Source: Arenicola marina (lineage: Eukaryota > Annelida > Polychaeta > Arenicolidae). Taken from it: 64,000 nucleotides of DNA. Both the position numbers and the translations under genes were made by a program. Shown piece after piece: positions 1 through 64,000 of this stretch (the stretch's first letter is position 1; every line of letters begins with the position of its first letter). The stretch covers positions 27,336,254-27,400,253 of the forward strand of contig OZ025260.1 of assembly GCA_964019135.1 (NCBI GenBank), given 5' to 3'. Under the pieces are notes generated by a model. It made no database searches, was not told where the DNA came from, and saw only the letters and a list, made by a program, of their open reading frames with translations.

Positions 1-134
1 CTACTTTTGATCTCTTTTTGCCGATCAGCTGACCCGGATTTTTATGGCTAGGAACAGGAGAAACCAACACATTTATATCAACACCATAACCTTTTTCACT
101 CCCCCCCCCCTCTCCCCACCCCTCCATCCCCCAG

Positions 135-2293
135 GTCGGCTTTAACGCCGGTGACAACATACGGTCTTACGTCGTCAGTGACACCACGGCGGCCGACATG
201 GCGGTGTCAACTAACACTGACGTCACGGGCCAGTGGGTCTTCATGGTCAGCGACAACGCGACAGGCACGGAACTATGCGACAAGGACGGTGAGTGACGTC
301 ACTCAGTCGTACGCCGCAAAATAATCACGTGATGCGGTGAAGCGTCTGCAAAGATCATCGGGAGGTTTCAGTCTCTAAGACGCTTTTGCCGTTTTCACTT
401 TTCGAAAAAGACACTATGGGGAGGAGAACATGCTGCTGAAGATGACGGGAAGTTAATTTTTCAGTTATGTGCATGTGATGTGGGTATGCCAGCTGCGTGT
501 GTGATGTACGTATACGTTATTCCGCCATACCATGTGCGTAAGGCTGGAGGCGTGCACCGCGATTATCAAACCACTTCTGATACTGTAAAAGTAAACAACT
601 GACAAACATAAGCAAACATATCTTGAATTTATGCTTTAACAGGGTACAAAATGATCTAAGCGAAACTGAGCGTGTCATAGTCACGCCATAGTCTTTTCTC
701 ACCTTGCAGCGCGTGTCTTGTATTTTCATTTTATAACAGGGTACAACATACACCAAGCAAAACTGAGCGTGTCATAGTCACGCCATAGTCTTGTCTCACC
801 TTGCAGTGTGCACGTGCTCTGTGAGTGGCTACTACACCACGGGTGGTGGAAAGACTAAGCCCGTGGCTACGGGCTTTGACGGGACTCCGATTAATCTCCC
901 GGAAGGCTACCTCCGTCTCAACAAATGGACATCCGTCAGAAGGGATCCATGCAAGTACGAGTTGCGCGGCACCATAGCGCCCGCGCCTGACATGTTCCTC
1001 AAGAGGGTCACCTTCAGCTTTGGCGTCGACCCCACGAGACCGAGCAAGCTTAACCGCAAGTTGATCTTGGATCACAGAACCATAAGAGAAGTCCTCTATG
1101 ATGTACGTTGCTCATAGTCACAATTATGAGGTGGCTAAGGATGTTGGGACGATGCTACACAAGTCGTGTACGATTATTATTATTGTTATTAATCAGTTGT
1201 ATTATTATGTTATTCTGTCAATGAGGAAACTCAGGACCGCCCAATAGCTCAGTGGGTTAGAGTGCTGGCATTCAGCGTTCTGGCCAGGTGAGAGCCTAGC
1301 GTCGCATTGTTCGGTGGTTCGCGCCCCACTGTTGTCATGTCTGTGTGGTCGCAGGATAAAGATCCCATGTCCTTCTTCGTAAAGAGCAGGGGGCTACCTC
1401 GGGGACATGACTCCGCTCTTCCCTTCTTTCCCTTCTTGACGCGATATGACCAGAATTGGTTACAGCGTCCTGAATATACAACCAGCCAATAAGGGAGCGT
1501 GTGGCGGATTTTGCTATCATGACGCACCCCTGTTGCTTCGGATCATAACGCCCCACCGGGGACGGATTGGCAGAATGAACTCATAATAATAGCGATAACA
1601 CGGGTTAGCCAGTCATATCAGCCTCCGTTGAACCACTCAGCAATCTGTTACAGCCCTCCATTTACATTGTCGGTTTTGGTTCAGATTCCCATTCATCACA
1701 ATACTATTTAGGTCTATTTGGTAATAATGTAAGTATTATTTGCTACTGGTCATAACGTTATAGAGGTTGATCGGTGGGTGGTAAGGCTGTTAATGAGTAG
1801 TGATAATATTGTTACTGATAGTAGAGGTGGTCATGTTATTGCTGAGTAGTAAAGATGTTATTACTGATATAAATAAAGCATCATGCTATTTATGATGCTA
1901 ATGATGGTCATGTTATGACTGATATTAATGATGGCCATCTTATTACAGATATAGTAATGGTCTGATTACTGCCTAGTGACAGCCATGTCTCCCAATAAAG
2001 GTGGCAGCGTGATATTACTGACGCGGGATGTGTTTCAGGGTACAGAGACCGACCTGACCTTGCCGTATAACGTGACCACGGCTGATGGACTGACCCAGGT
2101 GTCCTTGGAATGGGAGTCCCCGAACGTGTTCCTGATGACCAGCACCACGTGTCCGTACTACTTCCGCTACACTATAGACGCCGGGGACTGGGACACGCTG
2201 CTGTTCTACGCTGGAGAGCTGGACGTGGATTGGGCGCCCGGAGATCTCTTCCAGGGAAAGTGTGGGACGTGTAACCGAATCCCCGGAGACTGA
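135..2293 (+). CDS. NIDO-domain extracellular protein, 3' end (three exons, 5' incomplete)
   Basis: Three exons join in frame: 135-288, 807-1102 and 2039-2293 (stop TGA). The first follows a long pyrimidine tract ending in CAG and has donor GTGAGT at 289. It leaves one base, which completes a GTG codon with the exon at 807. The second ends at the donor GTACGT (1103), phase 0, and the third begins after TTTCAG at 2038, phase 0. Exon 135-288 encodes VGFNAGDNIRSY followed by TGQWVFMVSDN. This is the typical end of a NIDO domain (nidogen, sushi/nidogen/EGF and mucin-4-type matrix proteins), where the sequence runs GFNAGD...GRWVFRVD. The last two exons encode about 184 residues with scattered cysteines (CTCSV, CPYYF, CGTC) and no domain I recognise. 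If the 1103 donor were not used, translation would stop at TAG 1115. The upstream part lies outside the window, so signal peptide and full architecture are unseen. Phase agreement at both junctions makes the model fairly secure. Confidence 0.72.
642..806 (+). repeat. Tandem duplication of a 3' splice-site region
   Basis: Two 68-bp copies, 642-709 and 739-806, are offset by 97 bp and differ at few positions. Both begin GGGTAC and end with the same pyrimidine stretch and CACCTTGCAG. The right copy is the acceptor of the exon at 807; the left is a decoy or former acceptor. An exon starting at 710 would run into an in-frame TAG inside the right copy. Confidence 0.8.
1234..1493 (+). mobile_element. 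tRNA-derived SINE, full-length type (intronic)
   Basis: The 5' part resembles a tRNA gene with RNA polymerase III boxes: A box TAGCTCAGTGGGTTAGAG near 1245 and B box GGTTCGCGCCC near 1316. A body follows that is shared with five other copies here (TGTGTGGTCGCAGGATAAAG, then a stretch ending GACGCGATATGACC). The 3' end is a short CCAGCCAA tail. It lies between the second and third exons of the NIDO gene. I cannot see a clear target-site duplication for this copy. Confidence 0.75.
1790..1972 (+). repeat. Degenerate AT-rich simple repeat in intron
   Basis: This stretch contains recurring words such as GATGTTATTACTGATA, ATGATGGTCATG and TTATTACAGATAT, with a loose 30-35-bp rhythm. It lies just upstream of the last NIDO-gene exon. 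No gene is visible in it. Confidence 0.45.
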
Positions 2294-2416
2294 ACAGCGG
2301 AAGGGTAACAGATTTGCGACATTCGCAAATGTTTCCTGAATTGTGAAGTGTTTTTTTTTATCATTTTATTTTGTTATTTCTGAATTATGGCATTTACTTC
2401 CAGTTTAGAAACGTCT

Positions 2417-2422
2417 AATAAA
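2417..2422 (+). terminator. Poly(A) signal AATAAA of the NIDO gene
   Basis: A canonical AATAAA lies 124 bp after the stop codon at 2293, with T- and TG-rich sequence after it. It is the first such signal downstream. Confidence 0.6.
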
Positions 2423-2609
2423 ATGTTGGTGATGTGGTTGAATATCATTGTGAGACTGATTCTGGGTTGGTAAATAGATATGATCCGATGAATGGCCTCT
2501 TGACGAACAATTAAAACATATCCTGACTTATTCTGAATATTGCATAATGTTTTAACTGACTTAAGGCAATAACATCACAGATCAGAACCTAACCTTATTC
2601 CTAGCTAAC

Positions 2610-3115
2610 AGTTTGTTAGCTCTAGCCGTTGTTCACCCGCAGATGGCATAACACTAACTTTATGATAATGATGGGGAAACGTAGTGGGGAGCGTAGAGAA
2701 GACAGAACGTTCCTGGTAGCTAGGTAAGGCACCCGCGGGGAGAGGGAACCAGCGGAAGAGGTCGCCCAGTGCGAGGATCGGGGTGGGGTGGAATGACCAC
2801 TGGATGGGGCCAGGGTTGTCCCCGAGCGTGGGATGGGGTGGAGCGGGCCCCAACCCCTTGAGAGGGAGACCCCTACAACATCCGCGGGTGGGGCGGGCCC
2901 TATGCAGGTTAGATCTAGAGGGATGGGACCAGGGTACTCCCGAGGGAGGGGGGACCAGGGTTGGACTTATATAAAGAGAGTACATGGGAAGAGAGGGGAA
3001 GACCGGTGGGATTAGAGAGAGATTACCAGAGACCGACTGTTTGCATTGATTTATAAAGAGAAATAAACTAAAGAAATGAAATACATTGTTGCATCTCTGT
3101 GTTAAAGTGGTGTCG
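2610..3115 (+). other. Possible solo LTR-like segment (weak)
   Basis: The segment has a promoter-like TTATATAAAGAG near 2970, an AATAAAC near 3063 and a right end reading TGTGTTAAAG before TGGTGTCGCGAGCG, which has the look of a primer-binding site. The middle (2780-2960) is a G-rich stretch with two or three diverged copies of a GGGACCAGGG/CCCGAG motif. No internal retroelement coding region and no matched second LTR were found. The call rests only on the order of the signals. Confidence 0.2.
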
Positions 3116-3317
3116 CGAGCGTAAGCTGTCCGAAGTCAAGAACCTCACAATAACATTGATCCACATTTTAACCGAGGCAACGACAAGTCAAATGCGAAGG
3201 AAAACAGGCGCAGGTGTCGAATATATTAACATTATGGACGCGCGTCTGAAAGATTATGCGTCTTTTCGTGGTCGGCCACGTACGACTCCTCCAAAAGTTT
3301 AAAATTTAAAAGCAGAA

Positions 3318-4866
3318 TGTCCCGAATTTCCACCTCTGATTGGCGGGTTCTACAGCCTGAATGTCCGCCTCTGATAGACGGGTTTTACAGCCTGAATTTC
3401 GGCCTCCGATGGGCGGGTTCTGCAGCCTGAATGCCGGAATCTGATGGGCGGGTTCTACAGCCTGAATGCCGGCCTCTGATGGACGGGTTCTACAGCCTGA
3501 ATGCCGCCCTCTGATGGGTGGGTTCTACAGCCTGAATGCCGGCCTCTGATGGACGGGTTCTACAGCCTGAATGCTGGCCTCTGATGGACGGGTTCTACAG
3601 CCTGAATGCCGGCCTCTGATGGGTGGGTTCTACAGCCTGAATGCCGGCCTCTGATGGACGGGTTCTACAGCCTGAATGCAGGCCTCTGATGAGCGGGTTC
3701 TACAGCCTGAATGCCGGAATCTGATTGGCGGGTTCTACAGCCTGAATGCCGACCTCTGATGGACGGGTTCTACAGCCTGAATGCCGGCCTCTGATGGGCG
3801 GGTTCTACAGCCTGGATGCCGGCCTCTGATAGACGGGTTCTACAGCCGGAATGCCGACCTCTGATGCATGGGTTCTACAGCCTGGATGCCGGCCTCTGAT
3901 AGACGGGTTCTACAGCCTGTATGCTGGCCTCTGACGGGTGGGTTCTACAGCCTGAATGCCGGAATCTGATTGGCGGGTTCTACAGCCTGAATGCCGACCT
4001 CTGATGGACGGGTTCTACAGCCTGGATGCCGGCCTCTGATGCATGGGTTCTACAGCCGGAATGCCGACCTCTGATGCATGGGTTCTACAGCCTGGATGCC
4101 GGCCTCTGATAGACGGGTTCTACAGCCTGGATGCCGGCCTCTGATAGACGGGTTCTACAGCCTGTATGCTGGCCTCTGACGGGCGGGTTCTACAGCCTGA
4201 ATGCCGGAATCTGATTGGCGGGTTCTACAGCCTGAATGCCGACCTCTGATGGACGGGTTCTACAGCCGGAATGCCGACCTCTGATGCATGGGTTCTACAG
4301 CCTGGATGCCGGCCTCTGATAGACGGGTTCTACAGCCTGTATGCTGGCCTCTGACGGGCGGGTTCTACAGCCTGAATGCCGGAATCTGATTGGCGGGTTC
4401 TACAGCCTGAATGCCGACCTCTGATGGACGGGTTCTACAGCCTGAATGCCGGCCTCTGATGGGCGGGTTCTACAGCCTGAATGCCGGCCTCTGGTGGGCG
4501 GGTTCTACAGCCTGAATGCCGGAATCTGATTGGCGGGTTCTACAGCCTGAATGTCCACCTCTGATTGGCGGGTTCTACAGCCTGAATGTCGACCTTTGAT
4601 TGGTTCTACAGTTTGAATGCCGGCCTCTGATGGGCGGGTTCTACAGTCTGAATGTCGACCTCTGATGGGTTCTGCAACCTGAATATCGACCTCTGATGAG
4701 CGGGTTCTACAGCCTGAATGTCAGCCTCTGATGGATTCTACAGCCTAATTGTCGGCCTCTGATTGGCGGGTTCTAAAGCCTCAATGTCAATCTCTGATGG
4801 GTTCTGCAGCCTGAATATCGACCTCTGCTTGGCGGGTTCTACAGCCTGAATATCGGCCTCTGAAGA
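3318..4866 (+). repeat. 35-bp minisatellite (about 44 units)
   Basis: The unit starts around TCTGATGGGCGGGTTCTACA and continues GCCTGAATGCCGGCC, 35 bp in total. Copies differ mainly at the GGGCGGG/GGACGGG/TTGGCGGG and CCGGCC/CCGACC/CCGGAATC positions. A higher-order block of several units recurs near 3880, 4110 and 4300. The last units (4560-4860) are shortened and diverged, as expected at an array edge. Confidence 0.92.
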
Positions 4867-5109
4867 GACGTAACTAGGTCATGCGACGTGCTACACAATT
4901 TAACAGGGCCGTACCTACGTTGTTCTGTCTGTACCCCAGCCTCCGTAAGCGAGGATGACCCGGGGGGAGGGGGAGGTTTGGCAAGCCGAGTGTTCAGGCC
5001 GTTGATTTAAGGTCTGTCGTGTTTTTTTTGTTGACATGTTCATGTTTTTTTGATGCAACAGACTGATTTCAAGAGGCTATTACCCTTGCTTACCCAACCA
5101 CAACCTAAG

Positions 5110-7146
5110 TAAAGGATGTCCGTACATGGTGTAGGGTATGGCTGTACAGGGTGTAAGGGATGTCTGTACAGGGTGTAAGGGATGTCTGTACAGGGTGTAA
5201 GGGATGTCTGTACAGGGTGTAAGGGATATCTGTACAGGGTGTAAGGGATATCTGTACAGAGTGTAAGGGATGTTCGTACAGGGTGTAAGGGATGTCCGTA
5301 CAGGGTGTAAGGAATGGCTGTACAGGGTGTAAGGAATGGCTGTACAGGGTGTAAGGGATGTCTGTACATGGTGTAAGGAATGTCTGTACAGGGTGTAAGG
5401 GATGTGTGTACAGGGTGTAAGAGTTGTCTGTACCGGGTGCAAGGGATGTCCGTACAGGGTGTAAGGAATATCTGTACAGGGTGTAAGGGATGTCCGTACA
5501 GGTGTAAGGAATGTCCGTACAGGGTGTAAAGGATGTCCGTACAGGGTGTAAGGGATGTATGTACAGGGTTAAGGGATGTCCGTACAGGGTGTAAGGGATG
5601 TGTGTACAGGGTGTAAGAGTTGTCTGTACCGGGTGTAAGGGATGTCCGTACACGGTGTAAGGGATGTCCGTACAGGGTGTAAGAGATGTCCGTATAGGGT
5701 GTAAGAGATGTCTGTACAGGGTGTAAGGGATGTCCATACAGGGTGTAAGGGATGCCTATACCGAATGCAGGGGATCTCCGGACAGGGTGTAAGGAATGTC
5801 CGTACAGGGTGTAAGAGATGTCCGTACAGGGTGTAAGGGATGCCTGTACAGGATGTAGGGGATGTCCGTACAGGGTGTATGGGATGTTTGTACAGGGTGT
5901 AAGGGATGTCTGTACAGGGTGCAAGGGATGTCCGTACAGGGAGTAAGGGATGTCCGTATAGGGTGTAAGGGATGTCTGTAAAAGGGTGTAAGGGATGTCT
6001 GTACAGGGAGTAAGGGATGTCCGTACAGGGTGTAAGGGATATCTGTACAGGGTGTAAGGGATGTCCGTACAGGTGTAAGGGATGTCCGTGCAGGGTGTAA
6101 GGGATGTCCGTACAGGGTGTAAGAGATGTCTGTACACGGTGTAAGGGATGTCCGTACAGGGTGAAAGGGATGTCTGTATAGGGTGTAAGGGATGTCTGTA
6201 CAGGGTGTAAGGGGTGTCCTTACAGGGTGTAAGGGATGTCCGTACAGGGTGTAAGGGATGTCTGTACAGGGTGTAAGGGATGTCCGTACAGGGTGTAAGG
6301 GATGTCCGTACAGGGTGTAAGGGATGTCCGTACAGGTGTAAGGGATGTCCGTACAGGGTGTAAGGGATGTCCGTACAGGGTGTAAGGGATGTCTGTACAG
6401 GGTGTAAGGGATGTCCGTACAGGGTGTAAGAGATGTCCGTACAGGTGTAAGGGATGTCCGTACAGGGTGTAAGGGATGTCTGTACAGAGTGTAAGGGATA
6501 TCCGTACAGGTGTAAGGGATGTCCGTACAGGTGTAAGGGATGTCCGTACAGGGTGTAAGGGATGTCTGTACAGGGTGTAAGGGATGTATGTACAGGGTGT
6601 AAGGGATGTATGTGCAGGGTGTAAGGTATGTCTGTACAGGGTGTAAGGGATGTCCATACAGGGTGTAAGGGATGTCCGTACAGGGTGCAAGGGATGTCCG
6701 TACAGGGTGTAAGGGATGTCTGTACAGGGTGTAAGGGATGTCCGTACAGGGTGTAAGGGATGTCTGTACAGGGTGTAAGGGATGTCCGTACAGGGTGTAA
6801 GGGATATCTGTACAAGGTGTAAGGGATGTCTGTACAGGGTGTAAGGGATGTCCGTACAGGGTGTAAGGGATGTCCATACAAGGTGTAAGGGATGTCTGTA
6901 CAAGGTGTAAGGGATGTCCGTACAGGGTGTAAGGGATATCTGTACAAGGTGTAAGGGATGTCTGTACAGGGTGTACGGGATGTCCGTACAGGGTGTAAGG
7001 GATGTCCATACAGGGTGTAAGGGATGTCTGTACAAGGTGTAAGGGATGTCCGTACAGGGTGTAAGGGATGTCTGTACAAGGTGTAAGGAATGTTTGTGCA
7101 GGGTGTAAGGGATGTCCGTACAGGATGTAAGTGATGTCCGTACACA
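5110..7146 (+). repeat. 22-bp minisatellite (about 92 units)
   Basis: The unit is GTAAGGGATGTCYGTACAGG plus GT. Because 22 is not a multiple of 3 and the minus strand of the unit has no stop, all three minus frames stay open for over 2 kb and give artificial reading frames of up to 721 codons. Occasional one- or two-base-shorter units (GTACAGGTGTAAGG) shift phase. It is not a gene. Confidence 0.92.
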
Positions 7147-7486
7147 GTGCCTCTGGCCCCACCCTTTAGTAAGAATCGCGCGGCCGCCTCTGTACTGACA
7201 CGCATGGCCTGGGGTAGTTATACGGGTGGAAGCGGTGAAGCAGGTAAGAGGTGGGACTGAAGAGGTGGTTAGTTAAACCCGTCACGCATACTGGATGGCG
7301 CGGGGATCCCCCCCAATATAATTTTATTCAAGGATCCTGTTCTGTTCGCCTGGTTGCCAAGTTCTGACTCACAAGCCGTCATGCACCACTGGTAGACCAG
7401 CAAAGGTAGTCATAGAAAACATCACGATCACGATCCCAACCCATTTTTGTTAACTTAGAAATTAGGTTTTAGAAGTGGCATGTAGC
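7147..7486. other. No gene seen
   Basis: Unique-looking sequence between the minisatellite and a SINE. No open frame with coding character, RNA gene or repeat was recognised. Confidence 0.5.
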
Positions 7487-7747
7487 TGGTTGGTTGGTGG
7501 TATAATCAATACGCTTTAACCATGTTTGGTCATATCGCGTCACTGGGAGAAGGAAGGGAGAGTGGATCGATGTCCCCGGGGGTAAACACCTATTCTTTAC
7601 GAAGAAGGACATGGGATCTTGATCCTGCGACCACAAACACATGGCCACAGCGGGGCTCGAACCACCGATCCACGTGTCGTTAGGCTCTCAGGTGTCCAGA
7701 GCACTCAAGGGGAGCGCTCTAACAAACTGAGCTATTGAGCCGGCCCC
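7487..7747 (-). mobile_element. tRNA-derived SINE, minus orientation
   Basis: Reverse complement of the family seen at 1234 and in the TRP units. The tail complement GGTTGGTTGG is at 7487-7497, the conserved block CTGCGACCACA near 7625, the B-box complement GGCTCGAACC near 7653 and the A-box complement CTGAGCTATTGAGC near 7727. Confidence 0.75.
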
Positions 7748-9289
7748 TAGTGCCATGCAGTGACGTTGGATGGGGTCAGAGAGTGTTGACTGGGCAATAG
7801 GGGGGTGCGGTGGGATGCACAGGTACGCGGGGCGCCCAGGACGACTTCAAGACTGGCGAACAGGGGCAGTGCAATCAACTATTTGACGAGTGGGAAGGGT
7901 GGGGGTTAGGGGGCGAAATACAATTGCTGGAGCGATAACTGAGAACGAACTCTTTCCTTTGTGCAGCTGATACGGTGTGTTGTCACCGTGGTGTTTGTTC
8001 TTCGGTCCCCAGCACTGAATGCCGAGTCCGGGGCCGATTTGTTATATCAAATCTGCGACGAGTGCGAACGTATTAGAAAAGTTGATATAAAACGCAGTCC
8101 CCTAGCGGAGTTAGTGACAGGCAGAGACAAGCTCCCCGCAAGTTGGCGCTACGCAAGCTCCGCTTTTGCCGCTGCTTTCGGCCGGGAGCAAATTTCAAGA
8201 TTTTAGAAAAATTGTCAAATCAGCTCTAATTTCTTGCAGAAATATAATTTTCAAGATTAAAACATAAAAATAAAGACCTTTGTGTATTTAATACAGTAAA
8301 AAAATCTTGTCCCCATTCGAAAAAGTTATAATTGTGACTGAACTCTTTCTTTTCGCCACCTGATATCGTGTGTTATTAAGCTTAGGCTGGGTCCCCGGCG
8401 CTAACTTGTACAAATGCGCGGCGCATTTTTCTTATCAATTTGCGCAGCGCCGCCCTGGCGAGCGAGTGTGAAAATGCATTGAGGAAGTAGGCGACAACAG
8501 AGGTATAATGGAGCCCTAGCCGAGTAATTCGAAGGCAGAGAGTGCCGTCACACGTGAGTGGCCGCATGCCTCTACCACAGGCTGAGGCTGCAGCCAAGCG
8601 GAACGACGCCTGCCCCCCAAACCCGGATGTCTGACGTCACCACGAGATGTGAGAGGCCTCACACACCCACTCCTCAAACCCCCATGAGACGGAATCTTAG
8701 CCTTTCTTTACCACAGGGGTCTACGTATGAATGACGCAGTTGGACCAGGTACAAGTCAGCCAACCACACGCCAGGCTATATCTATATATATGTATGCCTC
8801 TAGCTTCAGGCAGACACGATTGTAGGCCATATGATTTTAAAACACGCATAGGTAGGTGGTCAGTTGAAAGAAATGCCGTAGACCGAACAAGTTACGACAG
8901 ACGCTGGACACATTTTGAGCTATCATATCACATACCATCTTGACCTTGTCACCGGGTGATAATTTGTGCAGGTGACGCCGTTATCACAACAAACCACGTG
9001 ACGTTGACGAGGACGGGACTAATGCGGAGTAAGCTGGTGTGACATCCATCAACCGGTTCACAACTTCCTTCCTCTGGTCGGCGATGGGATACGGCCAGCG
9101 ATAGCTGCTGAACCCCACCCTGATGACCATGTGTCGGCCACCCATGGCCTGTGTCGTGTGGTACTCTCATGGTCAAGCAAGGCGGACGGGTGATTAACTA
9201 ATTACCTTGGATTATCCCTTATGGTGGTCGGCTTATCATTTATAATTATAATTTGAGAAATGCACACAGCAAAAACAACTGGATACCCG
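7748..9289. other. Intergenic; one diverged direct repeat, no gene recognised
   Basis: Segments near 7950-8080 and 8338-8480 share a degenerate direct repeat. Both start with AACTCTTTC, continue with CTGATA and GTGTGTT, and later have related TATCAA...GCG stretches. Short open frames exist (for example 7961-8206 and 8382-8597), but they have no recognisable domain and no good splice context. Confidence 0.4.
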
Positions 9290-9411
9290 GCCTCATACGC
9301 TATGCGAAGATTATATAATACAAAAAAATGACAATTTGAGAAAAACAAAATCAGCTGTAAACAACAGCATACCAAGCCTCATACGCCGTGCGAAGATTAT
9401 ATAATACAAAG
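9290..9411 (+). promoter_or_regulatory. Duplicated TATA-bearing segment upstream of the MS4A-like gene
   Basis: CCTCATACGC, a few variable bases, then GCGAAGATTATATAATAC occurs twice, near 9291-9322 and 9378-9409. Each copy contains the TATA-like ATTATATAAT. The right copy lies only about 8 bp before the ATG at 9415, too close to act as a core promoter for that start. The left copy, about 95 bp upstream, is the more plausible TATA box. Promoter use is inferred. Confidence 0.4.
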
Positions 9412-9414
9412 ACA

Positions 9415-12400
9415 ATGCTGAACGGGGAGAGAACCTGGGTGTACACCCCGCAGACACAGGGGATCCAGTACCCCGGGGTGATCCAGACCCAGTCTCCTGG
9501 AGCAGTCCCGGGGGTGGTCATGCAGCCACCAGTCGCGTACCAGACCCAGAACGACTCCTCCCCCTCGCCGGCGGTGTACACCAGCTACCGTAAGACCCAA
9601 TCCCTAGTCCTGGGAGCCATACAGATCACCATCGCTCTCTTGGCGGCCATCTTGAATGTAGTGGGAATGGCGGTTTCGGCATTCGATTACAACGTGTTTC
9701 ACCCCACGGCGTACGGGCTGTGGGCCTCGATCTTTGTAAGTACTTGTCGTTATGCAATGATCATCAGGTGCAAGTGTAAACGCACAATGTGTAAGTGTAC
9801 GCACTCGATGTGTAAGTGTACGCACTCAATTTGTAAGTGTACGCACTCAATGTGTAAGTGTACGCACTCAATGTGTAAGTGTACGCACTCAATGTGTAAG
9901 TGTAAGCACTCAATGTGTAAGTGTACGCACTCAATGTGTAAGTGTAAGCACTCAATGTGTAAGTGTACGCACTCAATGTGGAGGTGTAAGCACTCAATGT
10001 GTACGTTTAAGCACTCACTGCGTAAGTGTAAGCACTCAAGGGGCAAGTGCATGGTAATGTCAGTGATATGTGCCTTGTTAACCTTCCTGGCAGTGTATGA
10101 AGCCAAGTCATATACATATCATCTGGTAACTAGCACACTCTGATCCTGGCCATATTCAAAATGATAAGGGTCTGGAAGGGGTGGTCCAGCCTCCAGTGTC
10201 GATTTTCAAAATGTTCACTGTCGAATGTTGATTTTTTACGACTTTCCGTGTCGCTTTTTGGCTAAGTTCAGTGGGTTTTTTTCAAAATCTGTGTCGGTGT
10301 CGCTCAGTCCTCAGTGTCAGAATTTGTGGGTCAATGCAGAATGTCGATTTTTGAAATATGCCTGTGTCGCGTGTCGCCATTTATCCCTTCCACACCCTTA
10401 ATGATGGCTATGCTATTCGTTATGCACGAAAAGACGTTGTTTCATCGTAGTCTGTCACGCTCCTGGCGGTAATAATCAGAATCGCAATAATACTATACCT
10501 TTGCTACTGTCTATCGTCTTTATAAAAATGCCTCGAGTGAGTATTTTTTCCTCTATTTTTAACCGAGAAATCGTTAATGAATTCGACACCTCTCCTTTGC
10601 AGTACCTGCTGGCTGGAGCTCTCGGTGTCCAAGCCGGGAAGTACCCGCGCCGGCCTTACATTGTGGCCAGCACCGTCCTCTCGACGCTGGCCTCCATCAT
10701 TGTCTGGTCTCACATTGGTATAGCCATGGGCAGCACGATTCAAGACAGCTTGCCGGCAACCTTCACGGGGAACTCGGCCTATTACCAAACGGTGGGTCTC
10801 CCCAAGCCCCGCTGTGGCCATGTCTGTGTGGTCGCAGGATAAAGATCCCATGTCCTACGTCGCAAAGAGTAGGGAGCTACCCCCGGGGACATGGCTCCAC
10901 TCTCCTTTCCTTCTCCCATTGACGTGATATGACCAAAAGTGGTTAAAGCGTCCTGAATATACAACCAACCAACCAAGACACTGTTCACAACGAGATTATT
11001 TAATACAGGGCCAGGCCGGGGCCACCAGTACAGGATCTTTCATTAGAACTCGGTCAGTCGAATTTGGCATCCCAAAATATAGTATACCGCAAGTGCGGAT
11101 CTCCTAAGGATGACCATGCAGGGTGGAGGGTGGGGGGAGGGGTGGTCAGGGGCGGATCTAGGGGGGGGGGGTAGGGGGGTTGCACCCCCCCCCCCTTTGG
11201 GAACCAGAACATACAACATACAACATACATGTTAACATACATGCTAAAGTCCCAAGTGGTCAGAGAGCACCCGCCCGTTGGGAAACTGAACATACACTGT
11301 TGAAGTCGGGTTCTCTAAGCCACCCCCCCGGTCGCAAGTCTTCAGAGAGCAAACCCCCCCCCCCCTTTGGCAAATTCCTAGATCCGCCCCTGGGTGGTCG
11401 AGCGGTTTATTCGTTCCCACAAGACTTTTGTTTAATATGTCTACCGCCTCTCCGCTCCAACCATCCAATCCTAGACATTGTTAGGTGCATCGCATGGCAA
11501 GGGAATTAACATTAACGACATCCGCGCTTTGTACAAAGCAGCATACTGCGGAATGCCAGTATGGTGTCTATGGTTGAGCGTTTTCTTTTTAGTCTGTGCG
11601 TTGATGTTCATCTTTGAAATACTCTTTTGTGCTTGCAACATTTTGACCAGGAAGCTATGACCTGCATACTCCAGCTGTACGCTTGGGCCATATATGCACG
11701 GTTGAGTTGGAGTGAGAGTTTTTGAACTAGTAAACACATTGAAAATTATGGTTACTCACGCAGCATAGTTTCCGCTCAGAAACCGAGATAACGCGTTTAT
11801 GTTCTCAATGTATAAGTAAACGTATGTAGGATGTTGTCCTATAAATGCTAACATTGGCATGCAATGTAAAAGTGTTTTGGCATATCGCCAACTGTTTAAA
11901 GGGAACCGCCAGTCTGGCCTCTAAAGTTGCTTTACCGATTCATATATTACCCAATTGTCTATCCTCCAAATTACAGATTTTTTCGTCCTGTCCTGCTCAC
12001 AATAAAATTTAGAAGTGAGCGCCGGGCACGATTATGCCGCCTACCCAGGCGGCAGCCCTTTTTGGAGGTGTGTCCGGGATTGACCTATCAGGAGGCGATA
12101 CTCTAATCTATTCAAACCGGAAATTACGCCTATTGTGTGAGCTAAACAAGAGCGCGTGATCATCGCTAATAAAAATAGTTGCGATTCTAACTCCAATCAT
12201 GGCATTGTTGCGGAGTCAATCGTCGCAAGACGTATATCAATTTGTTTGGATGGTACTTTTCCATGAAACACAAAGATCACGGTCTACTGCGCGGCTTGGA
12301 ACTGCCGCTGTTCATCTGTAAATCGCGGCCGCGAGTGATAACATAAGGCGGTGCCACATGAATAGTCACAATACGCGTCACTGCTCCCGACAAAATGACG

Positions 12401-13869
12401 CTCTGCTTGACATTGCTGGGGGCGGGTTGGCTTAATTGTTTTCTCCTTACCAGTGGGCCGAAACGAAGCGTTAGCACTCGCCAATTTAATTTTATGATGT
12501 AAGCTTTCGGTGCAGATCGCAATTAAATTAGGTTGGACACCCGCTTTAAGCTTGCTTGGTTCTTCTTTTTTCAGCTGAGCTTAATCATCAGTTCTTTGCT
12601 GTTCATCCTTGGCTTCATCGAGATGATCGTTTCGACGTGGGCTGCCTGCTTGGGGTGTTGTGCGACCTGCTGTAGGTCATCGGTAAGTGACCTGCCTGGG
12701 GTGTTATAAGACCTGCTGTAGGTCATCGGTAAGTGACCTGCCTGGGGTGTTGTGTGACCTGTTGTAGGTCATCGGTAAGTCACCTGCCTGGGGTGTTGTG
12801 CGACCTGCTGTAGGTCATCGCTAAGTGACCTGCCTGGGGTGTTGTGCGACCTGCCTATGGTGCTGTGCAACCTGCTGTAGGTCATCGGTAAGTGACCTGC
12901 CTGGGGTGTTGTGCAAGAAAGATGACCACTTCTTAGCTCCAGTGTAAAATTACATTCTGGGTGTGGACCCAAAAACTAATATCGACATTCATTGACTGAG
13001 TATCGAAAAAAGAATCATTAATAATAGTTTGGTGAACTACCATCTGTGCAGATTTTTGGGAAGCTAAAGGAATACTTTATTGTAATTATCATGTCGAAAA
13101 AGTCGTTCCGAGAAATGCGAACAGACAGATTGAAGGATAGGACAGTTTCGGTTCGATTGTCACAAAAACTGCAGTCTGGCCTGTTCACCTCCATGCTGGT
13201 TATTGTGCAAGAAATGACAACAGTTAATGACTGACTCTCTTCTTCATGTCTTGGCCAAAGGTGAGGACCTTGGGTAACGCGATTTGAATATTCGTATAAC
13301 GCCTTATCCTCTTTACATTTCAGCCCAGCCATGTGACGACAAAGGTTGTCTACATACCCACGATCGCACCCCCGGCAATGATCTACCCCCCAGGCCAACA
13401 GCAGCCTGGCTGTCCGCCCCAGGCCGGGGGAGGCCAGCCGACCGCAGGGCCGGGACACCAACCAACGGCGCCACAGCGCTCAACACCCAACCAGTACCAC
13501 GTTCCCGGCTTCAACCCGGGCTCGCCGGCAGTTAACCCGGCATTTGTCCCTGATTCCTACCAATCTGGCCACAATCCAGACAACTACACCAGTCTGATTC
13601 CCTCGGGCGGTGGGCGCGGACAGCACCATGGGGGTGCCGACCTCGCCACTGGTGACTACATCACGACCAGTAACGTCGGGGCCGGTGAGTACATCACAAC
13701 GGATGCTGCCGCAGCCGCCGCGAGAGGCAGCACTGGCGAGTACGAAACCATCCCAGACGCCCTGGGCACAGGGGGTGACTACGAGAAACCTGATGGGGAC
13801 TACCTGGCGCCCTCTGTTGGAGATCCCAATCACCATCAAGACGTTTACCTCCGGACGCTGGTACCTTAA
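9415..13869 (+). CDS. MS4A/CD20-like four-pass membrane protein, 4 exons, 387 aa
   Basis: Exons 9415-9735, 10603-10791, 12575-12682 and 13324-13869 (TAA) all join in phase 0. Donors are GTAAGT, GTGGGT and GTAAGT; acceptors are TTTGCAG, TTTTTTCAG and CATTTCAG. The start ATG has A at -3. The N-terminal 58 residues are Pro/Gln-rich. TM1 (about 61-88) begins KTQSLVLGAIQITIALL, the hallmark of the CD20-like family (PF04103). TM2 crosses the exon 1/2 junction (LWASIF-YLLAGALGVQAGK), TM3 is VASTVLSTLASIIVW and TM4 is LSLIISSLLFILGFIEMIV. A cysteine cluster CLGCCATCC follows and could be palmitoylated. The 181-residue tail, encoded by exon 4, is Pro/Gly/Gln-rich. It has spaced acidic tyrosine motifs (NYTSL, GDYITT, GEYITT, GEYETI, GDYLAP, DVYLRT) that resemble phosphotyrosine docking sites. 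Family members act as plasma-membrane or endosomal signalling or channel-associated proteins; the role here is inferred. Confidence 0.82.
9777..10046 (+). repeat. 21-bp minisatellite in intron 1, each unit with a GTAAGT
   Basis: About 13 units of TGTAAGTGTACGCACTCAATG, 21 bp. It begins about 40 bp after the true donor at 9736. Most units carry GTAAGT, identical to the real 5' splice site. The frame from exon 1 stays open through the array to TGA at 10141, but the repeat donors are in phase 1 while exon 2 needs phase 0. Confidence 0.88.
10166..10399. mobile_element. MITE with about 15-bp TIRs, intron 1 of the MS4A-like gene
   Basis: The left end AAGGGTCTGGAAGGG pairs with the right end CCCTTCCACACCCTT with one mismatch. 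AATGAT stands directly on both sides as a 6-bp target-site duplication. The 234-bp interior is non-coding and rich in TGTCG words. I cannot assign the superfamily. Confidence 0.6.
10804..10980 (+). mobile_element. 5'-truncated SINE abutting the exon 2 donor
   Basis: Matches the shared SINE body from just before the end of the B-box region (AGCCCCGCTGTGGCCATG), through TGTGTGGTCGCAGGATAAAG, to the tail CCAACCAACCAA. It begins about 12 bp after the donor GTGGGT at 10792. The tRNA head is missing, as is usual for incomplete reverse transcription. Confidence 0.72.
11148..11391. mobile_element. hAT-like MITE, 15-bp perfect TIRs
   Basis: Left end AGGGGCGGATCTAGG and right end CCTAGATCCGCCCCT are exact inverted copies. 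GGGTGGTC flanks both sides (11140-11147 and 11392-11399), an 8-bp target-site duplication as made by hAT transposases. The 244-bp interior has poly-G/poly-C tracts next to both ends and two related subsegments containing GAACATACA and AGAGAGCA. It lies in intron 2 of the MS4A-like gene. Confidence 0.8.
11400..12574. other. Intron 2 remainder of the MS4A-like gene, no feature recognised
   Basis: Intronic sequence between the MITE and exon 3. The open frames here (for example 11478-11660 and 12277-12522) have no recognisable domain. The pyrimidine tract before 12575 is a good acceptor context. Confidence 0.5.
12640..12910 (+). repeat. 46-bp tandem repeat spanning the exon 3 end and its donor
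   Basis: The unit runs GGTGTTGTGCGACCTGCTGT, AGGTCATCGGTAAGTGACCT, GCCTGG. The first copy is the coding end of exon 3 with its donor at 12683. Further copies put identical CATCG-GTAAGT junctions at 12729, 12775 and 12888; the copy at 12821 is mutated to CTAAGT. Use of any later donor would read VSDLPGVL and then TAA at 12707, removing the exon 4 tail. Confidence 0.85.
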
Positions 13870-14853
13870 TCACGATGTCCGGTCGTTGTCTTGTCGCGCA
13901 CAAGAATTGACGGCTGGGGCGTGGCCTCAATCTCCTTGCAGAGGGCGTTCCGCTTACGCTATAGTCCCTCGGCTCCACGTCAAATTTAACCATCAGAATT
14001 ATGCTTCATACGCGAAAACGAAATCGAATGGAAGATATATTCGAAGACAAATACATCACTGTTTAACATATATTGTGCTACTATTACCGTACCGACGAAT
14101 TTAATCGATTTTGATTAATTAGAAGCCAGTTCGATTGAGGTCAAAGGCATGAAGCGCATTGAACTTTGACCCCATGTTAATTTGAAGTTATGTTTCGCTG
14201 AACTCCTTCGTTGTGATCGTATGACAACGGAATGTCTATATTTTTCAAATTATGTGTCGAAAATGCAAAATCAAATCTGAACAACCCTCGAAACCATTCG
14301 TGACCCCAGCACCGTTGAGGTCAACCGTGAGGTTGGTAGTTACGTGGGACAGAGGAGATGTGAGGAACGAGCTCCCTCTGCTGACAGGGTGCGCGTAGTC
14401 CTGATACCACTTCGATACAGATATGGCGGCACTACAATACGGAGTCGCGTGCAGACAGACGAACCATCGCTATGTGACGCGTGTAAGGATACAGAGATGA
14501 CCACTACCGCCGCTACATGGAAATAACTCACGCTGATTTGGGAGACTTTAATGCTGTTGTTAACAATCATTTTTATTGCCTTGATGAGCGTGAGACTCAG
14601 ATCTTGCCTTCATTTTCGATTGACATGAACCCAAACACTTCTTCTCTTCTTCTTCCTCAAGCCATTGAGGAATTATCGAAACTGAGACGGGAAGAAGAGA
14701 CTATGAGAGGGTTCTTTTTATTCGCCAGAGGTCGTTAACGGATGCTGGCACAAAGCCAGATGACGTATTTGACCTAGGGAGGGGTGAGGAGGTCTACGGT
14801 AGATATCATGTTCTTATTAATGATAACGGATGAGATCCAGACGCTTGCCACAG
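13870..14853. other. No gene recognised
   Basis: Follows the MS4A-like stop. I saw no AATAAA in the first few hundred bases. An open frame at 14517-14738 contains an acidic stretch ending IEELSKLRREEETM, but it has no known domain and no supporting splice structure. It is left uncalled. Confidence 0.4.
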
Positions 14854-16317
14854 CATGGAGCGGCCCCGGGATCACGCTCACATGGAGCAGCCACGGGATC
14901 ACGCTCACATGGAGCGGCCCCGGGATCACGCTCACATGGAGCGTCGCCGGGATAACGCTCACATGGAGCGGCCCCGGGATAACGCTAACATAAAGCGGCC
15001 CCGGAATCACGCTCACATGAAGCGGCTTCGGGATCACGCTCACATGGAGCGGCCTCGGGATCACGCTCACATGGAGCGGCCCCGGGATCACGCTCACATG
15101 GAGCGTCGCCGGGATCACGCTCACATAAAGCGGCCTCGGGATCACGCTCACATGGAGCGGCCCCGGGATCACGCTAACATGGAGCGGCCCCGGGATCACG
15201 CTCACATGGAGCGGCCTCGGGATCACGCTCACATGGAGCGGCGCCGGGATCACGCTCACATGGAGCGGTCTCAAGATCACGCTCACATGGAGCGGCCCCG
15301 GGATCACGCTCACATGGAGCGGCCTCGGGATTACGCTCACATGGAGCAGCCTCGGGATCATGCTCACATGGAGCGGCCCCCGGAATCACGCTCACATGGA
15401 GCGGCCCCGGGGTCACGCTCACATGGAGCGGCCCCGGGATCGCGCTCACATGGAGCGGCCCCGGGATCACGCTCACATGGAGCGTCGCCGGTATAACGCT
15501 CACATGGAGCGGCCCCGGGATCACGCTCACATGGAGCGTCGCCGGGATCACGCTCACATAAAGCGGCCTCGGGATCACGCTCACATGGAGCGGCCTCGGG
15601 ATCACGCTCACATGGAGCGGCCCCGGGATCACGCTAACATGGAGCGGCCCCGGGATCACGCTCACATGGAGCGGCCTCGGGATCACGCTCACATGAAGCG
15701 GCGCCGGGATCACGCTCACATAGAGCGGTCTCGGGATCACGCTCACATGGAGCGGCCCCGGGATCACTCTCACATGAAGCGGCCCCGGGATCACGCTCAC
15801 ATGGAGCGGCCCCGGGATCACGCTCACATGGAGCGGCCCCGGGATCACGCTCACATGGAGCGGCGCCGGGATCACGCTCACATGGAGCGGCCCCGGGATC
15901 ACGCTCACATGGAGCGGCCTCGGGATTACCCTCACATGGAGCAGCCTCGGGATCATGCTCACATGGAGCGGCCCCCGGAATCACGCTCACATGGAGCGGC
16001 CCCGGGATCACGCTCACATGGAGCGGCCCCGGGATCGCGCTCACATGGAGCGGCCTCGGGATCATGCTCACATGGAGCGGCCCCGGGATCACGCTCACAT
16101 GGAGCGGCCTCGGGATCACGCTCACATGGAGCGGCCCCGGGATCGTGCTCACATAAAGCGGCCTCGGGATCATGCTCACATGGAGCGGCCCCGGGATCAT
16201 GCTCACATGGAGCGGCCCCGGGATCACGCTCACATGGAGCGGCCCCCGGGATCACGCTCACGTGGAGCGGCCCCCGGGATCACGCTCACATGGAGCGGCC
16301 CCGGGATCACGCTCACA
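14854..16317 (+). repeat. 27-bp minisatellite (about 54 units)
   Basis: The unit is CATGGAGCGGCCCCGGGATC plus ACGCTCA, 27 bp, so reading frames persist and give long artificial peptides (MERPRDHAH repeated). Variant units ATGGAGCAGCCTCGG followed by GATCATG recur at 15344 and 15939. That is 595 bp apart, 22 units plus the one extra C of a CCCCCGG unit, which marks a higher-order duplication of about 22 units. Confidence 0.92.
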
Positions 16318-17169
16318 CACCCTGTGGTTTTCCTCTTCCAGAGAGTTGAATGTGTTTATGGCTTTGAACAAATATAGCAAGCTTGCCTGGTCGATGTTCG
16401 CCTTCAAACCCAGTTCAATGTGTCGCGTCACGGTTGGGCGACCCTCATCCGGTTCTCAGTAGACAACAATTATTCATAGCCACAGGGCACAATATTGCAA
16501 ACTTTGAAAGGACATACAGAATAAAGTCGCCTTCAACATAGGACATATTCGCTTTCTCAATATATTGCCATGGGGCGCACGCAAACAAAGCGAAAAGTTG
16601 GACTGTGCAACTTTAAACATAGCGTTCACGTTACGTTTTTTCTCTAGTTATATGGAGAAGTCTCCGCGGCTAAGTTACTCATGCGTCAAGGACAACGCGC
16701 ATGGAGACGCTTAGAATGGGAATAAATCACCAGTTTGTTTGTCGTGGTTTAGATATACCCGACATACGACGCGTTTAGCGAACGTACAGGATTTTATTAT
16801 TTCTTTATTTATTTCTACAACAATGTTGCAGTGCACAGTAAATCAGAGACAAGATTTCAGATCCACAATGACATTATGACATAGCAGTGCAGTACACGGT
16901 AGATCAAAGGCAAAGTTACACACCCACAATTAGAAAAATGTAAATAGTTCACTGTGCTTTATCAGAGTTCGCTTACAAAACCAAACCTGCATGTTCCACC
17001 TATGTAGAACATGTACATACGTGCCTGTGCTGCTTACCTTATGATGCTTGTTTGCCTTCACTCGCTTCACGCAAACAATTTGCTAACATTGTCATTGTAT
17101 TATAATCCTCAGAGTAGATGTATATAATATATGAATGGTTAGTTACGAACTGGACAAAGTTTACCTACC
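16318..17169. other. No gene seen
   Basis: AT-rich to mixed sequence. A weak internal duplication near 16830-16910 (AGTGCA, ACAGTAAATCA, then AGTGCAGTACACGGTAGATCA) is the only structure noticed. Confidence 0.45.
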
Positions 17170-17413
17170 CGCCCCCGCCCCCCCCCCCCCCCCTTTAGGG
17201 CCGAAATTTGTATAACTTATACCATTTAATATATGAAAACCAAAACCGCCCCCCCCCCTATCCAGCATATCTGGATTCGACCCTGAAACCGCCCCCTCTA
17301 TCCAGCATATCTGGATTCGACCCTGAAACCGCCCCCCCCCCCCTATCCAGCATATCTGGATTTGACCCTGAAACCGCCCCCCCCCCTATACAGATTTTCT
17401 GGATCCGCCCCTG
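17170..17413. mobile_element. Decayed MITE-like segment with C-runs and internal tandem repeats
   Basis: The right end CTGGATCCGCCCCTG is the same terminal motif as the hAT-like MITE at 11148, with one change. The interior has three to four tandem units of 40-50 bp, each with a C-run, CTATCCAGCATATCTGGATT and CGACCCTGAAACC. The word ATCCAGCATATCTGGAT is itself a small palindrome. No matching left TIR is visible, so the element is truncated or rearranged. Confidence 0.5.
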
Positions 17414-18712
17414 TAGAGCACATGTGTTTGAGCACTGTCATGATGTAGTGACCCATAGGCGTGTCCATGGGGGGAGGGAATGCAGACCCTTTCACCCTAA
17501 GACTATCTGTACCCCCCGCGTTTCACAATCCTTGCCCCCTGGCCTCTCCTCATATATTATAATGCATCAAGCTTCGTATTGTATGTGTTCTTTCCTGAAC
17601 TTACCAACAATTATGAATGGTACGTAACGGGCACCACAGTCACCTGCGTGTCAGGCTTTTACACACATTTGTTTCATGTTTTTGTTGAACAATTTATTGT
17701 GCTCTCCCTTTCAAGAATTCTTGTGCACGCCCCTCTAACCCACGTAGTGTTTCTGATTGGTTGATACGAGATCAGGAGGAATCAAATGTCGGCGCTCACG
17801 AAAATCACTCTTACGGGCGACAATAGGTGTTGTTATGCCTTGAATATTTAGTTCGTATTTTCTTCTCTTTTAGGAAACGTATCTTTCGGTTACATATAGG
17901 CATTCCCTTTAATTAATTGTATGTGCCTTGAAATAGTGAAAATCTTACTAATATGCTCTTGGCTAACTATATGGGTTTGCTAACATATATGTGCTTTTTC
18001 CTGTGGGAGGACGGAAGAGTACAGTTTTAGTCTCCGGGTCTTTACAGAAGCCTTTCCCCGGTGTGAAGTCTCCTACCAATGCAAAATCATAACTGGCCCC
18101 GACTGCCCCTTTTGTGACGACTCGGTCGAGACAAAACATTGTTTCATCAGGTGCCAGCATTTTACTCCGAAGAAGAGGTTCTTCAGAAAATTCTTTCATA
18201 AATTATTCAGGACCAAAAACTTCTTAACCTACTCTTCGCTATCCTGCAGATTCTCTTACACAGAACATGCCCCTCAGAATGTGGTGACAGGACTTTCAAA
18301 TTATATAAACACTCGGAGGTCAGGGAGTCTCCAACCTGGTGCATTTTGAACCATACTTTGCATTGGAAAAATTAAATATCAACATTAGACGGGAATTTCA
18401 TAATTGTTAAAGTTGCTTCAGTGACACCGCGCGACCGCCCATGAAGTCAACATAACCCCCCCCCCCTCTCTTTCTCTCTCTCTCTCCACATACCCGGCAA
18501 ACTCAATTAATCCCCTCTCCTCCAATCCCGCTCACTAGTCCACGGATATATGTACACCAGCTTGTATTCCCCAATAAATTTATTTGTGTTTAATCACATA
18601 AAGCAATGGACTCTATTGACATCCAGATGTATCCCCTTTACAATTGTTGCCTGTTGTTACGTACCTGTTGAATGAATTGCCGAATGACTTGGCTATTAAA
18701 ACACGCACAAAG
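17414..18712. other. No gene seen; short CT microsatellite
   Basis: A CTCTTTCTCTCTCTCTCTCC tract lies near 18468-18487, after a run of C. The remaining open frames are short and unrecognised. Confidence 0.45.
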
Positions 18713-19771
18713 CAACATACATTCAGATCAGATAATATAAAATAACTCTATAATCATATTTCTTAGATCTTGTAATTACAGTTGACATTTAAATCATTAT
18801 TGCGTACATAGAGAGTGAAAGTCTAATCAGAACTGTGTTGCATATCAGCGTTCTCAATATACTATTCTATTCGGCTCTCACCTAACGTTATATGTCGCAC
18901 GTACAATGCTCGTTTGGCGATCGTAGCAGAACGGCGTTGGACAATCTGCTTTCTTCTCCTTGTTATTTTTGTTAAAGATCCTTTATCTGGCCAGAGCATC
19001 ATTCAGTTACAATTTATTACACATTACGGCATGCTCTGAATGAAATCCGACAAGCATCACAACTTTTAAAAAAACCAATACAAGGACAATCAAACCATCA
19101 CGTGGCTAAGAAAGTCGGGGCCTATGGCATAAAGCAGTTGTCTCGCCTCTTTAGACATCAAGTAGTGAGTCGAATTGTAAATAGCAAATTAACATCCCAA
19201 TTTGACTACATCTACAGAGTTTAAACATGGCCGGGTCTGCTCGCAAGAGCGAACTCTATTCTGCTTTCCGCACAATAGGGATTCTTCAGAGATTAAGTAG
19301 GTCAACAGAAAAGTCACACATATCAAACCATTATTTACATATATCCAAAATACAAAGACGCCATGATACGTCAATAGTACACGCCAAATACGTTGTGCAA
19401 CATGAGGTATTGATTGAACAAATATCACAAAAATCACCACATTTTTAGCGTCTTGTGACATGGTAAATGTACTATATCACCGCATAAATTCATTCAGCCA
19501 GCTTTGTATCATATATATATTTTTAGCATCTTTCTCGTATACAAATTAATAAAAGCAAACTTATCGTTTGAAGAAAAATCGTCTTACAGCTCGGTGCCTT
19601 ATATTAGAGGTCTCATACTTAGGTTCTGCCAATTAGTTGTAAAAAAAGCTCCTTAGAACAGACAGTCGGTTAACATATGGCCGTGGATAAACATTTGGTG
19701 AGGGTAGCTAATCCATGGCCAATCCATAGCCAAGCACAAAACGGATCTAAATGGCTTCTACTTAACATTCT
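18713..19771. other. Unit 1 left flank (3' side of TRP copy 1), lacks the MITE
   Basis: Homologous to 29896-31380 but without the 449-bp MITE: the sequence reads CTAACGTTATATGTCG across 18885-18900, an intact empty site. It also contains a 90-codon minus-strand open frame (19189-19461) whose homologues in the other units differ at the start and are frameshifted in unit 3, so it is probably not a gene. Confidence 0.6.
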
Positions 19772-22578
19772 ACATTGCACAAGGCCCGGCTCTGCCGTCC
19801 CGGCCTCCGAGTACATTACACAAGGCAAGGTGGACCTGGTTCACTAGGCGGCCCTACCGTCCCGGCCCCCGAGTACATTACACAAGGCAAGGTGGACCTG
19901 GCTCACTGGGCGGTCCGGCTCTGCCGTCCCGGCCCCTGAGTACATTACACAAGGCAAGCTGGACCTGGTTCACTGGACGGTCCGACCCTACCGTCCCGGC
20001 CCCCGAGTACATTACACAAGGCAAGGTGGACCTGTTTCAGTGGGCGACCCTACCGTCCAGGCCCCCGAGTACATTACACAAGGCAAGGTGGACCTGGTTC
20101 ACTAGGCGGCCCTACCGTCCATGCCTCCGAGTACATTACACAAGGCAAGGTGGACCTGGTTCACTGGGCGGCCCGTCCCTACCGTTCCGGCCCCCGAATA
20201 CATTACACAATGCAAGGTGGACCTGGTTCAGTGGGCGGCCCGTCCCTACCGCCCCGACCCCCGAGTACATTACACAATGCAAGGTGGACCTGGTTCACCG
20301 GGCGGCCCTACCGTCCCGGCCCCCGAGTACATTACACAAGGCAAGGTGGACCTGGCTCACTGGGCGGTCCGGCTCTGCCGTCCCGGCCCCTGAGTACATT
20401 ACACAAGGCAAGCTGGACCTGGTTCACTGGGCGGTCCGACCCTACCGTCCCGGCCCCCGAGTACATTACACAAGGCAAGCTGGACCTGGTTCACTGGACG
20501 GTCCGACCCTACCGTCCCGGCCCCCGAGAACATTACACAAGGCAAGGTGGACCTGTTTCAGTGGGCGACCCTACCGTCCAGGCCCCCGAGTACATTACAC
20601 AAGGCAAGGTGGACCTGGTTCACTGGGCGGTCCGACCCTACCGTCCCGACCCCCGAGTACATTACACAAGGCAAGGTGGACCTGGTTCAGTGGGCGGTCC
20701 GACCCTACCGTCCCGGCCCCCGAGTACATTACACAAGGCAAGGTGGACCTGGTTCACTGGGCGGTCCGACCCTACCGTCCCGGCCCCCGAGTACATTACA
20801 CAAGGCAAGGTGGACCTGGTTCACTGGGCGGTCCGACCCTACCGTCCCGACCCCCGAGTACATTACACAAGGCAAGGTGGACCTGGTTCAGTGGGCGGTC
20901 CGACCCTACCGTCCCGACCCCCGAGTACATTACACAAGGCAAGGTGGACCTGGTTCAGTGGGCGGTCCGACCCTACCGTCCCGGCCCCCGAGTACATTAC
21001 ACAAGGCAAGGTGGACCTGGTTCACTGGGCGGTCCGACCCTACCGTCCCGGCCCCCGAGTACATTACACAAGGCAAGGTGGACCTGGTTCACTGGGCGGT
21101 CCGACCCTACCGTCCCGACCCCCGAGTACATTACACAAGGCAAGGTGGACCTGGTTCAGTGGGCGGTCCGACCCTACCGTCCCGGCCCCCGAGTACATTA
21201 CACAAGGCAAGCTGGACCTGGTTCACTGGGCGGTCCGGCTCTGCCGTCCCGGCCCCCGAGTACATTACACAAGGCAAGGTGGACCTGGTTCACTGGGCGG
21301 CCCGTCCCTACCGTTCCGGCCCCCGAATACATTACACAATGCAAGGTGGACCTGGTTCAGTGGGCGGCCCGTCCCTACCGCCCCGACCCCCGAGTACATT
21401 ACACAATGCAAGGTGGACCTGGTTCACCGGGCGGCCCTACCGTCCCGGCCCCCGAGTACATTACACAAGGCAAGGTGGACCTGGCTCACTGGGCGGTCCG
21501 GCTCTGCCGTCCCGGCCCCTGAGTACATTACACAAGGCAAGCTGGACCTGGTTCACTGGGCGGTCCGACCCTACCGTCCCGGCCCCCGAGTACATTACAC
21601 AAGGCAAGCTGGACCTGGTTCACTGGACGGTCCGACCCTACCGTCCCGGCCCCCGAGAACATTACACAAGGCAAGGTGGACCTGTTTCAGTGGGCGACCC
21701 TACCGTCCAGGCCCCCGAGTACATTACACAAGGCAAGGTGGACCTGGTTCACTGGGCGGTCCGACCCTACCGTCCCGACCCCCGAGAACATTACACAAGG
21801 CAAGGTGGACCTGTTTCAGTGGGCGACCCTACCGTCCAGGCCCCCGAGTACATTACACAAGGCAAGGTGGACCTGGTTCACTGGGCGGTCCGACCCTACC
21901 GTCCCGACCCCCGAGTACATTACACAAGGCAAGGTGGACCTGGTTCAGTGGGCGGTCCGACCCTACCGTCCCGGCCCCCGAGTACATTACACAAGGCAAG
22001 GTGGACCTGGTTCACTGGGCGGTCCGACCCTACCGTCCCGACCCCCGAGTACATTACACAAGGCAAGGTGGACCTGGTTCAGTGGGCGGTCCGACCCTAC
22101 CGTCCCGGCCCCCGAGTACATTACACAAGGCAAGCTGGACCTGGTTCACTGGGCGGTCCGGCTCTGCCGTCCCGGCCCCCGAGTACATTACACAAGGCAA
22201 GGTGGACCTGGTTCACTGGGCGGTCCGGCCCTACCGTCCCGGCCCCCCGAGTACATTACACAATGCAAGGTGGACCTGGTTCACTGGGCGGTCCGGCCCT
22301 ACCGTCCCGGCCCCCCGAGTACATTACACAAGGCAAGCTGGACCTGGTTCACTGGGCGGTCCGGCCCTACCGTCCCGGCCCCCCGAGTACATTACACAAT
22401 GCAAGGTGGACCTGGTGCACTGGACGGTCCGGCCCTAACGTCCCGGCCCCCGAGTACATTGCACAAGGCAAGGTGGACCTGGTTCACCGGGCGGCTCTAC
22501 CGTCCCGGCCCCCGAGTATATTACACAAGGCAAGGTGGACCTGGTTTAGTGGGCGGCCCTACCGTCCCGGCCCCCATC
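19772..22578 (+). repeat. 67-bp minisatellite, expanded in unit 1 (about 41 units)
   Basis: The unit includes CCGAGTACATTACACAAGGC, AAGGTGGACCTGGTTCACTG, GGCGGTCCGACCCTACCGTC and CCGGCCC, about 67 bp. Variants (ACACAATGC, GTTTCAGTGGGCGACC) mark a higher-order block that recurs with an offset of 1129 bp, for example GAACATTACACAAGG at 20528 and 21657. Only two to three units are present at the same place in the other TRP units. The right edge overlaps the last codons and stop of TRP copy 1. Confidence 0.92.
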
Positions 22579-25500
22579 CTCCGCCGCCAGAACTCTGATA
22601 GGCCGTCCGCATCTGATCCAGACGGTGCTCAAGGCGCTGCAGGACCTTCTTGATCTCACTCACTTCCGCCGAGTCCGCGTCCTGCTGGACCTGCTCCATC
22701 GGGAGCACCATCTGCCAGCGCCGCGTGTCTGGATCGTACGACACCTGATCTTTGATGATCCCGAGACGGTTCAGCAGTCTGCGGATAAAGGGCGCCGACC
22801 GCTCGATCCGGAGCGCCAGGCGGACGCTACCGACTCGCCACGTGGTCCCCTCCTTGGACTTGATGTCGTTGTAGGTGTCGGACAGCATGGCGATCAGCAG
22901 GTTGAGGAGGATCACGGTGGACAGCGTGATGTAGAAGGAGTAGACGAAGCGGATGAACCAGATATCGCCTCCAACCTGGCTAAACAGCTGGTCCGCGCTT
23001 CCCTCCATGAACTGACCCATGCCCAACATCATGTTGTAGCACACAAAGAGGGTGTGCCAGATGGTCGGGTACATCGCAGCCATGCTGGGGACGACCATCA
23101 GACAGCAGTGAATCCCCGCCGCGAAGGCTGTGACGAAGAATGCATAGATAAATATGAACCTGATCATGTCCTTAATGATGATGTACGTCAGCATGATGGA
23201 GAAGGCGTGCATCGACTCGAAGCCCTTGGTGAAGACGATAGAAAAGAGCCAGTCGAAGACGAGACAGGGCACGAGAGGATAGACCTGGTTCCCGTCCTCT
23301 AAGCCATGGAGCACCACCCACGCCACCTGGCACGCCGCGAACATCAAAGCCGCCATGTGCGACAAATGGGTGAAGACCCAAACCACAATCATCCCGGGAA
23401 CGGCAGAAATTATCACATCTCCATGGCAACCCCTCCCCGACCACCGAAATGAGGACGTCTTACCCCTATAGACGTCTGCGATGGACGCCTTTCGCCAGCT
23501 GCGGATGGCGAAAATGACATGAAGGACCTGGAAGAGAACCAAGATGGCGGGCCAGATCAGGAACAGACTGACAGGAAACATGCGCTGAGGGCTGTGCTTC
23601 GCCGCGTGGTGAGTAAAATTAGAGTATCTATAGTACTCTGCAATCAGCGTAACGGAACGATCAGTGAAAAGAAACATGTAAGCAATATGAAAACACATCA
23701 GAAACAGGTAGATCCACTGGTAACGAGCCCAAAGATTCTGAACCAGCTGCCGGATTGGTACGATATCCAGGAACTGAGTGGCCATGACGTCATCCATGCC
23801 ATAAGCTATGATCTCCAGGCACGATCGGTTATTGGGCGTGTCTTCGTCGTCCATGTCCCCGTCCTCGATGACCCCGACTGTGGATTGGCTGGAGAAAGCC
23901 GACTTCTTCCTCGACGTCGTCTTCACCTTGGACGTGATGGTGTCCGGAGTGATGTTGGTAATGTCGAACTGGAAGCTCTTCCCGCTCCGCCTCTTGTAGA
24001 CGTCCTTCGTCTCCAGCATGGCTTTGAAGAGCCCTATCGCCCCCACGGCCACACTGTAAGCCAGGGCGTTGTAGCCAGTGTGGTTGTAGACGTCTGACGT
24101 CAGGTAGAAGAGCGCCTGGCGTCGATACTGAAGGTAGTGGTCGGACCCCTCGTCGGCGTGAGGCAGCTCGTGACAGATGCACCACCACAGGGCCGTGCAC
24201 CTCTGGATGGCGTCATAGACGTCCAGCAGCTTGTCCAGCTGGTGGGGCTCCAGCACCAGCTGTTCAGCCAGCTCGTGCAGCACCGTGTTGCCTTGGTCAT
24301 TCTTCTTAGCCAGGTCTGCTCCAGTGGCCACCAGGGTCTTCACCATGGTGGCGTCCCCACGCTTGGCACAGATGTGCAGTAATATCTCCCCTTCACCATT
24401 CTGTTGGTCGATGTATACCCCCTGTCCCTGTTTGTTGAAGACCTCCAACATTGCCGCTAGGACCTCAGCATGCCCCTCACTGGCAGCTACGTGCAGGGGG
24501 TTATTCCCCTTCTTGTTACGCAGGCTTGGGTTGAGTTGGTTCAGGTCACTGATGATCTCCGCTCGGTTACCATAGGCAGCGATGTGAAGCGCCGTGTTAC
24601 CCTTGACGTCACGCGCGTCCACCAGAGACCAGTTGTTGTTCTTGACAATAGTGTCGACGAGGAGCCGGATGACTTCGGGGGAGGCTGCCCCGGACCAGGC
24701 CGCCGCGTGGAGGGCCGTGTAACCCCGGCCGTTAGTGATATCTAACTTAGACTTCGGGATTAGCACTTGAGCCGCTGCCGCATGACCCTGCGACGCCGCC
24801 AAGTGGAGCGGAGTGTCGCCGTCGTTATTTTGCAGACTGACATCAACGTTGGACAGGAAGTTGCGCAACACCTCCACATGGTTTTCCCGCGCAGCCACGT
24901 GTAGGAATGTGTTATGGTTCTGGTCGAGACACTTTGGGTCTGTTCCCAGCGTGAAGAGACACTGTATCTTATCCACGTCTCCCGCCAGCGCCGCCACATG
25001 CAGTGGTGTGCGCCCCTGGGGAAACACCAACTTGCGGCCGCGCATGCGCTTCACTTGGCGGTACAAGCGCACCAAAGTCCTAAGCAGGACGGTATCATCT
25101 GTCTCCATACCAAAGGACCACATAGTCTGTCCCTGTTTATTGCGACAGTCAATATTGGCGCCATGACGCACCAGCGTCTCTATCACCTCCACGTGACCTG
25201 CCTTGACGGCCAGTAGCAGCGCTGTGTTGCCGGCGTCGTCTGCCTGGTCCACTGACACGCGGCTCTTCAGCAAGGTCTCCACCACAGTATCGTGGCCGTA
25301 GAGCGCCGCGAAGTGAAGTGCCGTCTGGTTATTGGTGATACGGGTATTTACTTCCCCGCCGTGACTCAGCAATATCTGTAGGATGTCGTCGTAGCCCAGA
25401 GCCGCGGCCAAGACAATGGGCGACACCAGCCCCAGCTTGCGGTTCTGGTGGATGTCGGCTCGGCCCTCGGTGACCAGTACGCGGACGAGGTCGGAGAAGC

Positions 25501-26605
25501 CGTAGCGGACTCCCCAGTAGAGCGGCGTGGACCCCTTGTCGTTCTGGTGGTGTAGGTCGGCCCCCAGCTGTATGAGCCGCCGTACAGTCTCTATGTGATT
25601 ACCCCGGGCCGCCCACAGCACCGCCGTGTCGTGCTTGTTATTGGTGTGGTTCACGTCCACCCCGAGTTTGACCAACACCTCCACCATCTTCGTGTTACCG
25701 TTCAGCGCCGCGATGTGAATGGCCGGTAGAGGGCGCGGGCGCTGGCCGGCCGGCTCCATCAGCACCGCTTGTCTCAGGAAGTGAGCTTTAGTCTCACCTG
25801 GGCGGAGCCGATCCAGAAAGATCTCGGCTAGCTCCAGATACTCCTGCCTCTCCGCCAAGAGGTGGAGGCACGTCTTCTTGGACGTGAGTTTCCCGGCCGC
25901 CACGTCCAACTCCTGCATCAGGTCCTCCTCCGATGCATTCTGGATCATGAACCCGGCCACCGCCTTCTGGCCGTCCTGCAGGGCGCGGTGAAGCGCAGTG
26001 GCCGCGTTGTCAGGATCTCTCAGCTCTCGATCGCCCAGGGCCTTTTTGCCGTGCTGGATACGTGTGTACACCTCCTGACACTTAGCAGCGTCGTCGCTCT
26101 CCACGGCCTTGAAGAGCTCTTTCCGCAATATCTCCCAACCGGCGTGCCGCTTGAGATCTCCGGAACATGTCTTCACGGCTTCGGGTTCTTCGTCCAGTCG
26201 GGCAGCGTGCGTACGCGGCGGTCGGCTCTGATATAAAATGAGTAATCACTGCATGAATTAATTTGTTGACGGCCACGCGACCACGCTAAAAAACGCATTA
26301 AAGCGCGCAGAATTTGAGTGCAAAAGTATGACGTCACGCACGCGCGGGGGGGGGGGAGCAGACGACAGACCTACTTTTGAAGTCACAAGCACAGTCGTCC
26401 TTGACGACTTTTTTGCACTAGGAAGGCTAAATTGTACTATTGTACCAGTGTGGCATGGTATCAACCAAAGGTAACCGATGCGTCCACGGGTGACAACAAG
26501 TGTAATAAATTCACAAGAATGATCTTGATTTCTTACCTTCAGAACTTTGATGAGAGCTTTGAAGTCGCCGTCCAAATTTGGATTGCTGGGGTCCAGTTGT
26601 TCCAT
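22559..26605 (-). CDS. TRPV-related ankyrin-rich cation channel, copy 1 (1245 aa)
   Basis: Two exons. Exon 1 is 26605-26537 (23 codons, MEQLDPSN...KVLK; A at -3 and G at +4; donor GTAAGA). Exon 2 is 26227-22559 (acceptor TATATCAG, phase 0). About 17 ankyrin repeats span residues 95-790, with cores such as TPLHLAASQGH and TALHFAALYGH. A pre-membrane segment SCLEIIAYG...PIRQLVQNLW matches the TRPV pattern. Six membrane segments lie at about 855-1145. A TRPV-like pore helix and filter read MMLGMGQF near 1090, S6 ends VILLNLLIAMLSDTY, and a TRP-box-like stretch with TTW follows. Vertebrate TRPV channels have six ankyrin repeats, so this is an expanded relative; TRPVL or TRPN affinity is possible. 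Such channels are plasma-membrane cation channels for chemical, thermal or mechanical stimuli. Copy 1 is the most divergent at the C terminus (VQQDADSAEVSEIKK). The final GPGR and TAG come from the 67-bp repeat. Confidence 0.85.
26228..26536 (-). promoter_or_regulatory. TRP copy 1 intron with CRE-like palindrome TGACGTCA
   Basis: The 309-bp intron contains the palindrome TGACGTCA at 26329-26336, next to CGCACGCGCG and a G-run. It is kept in units 2 (35301-35308) and 3 (44246-44253) and missing in unit 4. CREB/ATF-type binding is inferred from the motif only. Confidence 0.4.
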
Positions 26606-27562
26606 TCTGCGTGTTGGCTACAGAACGTCCTTAAATCAAGTCTACGTGGGGAGAACAGGGACAATGTAATGTGTTATTTAAGGCAATGATTTCGCCGTTA
26701 CGCCATGTAGGCCTACTCAGGTTGCCATGGATATCATATTAGCAAATATGATTTCGTTGTCTTGGCCTTGTACTTTTGGGATTAACCCTACCGCCGGTGA
26801 GAACAAATATAGCACCAAATATTGGGTACATTATAACACATTTCCGGAGCAGTAATATTTATTTCAAATGTTATGGTATGTAGGCGATTGCGCATAAAAT
26901 GTTGTTTACTTTTCAGATGATTGGGTCGGAAACAATGTGTCTTACATCACACATCTATATGTAATGCCCTGATATAATGCACTGCTTTAGTGACCTCAAG
27001 CTTTACATGTTTTACTTACTGAGTACCACGGGAAAAGTCTCCCGGCTTGAAGCAGTGTTGGCAGATGTGAACACTCTTCCTCAAACGTGGGAGTATTTGG
27101 CGGGAAGCTGGTTTAAAAACTGGTATAAATTGAACATCAATAAACCGGTCTCGCAGAGTATCCACTTCTCGTCCACCTGCAATTCTCACAGATACGCGAA
27201 TCCCAAGCGTAGAACAGGTCATGCGCTGTCGTCCACCTGCAAGTCTCGCAGATCATCGACTCTCCCGAGCGTAAAACGTTGTCGTTCAGCGAGCCAGTGT
27301 CATGGATCGTGCGTTCTCCACCAAGTAATGAGCAATTTGTTCAATTCAATTTCGATCTATAGAATAGGTTTGGCAAAAACTCGTGCGACAGAGTCCCAGG
27401 TTTAATGATAATATTCAGCTGTCCGTGACGTTATCGGTGAGGTTCATCTGCTTTTCCTTGACGCTCTGGACCAATGGGAATCATCGGGGGTGTCTTATCG
27501 AGATTCCGCCCAACGTCAATGGGGTGGGGGCGGGATGTCGGGCCGACCGTCTACGGTCACGT

Positions 27563-27650
27563 CAGTGAGGGGGTGAGAGAGTGAGGGGGTGAGGGGGTGA
27601 GATGGTGAGGGAGTGAGAGGGTGAGGGGGTGAGCGGGTGGGAGGGGCAGC
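27563..27650 (+). repeat. GTGAGGGG microsatellite, unit 1
   Basis: About ten units of GTGAGGGG/GTGAGAG give many G-runs, so the plus strand could form a G-quadruplex. It lies about 1 kb upstream of the TRP copy 1 start. Confidence 0.75.
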
Positions 27651-28021
27651 CTAGATCATGGAGGCCTGACAGCATCGAGAGGGGAATGTTGGGGGAAGCA
27701 GGGTAAGAAAGACGATGAAAAGGTCACTCGTCCCGTTGGAGTGGGAAGGGGAGGGAGGGGGAGGGGTAGGCAGATTTATAACTTAGTTCTTGTAGTTGGT
27801 CAGCAAAGAGCTGTCTTGGCAGCGTTAATATATGGCTCGTTTCCCGATCTGCTTTTAAACGTGAAAGCTTTAAGGCCCACTTTTGCTTCCCCTGGTTACA
27901 CGGGATTGCGTGATCCACCCAGAAACAGGCTAACAATTAACAAACACCACACTGATAAGCGACTCGCCTCGGCGTGGCTCTGTGCGTCGCTGGGGTCCAA
28001 GGCTTAGTTACTTAGAGACGG

Positions 28022-28053
28022 CGAAACCCGACAGCTCTCAACTGTCGGGTTCG
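28022..28053. other. Hairpin, unit 1
   Basis: AACCCGACAG, a 7-base loop, then CTGTCGGGTT forms a perfect 10-bp stem. The same hairpin occurs in units 2 (36991-37022) and 3 (45944-45975). In unit 4 (55075-55106) one arm is mutated (CTGTCGAGTT). It resembles an intrinsic terminator in shape, but in an animal genome it has no assigned role. Confidence 0.55.
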
Positions 28054-29083
28054 TGTCATTTACAACCCAATTAAACATTAGCTGGCTACTTGAACCACCG
28101 ACAATCGTGATTCGTCTGAAGCCGGCTTCATCAAGGATGTCAAGGATTGATCATCACCAGCCTTCAGGCTTAAACGCTCCAATCGATAGGCTCAAAGCAA
28201 AACTACATGTCCACAACTACACAGTGCGTGCTGCATTAAGGCGCTGGTCTCGGGAAATCTTTTCATTTCCGTTGGCACCTCAGCTTATCACCGAGAATAT
28301 ATTCGTAAAATCCTCAAAAATAAAATCTGTCGGTCTATCAGTGAGTAGTATTTTAACTCAAAATTGTACCCGGCGAAGTGTAAAGGACGGGGTAATTGGC
28401 ATATATAAGGGTTTTAATTGGTGTACACAATCCGTTAAACCGCTTTGGGTTGTTCTGTCAGCTCAATGTTATTGGCAGGTTGTGGTGATGTTTAACGCCC
28501 GGTTAACCCCTCACTATTTTTGCTCTGATGGCCGGGGCATTGCACTACTATGAAAATAGGCTGTTATTTATTATCACCAGCAGGCCAAATAGCACTCTTT
28601 GATGATAAAACGAGTTGGGTCAAATTCTAGTTTCTATGAGAGACCGTCAAACCCAGCACTTTACTTTACCCCTTAACACGATCAAATGTGCTCATACTTC
28701 GTCCAGTTTTACCATGTTGTAAGTCACAAAGGTACATGTGCTGTGGGCCTGATGGCCTAGAAAACCATAAAGCTATTTATCATTGTGAGGCACCTTATAG
28801 CACAGATATCTATGTATCCGCATAGATGTTATTTAGCAAGAAAACAAGACCCCCCCCCTCCCCTTCCAGTATAGCAGAAACAAGAATGGACTCGTCCACG
28901 CTGACGACCCTAGAAACCCGTTTTTATTGAAGTCAAAGAATAGACCGTTCTAGGTACCCCAGGCGATATCTATCGTCCAAAAAAAGGACACTACGTTTTT
29001 CGGATTAGAAAACCGATTCTCGCATGCGTTTACCATGCATTCGTATGGAGTTAGTTCAGGTGCCCGGCTTCAACGTTTCTTTT

Positions 29084-29348
29084 TTGGGGGGCCAGCGCGA
29101 TAGCTCAGTGGGCTAAAGCGCTCGCATTGAGTTCTCTGGCTACCTGAGAGCCTAAAAGCACGTAGATCGGTAGTTCGAGCCCTGCTGTGGACATGTCTGT
29201 GTGGTCGCAGGATAAAGATCCCATGTCTTTCTTTGTAAAGAGTAGGGGGTTACCCCGGAGACATAGCTCCACTCTCCCTTCCTTCTCCCATTGACGCGAT
29301 ATGACTAAAAGTGGTTAAAGCGTCATAAATAACCAACCAACCAACCAA
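29084..29348 (+). mobile_element. tRNA-derived SINE, unit 1, with 14-bp TSD
   Basis: A box TAGCTCAGTGGGCTAAAG, B box AGTTCGAGCCC, the shared body, and a tail of four CCAA units. TCAACGTTTCTTTT flanks both ends (29070-29083 and 29349-29362). This shows target-primed insertion before the array was amplified. Confidence 0.88.
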
Positions 29349-29895
29349 TCAACGTTTCTTTTGCCAGGGATAGGTTGGTTTTATGGCATTGTCATTTCCA
29401 GAACAAACATACAAGATGTCTCTAACAAGTTATGAATTCTGTAAAAAATATATTCCGGAATTATATTTTTAATATATCTAGACAAAATAGACGCCAGAAC
29501 GATCATTATTCCGGCACTGAAAACATCAGCCAACCTTGAATATGACCGCGTTCATGCGCGCACGCACAGGCCACAATGCCCATAGCGTCGTGAAAGTCAT
29601 TACATTCGCAGGTTGGCATTTATATCAGCTGTTTTCTCGGCTTATCTGCCTCCGTCTTGTTCTTAAAAAGGTATCATTTGATAGTCAAGATATGTATCTG
29701 TACAAAGTGGGTTTATGATTTTAGAAAACACCCTGTTAACCTATGGCAAACTGTTAAAAATGATGCGGCTATAAGTCAGTACCCGCATTTGGCATGCTAT
29801 GCAGCGCAGAGCGAGCTAGGGTTGACCCGAAACACGCGCCTAGCAGAATTTCCCCTGAAACGTTCTATTGCACGACGTTTTCGATGACGTACCCA

Positions 29896-30053
29896 CAACA
29901 TATATTCAGATCAGATAATATGAAATAAGTCCATAATCATATTTCTTAGATCTTGTAATAACAGTTTACATTTAAATCAGTACATGAAATCTAATCACAA
30001 CTGTTTTCAGCGTTCTCAAAATACTATTCTATTCGGCTCTCACCTAACGTTTT
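29896..30053. other. Start of unit 2
   Basis: Junction of units 1 and 2, matching 18713 and the positions 38842 and 47817. No gene is seen. Confidence 0.6.
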
Positions 30054-30502
30054 GGGTGAGTTCGGGTATGCGAGCGGAGTAGTCGGACTCCGAGGAGTGC
30101 TTAACCGAACGTGGAGATTGTGGCTCGATAGCGCGGTCACGTGGTACATCTTACTCCCGGATCTTACTCCCCACTCAGAGGAGGATCACGAGGATTTCCA
30201 ACATGGCGTCCAGGCCCAACAATACGTAAAATATGTATAAAGTAGTATTTTGACCTGCAACAAATCTGTAAATAATATTATAACAACTAGAATAAAATAA
30301 TGAACACAACACGTATCCGTGGATTTATTTTATGGTATTGTTTAACGATTTTCATGATTTGTGCGGTTCAGCAAGTGCAACATTCACGCGGACCGAGGAT
30401 TTTGCGTTCGGTTTATCTTGATCCGCACATGAGCGGAAAGTACGAGTGCGCATGCTCCAAATATCTGCGCCGATTACTCCGGTCGCATATCCGAACTCAA
30501 CC
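30054..30502. mobile_element. MITE with about 33-bp TIRs, unit 2
   Basis: The left end GGGTGAGTTCGGGTATGCGA and the complement of the right end GGTTGAGTTCGGATATGCGA match with few changes and extend through CGGAGTAGTCGG. The element is 449 bp. The flanks TTT/TAT here and TAT/TAT in units 3 and 4 fit a 3-bp TAT target duplication. Unit 1 keeps the empty site. Internal open frames (30052-30240 and 30300-30593) are part of the element. Confidence 0.82.
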
Positions 30503-31390
30503 TATATGTCGAACGTACAATGCTCGTTTGGCGATCATAGCAGAACGGTGCTGGACAATCCTCTGCTTTCTTCTCCTCGGACATTTTTGTTAAAGATCCT
30601 TTATCTGGCCAGAACATCATTCAGTGACAAATTATTACACATTACGGCATGCTCTGAATGAAATCCGACAAGCGTCATAACTTTTTAAAAAACAATACAA
30701 GGACAATCAAACCATCACATGGCTAAGAGAGGTCGCTTCCTATCGAATAAAGCAGTTGCCTCGCCTCTTTAGACATCAAGTAGCGAGTCGAATTGTAAAT
30801 AGCAAATTAACATCCCAATTTGACTACATCTACAGAGTTTAAACATGGCCGGGTCTGCTCGCAAGAGCGAACTCTATTCTGCTTTCTGCACAATAGAGAT
30901 TCTCTAGAGATTAAGTAGGTCAACAGAAAAGTTACACATATCATACCATCATTTACATATATCCAAAATACAAAGATGCCATGATACGTCAATAGTACAC
31001 GCCAAATACGTTGTGCAACATGAGATTGATTGAACAAATATCACAATAATCACCACATTTTTAGCTTCTTGTTACATGATAAATCCCCTATATCACAGCA
31101 TAAATTCATTCAGCCAGCTTTGTATCATATATATATATTTAGCATCTTTCTCGTATACAAATTAATAAAAGTAAACTTATCGTTTAGAGAAAAATCGTCT
31201 TACAGCTGTGCCGCCATGTTAGAGGTCTCATACTTCGGTTCCCCCAATAAGTTGTAAACAAATCTATTTAGGACAGACTGTCGGTTAACATATGGCCGTG
31301 GATAAACATTTGGTGAGGGTAGCTAATACATGGCCAATCCATAGCCAAGCACAAAACGGATCTAAATGGCTCCTACTCAACATTCTACAT
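30503..31390. other. Unit 2 3' flank of the TRP gene, no gene recognised
   Basis: Homologous to 18890-19771. A minus-strand open frame at 30807-31037 is shared with unit 4 and disrupted in unit 3. No domain was recognised. Confidence 0.45.
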
Positions 31391-31550
31391 TGCACAAGGT
31401 CCGGCTCTGCCGTCCCGGCCCCCGAGTACATTACACAAGGCAAGGTGGATCTGGTTCACTGGGCGGCCCTACCGCCCCGGCCCCCGAGTACATTACACAC
31501 GGCAAGGTGGACCTGGTTCAGTGGGCGGCCCTACCGCCCCGGCCCCAATC
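31391..31550 (+). repeat. Unexpanded 67-bp repeat, unit 2 (two to three units)
   Basis: Contains the same GAGTACATTACACAAGGCAA and GTGGACCTGGTTCAGTGGGC words as the 2.8-kb array in unit 1, in only two full copies. It runs into the 3' end of the TRP coding region. Confidence 0.85.
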
Positions 31551-34500
31551 CTCCGCCGCCAGAACTCTGATAAGCCGTCCGCATCTGATCCAGACGGTGC
31601 TCCAGGCGCTGCAGGACCTTCATGATCTCACACACTTCCGCCGAGTACCCGTCCTCCTGTACCTGCTCCATCGGGAGCACCATCTGCCAGTGCCGCGTGT
31701 CTGGATCGTACGACACCTGGTCTTTGATGATACCGAGACGGGTCAGCAGTCTGCGGATAAAGGGCGCCGACCGCTCGATCCGGAGCGCCAGGCGGATGCT
31801 CCCGACTCGCCACGTGGTCCCCTCCTTGGACTTGATGTCGTTGTAGGTGTCGGACAGCATGGCGATCAGCAGGTTGAGGAGGATCACGGTGGACAGCGTG
31901 ATGTAGAAGCCGTAGACGAAGCGGACGAACCAGATATCGCCTCCAACCTGGCTAAACAGCTGGTCCGCGCTTCCCTCCACGAACTGACCCATGCCCAACA
32001 TCATGTTGTAGCACATAAAGAGGGTGTGCCAGATGGTCGGGTACATCGCAGCCATGCTGGGGACGACCATCAGACAGCAGTGAATCCCCGCCGCGAAGGC
32101 TGTGAGGAAGAATGCATAGATAAATATGAACCTGACGATGTCCTTAATGATGATGTACGTCAGCATGATGGAGAAGGCGTGCATCGACTCGAAGCCCTTG
32201 GTGAAGACGATAGAAAAGAGCCAGCCGAAGACGAGACAGGGCACGAGAGGATAGACCTGGTTCCCGTCCTCTAAGCCATGGAGCACCACCCACGCCACCT
32301 GGCACGCCGCGAACATCAAAGCCGCCATGTGCGACAAATGGGTGAAGACCCAAACCACAATCATCCCGGGAACGGCAGAAATTATCACATCTCCATGGCA
32401 ACCCCTCCCCGACCTCCGAAATGAGGACGTCTTACCCCTATAGACGTCTGCGATGGACGCCTTTCGCCAGTTGCGGATGGCGAAAATGACATGAAGGACC
32501 TGGAAGAGAACCAAGATGGCGGGCCAGATCAGGAACAGACTGACAGGAAACATGCGCTGAGGGCTGTGCTTCGCCGCGTGGTGAGTAAAATTAGAGTATC
32601 TATAGTACTCTGCAATCAGCGTAACGGAACGATCAGTGAAAAGAAACATGTAAGCAATATGAAAACACATCAGAAACAGGTAGATCCACTGGTAACGAGC
32701 CCAAAGATTCTGAACCAGCTGCCGGATTGGTACGATATCCAGGAACTGAGTGGCCATGACGTCATCCATGCCATAAGCTATGATCTCCAGGCACGATCGG
32801 TTATTGGGCGTGTCTTCGTCGTCCATGTCCCCGTCCTCGATGACCCCGACTGTGGATTGGCTGGAGAAAGCCGACTTCTTCCTCGACGTCGTCTTCACCT
32901 TGGACGTGATGGTGTCCGGAGTGATGTTGGTAATGTCGAACTGGAAGCTCTTCCCGCTCCGCCTCTTGTAGACGTCCTTCGTCTCCAGCATGGCTTTGAA
33001 TAGCCCTATCGCCCCCACGGCCACACTGTAAGCCAGGGCGTTGTAGCCAGTGTGGTTGTAGACGTCTGACGTCAGGTAGAAGAGCGCCTGGCGTCGATAC
33101 TGAAGGTAGTGGTCGGACCCCTCGTCGGCGTGAGGCAGCTGGTGACAGATGCACCACCACAGGGTCGTGCACCTCTGGATGGCGTCATAGACGTCCAGCA
33201 GCTTGTCCAGCTGGTGGGGCTCCAGCACCAGCTGTTCAGCCAGCTCGTGCAGTACCGTGTTGCCTTGGTCATTCTTCTTAGCCAGGTCTGCTCCAGTGGC
33301 CACCAGGGTCTTCACCATGGTGGCGTCCCCACGCTTGGCACAGATGTGCAGTAAAGTCTCCCCTTCACCATTCTGTTGGTCGATGTATACCCCCTGTCCC
33401 TGTTTGTTGAAGACCTCCAACATTGCCGCTAGGACCTCAGCATGCCCCTCACTGGCAGCTACGTGCAGGGGGTTATTCCCCTCCTTGTTACTCAGGCTTG
33501 GGTTGAGTTGGTTCAGGTCACCGATGATCTCCGCTCGGTTGCCATAGGCAGCGATGTGAAGCGCCGTGTTACCCTTGACGTCACGCGCGTCCACCAGAGA
33601 CCAGTTGTTGTTCTTGACAATAGTGTCGACGAGGAGCCGGATGACTTCGGGGGAGGCTGCCCCGGACCAGGCCGCCGCGTGGAGGGCCGTGTAACCCCGG
33701 CCGTTAGTGATATCTAACTTAGACTTCGGGATTAGCACTTGAGCCGCTGCCGCATGACCCTGCGACGCCGCCAAGTGGAGCGGAGTGTCGCCGTCGTTAT
33801 TTTGCAGACTGACATCAACGTTGGACAGGAAGTTGCGCAACACCTCCACATGGTTTTCTCGCGCAGCCACGTGTAGGAATGTGTTATGGTTCTGGTCGAG
33901 ACACTTTGGGTCTGTTCCCAGCGTGAAGAGACACTGTATCTTATCCACGTCTCCCGCCAGCGCCGCCACATGCAGTGGTGTGCGCCCCTGGGGAAACACC
34001 AACTTGCGGCCGCGCATGCGCTTCACTTGGCGGTACAAGCGCACCAAAGTCCTAAGCAGGACGGTATCATCTGTCTCCATACCAAAGGACCACATAGTCT
34101 GTCCCTGTTTATTGCGACAGTCAATATTGGCGCCATGACGCACCAGCGTCTCTATCACCTCCACGTGACCTGCCTTGACGGCCAGTAGCAGCGCTGTGTT
34201 GCCGGCGTCGTCAGCCTGGTCCACTGTCACGCGGCTCTTCAGCAAGGTCTCCACCACAGTATCGTGGCCGTAGAGCGCCGCGAAGTGAAGTGCCGTCTGG
34301 TTATTGGTGATACGGGTATTTACTTCCCCGCCGTGACTCAGCAATATTTGTAGGATGTCGTCGTAGCCCAGAGCCGCGGCCAAGACGATGGGCGACACCA
34401 GCCCCAGCTTGCGGTTCTGGTGGATGTCGGCTCGGCCCTCGGTGACCAGTACGCGGACGAGGTCGGAGAAGCCGTAGCGGACTCCCCAGTAGAGCGGTGT

Positions 34501-35582
34501 GGACCCCTTGTCGTTCTGGTGGTGTAGGTCGGCCCCCAGCTGTATGAGCCGCCGTACAGTCTCTATGTGATTACCCCGGGCCGCCCACAGCACCGCCGTG
34601 TCGTGCTTGTTATTGGTGTGGTTCACGTCCACCCCGAGTTTGACCAACACCTCCACCATCTTCGTGTTACCGTTCAGCGCCGCGATGTGAATGGCCGGTA
34701 GAAGGCGCGGGCGCTGGCCGGCCGGCTCCATCAGCACCGCTTGTCTCAGGAAGTGAGCTTTAGTCTCACCTGGGCGGAGCCGATCCAGAAAGATCTCGGC
34801 TAGCTCCAGATACTCCTGCCTCTCCGCCAAGAGGTGGAGGCACGTCTTCTTGGACGTGAGTTTCCCGGCCGCCATGTCCAACTCCTGCATCAGGTCCTCC
34901 TCCGATGCATTCTGGATCATGAACCCGGCCACCGCCTTCTGGCCGTCCTGCAGGGCGCGGTGAAGCGCAGTGGCCGCGTTGTCAGGATCTCTCAGCTCTC
35001 GATCGCCCAGGGCCTTTTTGCTGTGCTGGATACGTGTGTACACCTCCTGACAATTAGCAGCGTCGTCGCTCTCCACGGCCTTGAAGAGCTCTTTCCGCAA
35101 TATCTCCCAACCGGCGTGCCGCTTGAGATCTCCGGAACATGTCTTCACGGCTTCGGGTTCTTCGTCCAGTCGGGCAGCGTGCGTACGCGGCGGTCGGCTC
35201 TGATATGAAATGAGAAATCACTGCATGAATTCATTTGTTGACGGCCACGCGACCACGCGAAAAAACGCATTAAAGCGCGCAGAATTTGAGTGCAAAAGTA
35301 TGACGTCACGCACGCGCGGGGGGGGGTGGGGGAAGCAGACGACAGACCTACTTTTGAAGTCACAAGCACAGTCGTCCTTGACGACTTTTTTGCACTAGGA
35401 AGGCTAAATTGTACTATTGTACCAGTGTGGCATGGTATCAACCAAAGGTAACCGATGCGCCCACGGGTGACAACAAGTGTAATAAGTTCACAAGAATGAT
35501 TTTGATTTCTTACCTTCAGAACTTTGATGAGAGCTTTGAAGTCGCCGTCCAAATTTGGATTGCTGGGGTCCAGTTGTTCCAT
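31531..35582 (-). CDS. TRPV-related ankyrin-rich channel, copy 2 (1245 aa)
   Basis: Exon 1 is 35582-35514 and exon 2 is 35199-31531, with the same splice sites as copy 1. The frame is fully open with no indel relative to the other copies. Private differences include ANCQEV, LDMAAG, RPRLLP, VTVDQ, LSNKEG, RCTTLWW, KDIVRFIF and FFLTAFAA, some inside predicted membrane segment S5. The C-terminal DTRHWQ and SIRLALRIE are shared with copy 4. The tail GGGGLGPGR and TAG come from the repeat. The neighbouring minus-strand frame continues from exon 1 through the intron without a stop (to 35145), but the phase-0 splice gives the conserved protein. Confidence 0.85.
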
Positions 35583-38038
35583 TCTGCGTGTTGGCTTCAG
35601 AACGTCCTTAAATCAAGTCTACGTGGGGAGAACAGGGACAATGTAATGTGTTATTTAAGACAATGATTTCGCCGTTACGCCATGTAGGCCTACTCAGGTT
35701 GCCATGGATATCATCTTAGCAAATATGATTATGTTGTCTTGGCCTGTACTTTTGGGATTAACCCTACCGCCGGTGAGAACAAATATAGCACCAAATATTG
35801 GGTACATTATAACACATTTCCAGAGCAGTAATATTTATTTCAAATGTTATGGTAAGTAGGCGATTGCGCATAAAATGTTGTTTACTTTTCAGATGATTGG
35901 GTCGGAAACGGTGTGTCTTACATCACACATCTATATGTAATGCCCTGATATAATGCACTGTTTTAGTGACCTCAAGCTTTACATGTTTTACTTACTGAGT
36001 ACCACGGGAAAAGTGTCCCGGCTTGAAGCAGTGTTGGCAGATGTGAACACTCTTCCTCAAACGTGGGAGTATTTGGCGGGAAGCTGGTTTAAAAACTGGT
36101 ATAAATTGAACATCAATAAACCGGTCTCGCAGAGTATCCACTTCTCGTCCACCTGCAATTCTCACAGATACGCGAACCCCAAGCGTAGAACAGGTGATGC
36201 GCTGTCGTCCACCTGCAAGTCTCGCCGATCATCGACTCTCCCGAGCGTAAAACGTTGTCGTTCAGCGAGCCAGTGTCATGGATCGTGCGTTCTCCACCAC
36301 GTAATGAGCAATTTGTTCAATTCAATTTCGATCTATAAAATAGGTTTGGCAAAAACTCGTGCGACAGAGTCCCAGGTTTAATGATAATATTCAGCTGTCC
36401 GTGACGTTATCGGTGAGGTTCATCTGCTTTTCCTTGACGCTCTGGACCAATGGGAATCATCGGGGTGTCTTATCGAGATTCCGCCCAACGTCAAGGGGGT
36501 GGGGGCGGGATGTCGGGCCGACCGTCTACGGTCACGTCAGTGAGGGGGTGAGAGAGTGAGGGGGTGAGGGGGTGAGATGGTGAGGGAGTGAGAGGGTGAG
36601 GGGGTGAGCGGGTGGGAGGGGCAGCCTAGATCATGGAGGCCTGACAGCATCGAGAGGGGAATGTTGGGGGAAGCAGGGGAAGGAAGACGATGAAAAGGTC
36701 ACTCGTCCCGTTGGAGTGGGAAGGGGAGGGGCGGGTAGGCAGATTTATAACTTAGTCCTTGTAGTTGGTCAGCAAAGAGCTGTCTTGGCAGCGTTAATAT
36801 ATGGCTCGTTTCCCGATCTGCTTTTAAACGTGAAAGCTTTAAGGCCCACTTTTGCTTCCCCTGGTTACACGGGATTGCGTGATCCACCCAGAAACAGGCT
36901 AACAATTAACAAATACCACACTGATAAGCGACTCGCCTCGGCGTGGCTCTGTGCGTCGCTGGGGTCCAAGGCTTAGTTACTTAGAGACGGCGAAACCCGA
37001 CAGCTCTCAACTGTCGGGTTCGTGTCATGTACAACCCAATTAAACATTAGCTGGCTACTTGAACCACCGACAATCGTGATTCGTCTGAAGCCGGCTTCAT
37101 CAAGGATGTCAAGGATTGATCATAACCAGCCTTCAGGCTTAAACGCTCCAATCGATGGGCTCAAAGCAAAACTACATGTCCACAACTACACAGTGCGTGC
37201 TGCATTAAGGCGCTGGTCTCGGGAAATCATTTCATTTCCGTTGGCACCTCAGCTTATCACCGAAAATATATTCGTAAAATCCTTAAAAATAAAATCTGGC
37301 GGTCTATCAGTGAGTAGTATTTTAACTCAAAATTGTACCCCGCGAAGTGTAAAGGACGGGGTAATTGGCATATATGAGGGTTTTAATTGGTGTACACAAT
37401 CCGTTAAGCCGCTTTAGGTTGTTCTGTCAGCTCAATGTTATTGGCAGGTTGTGGTGATGTTTAACGCCCGGTTAACCCCTCACTATTTTTGCTCTGATGG
37501 CCGGGGCATTGCACTACTATGAAAATAGGCTGTTATTTATTATCACCAGCAGGCCAAATAGCACTCTTTGATGATAAAACGAGTTGGGTCAAATTCTAGT
37601 TTGTATGAAAGACCGTCAAACCCAGCACTTTACTTTACCCCTTAACATGATCAAATGTGCTCATACTTCGTCCAGTTTTACCATGTTGTAAGTCACAAAT
37701 GTACATGTGCTGTGGGCCTGATGGCCTAGAAAACCATAAAGCTATTTATCATTGTGAGGCACCTTATAGCACAGATATCTATGTATCCGCATAGATGTTA
37801 TTTAGCAAGGAAACAAGAACCCCCCACTCCCCTTCCAGTATAGCAGAAACAAGAATGGACTCGTCCACGCTGACGACCCTAGAAACCCGTTTTTATTGAA
37901 GTCAAAGAATAGACCGTTCTAGGTACCCCAGGCGATATCTATCGTCCAAAAAAAGGACACTACGTTTTTCGGATTAGAAAACCGATTCTCGCATGCGTTT
38001 ACCATGCATTCGTATGGAGTTAGTTCAGGTGCCCGGCT
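35583..38038. other. Unit 2 5' flank of the TRP gene, no gene recognised
   Basis: Near-identical to 26606-29069. It includes the GTGAGGGG tract and the AACCCGACAG hairpin at 36991-37022. Confidence 0.5.
36538..36620 (+). repeat. GTGAGGGG microsatellite, unit 2
   Basis: Same position and units as in unit 1. Confidence 0.7.
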
Positions 38039-38052
38039 TCAACGTTTCTTTT

Positions 38053-38316
38053 TGGGGGGCCAGCGCGATAGCTCAGTGGGCTAAAGCGCTCGCATTGAGT
38101 TCTCTGGCTACCTGAGAGCCTAAAAGCACGTAGATCGATAGTTCGAGCCCTGCTGTGGACATGTCTGTGTGGTCGCAGGATAAAGATCCCATGTCTTTCT
38201 TCGTAAAGAGTAGGGGGTTACCCCGGAGACATAGCTCCACTCTCCCTTCCTTCTCCCATTGACGCGATATGACCAAAAGTGGTTAAAGCGTCCTAAATAA
38301 CCAACCAACCAACCAA
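38053..38316 (+). mobile_element. tRNA-derived SINE, unit 2
   Basis: Orthologous to the unit 1 SINE, flanked by the same TCAACGTTTCTTTT at 38039-38052 and 38317-38330. It was copied by the segmental duplication and is not a separate insertion. Confidence 0.87.
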
Positions 38317-38999
38317 TCAACGTTTCTTTTGCCAGGGATAGGTTGGTTTTATGGCATTGTCATTCACAGAACAAACACACAGGATGTCTCTAACAAGTTA
38401 TGAATTCTGTAAAAAATATATTCCGGAATTATATTTTTAATATATCTAAACAAAATAGACGCCAGAACGATCATTATTCCGGCACTGAAAACATCAGCCA
38501 ACCTTGAATATGACCGCGTTCATGCGCGCACGCACAGGCCACAATGCCCATAGCGTAGTGAAAGTCATTACATTCGCAGGTTGACATTTATATCAGCTGT
38601 TTTCTCGGCTTATCTGCCTCCGTCTCGTTCTTAATAAGGTATCATTTGATAGTCAAGATATTTATCTGTACAAAGCGGCTGTTAACCTATGGCAAACTGT
38701 TAAAAATGATGCGGCTATAAGTCAGTACCCGCATTTGGCATGCTATGCAGCGCAGAGCGAGCTAGGGTTGACCCGAAACACGCGCCTGGCAGAATTTTCC
38801 CTGAAACGGTCTATTGCACGAGGTTTTCGATGACGTACCCACAACATATATTCAGATCAGATAATATAAAATAAGTCCATAATCATATTTCTTAGATCTT
38901 GTAATAACAGTTTACATTTAAATCATTACATGAAATCTAATCACAACTGTTTTCAGCGTTCTCAAAATACTATTCTATTCGGCTCTCACCTAACGTTAT

Positions 39000-39448
39000 G
39001 GGTGAGTTCGGGTATGCGAGCGGAGTAGTCGGACTCCGAGGAGTGCTTAACCGAACGTGGAGATTGTGGCTCGATAGCGCGGTCACGTGGTACATCTTAC
39101 TCCCGGATCTTACTCCCCACTCAGAGGAGGATCACGAGGATTTCCAACATGGCGTCCAGGCCCAACAATACGTAAAATATGTATAAAGTAGTATTTCGAC
39201 CTGCAACAAATCTGTAAATAATATTATAACAACTAGAATAAAATAATGAACACAACACGTATCCGTGGATTTATTTTATGGTACTGTTTAACGATTTTCA
39301 TGATTTGTGCGGTTCAGCAAGTGCAACATTCACGCGGACCGAGGATTTTGCGTTCGGTTTATCTTGATCCGCACATGAGCGGAAAGTACGAGTGCGCATG
39401 CTCCAAATATCTGCGCCGATTACTCCGGTCGCATATCCGAACTCAACC
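39000..39448. mobile_element. MITE with about 33-bp TIRs, unit 3
   Basis: Same insertion as at 30054, here with TAT on both sides. Confidence 0.82.
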
Positions 39449-40335
39449 TATATGTCGAACGTACAATGCTCGTTTGGCGATCATAGCAGAACGGTGCTGG
39501 ACAATCCTCTGCTTTCTTCTCCTCGGACATTTTTGTTCAAGATCCTTTATCTGGCCAGAACATCATTCAGTGACAAATTATTACACATTACGGCATGCTC
39601 TGAATGAAATCCGACAAGCGTCATAACTTTTAAAAAAACAATACAAGGACAATCAAACCATCACATGGCTAAGAAAGGTCGCTTCCTATCGAATAAAGCA
39701 GTTGCCTCGCCTCTTTAGACATCAAGTAGCGAGTCGAATTGTAAATAGCAAATTAACATCCCAATTTGACTACATCTACAGAGTTTAAACATGCCCGGTC
39801 TGCTCGCAAGAGCGAACTCTATTCTGCTTTCTGCACAATAGAGATTCTCTAGAGATTAAGTAGGTCAACAGAAAAGTTACACATATCATACCATCATTTA
39901 CATATATCCAAAATACAAAGACGCCATGATACGTCAATAGTACACGCCAAATACGTTGTGCAACATGAGATTGATTGAACAAATATCACAATAATCACCA
40001 CATTTTTAGCTTCTTGTTACATGATAAATCCCCTATATGACAGCATAAATTCATTCAGCCAGCTTTGTATCATATATATATTTTTAGCATCTTTCTCGTA
40101 TACAAATTAATAAAAGTAAACTTATCGTTTAGAGAAAAATCGTCTTACAGCTGTGCCGCCATGTTAGAGGTCTCATACTTCGGTTCCCCCAATAAGTTGT
40201 AACCAAATCTATTTAGGACAGACTGTCGGTTAACATATGGCCGTGGATAAACATTTGGTGAGGGTAGCTAATACATGGCCAATCCATAGCCAAGCACAAA
40301 ACGGATCTAAATGGCTCCTACTCAACATTCTACAT

Positions 40336-40495
40336 TGCACAAGGTCCGGCTCTGCCGTCCCGGCCCCCGAGTACATTACACAAGGCAAGGTGGATCTGGT
40401 TCACTGGGCGGCCCTACCGCCCCGGCCCCCGAGTACATTACACACGGCAAGGTGGACCTGGTTCAGTGGGCGGCCCTACCTTCCCGGCCCCAATC
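40336..40495 (+). repeat. Unexpanded 67-bp repeat, unit 3
   Basis: Two to three units beside the TRP copy 3 stop. The last one carries CTACCTTCCCGG instead of CTACCGCCCCGG, leaving the encoded GPGR and TAG unchanged. Confidence 0.85.
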
Positions 40496-43400
40496 CTCCG
40501 CCGCCAGAACTCTGATAAGCCGTCCGCATCTGATCCAGACGGTGCTCCAGGCGCTGCAGGACCTTCATGATCTCACACACTTCCGCCGAGTACCCGTCCT
40601 CCTGGACCTGCTCCATCGGGAGCACCATCTGCCAGCGCCGCGTGTCTGGATCGTACGACACCTGGTCTTTGATGATACCGAGACGGGTCAGCAGTCTGCG
40701 GATAAAGGGCGCGAAACGCTCGATCCGGAGCGCCAGGCGGACGCTCCCGACTCGCCACGTGGTCCCCTCCTTGGACTTGATGTCGTTGTAGGTGTCGGAC
40801 AGCATGGCGATCAGCAGGTTGAGGAGGATCACGGTGGACAGCGTGATGTAGAAGCCGTAGACGAAGCGGACGAACCAGATATCGCCTCCAACCTGGCTAA
40901 ACAGCTGGTCCGCGCCTCCCTCCATGAACTGACCCATGCCCAACATCATGTTGTAGCACACAAAGAGGGTGTGCCAGATGGTTGGGTACATCGCAGCCAT
41001 GCTGGGGACGACCATCAGACAGCAGTGAATCCCCGCCGCGAAGGCTGTGACGAAGAATGCATAGATAAATATGAACCTGATCATGTCCTTAATGATGATG
41101 TACGTCAGCATGATGGAGAAGGCGTGCATCGACTCGAAGCCCTTGGTGAAGACGATAGAAAAGAGCCAGCCGAAGACGAGACAGGGCACGAGAGGATAGA
41201 CCTGGTTCCCGTCCTCTAAGCCATGGAGCACCACCCACGCCACCTGGCACGCCGCGAACATCAAAGCCGCCATGTGCGACAAATGGGTGAAGACCCAAAC
41301 CACAATCATCGCGGGAACGGCAGAAATTATCACATCTCCATGGCAACCCCTCTCCGACCTCCGAAATGAGGACGTCTTACCCCTATAGACGTCTGCGATG
41401 GACGCCTTTCGCCAGTTGCGGATGGCGAAAATGACATGAAGGACCTGGAAGAGAACCAAGATGGCGGGCCAGATCAGGAACAGACTGACAGGAAACATGC
41501 GCTGAGGGCTGTGCTTCGCCGCGTGGTGAGTAAAATTAGAGTATCTATAGTACTCTGCAATCAGCGTAACGGAACGATCAGTGAAAAGAAACATGTAAGC
41601 AATATGAAAACACATCAGAAACAGGTAGATCCACTGGTAACGAGCCCAAAGATTCTGAACCAGCTGCCGGATTGGCACCATATCCAGGAACTGGGTGGCC
41701 ATGACGTCATCCATGCCATAAGCTATGATCTCCAGGCACGATCGGTTATTGGGCGTGTCTTCGTCGTCCATGTCCCCGTCCTCGATGACCCCGACTGTGG
41801 ATTGGCTGGAGAAAGCCGACTTCTTCCTCGACGTCGTCTTCACCTTGGACGTGATGGTGTCCGGAGTGATGTTGGTAATGTCGAACTGGAAGCTCTTCCC
41901 GCTCCGCCTCTTGTAGACGTCCTTCGTCTCCAGTATGGCCTTGAATAGCCCCATCGCCCCCACGGCCACACTGTAGGCCAGAGCGTTGTAGCCAGTGTGG
42001 TTGTAGACGTCTGACGTCAGGTAGAAGAGCGCCTGGCGTCGATACTGAAGGTAGTGGTCGGACCCCTCGTCGGCGTGAGGCAGCTCGTGACAGATGCACC
42101 ACCACAGGGCCGTGCACCTCTGGATGGCGTCATAGACGTCCAGTAGCTTGTCCAGCTGGTGGGGCTCCAGCACCAGCTGTTCAGCCAGCTCGTGCAGCAC
42201 CGTGTTGCCTTGGTCATTCTTCTTAGCCAGGTCTGCCCCAGTGGCCACCAGGGTCTTCACCATGGTGGCGTCCCCACGCTTGGCACAGATGTGCAGTAAA
42301 GTCTCCCCTTCACCATTCTGTTGGTCGATGTATACCCCCTGTCCCTGTTCGTTGAAGACCTCCAACATTGCCGCTAGGACCTCAGCATGCCCCTCACTGG
42401 CAGCTACGTGCAGGGGGTTATTCCCCTCCTTGTTACGCAGGCTTGGGTTGAGTTGGTTCAGGTCACCGATGATCTCCGCTCGGTTGCCATAGGCAGCGAT
42501 GTGAAGCGCCGTGTTACCCTTGACGTCACGCGCGTCCACCAGAGACCAGTTGTTGTTCTTGACAATAGTGTCGACGAGGAGCCGGATGACTTCGGGAGAG
42601 GCTGCCCCGGACCAGGCCGCCGCGTGGAGGGCCGTGTAACCTCGGCCGTTAGTGATATCTAACTTAGACTTCGGGATTAGCACTTGAGCCGCTGCCGCAT
42701 GACCCTGCGACGCCGCCAAGTGGAGCGGAGTGTCGCCGTCGTTATTTTGCAGACTGACATCAACGTTGGACAGGAAGTTGCGCAACACCTCCACATGGTT
42801 TTCCCGCGCAGCCACGTGTAGGAATGTGTTATGGTTCTGGTCGAGACACTTTGGGTCTGTTCCCAGCGTGAAGAGACACTGTATCTTATCCACGTCTCCC
42901 GCCAGCGCCGCCACATGCAGTGGTGTGCGCCCCTGGGGAAACACCAACTTGCGGCCGCGCATGCGCTTCACTTGGCGGTACAAGCGCACCAAAGTCCTAA
43001 GCAGGACGGTATCATCTGTCTCCATACCAAAGGACCACATAGTCTGTCCCTGTTTATTGCGACAGTCAATATTGGCGCCATGACGCACCAGCGTCTCTAT
43101 CACCTCCACGTGACCTGCCTTGACGGCCAGTAGCAGCGCTGTGTTGCCGGCGTCGTCTGCCTGGTCCACTGACACGCGGCTCTTCAGCAAGGTCTCCACC
43201 ACAGTATCGTGGCCGTAGAGCGCCGCGAAGTGAAGTGCCGTCTGGTTATTGGTGATACGGGTATTTACTTCCCCGCCGTGACTCAGCAATATCTGTAGGA
43301 TGTCGTCGTAGCCCAGAGCCGCGGCCAAGACGATGGGCGACACCAGCCCCAGCTTGCGGTTCTGGTGGATGTCGGCTCGGCCCTCGGTGACCAGTACGCG

Positions 43401-44527
43401 GACGAGGTCGGAGAAGCCGTAGCGGACTCCCCAGTAGAGCGGCGTGGACCCCTTGTCGTTCTGGTGGTGTAGGTCGGCCCCCAGCTGTATGAGCCGCCGT
43501 ACAGTCTCTATGTGATTACCCCGGGCCGCCCACAGCACCGCCGTGTCGTGCTTGTTATTGGTGTGGTTCACGTCCACCCCGAGTTTGACCAACACCTCCA
43601 CCATCTTCGTGTTACCGTTCAGCGCCGCGATGTGAATGGCCGGTACAGGGCGCGGGCGCTGGCCGGCCGGCTCCATCAGCACCGCTTGTCTCAGGAAGTG
43701 AGCTTTAGTCTCACCTGGGCGGAGCCGATCCAGAAAGATCTCGGCTAGCTCCAGATACTCCTGCCTCTCCGCCAAGAGGTGGAGGCACGTCTTCTTGGAC
43801 GTGAGTTTCCCGGCCGCCACGTCCAACTCCTGCATCAGGTCCTCCTCCGATGCATTCTGGATCATGAACCCGGCCACCGCCTTCTGGCCGTCCTGCAGGG
43901 CGCGGTGAAGCGCAGTGGCCGCGTTGTCAGGATCTCTCAGCTCTCGATCGCCCAGGGCCTTTTTGCCGTGCTGGATACGTGTGTACACCTCCTGACACTT
44001 AGCAGCGTCGTCGCTCTCCACGGCCTTGAAGAGCTCTTTCCGCAATATCTCCCAACCGGCGTGCCGCTTGAGATCTCCGGAACATGTCTTCACGGCTTCG
44101 GGTTCTTCGTCCAGTCGGGCAGCGTGCGTACGCGGCGGTCGGCTCTGATATAAAATGAGTAATCACTGCATGAATTAATTTGTTGACGGCCACGCGACCA
44201 CGCTAAAAAACGCATTAAAGCGCGCAGAATTTGAGTGCAAAAGTATGACGTCACGCACGCGCGGGGGTGGGGGCGGGAAGCAGACGACAGACCTACTTTT
44301 GAAGTCACAAGCACAGTCGTCCTTGACGACTTTTTTGCACTAGGAAGGCTAAATTGTACTATTGTACCAGTGTGGCATGGTATCAACCAAAGGTAACCGA
44401 TGCGTCCACGGGTGACAACAAGTGTAATAAATTCACAAGAATGATCTTGATTTCTTACCTTCAGAACTTTGATGAGAGCTTTGAAGTCGCCGTCCAAATT
44501 TGGATTGCTGGGGTCCAGTTGTTCCAT
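40476..44527 (-). CDS. TRPV-related ankyrin-rich channel, copy 3 (1245 aa)
   Basis: Exon 1 is 44527-44459 and exon 2 is 44144-40476. It is open throughout. Its N-terminal part is identical in key residues to copy 1 (AKCQEVYTRIQHGKKALGD), while its C-terminal part has the copy 2/4 type EDGYSAEVCEIMKVL. It is therefore mosaic. Private changes include RPRPVP, FNEQGQG, GAMGLFKAILETK, FLDMVPIRQL, SERGCHGD, SAVPAMIV, EGGADQLF next to the pore, and IERFAPF after the TRP-box region. Confidence 0.85.
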
Positions 44528-46990
44528 TCTGCGTGTTGGCTACAGAACGTCCTTAAATCAAGTCTACGTGGGGAGAACAGGGACAATGTAATGTGTTATT
44601 TAAGACAATGATTTCGCCGTTACGCCATGTAGGCCTACTCAGGTTGCCATGGATATCATATTAGCAAATATGATTTCGTTGTCTTGGCCTTGTACTTTTG
44701 GGATTAACCCTACCGCCGGTGAGAACAAATATAGCACCAAATATTGGGTACATTATAACACATTTCCGGAGCAGTAATATTTATTTTAAATGTTATGGTA
44801 AGTAGGCGATTGCGCATAAAATGTTGTTTACTTTTCAGATGATTGGGTCGGAAACAATGTGTCTTACATCACACATCTATATGTAATGCCCTGATATAAT
44901 GCACTGCTTTAGTGACCTCAAGCTTTACATGTTTTACTTACTGAGTACCACGGGAAAAGTCTCCCGGCTTGAAGCAGTGTTGGCAGATGTGAACACTCTT
45001 CCTCAAACGTGGGAGTATTTGGCGGGAAGCTGGTTTAAAAACTGGTATAAATTGAACATCAATAAACCGGTCTCGCAGAGTATCCACTTCTCGTCTACCT
45101 GCAATTCTCACAGATACGCGAATCCCAAGCGTAGAACAGGTCATGCGCTGTCGTCCACCTGCAAGTCTCGCAGATCATCGACTCTCCCGAGCGTAAAACG
45201 TTGTCGTTCAGCGAGCCAGTGTCATGGATCGTGCGTTCTCCACCAAGTAATGAGCAATTTGTTCAATTCAATTTCGATCTATAGAATAGGTTTGGCAAAA
45301 ACTCGTGCGACAGAGTCCCAGGTTTAATGATAATATTCAGCTGTCCGTGACGTTATCGGTGAGGTTCATCTGCTTTTCCTTGACGCTCTGGACCAATGGG
45401 AATCATCGGGGGTGTCTTATCGAGATTCCGCCCAACGTCAAGGGGGTGGGGGCGGGATGTCGGGCCGACCGTCTACGGTCACGTCAGTGAGGGGGTGAGA
45501 GAGTGAGGGGGTGAGGGGGTGAGATGGTGAGGGAGTGAGAGGGTGAGGGGGTGAGCGGGTGGGAGGGGCAGCCTAGATCATGGAGGCCTGACAGCATCGA
45601 GAGGGGAATGTTGGGGGAAGCAGGGTAAGAAAGACGATGAAAAGGTCACTCGTCCCGTTGGAGTGGGAAGGGGAGGGAGGGGGAGGGGTAGGCAGATTTA
45701 TAACTTAGTTCTTGTAGTTGGTCAGCAAAGAGCTGTCTTGGCAGCGTTAATATATGGCTCGTTTCCCGATCTGCTTTTAAACGTGAAAGCTTTAAGGCCC
45801 ACTTTTGCTTCCCCTGGTTACACGGGATTGCGTGATCCACCCAGAAACAGGCTAACAATTAACAAACACCACACTGATAAGCGACTCGCCTCGGCGTGGC
45901 TCTGTGCGTCGCTGGGGTCCAAGGCTTAGTTACTTAGAGACGGCGAAACCCGACAGCTCTCAACTGTCGGGTTCGTGTCATTTACAACCCAATTAAACAT
46001 TAGCTGGCTACTTGAACCACCGACAATCGTGATTCGTCTGAAGCCGGCTTCATCAAGGATGTCAAGGATTGATCATCACCAGCCTTCAGGCTTAAACGCT
46101 CCAATCGATGGGCTCAAAGCAAAACTACATGTCCACAACTACACAGTGCGTGCTGCATTAAGGCGCTGGTCTCGGGAAATCTTTTCATTTCCGTTGGCAC
46201 CTCAGCTTATCACCGAGAATATATTCGTAAAATCCTCAAAAATAAAATCTGTCGGTCTATCAGTGAGTAGTATTTCAACTCAAAATTGTACCCGGCGAAG
46301 TGTAAAGGACGGGGTAATTGGCATATATAAGGGTTTTAATTGGTGTACACAATCCGTTAAACCGCTTTAGGTTGTTCTGTCAGCTCAATGTTATTGGCAG
46401 GTTGTGGTGATGTTTAACGCCCGGTTAACCCGTCACTATTTTTGCTCTGATGGCCGGGGCATTGCACTACTATGAAAATAGGCTGTTATTTATTATCACC
46501 AGCAGGCCAAATAGCACTCTTTGATGATAAAACGAGTTGGGTCAAATTCTAGTTTCTATGAGAGACCGTCAAACCCAGCACTTTACTTTACCCCTTAACA
46601 TGATCAAATGTGCTCATACTTCGTCCAGTTTTACCATGTTGTAAGTCACAAAGGTACATGTGCTGTGGGCCTGATGGCCTAGAAAACCATAAAGCTATTT
46701 ATCATTGTGAGGCACCTTATAGCACAGATATCTATGTATCCGCATAGATGTTATTTAGCAAGAAAACAAGACCCCCCCCTCCCCTTCCAGTATAGCAGAA
46801 ACAAGAATGGACTCGTCCACGCTGACGACCCTAGAAACCCGTTTTTATTGAAGTCAAAGAATAGACCGTTCTAGGTACCCCAGGCGATATCTATCGTCCA
46901 AAAAAAGGACACTACGTTTTTCGGATTAGAAAACCGATTCTCGCATGCGTTTACCATGCATTCGTATGGAGTTAGTTCAGGTGCCCGGCT
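44528..46990. other. Unit 3 5' flank of the TRP gene, no gene recognised
   Basis: Near-identical to the unit 1 flank. It contains the GTGAGGGG tract (45485-45570) and the hairpin at 45944-45975. Confidence 0.5.
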
Positions 46991-47004
46991 TCAACGTTTC
47001 TTTT

Positions 47005-47269
47005 TTGGGGGGCCAGCGCGATAGCTCAGTGGGCTAAAGCGCTCGCATTGAGTTCTCTGGCTACCTGAGAGCCTAAAAGCACGTAGATCGGTAGTTCGAG
47101 CCCTGCTGTGGACATGTCTGTGTGGTCGCAGGATAAAGATCCCATGTCTTTCTTTGTAAAGAGTAGGGGGTTACCCCGGAGACATAGCTCCACTCTCCCT
47201 TCCTTCTCCCATTGACGCGATATGACTAAAAGTGGTTAAAGCGTCATAAATAACCAACCAACCAACCAA
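47005..47269 (+). mobile_element. tRNA-derived SINE, unit 3
   Basis: Orthologous to the unit 1 SINE, with TCAACGTTTCTTTT at 46991-47004 and 47270-47283. The text GCGTCATAAATAACC is shared with unit 1 rather than the GCGTCCTAAATAACC of unit 2. Confidence 0.87.
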
Positions 47270-47974
47270 TCAACGTTTCTTTTGCCAGGGATAGGTTGGT
47301 TTTATGGCATTGTCATTTCCAGAACAAACATACAAGATGTCTCTAACAAGTTATGAATTCTGTAAAAAATATATTCCGGAATTATATTTTTAATATATCT
47401 AGACAAAATAGACGCCAGAACGATCATTATTCCGGCACTGAAAACATCAGCCAACCTTGAATATGACCGCGTTCATGCGCGCACGCACAGGCCACAATGC
47501 CCATAGCGTCGTGAAAGTCATTACATTCGCAGGTTGGCATTTATATCAGCTGTTTTCTCGGCTTATCTGCCTCCGTCTCGTTCTTAAAAAGGTATCATTT
47601 GATAGTCAAGATATGTATCTGTACAAAGTGGGTTTATGATTTTAGAAAACACCCTGTTAACCGATGGCAAACTGTTAAAAATGATGCGGCTATAAGTCAG
47701 TACCCGCATTTGGCATGCTATGCAGCGCAGAGCGAGCTAGGGTTGACCCGAAACACGCGCCTGGCAGAATTTCCCCTGAAACGTTCTATTGCACGACGTT
47801 TTCGATGACGTACCCACAACATATATTCAGATCAGATAATATGAAATAAGTCCATAATCATATTTCTTAGATCTTGTAATAACAGTTTACATTTAAATCA
47901 GTACATGAAATCTAATCACAACTGTTTTCAGCGTTCTCAAAATACTATTCTATTCGGCTCTCACCTAACGTTAT

Positions 47975-48423
47975 GGGTGAGTTCGGGTATGCGAGCGGAG
48001 TAGTCGGACTCCGAGGAGTGCTTAACCGAACGTGGAGATTGTGGCTCGATAGCGCGGTCACGTGGTACATCTTACTCCCGGATCTTACTCCCCACTCAGA
48101 GGAGGATCACGAGGATTTCCAACATGGCGTCCAGGCCCAACAATACGTAAAATATGTATAAAGTAGTATTTTGACCTGCAACAAATCTGTAAATAATATT
48201 ATAACAACTAGAATAAAATAATGAACACAACACGTATCCGTGGATTTATTTTATGGTATTGTTTAACGATTTTCATGATTTGTGCGGTTCAGCAAGTGCA
48301 ACATTCACGCGGACCGAGGATTTTGCGTTCGGTTTATCTTGATCCGCACATGAGCGGAAAGTACGAGTGCGCATGCTCCAAATATCTGCGCCGATTACTC
48401 CGGTCGCATATCCGAACTCAACC
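47975..48423. mobile_element. MITE with about 33-bp TIRs, unit 4
   Basis: Same insertion as at 30054 and 39000, with TAT flanks. Confidence 0.82.
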
Positions 48424-49311
48424 TATATGTCGAACGTACAATGCTCGTTTGGCGATCATAGCAGAACGGTGCTGGACAATCCTCTGCTTTCTTCTCCTCG
48501 GACATTTTTGTTAAAGATCCTTTATCTGGCCAGAACATCATTCAGTGACAAATTATTACACATTACGGCATGCTCTGAATGAAATCCGACAAGCGTCATA
48601 ACTTTTTAAAAAACAATACAAGGACAATCAAACCATCACATGGCTAAGAGAGGTCGCTTCCTATCGAATAAAGCAGTTGCCTCGCCTCTTTAGACATCAA
48701 GTAGCGAGTCGAATTGTAAATAGCAAATTAACATCCCAATTTGACTACATCTACAGAGTTTAAACATGGCCGGGTCTGCTCGCAAGAGCGAACTCTATTC
48801 TGCTTTCTGCACAATAGAGATTCTCTAGAGATTAAGTAGGTCAACAGAAAAGTTACACATATCATACCATCATTTACATATATCCAAAATACAAAGATGC
48901 CATGATACGTCAATAGTACACGCCAAATACGTTGTGCAACATGAGATTGATTGAACAAATATCACAATAATCACCACATTTTTAGCTTCTTGTTACATGA
49001 TAAATCCCCTATATCACAGCATAAATTCATTCAGCCAGCTTTGTATCATATATATATATTTAGCATCTTTCTCGTATACAAATTAATAAAAGTAAACTTA
49101 TCGTTTAGAGAAAAATCGTCTTACAGCTGTGCCGCCATGTTAGAGGTCTCATACTTCGGTTCCCCCAATAAGTTGTAACCAAATCTATTTAGGACAGACT
49201 GTCGGTTAACATATGGCCGTGGATAAACATTTGGTGAGGGTAGCTAATACATGGCCAATCCATAGCCAAGCACAAAACGGATCTAAATGGCTCCTACTCA
49301 ACATTCTACAT

Positions 49312-49471
49312 TGCACAAGGTCCGGCTCTGCCGTCCCGGCCCCCGAGTACATTACACAAGGCAAGGTGGATCTGGTTCACTGGGCGGCCCTACCGCCCCG
49401 GCCCTCGAGTACATTACACAAGGCAAGGTGGACCTGGTTCAGTGGGCGGCCCTACCGCCCCGGCCCCAATC
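49312..49471 (+). repeat. Unexpanded 67-bp repeat, unit 4
   Basis: Two to three units beside the TRP copy 4 stop. One unit reads GGCCCTCGAGTACATTACAC. Confidence 0.85.
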
Positions 49472-52400
49472 CTCCGCCGCCAGAACTCTGATAAGCCGTC
49501 CGCATCTGATCCAGACGGTGCTCCAGGCGCTGCAGGACCTTCATGATCTCACACACATCCGCCGAGTACCCGTCCTCCTGTACCTGCTCCATCGGGAGCA
49601 CCATCTGCCAGTGCCGCGTGTCTGGATCGTACGACACCTGGTCTTTGATGATACCGAGACGGGTCAGCAGTCTGCGGATAAAGGGCGCCGACCGCTCGAT
49701 CCGGAGCGCCAGGCGGATGCTCCCGACTCGCCACGTGGTCCCCTCCTTGGACTTGATGTCGTTGTAGGTGTCGGACAGCATGGCGATCAGCAGGTTGAGG
49801 AGGATCACGGTGGACAGCGTGATGTAGAAGCCGTAGACGAAGCGGACGAACCAGATATCGCCTCCAACCTGGCTAAACAGCTGGTCCGCGCTTCCCTCCA
49901 CGAACTGACCCATGCCCAACATCATGTTGTAGCACATAAAGAGGGTGTGCCAGATGGTCGGGTACATCGCAGCCATGCTGGGGACGACCATCAGACAGCA
50001 GTGAATCCCCGCCGCGAAGGCTGTGACGAAGAATGCATAGATAAATATGAACCTGATCATGTCCTTAATGATGATGTACGTCAGCATGATAGAGAAGGCG
50101 TGCATCGACTCGAAGCCCTTGGTGAAGACGATAGAAAAGAGCCAGCCGAAGACGAGACAGGGCACGAGAGGATAGACCTGGTTCCCGTCCTCTAAGCCAT
50201 GGAGCACCACCCACGCCACCTGGCACGCCGCGAACATCAAAGCCGCCATGTGCGACAAATGGGTGAAGACCCAAACCACAATCATCCCGGGAACGGCAGA
50301 AATTATCACATCTCCATGGCAACCCCTCCCCGACCTCCGAAATGAGGACGTCTTACCCCTATAGACGTTTGCGATGGACGCCTTTCGCCAGTTGCGGATG
50401 GCGAAAATGACATGAAGGACCTGGCAGAGAACCAAGATGGCGGGCCAGATCAGGAACAGACTGACAGGAAACATGCGCTGAGGGCTGTGCTTCGCCGCGT
50501 GGTGAGTAAAATTAGAGTATCTATAGTACTCTGCAATCAGCGTAACGGAACGATCAGTGAAAAGAAACATGTAAGCAATATGAAAACACATCAGAAACAG
50601 GTAGATCCACTGGTAACGAGCCCAAAGATTCTGAACCAGCTGCCGGATTGGTACGATATCCAGGAACTGAGTGGCCATGACGTCATCCATGCCATAAGCT
50701 ATGATCTCCAGGCACGATCGGTTATTGGGCGTGTCTTCGTCGTCCATGTCCCCGTCCTCGATGACCCCGACTGTGGATTGGCTGGAGAAAGCCGACTTCT
50801 TCCTCGACGTCGTCTTCACCTTGGACGTGATGGTGTCCGGAGTGATGTTGGTAATGTCGAACTGGAAGCTCTTCCCGCTCCGCCTCTTGTAGACGTCCTT
50901 CGTCTCCAGCATGGCTTTGAAGAGCCCTATCGCCCCCACGGCCACACTGTAAGCCAGGGCGTTGTAGCCAGTGTGGTTGTAGACGTCTGACGTCAGGTAG
51001 AAGAGCGCCTGGCGTCGATACTGAAGGTAGTGGTCGGACCCCTCGTCGGCGTGAGGCAGCTGGTGACAGATGCACCACCACAGGGCCGTGCACCTCTGGA
51101 TGGCGTCATACACGTCCAGCAGCTTGTCCAGCTGGTGGGGCTCCAGCACCAGCTGTTCAGCCAGCTCGTGCAGTACCGTGTTGCCTTGGTCATTCTTCTT
51201 AGCCAGGTCTGCTCCAGTGGCCACCAGGGTCTTCACCATGGTGGCGTCCCCACGCTTGGCACAGATGTGCAGTAAAGTCTCCCCTTCACCATTCTGTTGG
51301 TCGATGTATACCCCCTGTCCCTGTTTGTTGAAGACCTCCAACATTGCCGCTAGGACCTCAGCATGCCCCTCACTGGCAGCTACGTGCAGGGGGTTATTCC
51401 CCTCCTTGTTACGCAGGCTTGGGTTGAGTTGGTTCAGATCACCGATGATCTCCGCTCGGTTGCCATAGGCAGCGATGTGAAGCGCCGTGTTACCCTTGAC
51501 GTCACGCGCGTCCACCAGAGACCAGTTGTTGTTCTTGACAATAGTGTCGACGAGGAGCCGGATGACTTCGGGGGAGGCTGCCCCGGACCAGGCCGCCGCG
51601 TGGAGGGCCGTGTAACCCCGGCCGTTAGTGATATCTAACTTAGACTTCGGGATTAGCACTTGAGCCGCTGCCGCATGACCCTGCGACGCCGCCAAGTGGA
51701 GCGGAGTGTCGCCGTCGTTATTTTGCAGACTGACATCAACGTTGGACAGGAAGTTGCGCAACACCTCCACATGGTTTTTCCGCGCAGCCACGTGTAGGAA
51801 TGTGTTATGGTTCTGGTCGAGACACTTTGGGTCTGTTCCCAGCGTGAAGAGACACTGTATCTTTTCCACGTCTCCCGCCAGCGCCGCCACATGCAGTGGT
51901 GTGCGCCCCTGGGGAAACACCAACTTGCGGCCGCGCATGCGCTTCACTTGGCGGTACAAGCGCACCAAAGTCCTAAGCAGGACGGTATCATCTGTCTCCA
52001 TACCAAAGGACCACATAGTCTGTCCCTGTTTATTGCGACAGTCAATATTGGCGCCATGACGCACCAGCGTCTCTATCACCTCCACGTGACCTGCCTTGAC
52101 GGCCAGTAGCAGCGCTGTGTTGCCGGCGTCGTCTGCCTGGTCCACTGACACGCGGCTCTTCAGCAAGGTCTCCACCACAGTATCGTGGCCGTAGAGCGCC
52201 GCGAAGTGAAGTGCCGTCTGGTTATTGGTGATACGGGTATTTACTTCCCCGCCGTGACTCAGCAATATCTGTAGGATGTCGTCGTAGCCCAGAGCCGCGG
52301 CCAAGACGATGGGCGACACCAGCCCCAGCTTGCGGTTCTGGTGGATGTCGGCTCGGCCCTCGGTGACCAGTACGCGGACGAGGTCGGAGAAGCCGTAGCG

Positions 52401-53449
52401 GACTCCCCAGTAGAGCGGCGTGGACCCCTTGTCGTTCTGGTGGTGTAGGTCGGCCCCCAGCTGTATGAGCCGCCGTACAGTCTCTATGTGATTACCCCGG
52501 GCCGCCCACAGCACCGCCGTGTCGTGCTTGTTATTGGTGTGGTTCACGTCCACCCCGAGTTTGACCAACACCTCCACCATCTTCGTGTTACCGTTCAGCG
52601 CCGCGATGTGAATGGCCGGTAGAGGGCGCGGGCGCTGGCCGGCCGGCTCCATCAGCACCGCTTGTCTCAGGAAGTGAGCTTTAGTCTCACCTGGGCGGAG
52701 CCGGTCCAGAAAGATCTCGGCTAGCTCCAGATACTCGTGTTTCTCCGCCAAGAGATGGAGGCACGTCTTCCTGGACGTGAGTTTCCCGGCCGCCACATCC
52801 AACTCCTGCATCAGGTCCTCCTCCGGTGCGTTCTGGATCATGAACCTGGCCACCGCCTTCTGGTCGTCCTGCAGGGCGCGGTGGAGCGCAGTAGCCGAGT
52901 TATCAGGGTCTCTCAGCTCGGCATCGCTCAGAGACTTCTTGCTGTGCTGGATACGTGTGCACACCTCCTGACACTTAGCAGTGTCATCGCTCTCCACGGC
53001 CTCGAAGAGCTCTTTCCGCAACATCTCCCAACCGGCGTGCCGCTTGAGATCTCCGGAACATGTCTTCACGGCTTCGGGTTCTTCGTCCAGTCGGGCAGCG
53101 TGCGTACGCGGCGGTCGGCTCTGAAATAAAATGACATTTCACTGCAGTGATTTCATTTGCTAAAAAAGCATTAAAGCGCAGAATTTGGGTGCAAAGGTGT
53201 GGAAGCAGACGACAGACTTACTTTGGATGTCACAAGCACAGTCGTCCTTGACTGTTTTGCACTTGGAAGACTAAATTGTACTATTGTACAAGTGTGGCAT
53301 GGTATCAACCAAAGGTAACCGATGCGTCCACGGGTGACAACAAGTGTAATAAATTCACAAGAATGATCTTGATTTCTTACCTTCAGAACTTTGATGAGAG
53401 CTTTGAAGTCGCCGTCCAAATTTGGATTGCTGGGGTCCAGTTGTTCCAT
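49452..53449 (-). CDS. TRPV-related ankyrin-rich channel, copy 4 (1245 aa)
   Basis: Exon 1 is 53449-53381 and exon 2 is 53120-49452; the intron is shortened to 260 bp. It is open throughout, with the same length as the others. The first roughly 125 residues of the main exon differ from copy 1 at about 15 sites (for example EMLRKELFEA, DDTAKCQEVC, HSKKSLSDAEL, DDQKAVARF, NAPEED). The remaining roughly 1080 residues are nearly identical to copy 2, with VEKI, ARKNH, LVLCQ, IANVY and SADVCEI as private changes. This sharp change suggests a conversion or crossover point near 52690-52745. It is the 5'-most gene of the array in minus-strand order. Confidence 0.85.
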
Positions 53450-53525
53450 TCTGGGTGTTGGCTTCAGGACGTCCTTAAATCAAGCCTACGTGGGGAGCAC
53501 CGGGACAATGTAATGTGATATTTAA

Positions 53526-53919
53526 AGTTGCATGTGGAGTTGTTTCGCTGTTTTTGAATGCCAAATTTGCGCATAAGAACACAAACCTAAGGCCTTAAGT
53601 TTCATAACAGACAATAAACACCTACCATATCGCTCACCAATTATCTGCCAATGAGCAAAACATTTCAAATTCATGAATTGTCCGCCACAAAAATGAAAAC
53701 TTGTGCTGATTTGAAACGTCATAAACGTGTGTACACAAGTCGTTTACCGGTGCCACCGACAGGGGGCCCAAGCGCTAAATTATATGAGACAATAGAAGCG
53801 TCCGGAGCGCCACTTTTTCTTTGGCGGTGGCCTTTGACACTGCTTGTGGTCAAAGGTAACATTTCCTGTTTATGTTTATTTTGGTACAGCCGTTGCAACG
53901 GTCAGCTCCACATGTAACT
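53526..53919. mobile_element. MITE with TTAA target duplication, unit 4 only
   Basis: The left end AGTTGCATGTGGAGTTG pairs with the right end CAGCTCCACATGTAACT with two mismatches. TTAA stands directly on both sides (53522-53525 and 53920-53923). The other three units have the uninterrupted site TTATTTAAGRCAATG. TTAA duplication is typical of piggyBac and some Kolobok elements. The 394-bp interior is non-coding. Confidence 0.85.
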
Positions 53920-53923
53920 TTAA

Positions 53924-56010
53924 GATACTGATTTCGCCGTTTCGCCATGTAGGCCTACTCAGGTTGCCATGGATATCATCTTAGCAAATATGATTTCGTT
54001 GTCTTGGCCTGTACTTGTGGGATTAACCCTACCGCCGATGAGAACAAATATAGCACCAAATATTGGGTACATTATAACACATCTCCAGAGCAGTAATATT
54101 TACTTCAAATGTTATGGTAAGTATACGTTATTGCGCATAAAATGTTATTAACTTTTCAGATGATGGGTCGGAAACAATGTGTCTTACATCACACATCTAT
54201 ATGTAATGCCCTGATATAATGCACTGTTTTAGTGACCTCAAGCTTTACATGTTTTACTTACTGAGTACCACGGGAAAAGTGTCCAGGCTTGAAGCAGTGT
54301 TGGCAGATGTGAACACTCTTCCTCAAACGTGGGAGTATTTGGCGGGAAGCTGGTTTAAAAACTGGTATAAATTGAACATCAATAAACCGGTCTCGCAGAA
54401 AATCCACTTCTCGTCCACCTGCAATTCTCACAGATCATCGACTCTCCCGAGCGTAGAACAGGTCATGCGCTGTCGTCCACCTGCAAGTCTCACAGATCAT
54501 CGACTCTCCCGAGCGTAGAACGGTGTCGTTCAGCGGGCCAGTCCAACGGATCGTGCGTTCTCCACCACGTAATGAGCAATGCCTTATCAGGAGAACGCCC
54601 ACCGTCAAGGGGGCGAGGGGGTGAGGGGGTGGAGGGGGGTGGGGGAGCGGGATGTCGGGCCAACCGCCTACGGTCACGTCAGTGAGGGGGTGAGAGGGTG
54701 AGGGGGTGGGAGGGGCGACCTAGTGATGGCGGTGTCGTTCATGAGGGCCTGACAGCATCGAGAGGGGAATGTTGGGGGAAGCAGGGGAAGGAAGACGATG
54801 AGAAGGTCACTCGTCCCGAGGGAGTGGGGAGGGAGGTGGGGGGGGGCAGATGTCTTGGCAGCGTTAATATATGGCTCGTTTCCCGTTCTGCTTTTAACCG
54901 TGAAAGCTTTAAGGCCCACTTTTTCCGAGTGTCTGCTTCCCCTGGTTACAGGGGATCGCGTGATCCACCCAGAAACAGGCTAACAATTAACAAACACCAC
55001 ACTGATAAGCGACTCGCCTCGGCGCGTGGCTCTGTGCGTCGCTGGGTTCCAAGGCTTAGTTACTTAGAGACGGCGAGACCCGACAGCTTTCAACTGTCGA
55101 GTTCGTGTCATTTACAACCCAATTAAACATTAGCTGGCTACTTGAACCACAGAAAATCGTGATTCGTCTGAAGCTGGCTTCATTAAGGATGTCAAGGATT
55201 GATCATAACCAGCCTTCATGCTTAAACGCTTCAATCGATGGGCTCAAAGCAAAACTACATGTCCACAACCATACAATGCGTGCTGCATTAAGGCGCTAGT
55301 CTCGGGAAATCATTTCATTTCCGTTGGCACCTCAGCCTATCACCGAAAATATATTCGTAAAATCCTTAAAAATAAAATCTGTCAGTCTATCAGTGAGTAT
55401 TTTAACTCAGAATTGTAACCAGCGAAGTGTAAAGGACGGGGTAATTGGCATAGATGTGGGTTTTAATTGGTGTAAACAATCAGTTAAGCCGCTTTAGGTT
55501 GTTCTGTCAGCTCAATGTTATTGGCAGGTTGTGGTGATGTTTAACGCCCGCTTAACCTGTCACTATTGTTCACTGATGGCCGGGGCACTGCACTACTACG
55601 GAAATAGGCTGTTATTTGTGACCTGCGCTTTCACCAGCCTGAGGATTGCCAAATAGCACTCTTTGATGATAAAACGAGTTGGGTCAAATTCTAGTTTCTA
55701 TGAGAGACCGTCAAACCCAGCACTTTACTTTACCCCTTAACACGATCAAATGTGCTCATACTTCGTCCAGTTTTACCATGTTGTAAGTCACAAAGGTACA
55801 TGTGCTGTGGGCCTGATGGCCTAGAAAACAATAAAGCTATTTATCATTGTGAGGCACCTTATAGCACAGATATCTATGTATCCGCATAGATGTTATTTAG
55901 CAAGGAAACAAGACCCCCCCCCCCTCCCCATCCAGTATAGCAGAAACAAGAATGGACTCGTCCACGCTGACGACCCTAGAAACCCGTTTTTATTGAAGTC
56001 AAAGAATAGA
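53924..56010. other. Unit 4 5' flank, diverged, no gene recognised
   Basis: Homologous to 26690-28950 but with many substitutions and small indels, such as the loss of the GTAGTTGGTCAGCAAAGAGC segment. It includes a G-rich GTGAGGGG tract at 54606-54715 and a damaged copy of the hairpin near 55075-55106. Confidence 0.5.
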
Positions 56011-56076
56011 GTTTCGAGTTCTTTTATACTTGATGCATGCAATGCATCAAGTATATTTGTACAAAAGGAGTCGAAA
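56011..56076. repeat. Palindrome at the right edge of the array
   Basis: TATACTTGATGCA and TGCATCAAGTATA form a perfect 13-bp inverted repeat around a 5-base spacer (about 56025-56055). The outer GTTTCGA...TCGAAAC arms extend it imperfectly to 66 bp. Homology to the other units stops within a base or two of its left end. Confidence 0.8.
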
Positions 56077-56099
56077 CGCGTGCCTAAGTTCTGCAATAG

Positions 56100-59000
56100 A
56101 TACCTTTGATATGATCATTCATTGTTAACGCGTACATAAGTGACATCCGTTACATATGAACCATGTAATGCATCACTACTGTGACTGACTTACGCACAAG
56201 GAATCACGCGTTACATAAAATTTACTTCATCAATAATGAATGGTTTACAAATGAAACATAAGTGATTGCACAAACTTATTTTTACAATACTTATAGTTAC
56301 AGTTGTTCGTAGAGTCGTATTTCTGCTTCTGCTGCTTCAGTAAACCTCTACAGACTGACTCCATTTTTAGGTAATGGTGGTATGCATGGTTCAAAGCAAT
56401 TTTTCGTCACTTAGACAAATTATTGTACTTTTCCGAAAGTCTTACATTATCAAACGATGTTCAGTATTTAACATAATGTTTCACTTAAAACGTGTTTCAT
56501 AAATATTTTCGTTAGGGAAGCACATCACTTCATTCAATATGAGTCAACTTGTTACAAATAATTGCCAAGTGTTAAATTATCCCTCACTCGTTTGTTTCGT
56601 TGCCATATCTTAAAATTGTGGTCAATGTTTACACTCACATTTTATGTTTTCACGTTATGAACTTTGTAAGTTCTCTGGTACGCAGCGGGTTTATAAAGAC
56701 TTCAGTCACAAGGCGCAATGAAAGAAAACGTACTCGGTTAGAAAGAAGGCCAGATTTTGAAGAGGGGCCGCCATCATTGAGACTAATGAGATGATGACAC
56801 GATTCGTTGGTTTTCAGAGACCGCGCGTATGTCTGTTTGGTGTTGTAACGGTAAACTACAGAGACTGCCATACCGCGGAAGCTGCGGGATGTGCATCTTA
56901 TATATACATCGTGACAAATTCGATGACGAAGGACCTCGCACCAGACAGATAGTTGATGATGAGACAATTCGGTTATTGCTCGACTCCACATAAACTCACT
57001 GAGTCGTGGCGTGAATTATGCCTACCCCATAGATCGTTACGTCGAAAGATCCCAAACGTCACTTCATAAGAAAGATTGGTGTCATAAAAGTCGGATCTGC
57101 ACCACGCATTCCCTTGTTGATTACTGACGTAGATCCATCCAGCCCAAGTTCAGTGGTTATTCAAAGATTTCTTTTAATAAAGTCACCATGAATAGATAAA
57201 ACAGAGCTTACTTACATTGTATATTCGAAAAAGAAGAACATTGCTTGTTACCTTAACAATATCGCTCATTATTCACACTTACCTTCTCTGAGCATTTGCT
57301 CGTTATCTAAACAGAAACTCCTAGACGTAACTTATCATTCGATTCACTAAATTGTTTTAGTGGAACTGTTTCACATTAGTGCTTTAGCAAATGACACATT
57401 ATAGGGAGACGTATAGCGTGTCAGTTACTTAATCAGTTTAGTTTTTGCTAACTGGAGTGCAGAGCCGATTTACATCACCTGCTTTGCAAAAGGGCTACGG
57501 GCCCCCCAAACACTTCACACATATATCGTGCCAAGCGTAATGGTATGGTTCGCAATTTATACTTCACTTAGAATCTATCACATATACGTTGTCTGCGTTC
57601 GTTTGTCATTCAATGTTGGTTAAAAGATACCGTCAACCTAAGTGAAACATTTTCTGTAATAAATCTATCATCTCTACATGAACCAGTTTTCTCTTAGCGT
57701 GGACACAACACATGTTATATTACAACAATAGAACCAGTTATTTACATCTTACTGGTCTGACCATATGCTAGCTGAACTAAAACTCCTCTACGTAATTTAT
57801 AATTCGATTCATCAACTTGTGTTGCATTTGTTATTTCCCATTAGTTCGTTCACAAATAACTCATTTCATATGTTCACCTGTTCAATAGTTATATGCGTGT
57901 CGTTTCTTTTCACCCGTGACTAAACACATAGATTATGTTAACAACACATGTCGTGTGTTATTTACTTAAAGACTTTACGATTGTGTAATTATGATGCAAA
58001 CACAGTTTATAGTATTTGCTTTGTAAAAGATCTATGCACGACGAAACATTTTACACATCAATCCCGACATAGGTGTAAATGTATGGTTTACATTTAGTAT
58101 TCACTTGAAATATATTATATATATAAGTTATTACATTCTTCTGTCGATCGCTGTAGTTAGGTATTAGAATTCTACCATGATTGAAGCATTTATTGTACAA
58201 CCTATCTAAGGCGGGGTTTATACTTACCTTGCGCAATAGTTCATTCACTGAAACAAAGTCATAGTGCATGTTGTATTAAACAAATCACTCGTCATGCACA
58301 CCTGCATATTGGTCTTCTATGTTAACCAACCTGAGACTCATTCGCACAATTTGGGGATAGACGTGTAACACGATGCACATTTAATGCGCACTTGAAATGC
58401 CTTACTTACAAGTTATTTTTTATTTTGTAGTTCAACGTATATTGATATAGAACTCCACCATTTTTGAAACAATTATTGTACTAAACCTATCATCACAACA
58501 TAAAGCGGGGCTCATACTTACATTGCGCAACATTTGACTTACTGAAAGCAAAGTCACAGTACATGTTACATTTCACACATCACTTGTTATCGTCACCTAA
58601 CTATTCTGATCATATGACAATTAAGCAATGTTCCCATCACGTAATTTTTTATATTATTCCCTAACTTATGTCACGCATATTATTTCATATTAGTTCTTTA
58701 ACAAATGACATTATATATGCACTTAGGTCCTCTAACGATACAAAATGTATACGTGTAATGCTTCTCTCAATACTTGTTTAAACACATCTCATAAAAGCGA
58801 CAGCTATGACAAGTATTTACTCAATCGTTTTCGTTTGGTTAACGAGAGTGTAAATCCGCGTTGCATCCCTTGCTCCACAAGAGATAAATGGGACCAAACA
58901 TTCCGTACATCAATCATCAAACACGTACAAAATGATTCACATTTAATGTTCACTTCAAAAGTTTTACATAAAAATTATTACATTCTTCCGTCGTTCGCTG

Positions 59001-62000
59001 TATGTTGATATATATCTTCGAAATAATTAAACAGTTATTTTACTAAACCAATCATCACTAAAGGAAGCAGAGTTTATTCTTACAAATATTTTGCTAACTG
59101 AAAACAAAATCATATAACAGAGTTCATTAAACATATCACTCGCTATTCATACCTAACTACTCTGACTATATCTTAATTTAACAGAAACTCCTTCATGTAA
59201 CTTATTGTGTAGCTTCTCAACTTGCACTACGCAAGTTATGTCGCACTGGATCTTAAACAAATTACGCATTACATTTCCACCTAGTTTCTCGGCGACTATA
59301 CAATATTCATACACACATTTTTTCCATTTCTTCGGTTGTTCGTTGTAGGTTGATCAAGAACTCCAACTTAATGGAATTTTTATTTTAATAAACCTATCAT
59401 TGTTACATTAAGCACAGCTTACTTGCCATGTACGATCGGAAAAAAAAACATAAGACTACATGTTACATTAAACATGTTACTCATTTTTCCGTCCTACGTA
59501 CACTGATCATCCCGTTCTTTTCGCATTTGTCTCAACATATATTATAACCACGACACCTATACAGCTGGTTATTCTCTTACAATTGGCAACTTCAGTGCAA
59601 TCTAAATTTACACCACTTGCTTTGCAAAAGATCTATATTCCGCCAGACACATCATACGTCAATCGTGACACACGTGCAGAATGGTTTACATTTAATGTAT
59701 ACTTGAATGTCATACATAAAAGTTGTTACGTTATTCCATAGTTCATTGTACTCTGATACATAACTTTAACATAATTGAAACAATCTTTTACATCATGACT
59801 ACATCAACCCAAGCTTACCAGTATTGAGTCAAGAAATGTACAGAATACACATGTATTCGTTCTATCATTGCCTAGGGGTTCCACGAGTGTTACATAAATA
59901 CGCAAACATGACACAAGAAACACTGAATACAGAAACTTATATTTTCCTTTCACGGTTGTCTATCCCGAATGTGACGTAAACTTGATGACATATAAAAGCT
60001 AAAACATGCAGAATGCTATTCATACGTTTCATGATTGTCAAATGAGCTGCACGTATGTAACACATAACCTATACTTGATGTCATGAAAAATAAAACTTGC
60101 AAAATACTTTCGTATTCGATTTGTTAATTATATCTTATTGCCTAAGTATTTCTCATTTGATCTTTAAAACATTACACATTACATTACTGCTAGAGACTCT
60201 ACCGGTACACTAGCTATACATAACAGTTATTACTTTCGTTCATTGTATTCTGATAAATAACTTCAACATAATTAAAATATTTATTTTACTAAACATATCA
60301 TTGTTACATAAATCATAACCCACTTGCGATGCTCGATCGAAAAAACCTAACACTACATGCTTCATTAAACATATCACTCATCATTCAGACCTAACTACAC
60401 TGACCATACTGTTTTTTCATATTTGTCTCATCCCACATGATAACAGTGACACCTATGGCCTGTTATTCTCTTGTTCGTTGGCAAACTGCTGCCCACTCCA
60501 AATTACATCACTTGCTTTGCAAAATGTCTATGTTCCACCAAACATTTTAGTGTAACATGGTTTAAATTTAAAATTCACTCGCAATACATACACAATTATT
60601 ACTTTATTTCATAGTTCACCCTAGGATGATACATAACTTCAATATCATGGAAACAATTTTTCATTATTATTACTACATAAAGCTGAGCTCCCTGGCATTG
60701 AATACCGATATTTATAGTATACATATGTATTCTTTCACGGTTGTCTATTAAGTACCCGAATGTGTCATAAAATATAAGCTTGATGATATATGAATAGCAA
60801 AAACATAGAATGCTACCTATGTTTCACAATTGTCTAATAAGCTACATAAATGTTACACATAACTTAGACTTTATGACATATGAAACATAAAGCTTACAGA
60901 ATACTGACATATTCGTTACACAATTGTCTAAGTATTGATCCGAATGATGCATAAAACATAAACTTGATTGCATATGAATCATGTAATACACAAAACTTAT
61001 ATAATAATTACATATTTTTACCATTGTCTGATCCTAGTTATGCGAATACTGCACAACATTTAAGTCTTAATTCAATGAAACATAAACTTATTTATTCCTA
61101 TTATCATTGCCGTATATTACACATAAATCTTTCAAATGAAATAAAACGTTACAAATATATCTTAACATCTTCAACCATAGCAGTACTACGTATATAGGTA
61201 ACAACACCTCATTCCTCCCTACCTTGATATCATTTATAAAAATATAGCACGCAAGCATCTCCATTCCGAAAGATGAATCCCCTCAATGCTCCACTCACCC
61301 GCCTCATACCCTAACATTGACATTGCTAGAAATAGTGCACACACGCCCCTAATCTCTCTATCATAGTACCTATTCTCTAACCACACAACTCTCTACCCCT
61401 CACCTCTTAACATAACGTATTTTCCAAAAATAGAAACCGCATGTATGTCCCCTGCATCCTCTCTGAGATGGCTACATCACTGATTATTCAGACGTAATTC
61501 CTATGATCATAGCTTCCTTGCATTAAATACAGAAATTTATAGTATACATAAGTACTCTTGACGGTTGTCTATTGAGTCTCCTAATGCGGCATAAAATAGA
61601 AACTTGATGCTATATGAAATGCTAAACATGTAAAATGCTACCTATATGTTTCACAATTTTCTAGTGAGCTACATACATGTTGCACATAACTTGTACTTTA
61701 TGCCATTTGAAACATAAACTTTACACAATAATTTCATAGTCGTTTCACTATTGTCTAAGTATTGCCCCGAATGGTACATAGAACATAAACTTGATTGCTT
61801 ATGAAGCATCTAATACACAAACTTATATAATAATGTTATATTTTTTATCATTGTGTTATTCTAGTTATGCGAATGCTGCACAAAATTTAATTCATAATGC
61901 AATGAAACATAAACTAATTTTGTCCTATTATCATTGCAGTATGTGACACATAACTGTTTCTAAACCTTAACCACCATAGCACTAGCACGCACAGAGGTAA

Positions 62001-62280
62001 CAACACCTCATTCCTCCCTACCCTGATATCATTTATAAAAATAGAGAAGGCAAGCATCTAAACTCCGAAAGGGGAAGCCCCTCAACGCTCCACCCACCCT
62101 GCTTTAGCCAAACATTGACGTCATTGCTAAAAATAGTGCATACGCGCCCCCACGCCCCCTCCATCAACCACCCTCTCCTCATCGCCTCAACACTAAAAAT
62201 AGAGCATGCGTGCATAACCACTCCACCCTTCCCCAAGCGTCTCTCACCACCTGTTTTTCTAACCAAAGTGTAAAGGTAGG
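56100..62280. repeat. AT-rich degenerate long-period tandem repeats, no gene
   Basis: Related blocks recur. CTTGCTTTGCAAAA with a following CAATC...GTTTACATTTAATGT is near 57480, 58017, 58870, 59620 and 60510. ATTAAACATATCACTC with CCTAACTA and CTGAC is near 58560, 59121, 59461 and 60360. A clearer pair is 60730-61330 and 61560-62150, offset by about 800-830 bp, both ending GGTAACAACACCTCATTCCT. Many ACATAAACTTGAT and CATATGAA words recur. No coding region is evident. Confidence 0.65.
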
Positions 62281-63130
62281 CATGGAAAATTAATTCTCTC
62301 TAGCCAACTCAATGTAAGGAGCGGAACAAACCAGTGATGGGGATCTCACTCTTTTCGGCTGTCTTTGGTAGAAATGTTCCGTCAGTAAATTATACTGACT
62401 GATACTGATCACACAGCACCCTCACTGTGTGCAAAAACTTCGGTTACCCCGTCATTTGCACTATGGTAGTCTAAGAACGGCCCGCGTGCTTTGTAAAAGG
62501 GGATCGAGGATAAACTAACGGGCACATAAATCTTTGACAAAACCACCAATGTGCCCTGATTAAACACTCAAAACTGTCGAAACGCCACTACATCGTCATC
62601 TTTAGACTAACTATCGGAGTAATCTCAACAGGACATCCAACGTACGTTATGTCTGACAAAACTATTAGTTATAAGTAAAACAAGCCTATCACTTTCTGTT
62701 GAAGCCTTACGTTTAAAAATAACAACTACCCAGAGAAAAAACTATAAACACCAGAACTCATGTTCTCAATCGAAAACAGGGAACTGAATTCAATATTGTC
62801 TTTACATTACTGCTCACCCTCATCTCGAAATCCAATGAACAGCCAGCTGGGGTGAACTGCGCACACCCCATTACATCCACCCGCCTACCCTCACCTTCAA
62901 GCCAAGAGACAAGCCTCAACACGCTCAGTGGTGACTAGTACTGGCTTTTCCTGGCGACACGCTTCGGTGACTCCACCGGTCTGGGTAGCCTCTCAAATTA
63001 ATGCATTGGTGTCCTTGGGGTGCGGGCGGGGGAGGGGAGGGGAGGGGGGTCGGGAGAACATTACTCACTCATAGGTGGTAGTATCGGAGGGGCGACATGC
63101 TAAATAGGGGCGCGACTCGATGAACTCGGT
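62281..63130. other. No gene seen
   Basis: Mixed-composition sequence ending in a G-rich stretch near 63025-63055. No domain, RNA gene or transposon end was recognised. Confidence 0.45.
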
Positions 63131-63139
63131 GAATGCGGC

Positions 63140-63800
63140 AACCATGTAGGAAAAACGGTCGGACTAGGAGGGAGGGGGGAAAAGAGGCTGAGGGAGGGCG
63201 ACTAATTTTACAAGATAACTGCTGTCTTTGCAGTTACCTGACGATGACACAGCTTAACGTCACTACATGATTGTGAATACCGTTCACCGTCATGGTTGGG
63301 TGAGGGTAGGAGGGGATCGGCTTTCGGGCGGGAGGGGCGGGGCCAGTAATATCGGGAGTTGGTCGCTGGATGAGGAGCAGGGGGTTGGCGCCCTCTTATT
63401 GTAAGAGAAAAGAGTAATGACAGTTGTTTGATGAGACAGTCTATTATTTCAATACTAATAAGCGCCTGTATGCTCTCCACCTCAGGTAGTTTTTCATCTG
63501 CAAGCAATTAATACGTCGACCAGAAAGGTGAATGGGTTGACCTCTACAACATAAGCAACCAGCTGTCAGGTATTAATTGTCTTCTCTTACCGCTCCTCCG
63601 TGGAAGCTATAGGTGTAGGGATAACGGTCGGACTAGGAGGAATGGGGAGAAAGGGGTATCGGGGCTGAGAGAGGGCGACTGATTTGACAAGATAATTATG
63701 AACTACTGTCCTTGCAGTTAACCCGCGATGACACATCCATGACGTCACTCCGTGATTGTGAAATACCGTTCACTATCATGGTTGGGAGGGTGTAGTAAGG
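63140..63800. repeat. Diverged direct duplication in G-rich sequence
   Basis: 63150-63330 and 63615-63800 share ACGGTCGGACTAGGAGG, GAGGGCGACT, ACAAGATAA, CTTTGCAGTTA/CTTGCAGTTA, GATGACACA, TGATTGTGAA and ATACCGTTCAC, then CATGGTTGGG. The offset is about 465-470 bp and many differences have accumulated. The flanks to 63990 carry long G-runs. Confidence 0.65.
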
Positions 63801-64000
63801 GGTCTAGCTAGTTGAGTGGGAAGGGGGGGGGGCGTGAACAGGGGTGGGGGTCATGGGGGTGGGGAGTTTTGCTTGGGGAGGGGTAGTTTACGGGAGGGGT
63901 GGGGGGTATAGGAGATACATGTGGGGAATGGGGGGGGGGTACAAACCTTTACGCGCCAGGTGGCCATAGGAGACCGGAGCGTATGCGCGCCGACAAAAGC

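What the first reader, a model, noticed from the sequence alone, without database searches (positions are those of the whole stretch)
18713..56010. Four intact, near-identical TRPV-related genes in a recent tandem array
All four copies are open, the same length and spaced 8945-8976 bp apart (stop to stop). Equal length over 1245 codons with no frameshift points to recent duplication, gene conversion or constraint. An expanded family of sensory-type channels in one locus is a plausible lineage-specific adaptation.
Basis: partly seen in the sequence, partly recalled or inferred. Interest (0 to 1): 0.75.

Follow-up and report, generated by a model that had tools for sequence, protein, structure and literature searches.

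The report
Four tandem long-ankyrin TRPV-type channel genes
An invertebrate genome, most likely a worm's, carries four intact, nearly identical copies in a row of a gene for a sensory-type ion channel that joins a TRPV-like pore to an unusually long ankyrin-repeat arm, and exchange between the copies seems to have kept them alike.

Summary
Four minus-strand genes each have a 69-base first exon, a 260-314-base intron and a 3669-base second exon. All encode 1245 residues without internal stops; stop-to-stop spacings are 8972, 8945 and 8976.

"TRPV-related" holds for the channel: the 60 displayed of 197 solved-structure matches to a family profile are all TRPV. It is not a canonical TRPV: about 16-18 ankyrin-type repeats instead of six, and a family-typical histidine where nearly all TRP channels have an S4-S5 glycine whose replacement is known to alter gating.

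"Recent" is partly right. The array's edges have diverged 6-8%, inner units 0.3-1.5% in non-coding DNA, and the coding copies are mosaics: an older duplication kept alike by unequal crossing-over and gene conversion.

Selection is purifying overall (44 of 105 changes synonymous, 31.2 expected, P = 0.002), not detectable in the membrane region (5 of 23). Adaptation is untested.

Simple end-to-end joining of two haplotypes is disfavoured: only gene 4 has its diverged upstream edge and a transposon-like insert. Exact copy number needs long reads.

The parts
22559..26227 (-). gene 1, exon 2 (1222 codons + stop): ankyrin domain, six membrane helices, TRP helix
   Evidence: Pfam ankyrin hits
26537..26605 (-). 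gene 1, exon 1 (23 codons, MEQLDPSNPNLDGDFKALIKVLK), donor GTAAG
31531..35199 (-). gene 2, exon 2
35514..35582 (-). gene 2, exon 1
40476..44144 (-). gene 3, exon 2
   Evidence: structure model of 40476-44060
44459..44527 (-). gene 3, exon 1
49452..53120 (-). gene 4, exon 2
53381..53449 (-). gene 4, exon 1
22426..31397 (.). repeat unit 1 (8972 bp)
31398..40342 (.). repeat unit 2 (8945 bp)
40343..49318 (.). repeat unit 3 (8976 bp)
49319..56010 (.). repeat unit 4, partial: gene 4 plus a diverged copy of the upstream region (about 6% different, 17-19 indels)
18713..19782 (.). left edge: diverged partial copy of the region downstream of the inner genes (62-63 of 889-890 bases differ over 18889-19782)
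19795..22575 (.). 67-bp minisatellite, 42 copies, abutting the 3' end of gene 1; about 2.3 copies at the same place in units 2-4 (31402, 40347, 49323)
53522..53923 (.). insert with 21-nt inverted ends (90% complementary) beginning with TTAA on both sides, about 73 bp upstream of the gene 4 start codon; units 1-3 are continuous there

Best explanation
A tandem family of four probably functional, nearly identical genes for a long-ankyrin TRPV-type cation channel of a lophotrochozoan animal. An ancestral gene (one tiny first exon, one giant second exon) was duplicated in tandem; later unequal crossing-over and gene conversion kept the middle of the array uniform, while the outer edges (3' side of gene 1, 5' side of gene 4) escaped and kept diverging. 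The protein most likely forms a tetrameric cation channel in which about 16-18 ankyrin-type repeats form a long cytoplasmic arm joined by a TRPV-like linker to the S1-S6 pore and TRP helix; its S4-S5 linker has histidine in place of the gating glycine of other TRP channels. Shown: gene structure, intact frames, edge/centre divergence, mosaic coding sequence, TRPV-like channel sequence, the histidine. Inferred: tetramer, permeation, gating effect, sensory role, expression, and that the minisatellite at unit ends helps exchange.
Against: Membrane region: 5 synonymous, 18 non-synonymous, 5.2 synonymous expected; gene 1 and gene 2 branches (omega 0.79, 0.95; P 0.34, 0.57) and the gene 2/4 split (3 of 9 synonymous) do not depart from neutrality. 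Gene 1 has D1015 where all 25 relatives in A2 have G. Pfam's Ion_trans was not among the hits of genes 1 and 2 and reached only 16.5 bits, under its cut-off of 25, on the gene 3 channel piece, though all nine members of A3 match it at E 0.01 or better; two also match PKD_channel. The top Foldseek hit of the whole model is NOMPC. No transcript evidence; copy number rests on one assembly.
Confidence: 0.75

Rival explanations
1. Copy number is inflated by assembly: alleles of a shorter array (at least two units) were threaded into one path, so some of the 'paralogues' are alleles.
For: Units 1 and 3 are almost identical outside exon 2 (0.31%) while unit 2 differs from both by 1.4-1.5%, a level that could be allelic. 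Genes 1/3 and 2/4 alternate: in exon 2 nine sites have the pattern 0101, one 0110, none 0011; upstream 15, one and one. Gene 3 has 22 private changes with no donor in the window, as a haplotype switch could give.
Against: Simple end-to-end joining of [A B] and [A' B'] fails: gene 2 lacks the diverged 5' region, the diverged upstream DNA and the insert that mark gene 4, so it is not an allele of gene 4 over that stretch. At least two units (left-edge and right-edge type) are needed.
Confidence: 0.25
2. A recent burst of duplication with little selection: relaxed or decaying copies kept open by youth.
For: Branch omegas for genes 1 and 2 (0.79, 0.95) and the membrane region (1.05) do not differ from neutrality; gene 1 has a change at a glycine otherwise invariant in A2.
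Against: Overall synonymous excess P = 0.002, gene 3 branch P = 0.0045; no coding indel or stop in 4 x 3738 bases although introns and upstream DNA of gene 4 carry indels; exon 1 unchanged. Edges 6-8% apart show that the array is not wholly young.
Confidence: 0.2
3. Adaptive expansion: copies amplified and diversified for a sensory task, with two pore isotypes (genes 1/3: V1085, M1097; genes 2/4: M1085, V1097).
For: The isotype differences fall in the predicted pore helix and just behind the filter GMGQ (sites, helices, numbering); 18 of 23 membrane-region changes are non-synonymous.
Against: No branch or region showed an excess of non-synonymous change; the highest omega was 1.05. Relatives vary at these sites. 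Homogenisation is the dominant pattern.
Confidence: 0.12

Closest known systems
TRPV channels (TRPV1-6)
   Same: Channel sequence from the pre-S1 motif through S1-S6 to the TRP helix; filter GMGx as in TRPV1 (GMGD); last six repeats, linker strands and channel align to TRPV6
   Different: About 16-18 ankyrin-type repeats instead of six; H at the S4-S5 glycine (TRPV1 G563) and at the S1 aromatic (TRPV1 Y441); filter GMGQ without the acid
TRPVL (vanilloid-like), described for Annelida and Cnidaria
   Same: Sister of TRPV, reported from the annelid Capitella teleta (PMC8749608, passages)
   Different: Published consensus W - N G F/Y F W N F I A A (PMC9242649, section with Table 1) against W Y H H F Y Y N L I A W here; no labelled TRPVL sequence could be compared
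TRPA1 / TRPAbasal
   Same: Long ankyrin arm: 16 repeats in Capitella TRPAbasal (PMC6451338, passages), 17 in fly TRPA1; the Littorina homologue P0020 is named TRPA1-like
   Different: A680- and W697-equivalents are A and W in all four genes and in 25 of 25 relatives, where TRPA1 has G and R
TRPN / NOMPC
   Same: Long ankyrin arm; H at the third fingerprint position as in the TRPN1 row; NOMPC is the first Foldseek hit
   Different: 13 other long-ankyrin TRP proteins, two of them named NompC or TRPN, score 40.7-64.9 bits with the channel profile, TRPV6 128.2; the TRPN1 row has the S4-S5 glycine
Tandem TRP expansions of the Pacific oyster
   Same: Lophotrochozoan TRP genes multiplied, with tandem duplicates of TRPV4 (eight copies) (PMC8004665, passages)
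   Different: Other TRP subfamilies; near-identity and mosaic exchange are not described in the passages seen

Membership tests
TRP channel superfamily | Fingerprint W F (F/Y) G (F/Y) (F/Y) (F/Y) N L I A W; 95% of TRPs have at least nine (PMC9242649) | tested here: met
   9 of 12, the lower limit: position 2 is Y, 3 is H, 4 is H. Columns set by my reading of the TRPV1 alignment, TRPV6 and recalled TRPV1 numbering; tallies
TRPV | Channel-domain sequence closest to TRPV | tested here: met
   60 displayed of 197 PDB matches to profile A3 are TRPV; the other 137, and TRPA1 and TRPC scores, were not displayed
TRPV | N-terminal domain of six ankyrin repeats (recalled) | tested here: not met
   About 16-18 helix pairs by my reading of the model; TRPV6 covers only model 471-1157
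TRPV | Consensus G at the TRPV1 G563 position and Y at Y441 (PMC9242649 Table 1) | tested here: not met
   H at both in all four genes; relatives H 22 of 25 and H 25 of 25
TRPVL | Consensus fingerprint W - N G F/Y F W N F I A A | tested here: not met
   Differs at positions 2, 3, 4, 7, 9 and 12; the consensus is a summary row, so single TRPVL proteins may differ from it
TRPVL | Grouping with Capitella and cnidarian TRPVL in a tree | not testable with these tools
   No labelled TRPVL sequence among the rows displayed by the three protein searches
TRPA | TRP-helix residues N-L-I-G...R | tested here: not met
   A and W at the last two places in four of four genes and 25 of 25 relatives
TRPA | Whole-length fold like TRPA1 | tested here: inconclusive
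TRPN | Channel-domain sequence closest to TRPN | tested here: not met
   40.7-64.9 bits for 13 long-ankyrin TRPs (two named NompC/TRPN) against 112.8-128.2 for the 60 TRPV rows displayed; NOMPC's own score was not displayed

The most novel reading that the evidence does not exclude
The window shows a distinct, uncharacterised lophotrochozoan TRP subfamily that combines a TRPV-type pore with a TRPA/TRPN-length ankyrin arm and has natural histidine in place of the S4-S5 glycine that holds other TRP channels shut (partner of the conserved TRP-helix tryptophan, which is kept). It is amplified here into an array kept uniform by exchange, yet holding two alternating pore isotypes able to form mixed tetramers.
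Probability: 0.4. Interest if true: 0.65.

Novelty: new variant of a known kind. Interest (0 to 1): 0.45.

Why it matters
The TRPV1 G563 position is glycine in 98% of the TRP channels of a large alignment (PMC9242649). Its replacement gives gain of function in TRPV1, TRPV3 (Olmsted syndrome) and TRPC4/5 (same paper, one passage), although another study saw no larger basal current for mouse TRPV3 G573S (PMC7935860, passages). A family with natural histidine there (22 of 25 relatives and all four genes) is a test of how that hinge works, and of what a long ankyrin arm does on a TRPV-type pore. A 2024 review suggests that large receptor genes such as TRPs might be less prone to tandem duplication (PMC11526382, passages); here four stand in tandem with the edge-versus-centre mark of unequal exchange. 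Tandem TRP expansion itself is already reported for oyster (PMC8004665).

Tried and rejected
Rejected: a prokaryotic or viral origin. The genes are spliced, and the named hits that cover 90% or more of the query (P0004, P0015, P0020, P0022) are all from animals; hits outside animals cover 55% or less (ankyrin part). Rejected as genes: the plus-strand ORFs within 20026-22653, which lie wholly or mostly in the 67-bp minisatellite, and the plus-strand ORFs at 22625, 31366, 40311 and 49287, which lie antisense to exon 2 or over the unit junction. Rejected: further copies of the gene; tblastn of four queries against both flanks and one intergenic stretch gave nothing below E 0.89.

Led nowhere: Pfam in six frames of the left flank, of 26310-31290 and of the right flank to 63500 gave 0 families. 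This is weak evidence of absence: short exons are easily missed, and Pfam barely saw the channel of the genes themselves. Rfam 0, tRNA 0. The single-sequence channel model was poor (pLDDT 44.7) and was not used. A motif check and a profile alignment of 13 TRPN-like proteins at the S4-S5 glycine were inconclusive: the motif found 0 of 13 and the alignments begin at that very place. Lead not tested: the 'gammaTRPA' clade of cephalopods, mostly sequences without TRPA annotation (PMC13402157, passages), could be the same family. NCBIfam ankyrin-effector hits fall far below their cut-offs and reflect ankyrin repeats in general.

Literature: five searches (72 rows displayed in all, with repeats) showed no title or abstract start on a long-ankyrin TRPV-type family or on this array; most subscription papers are not held, including the one I recall as the first TRPVL description. 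Of the papers cited I saw passages or one section, none in full.

The count fell from 10 to 9 of 12, and I raised the odds of the novel reading from 0.3 to 0.4, its interest from 0.6 to 0.65 and the overall interest from 0.4 to 0.45 for that reason.

Full report
What is there. The window holds four minus-strand genes in units of 8972, 8945 and 8976 bases plus a partial fourth unit. Each gene has a 69-base exon 1 (23 codons), an intron of 309, 314, 314 or 260 bases with GTAAG donor and CAG acceptor, and a 3669-base exon 2; the product is 1245 residues in all four, with one stop, at the end. That exon is supported by homology: the annotated Paralvinella protein P0004 starts MAEVDFNNPNLDGDFKALLQV, and a Bugula protein (P0022) has SLDGDFKALL near its start.

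What the protein is. Pfam finds many ankyrin repeats in genes 1 and 2. A profile of the channel part of nine family members (A3: gene 3 and eight relatives) matches TRPV6 at E 3.9e-36; the 60 displayed of 197 matches are TRPV6, V5, V3, V4 and V1. The alignment starts before S1 and runs to the TRP helix. Thirteen other long-ankyrin TRP proteins, two of them named NompC or TRPN, score 40.7-64.9 bits with the same profile. TRPA1 and TRPC scores were not displayed. Pfam's general Ion_trans model sees the channel poorly: not listed for genes 1 and 2 at E 0.1, 16.5 bits on the gene 3 piece, but matched by all nine members of A3. The AlphaFold model of gene 3 (residues 52-1245, 26 sequences, mean pLDDT 81.3, pTM 0.53) shows about 16-18 helix pairs by my reading, a strand pair in the linker, six membrane helices, a pore helix, a TRP helix and a strand pair after it. 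TRPV6 aligns to model residues 471-1157, i.e. the last six repeats plus channel, and fly TRPA1 to nearly the whole model; the structural lists are dominated by the ankyrin part and cannot rank channel families. So the protein looks like a whole TRPV with ten to twelve further repeats in front.

Fingerprint. Of 12 residues shared by TRP channels (PMC9242649), nine are met. The other three are Y863 for F434, H870 for Y441 and H1030 for G563 of rat TRPV1. Among 25 relatives these places hold Y22 F3, H25 and H22 F1 N1 S1; the W697 equivalent is W in 25 of 25. The TRPV1 and TRPV6 alignments put their glycine opposite H1030. Of 28 proteins, a motif search found H in 25 and F in one, and no motif in two. 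All four window genes have H870, H1030, Q1095 and W1153. The glycine is the site of gain-of-function changes in TRPV1, TRPV3 and TRPC4/5. What histidine does there is not known.

Relatives. The search with the whole protein scored 7993 candidates, found 3114 at E 0.001 or better and listed 120; 23 of those cover 74% or more of the query, the rest 55% or less. The closest, P0001, is 61% identical and unnamed. Of the 25 relatives used in A2 (P0016, P0023, P0121 and P0122, shorter, were left out) five are named: Paralvinella, Dimorphilus (two), Littorina and Bugula. The host is most likely an annelid; this is inference. In a tree of 29 proteins the four genes form one clade, 100/100, so with this sampling the array arose after the split from P0001. 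P0012, P0013 and P0125 (45-76% identical) share the same longest-contig length, 1,461,564, which suggests but does not prove another cluster.

How old and how homogenised. Over 26606-31397 (unit 1 coordinates) units 1 and 3 differ by 15 of 4791 bases (0.31%), units 1 and 2 by 72 of 4760 (1.51%), units 2 and 3 by 66 of 4759 (1.39%); unit 4's upstream region differs from them by 124-128 of about 2100 (5.9-6.1%) with 17-19 indels; the left-edge copy differs from unit ends by 62-63 of 889-890. In coding DNA, private changes are clustered: gene 4 28 of 36 in CDS 1-486, gene 1 18 of 24 from 2790, gene 3 21 of 22 from 1572. The longest identical run was reached in 0 of 5000 shuffles for pairs 1-3 and 2-4, in 3, 11 and 15 for 1-2, 1-4 and 2-3, and in 1406 for 3-4, which is ordinary. 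Units 1 and 3 differ more in exon 2 (47 of 3669, 1.3%) than outside it (0.31%), the reverse of the usual order, so parts of exon 2 in these units have other histories: exchange with a copy or allele not in the window, or, for unit 3, haplotype switching in the assembly.

Selection. Pairwise dN/dS (NG86) is 0.33-0.59. Against a neutral placement of the same base changes, the 105 variable sites contain 44 synonymous against 31.2 expected (P = 0.002, omega about 0.59). By branch: gene 3 12 of 22 (P = 0.0045), gene 4 16 of 36 (P = 0.063), gene 1 8 of 24 (P = 0.34), gene 2 4 of 13 (P = 0.57), the 2/4 split 3 of 9 (P = 0.55), one further site. By region: N-terminal part 13 of 31 (P = 0.17), ankyrin core 7 of 12 (P = 0.07), distal ankyrin 11 of 20 (P = 0.025), membrane part 5 of 23 (5.2 expected, P = 0.63), C-terminus 8 of 19 (P = 0.07). 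P values are not corrected for the number of tests, and the test ignores base context. So function has been maintained in the array as a whole; constraint on each single copy and on the membrane part is not shown. Gene 1 has D1015 where the 25 relatives in A2 have G.

Assembly. A plain joining of two two-gene haplotypes is disfavoured: gene 4 alone has the diverged upstream DNA and an insert of 402 bases with 21-nt inverted ends starting with TTAA, and gene 1 alone has the diverged 3' side. At least two real units are needed; that there are exactly four on one chromosome is as assembled.

Function. By the family, a tetrameric cation channel with a long cytoplasmic arm is expected (established TRP knowledge; not tested). 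The filter is GMGQ in all four genes; 16 of 25 relatives have D or E in the place of the Q and none has Q, which predicts a weaker preference for divalent ions. Genes 1/3 and 2/4 differ at V/M1085 in the predicted pore helix and M/V1097 just behind the filter. Whether the stimulus is heat, chemical or mechanical cannot be said.

Verdict. Real and intact; a TRPV-type channel in a long-ankyrin variant with an unusual gating residue; an older tandem duplication kept alike by exchange; adaptation possible but without support here. Tandem TRP arrays are known in lophotrochozoans (PMC8004665); the channel type is the more interesting part, and its name (TRPVL, a new subfamily, or the cephalopod gammaTRPA) needs a labelled tree.

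Noticed in passing
3333-4863, 5109-7144, 14854-16317, 19795-22575: Four large minisatellites (35-bp x 44, 22-bp x 93, 27-bp x 54, 67-bp x 42) within 20 kb on the left side; several of the long open frames outside the four genes lie in such arrays.
   Followed up: partly
53522-53923: Insert with 21-nt inverted ends starting with TTAA, like a small non-autonomous DNA transposon, about 73 bp upstream of the gene 4 start codon. It may alter the gene 4 promoter.
   Followed up: yes
1244-1489, 7487-7747, 10805-10976 and about 29088-29348: A dispersed repeat of about 170-260 bp, 80-89% identical, in the left flank and the intergenic part of unit 1.
   Followed up: no
56001-62150: GC falls to 32-37% with growing C excess (skew to -0.30) and internal repeats 67-80% alike; no Pfam domain in six frames.
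   Followed up: partly
27565-27639, 36540-36614, 45487-45561, 54682-54714: A GTGAGGGG-type short tandem repeat upstream of each gene, shorter in unit 4.
   Followed up: no
gene 1, residue 1015 (S4 region): Aspartate at a glycine that the 25 relatives of A2 and genes 2-4 keep; gene 1 may be altered in function.
   Followed up: partly
all four genes, residues 870 and 1030: Histidine at two TRP fingerprint places (TRPV1 Y441 and G563 equivalents), shared by 25 of 25 and 22 of 25 relatives.
   Followed up: yes
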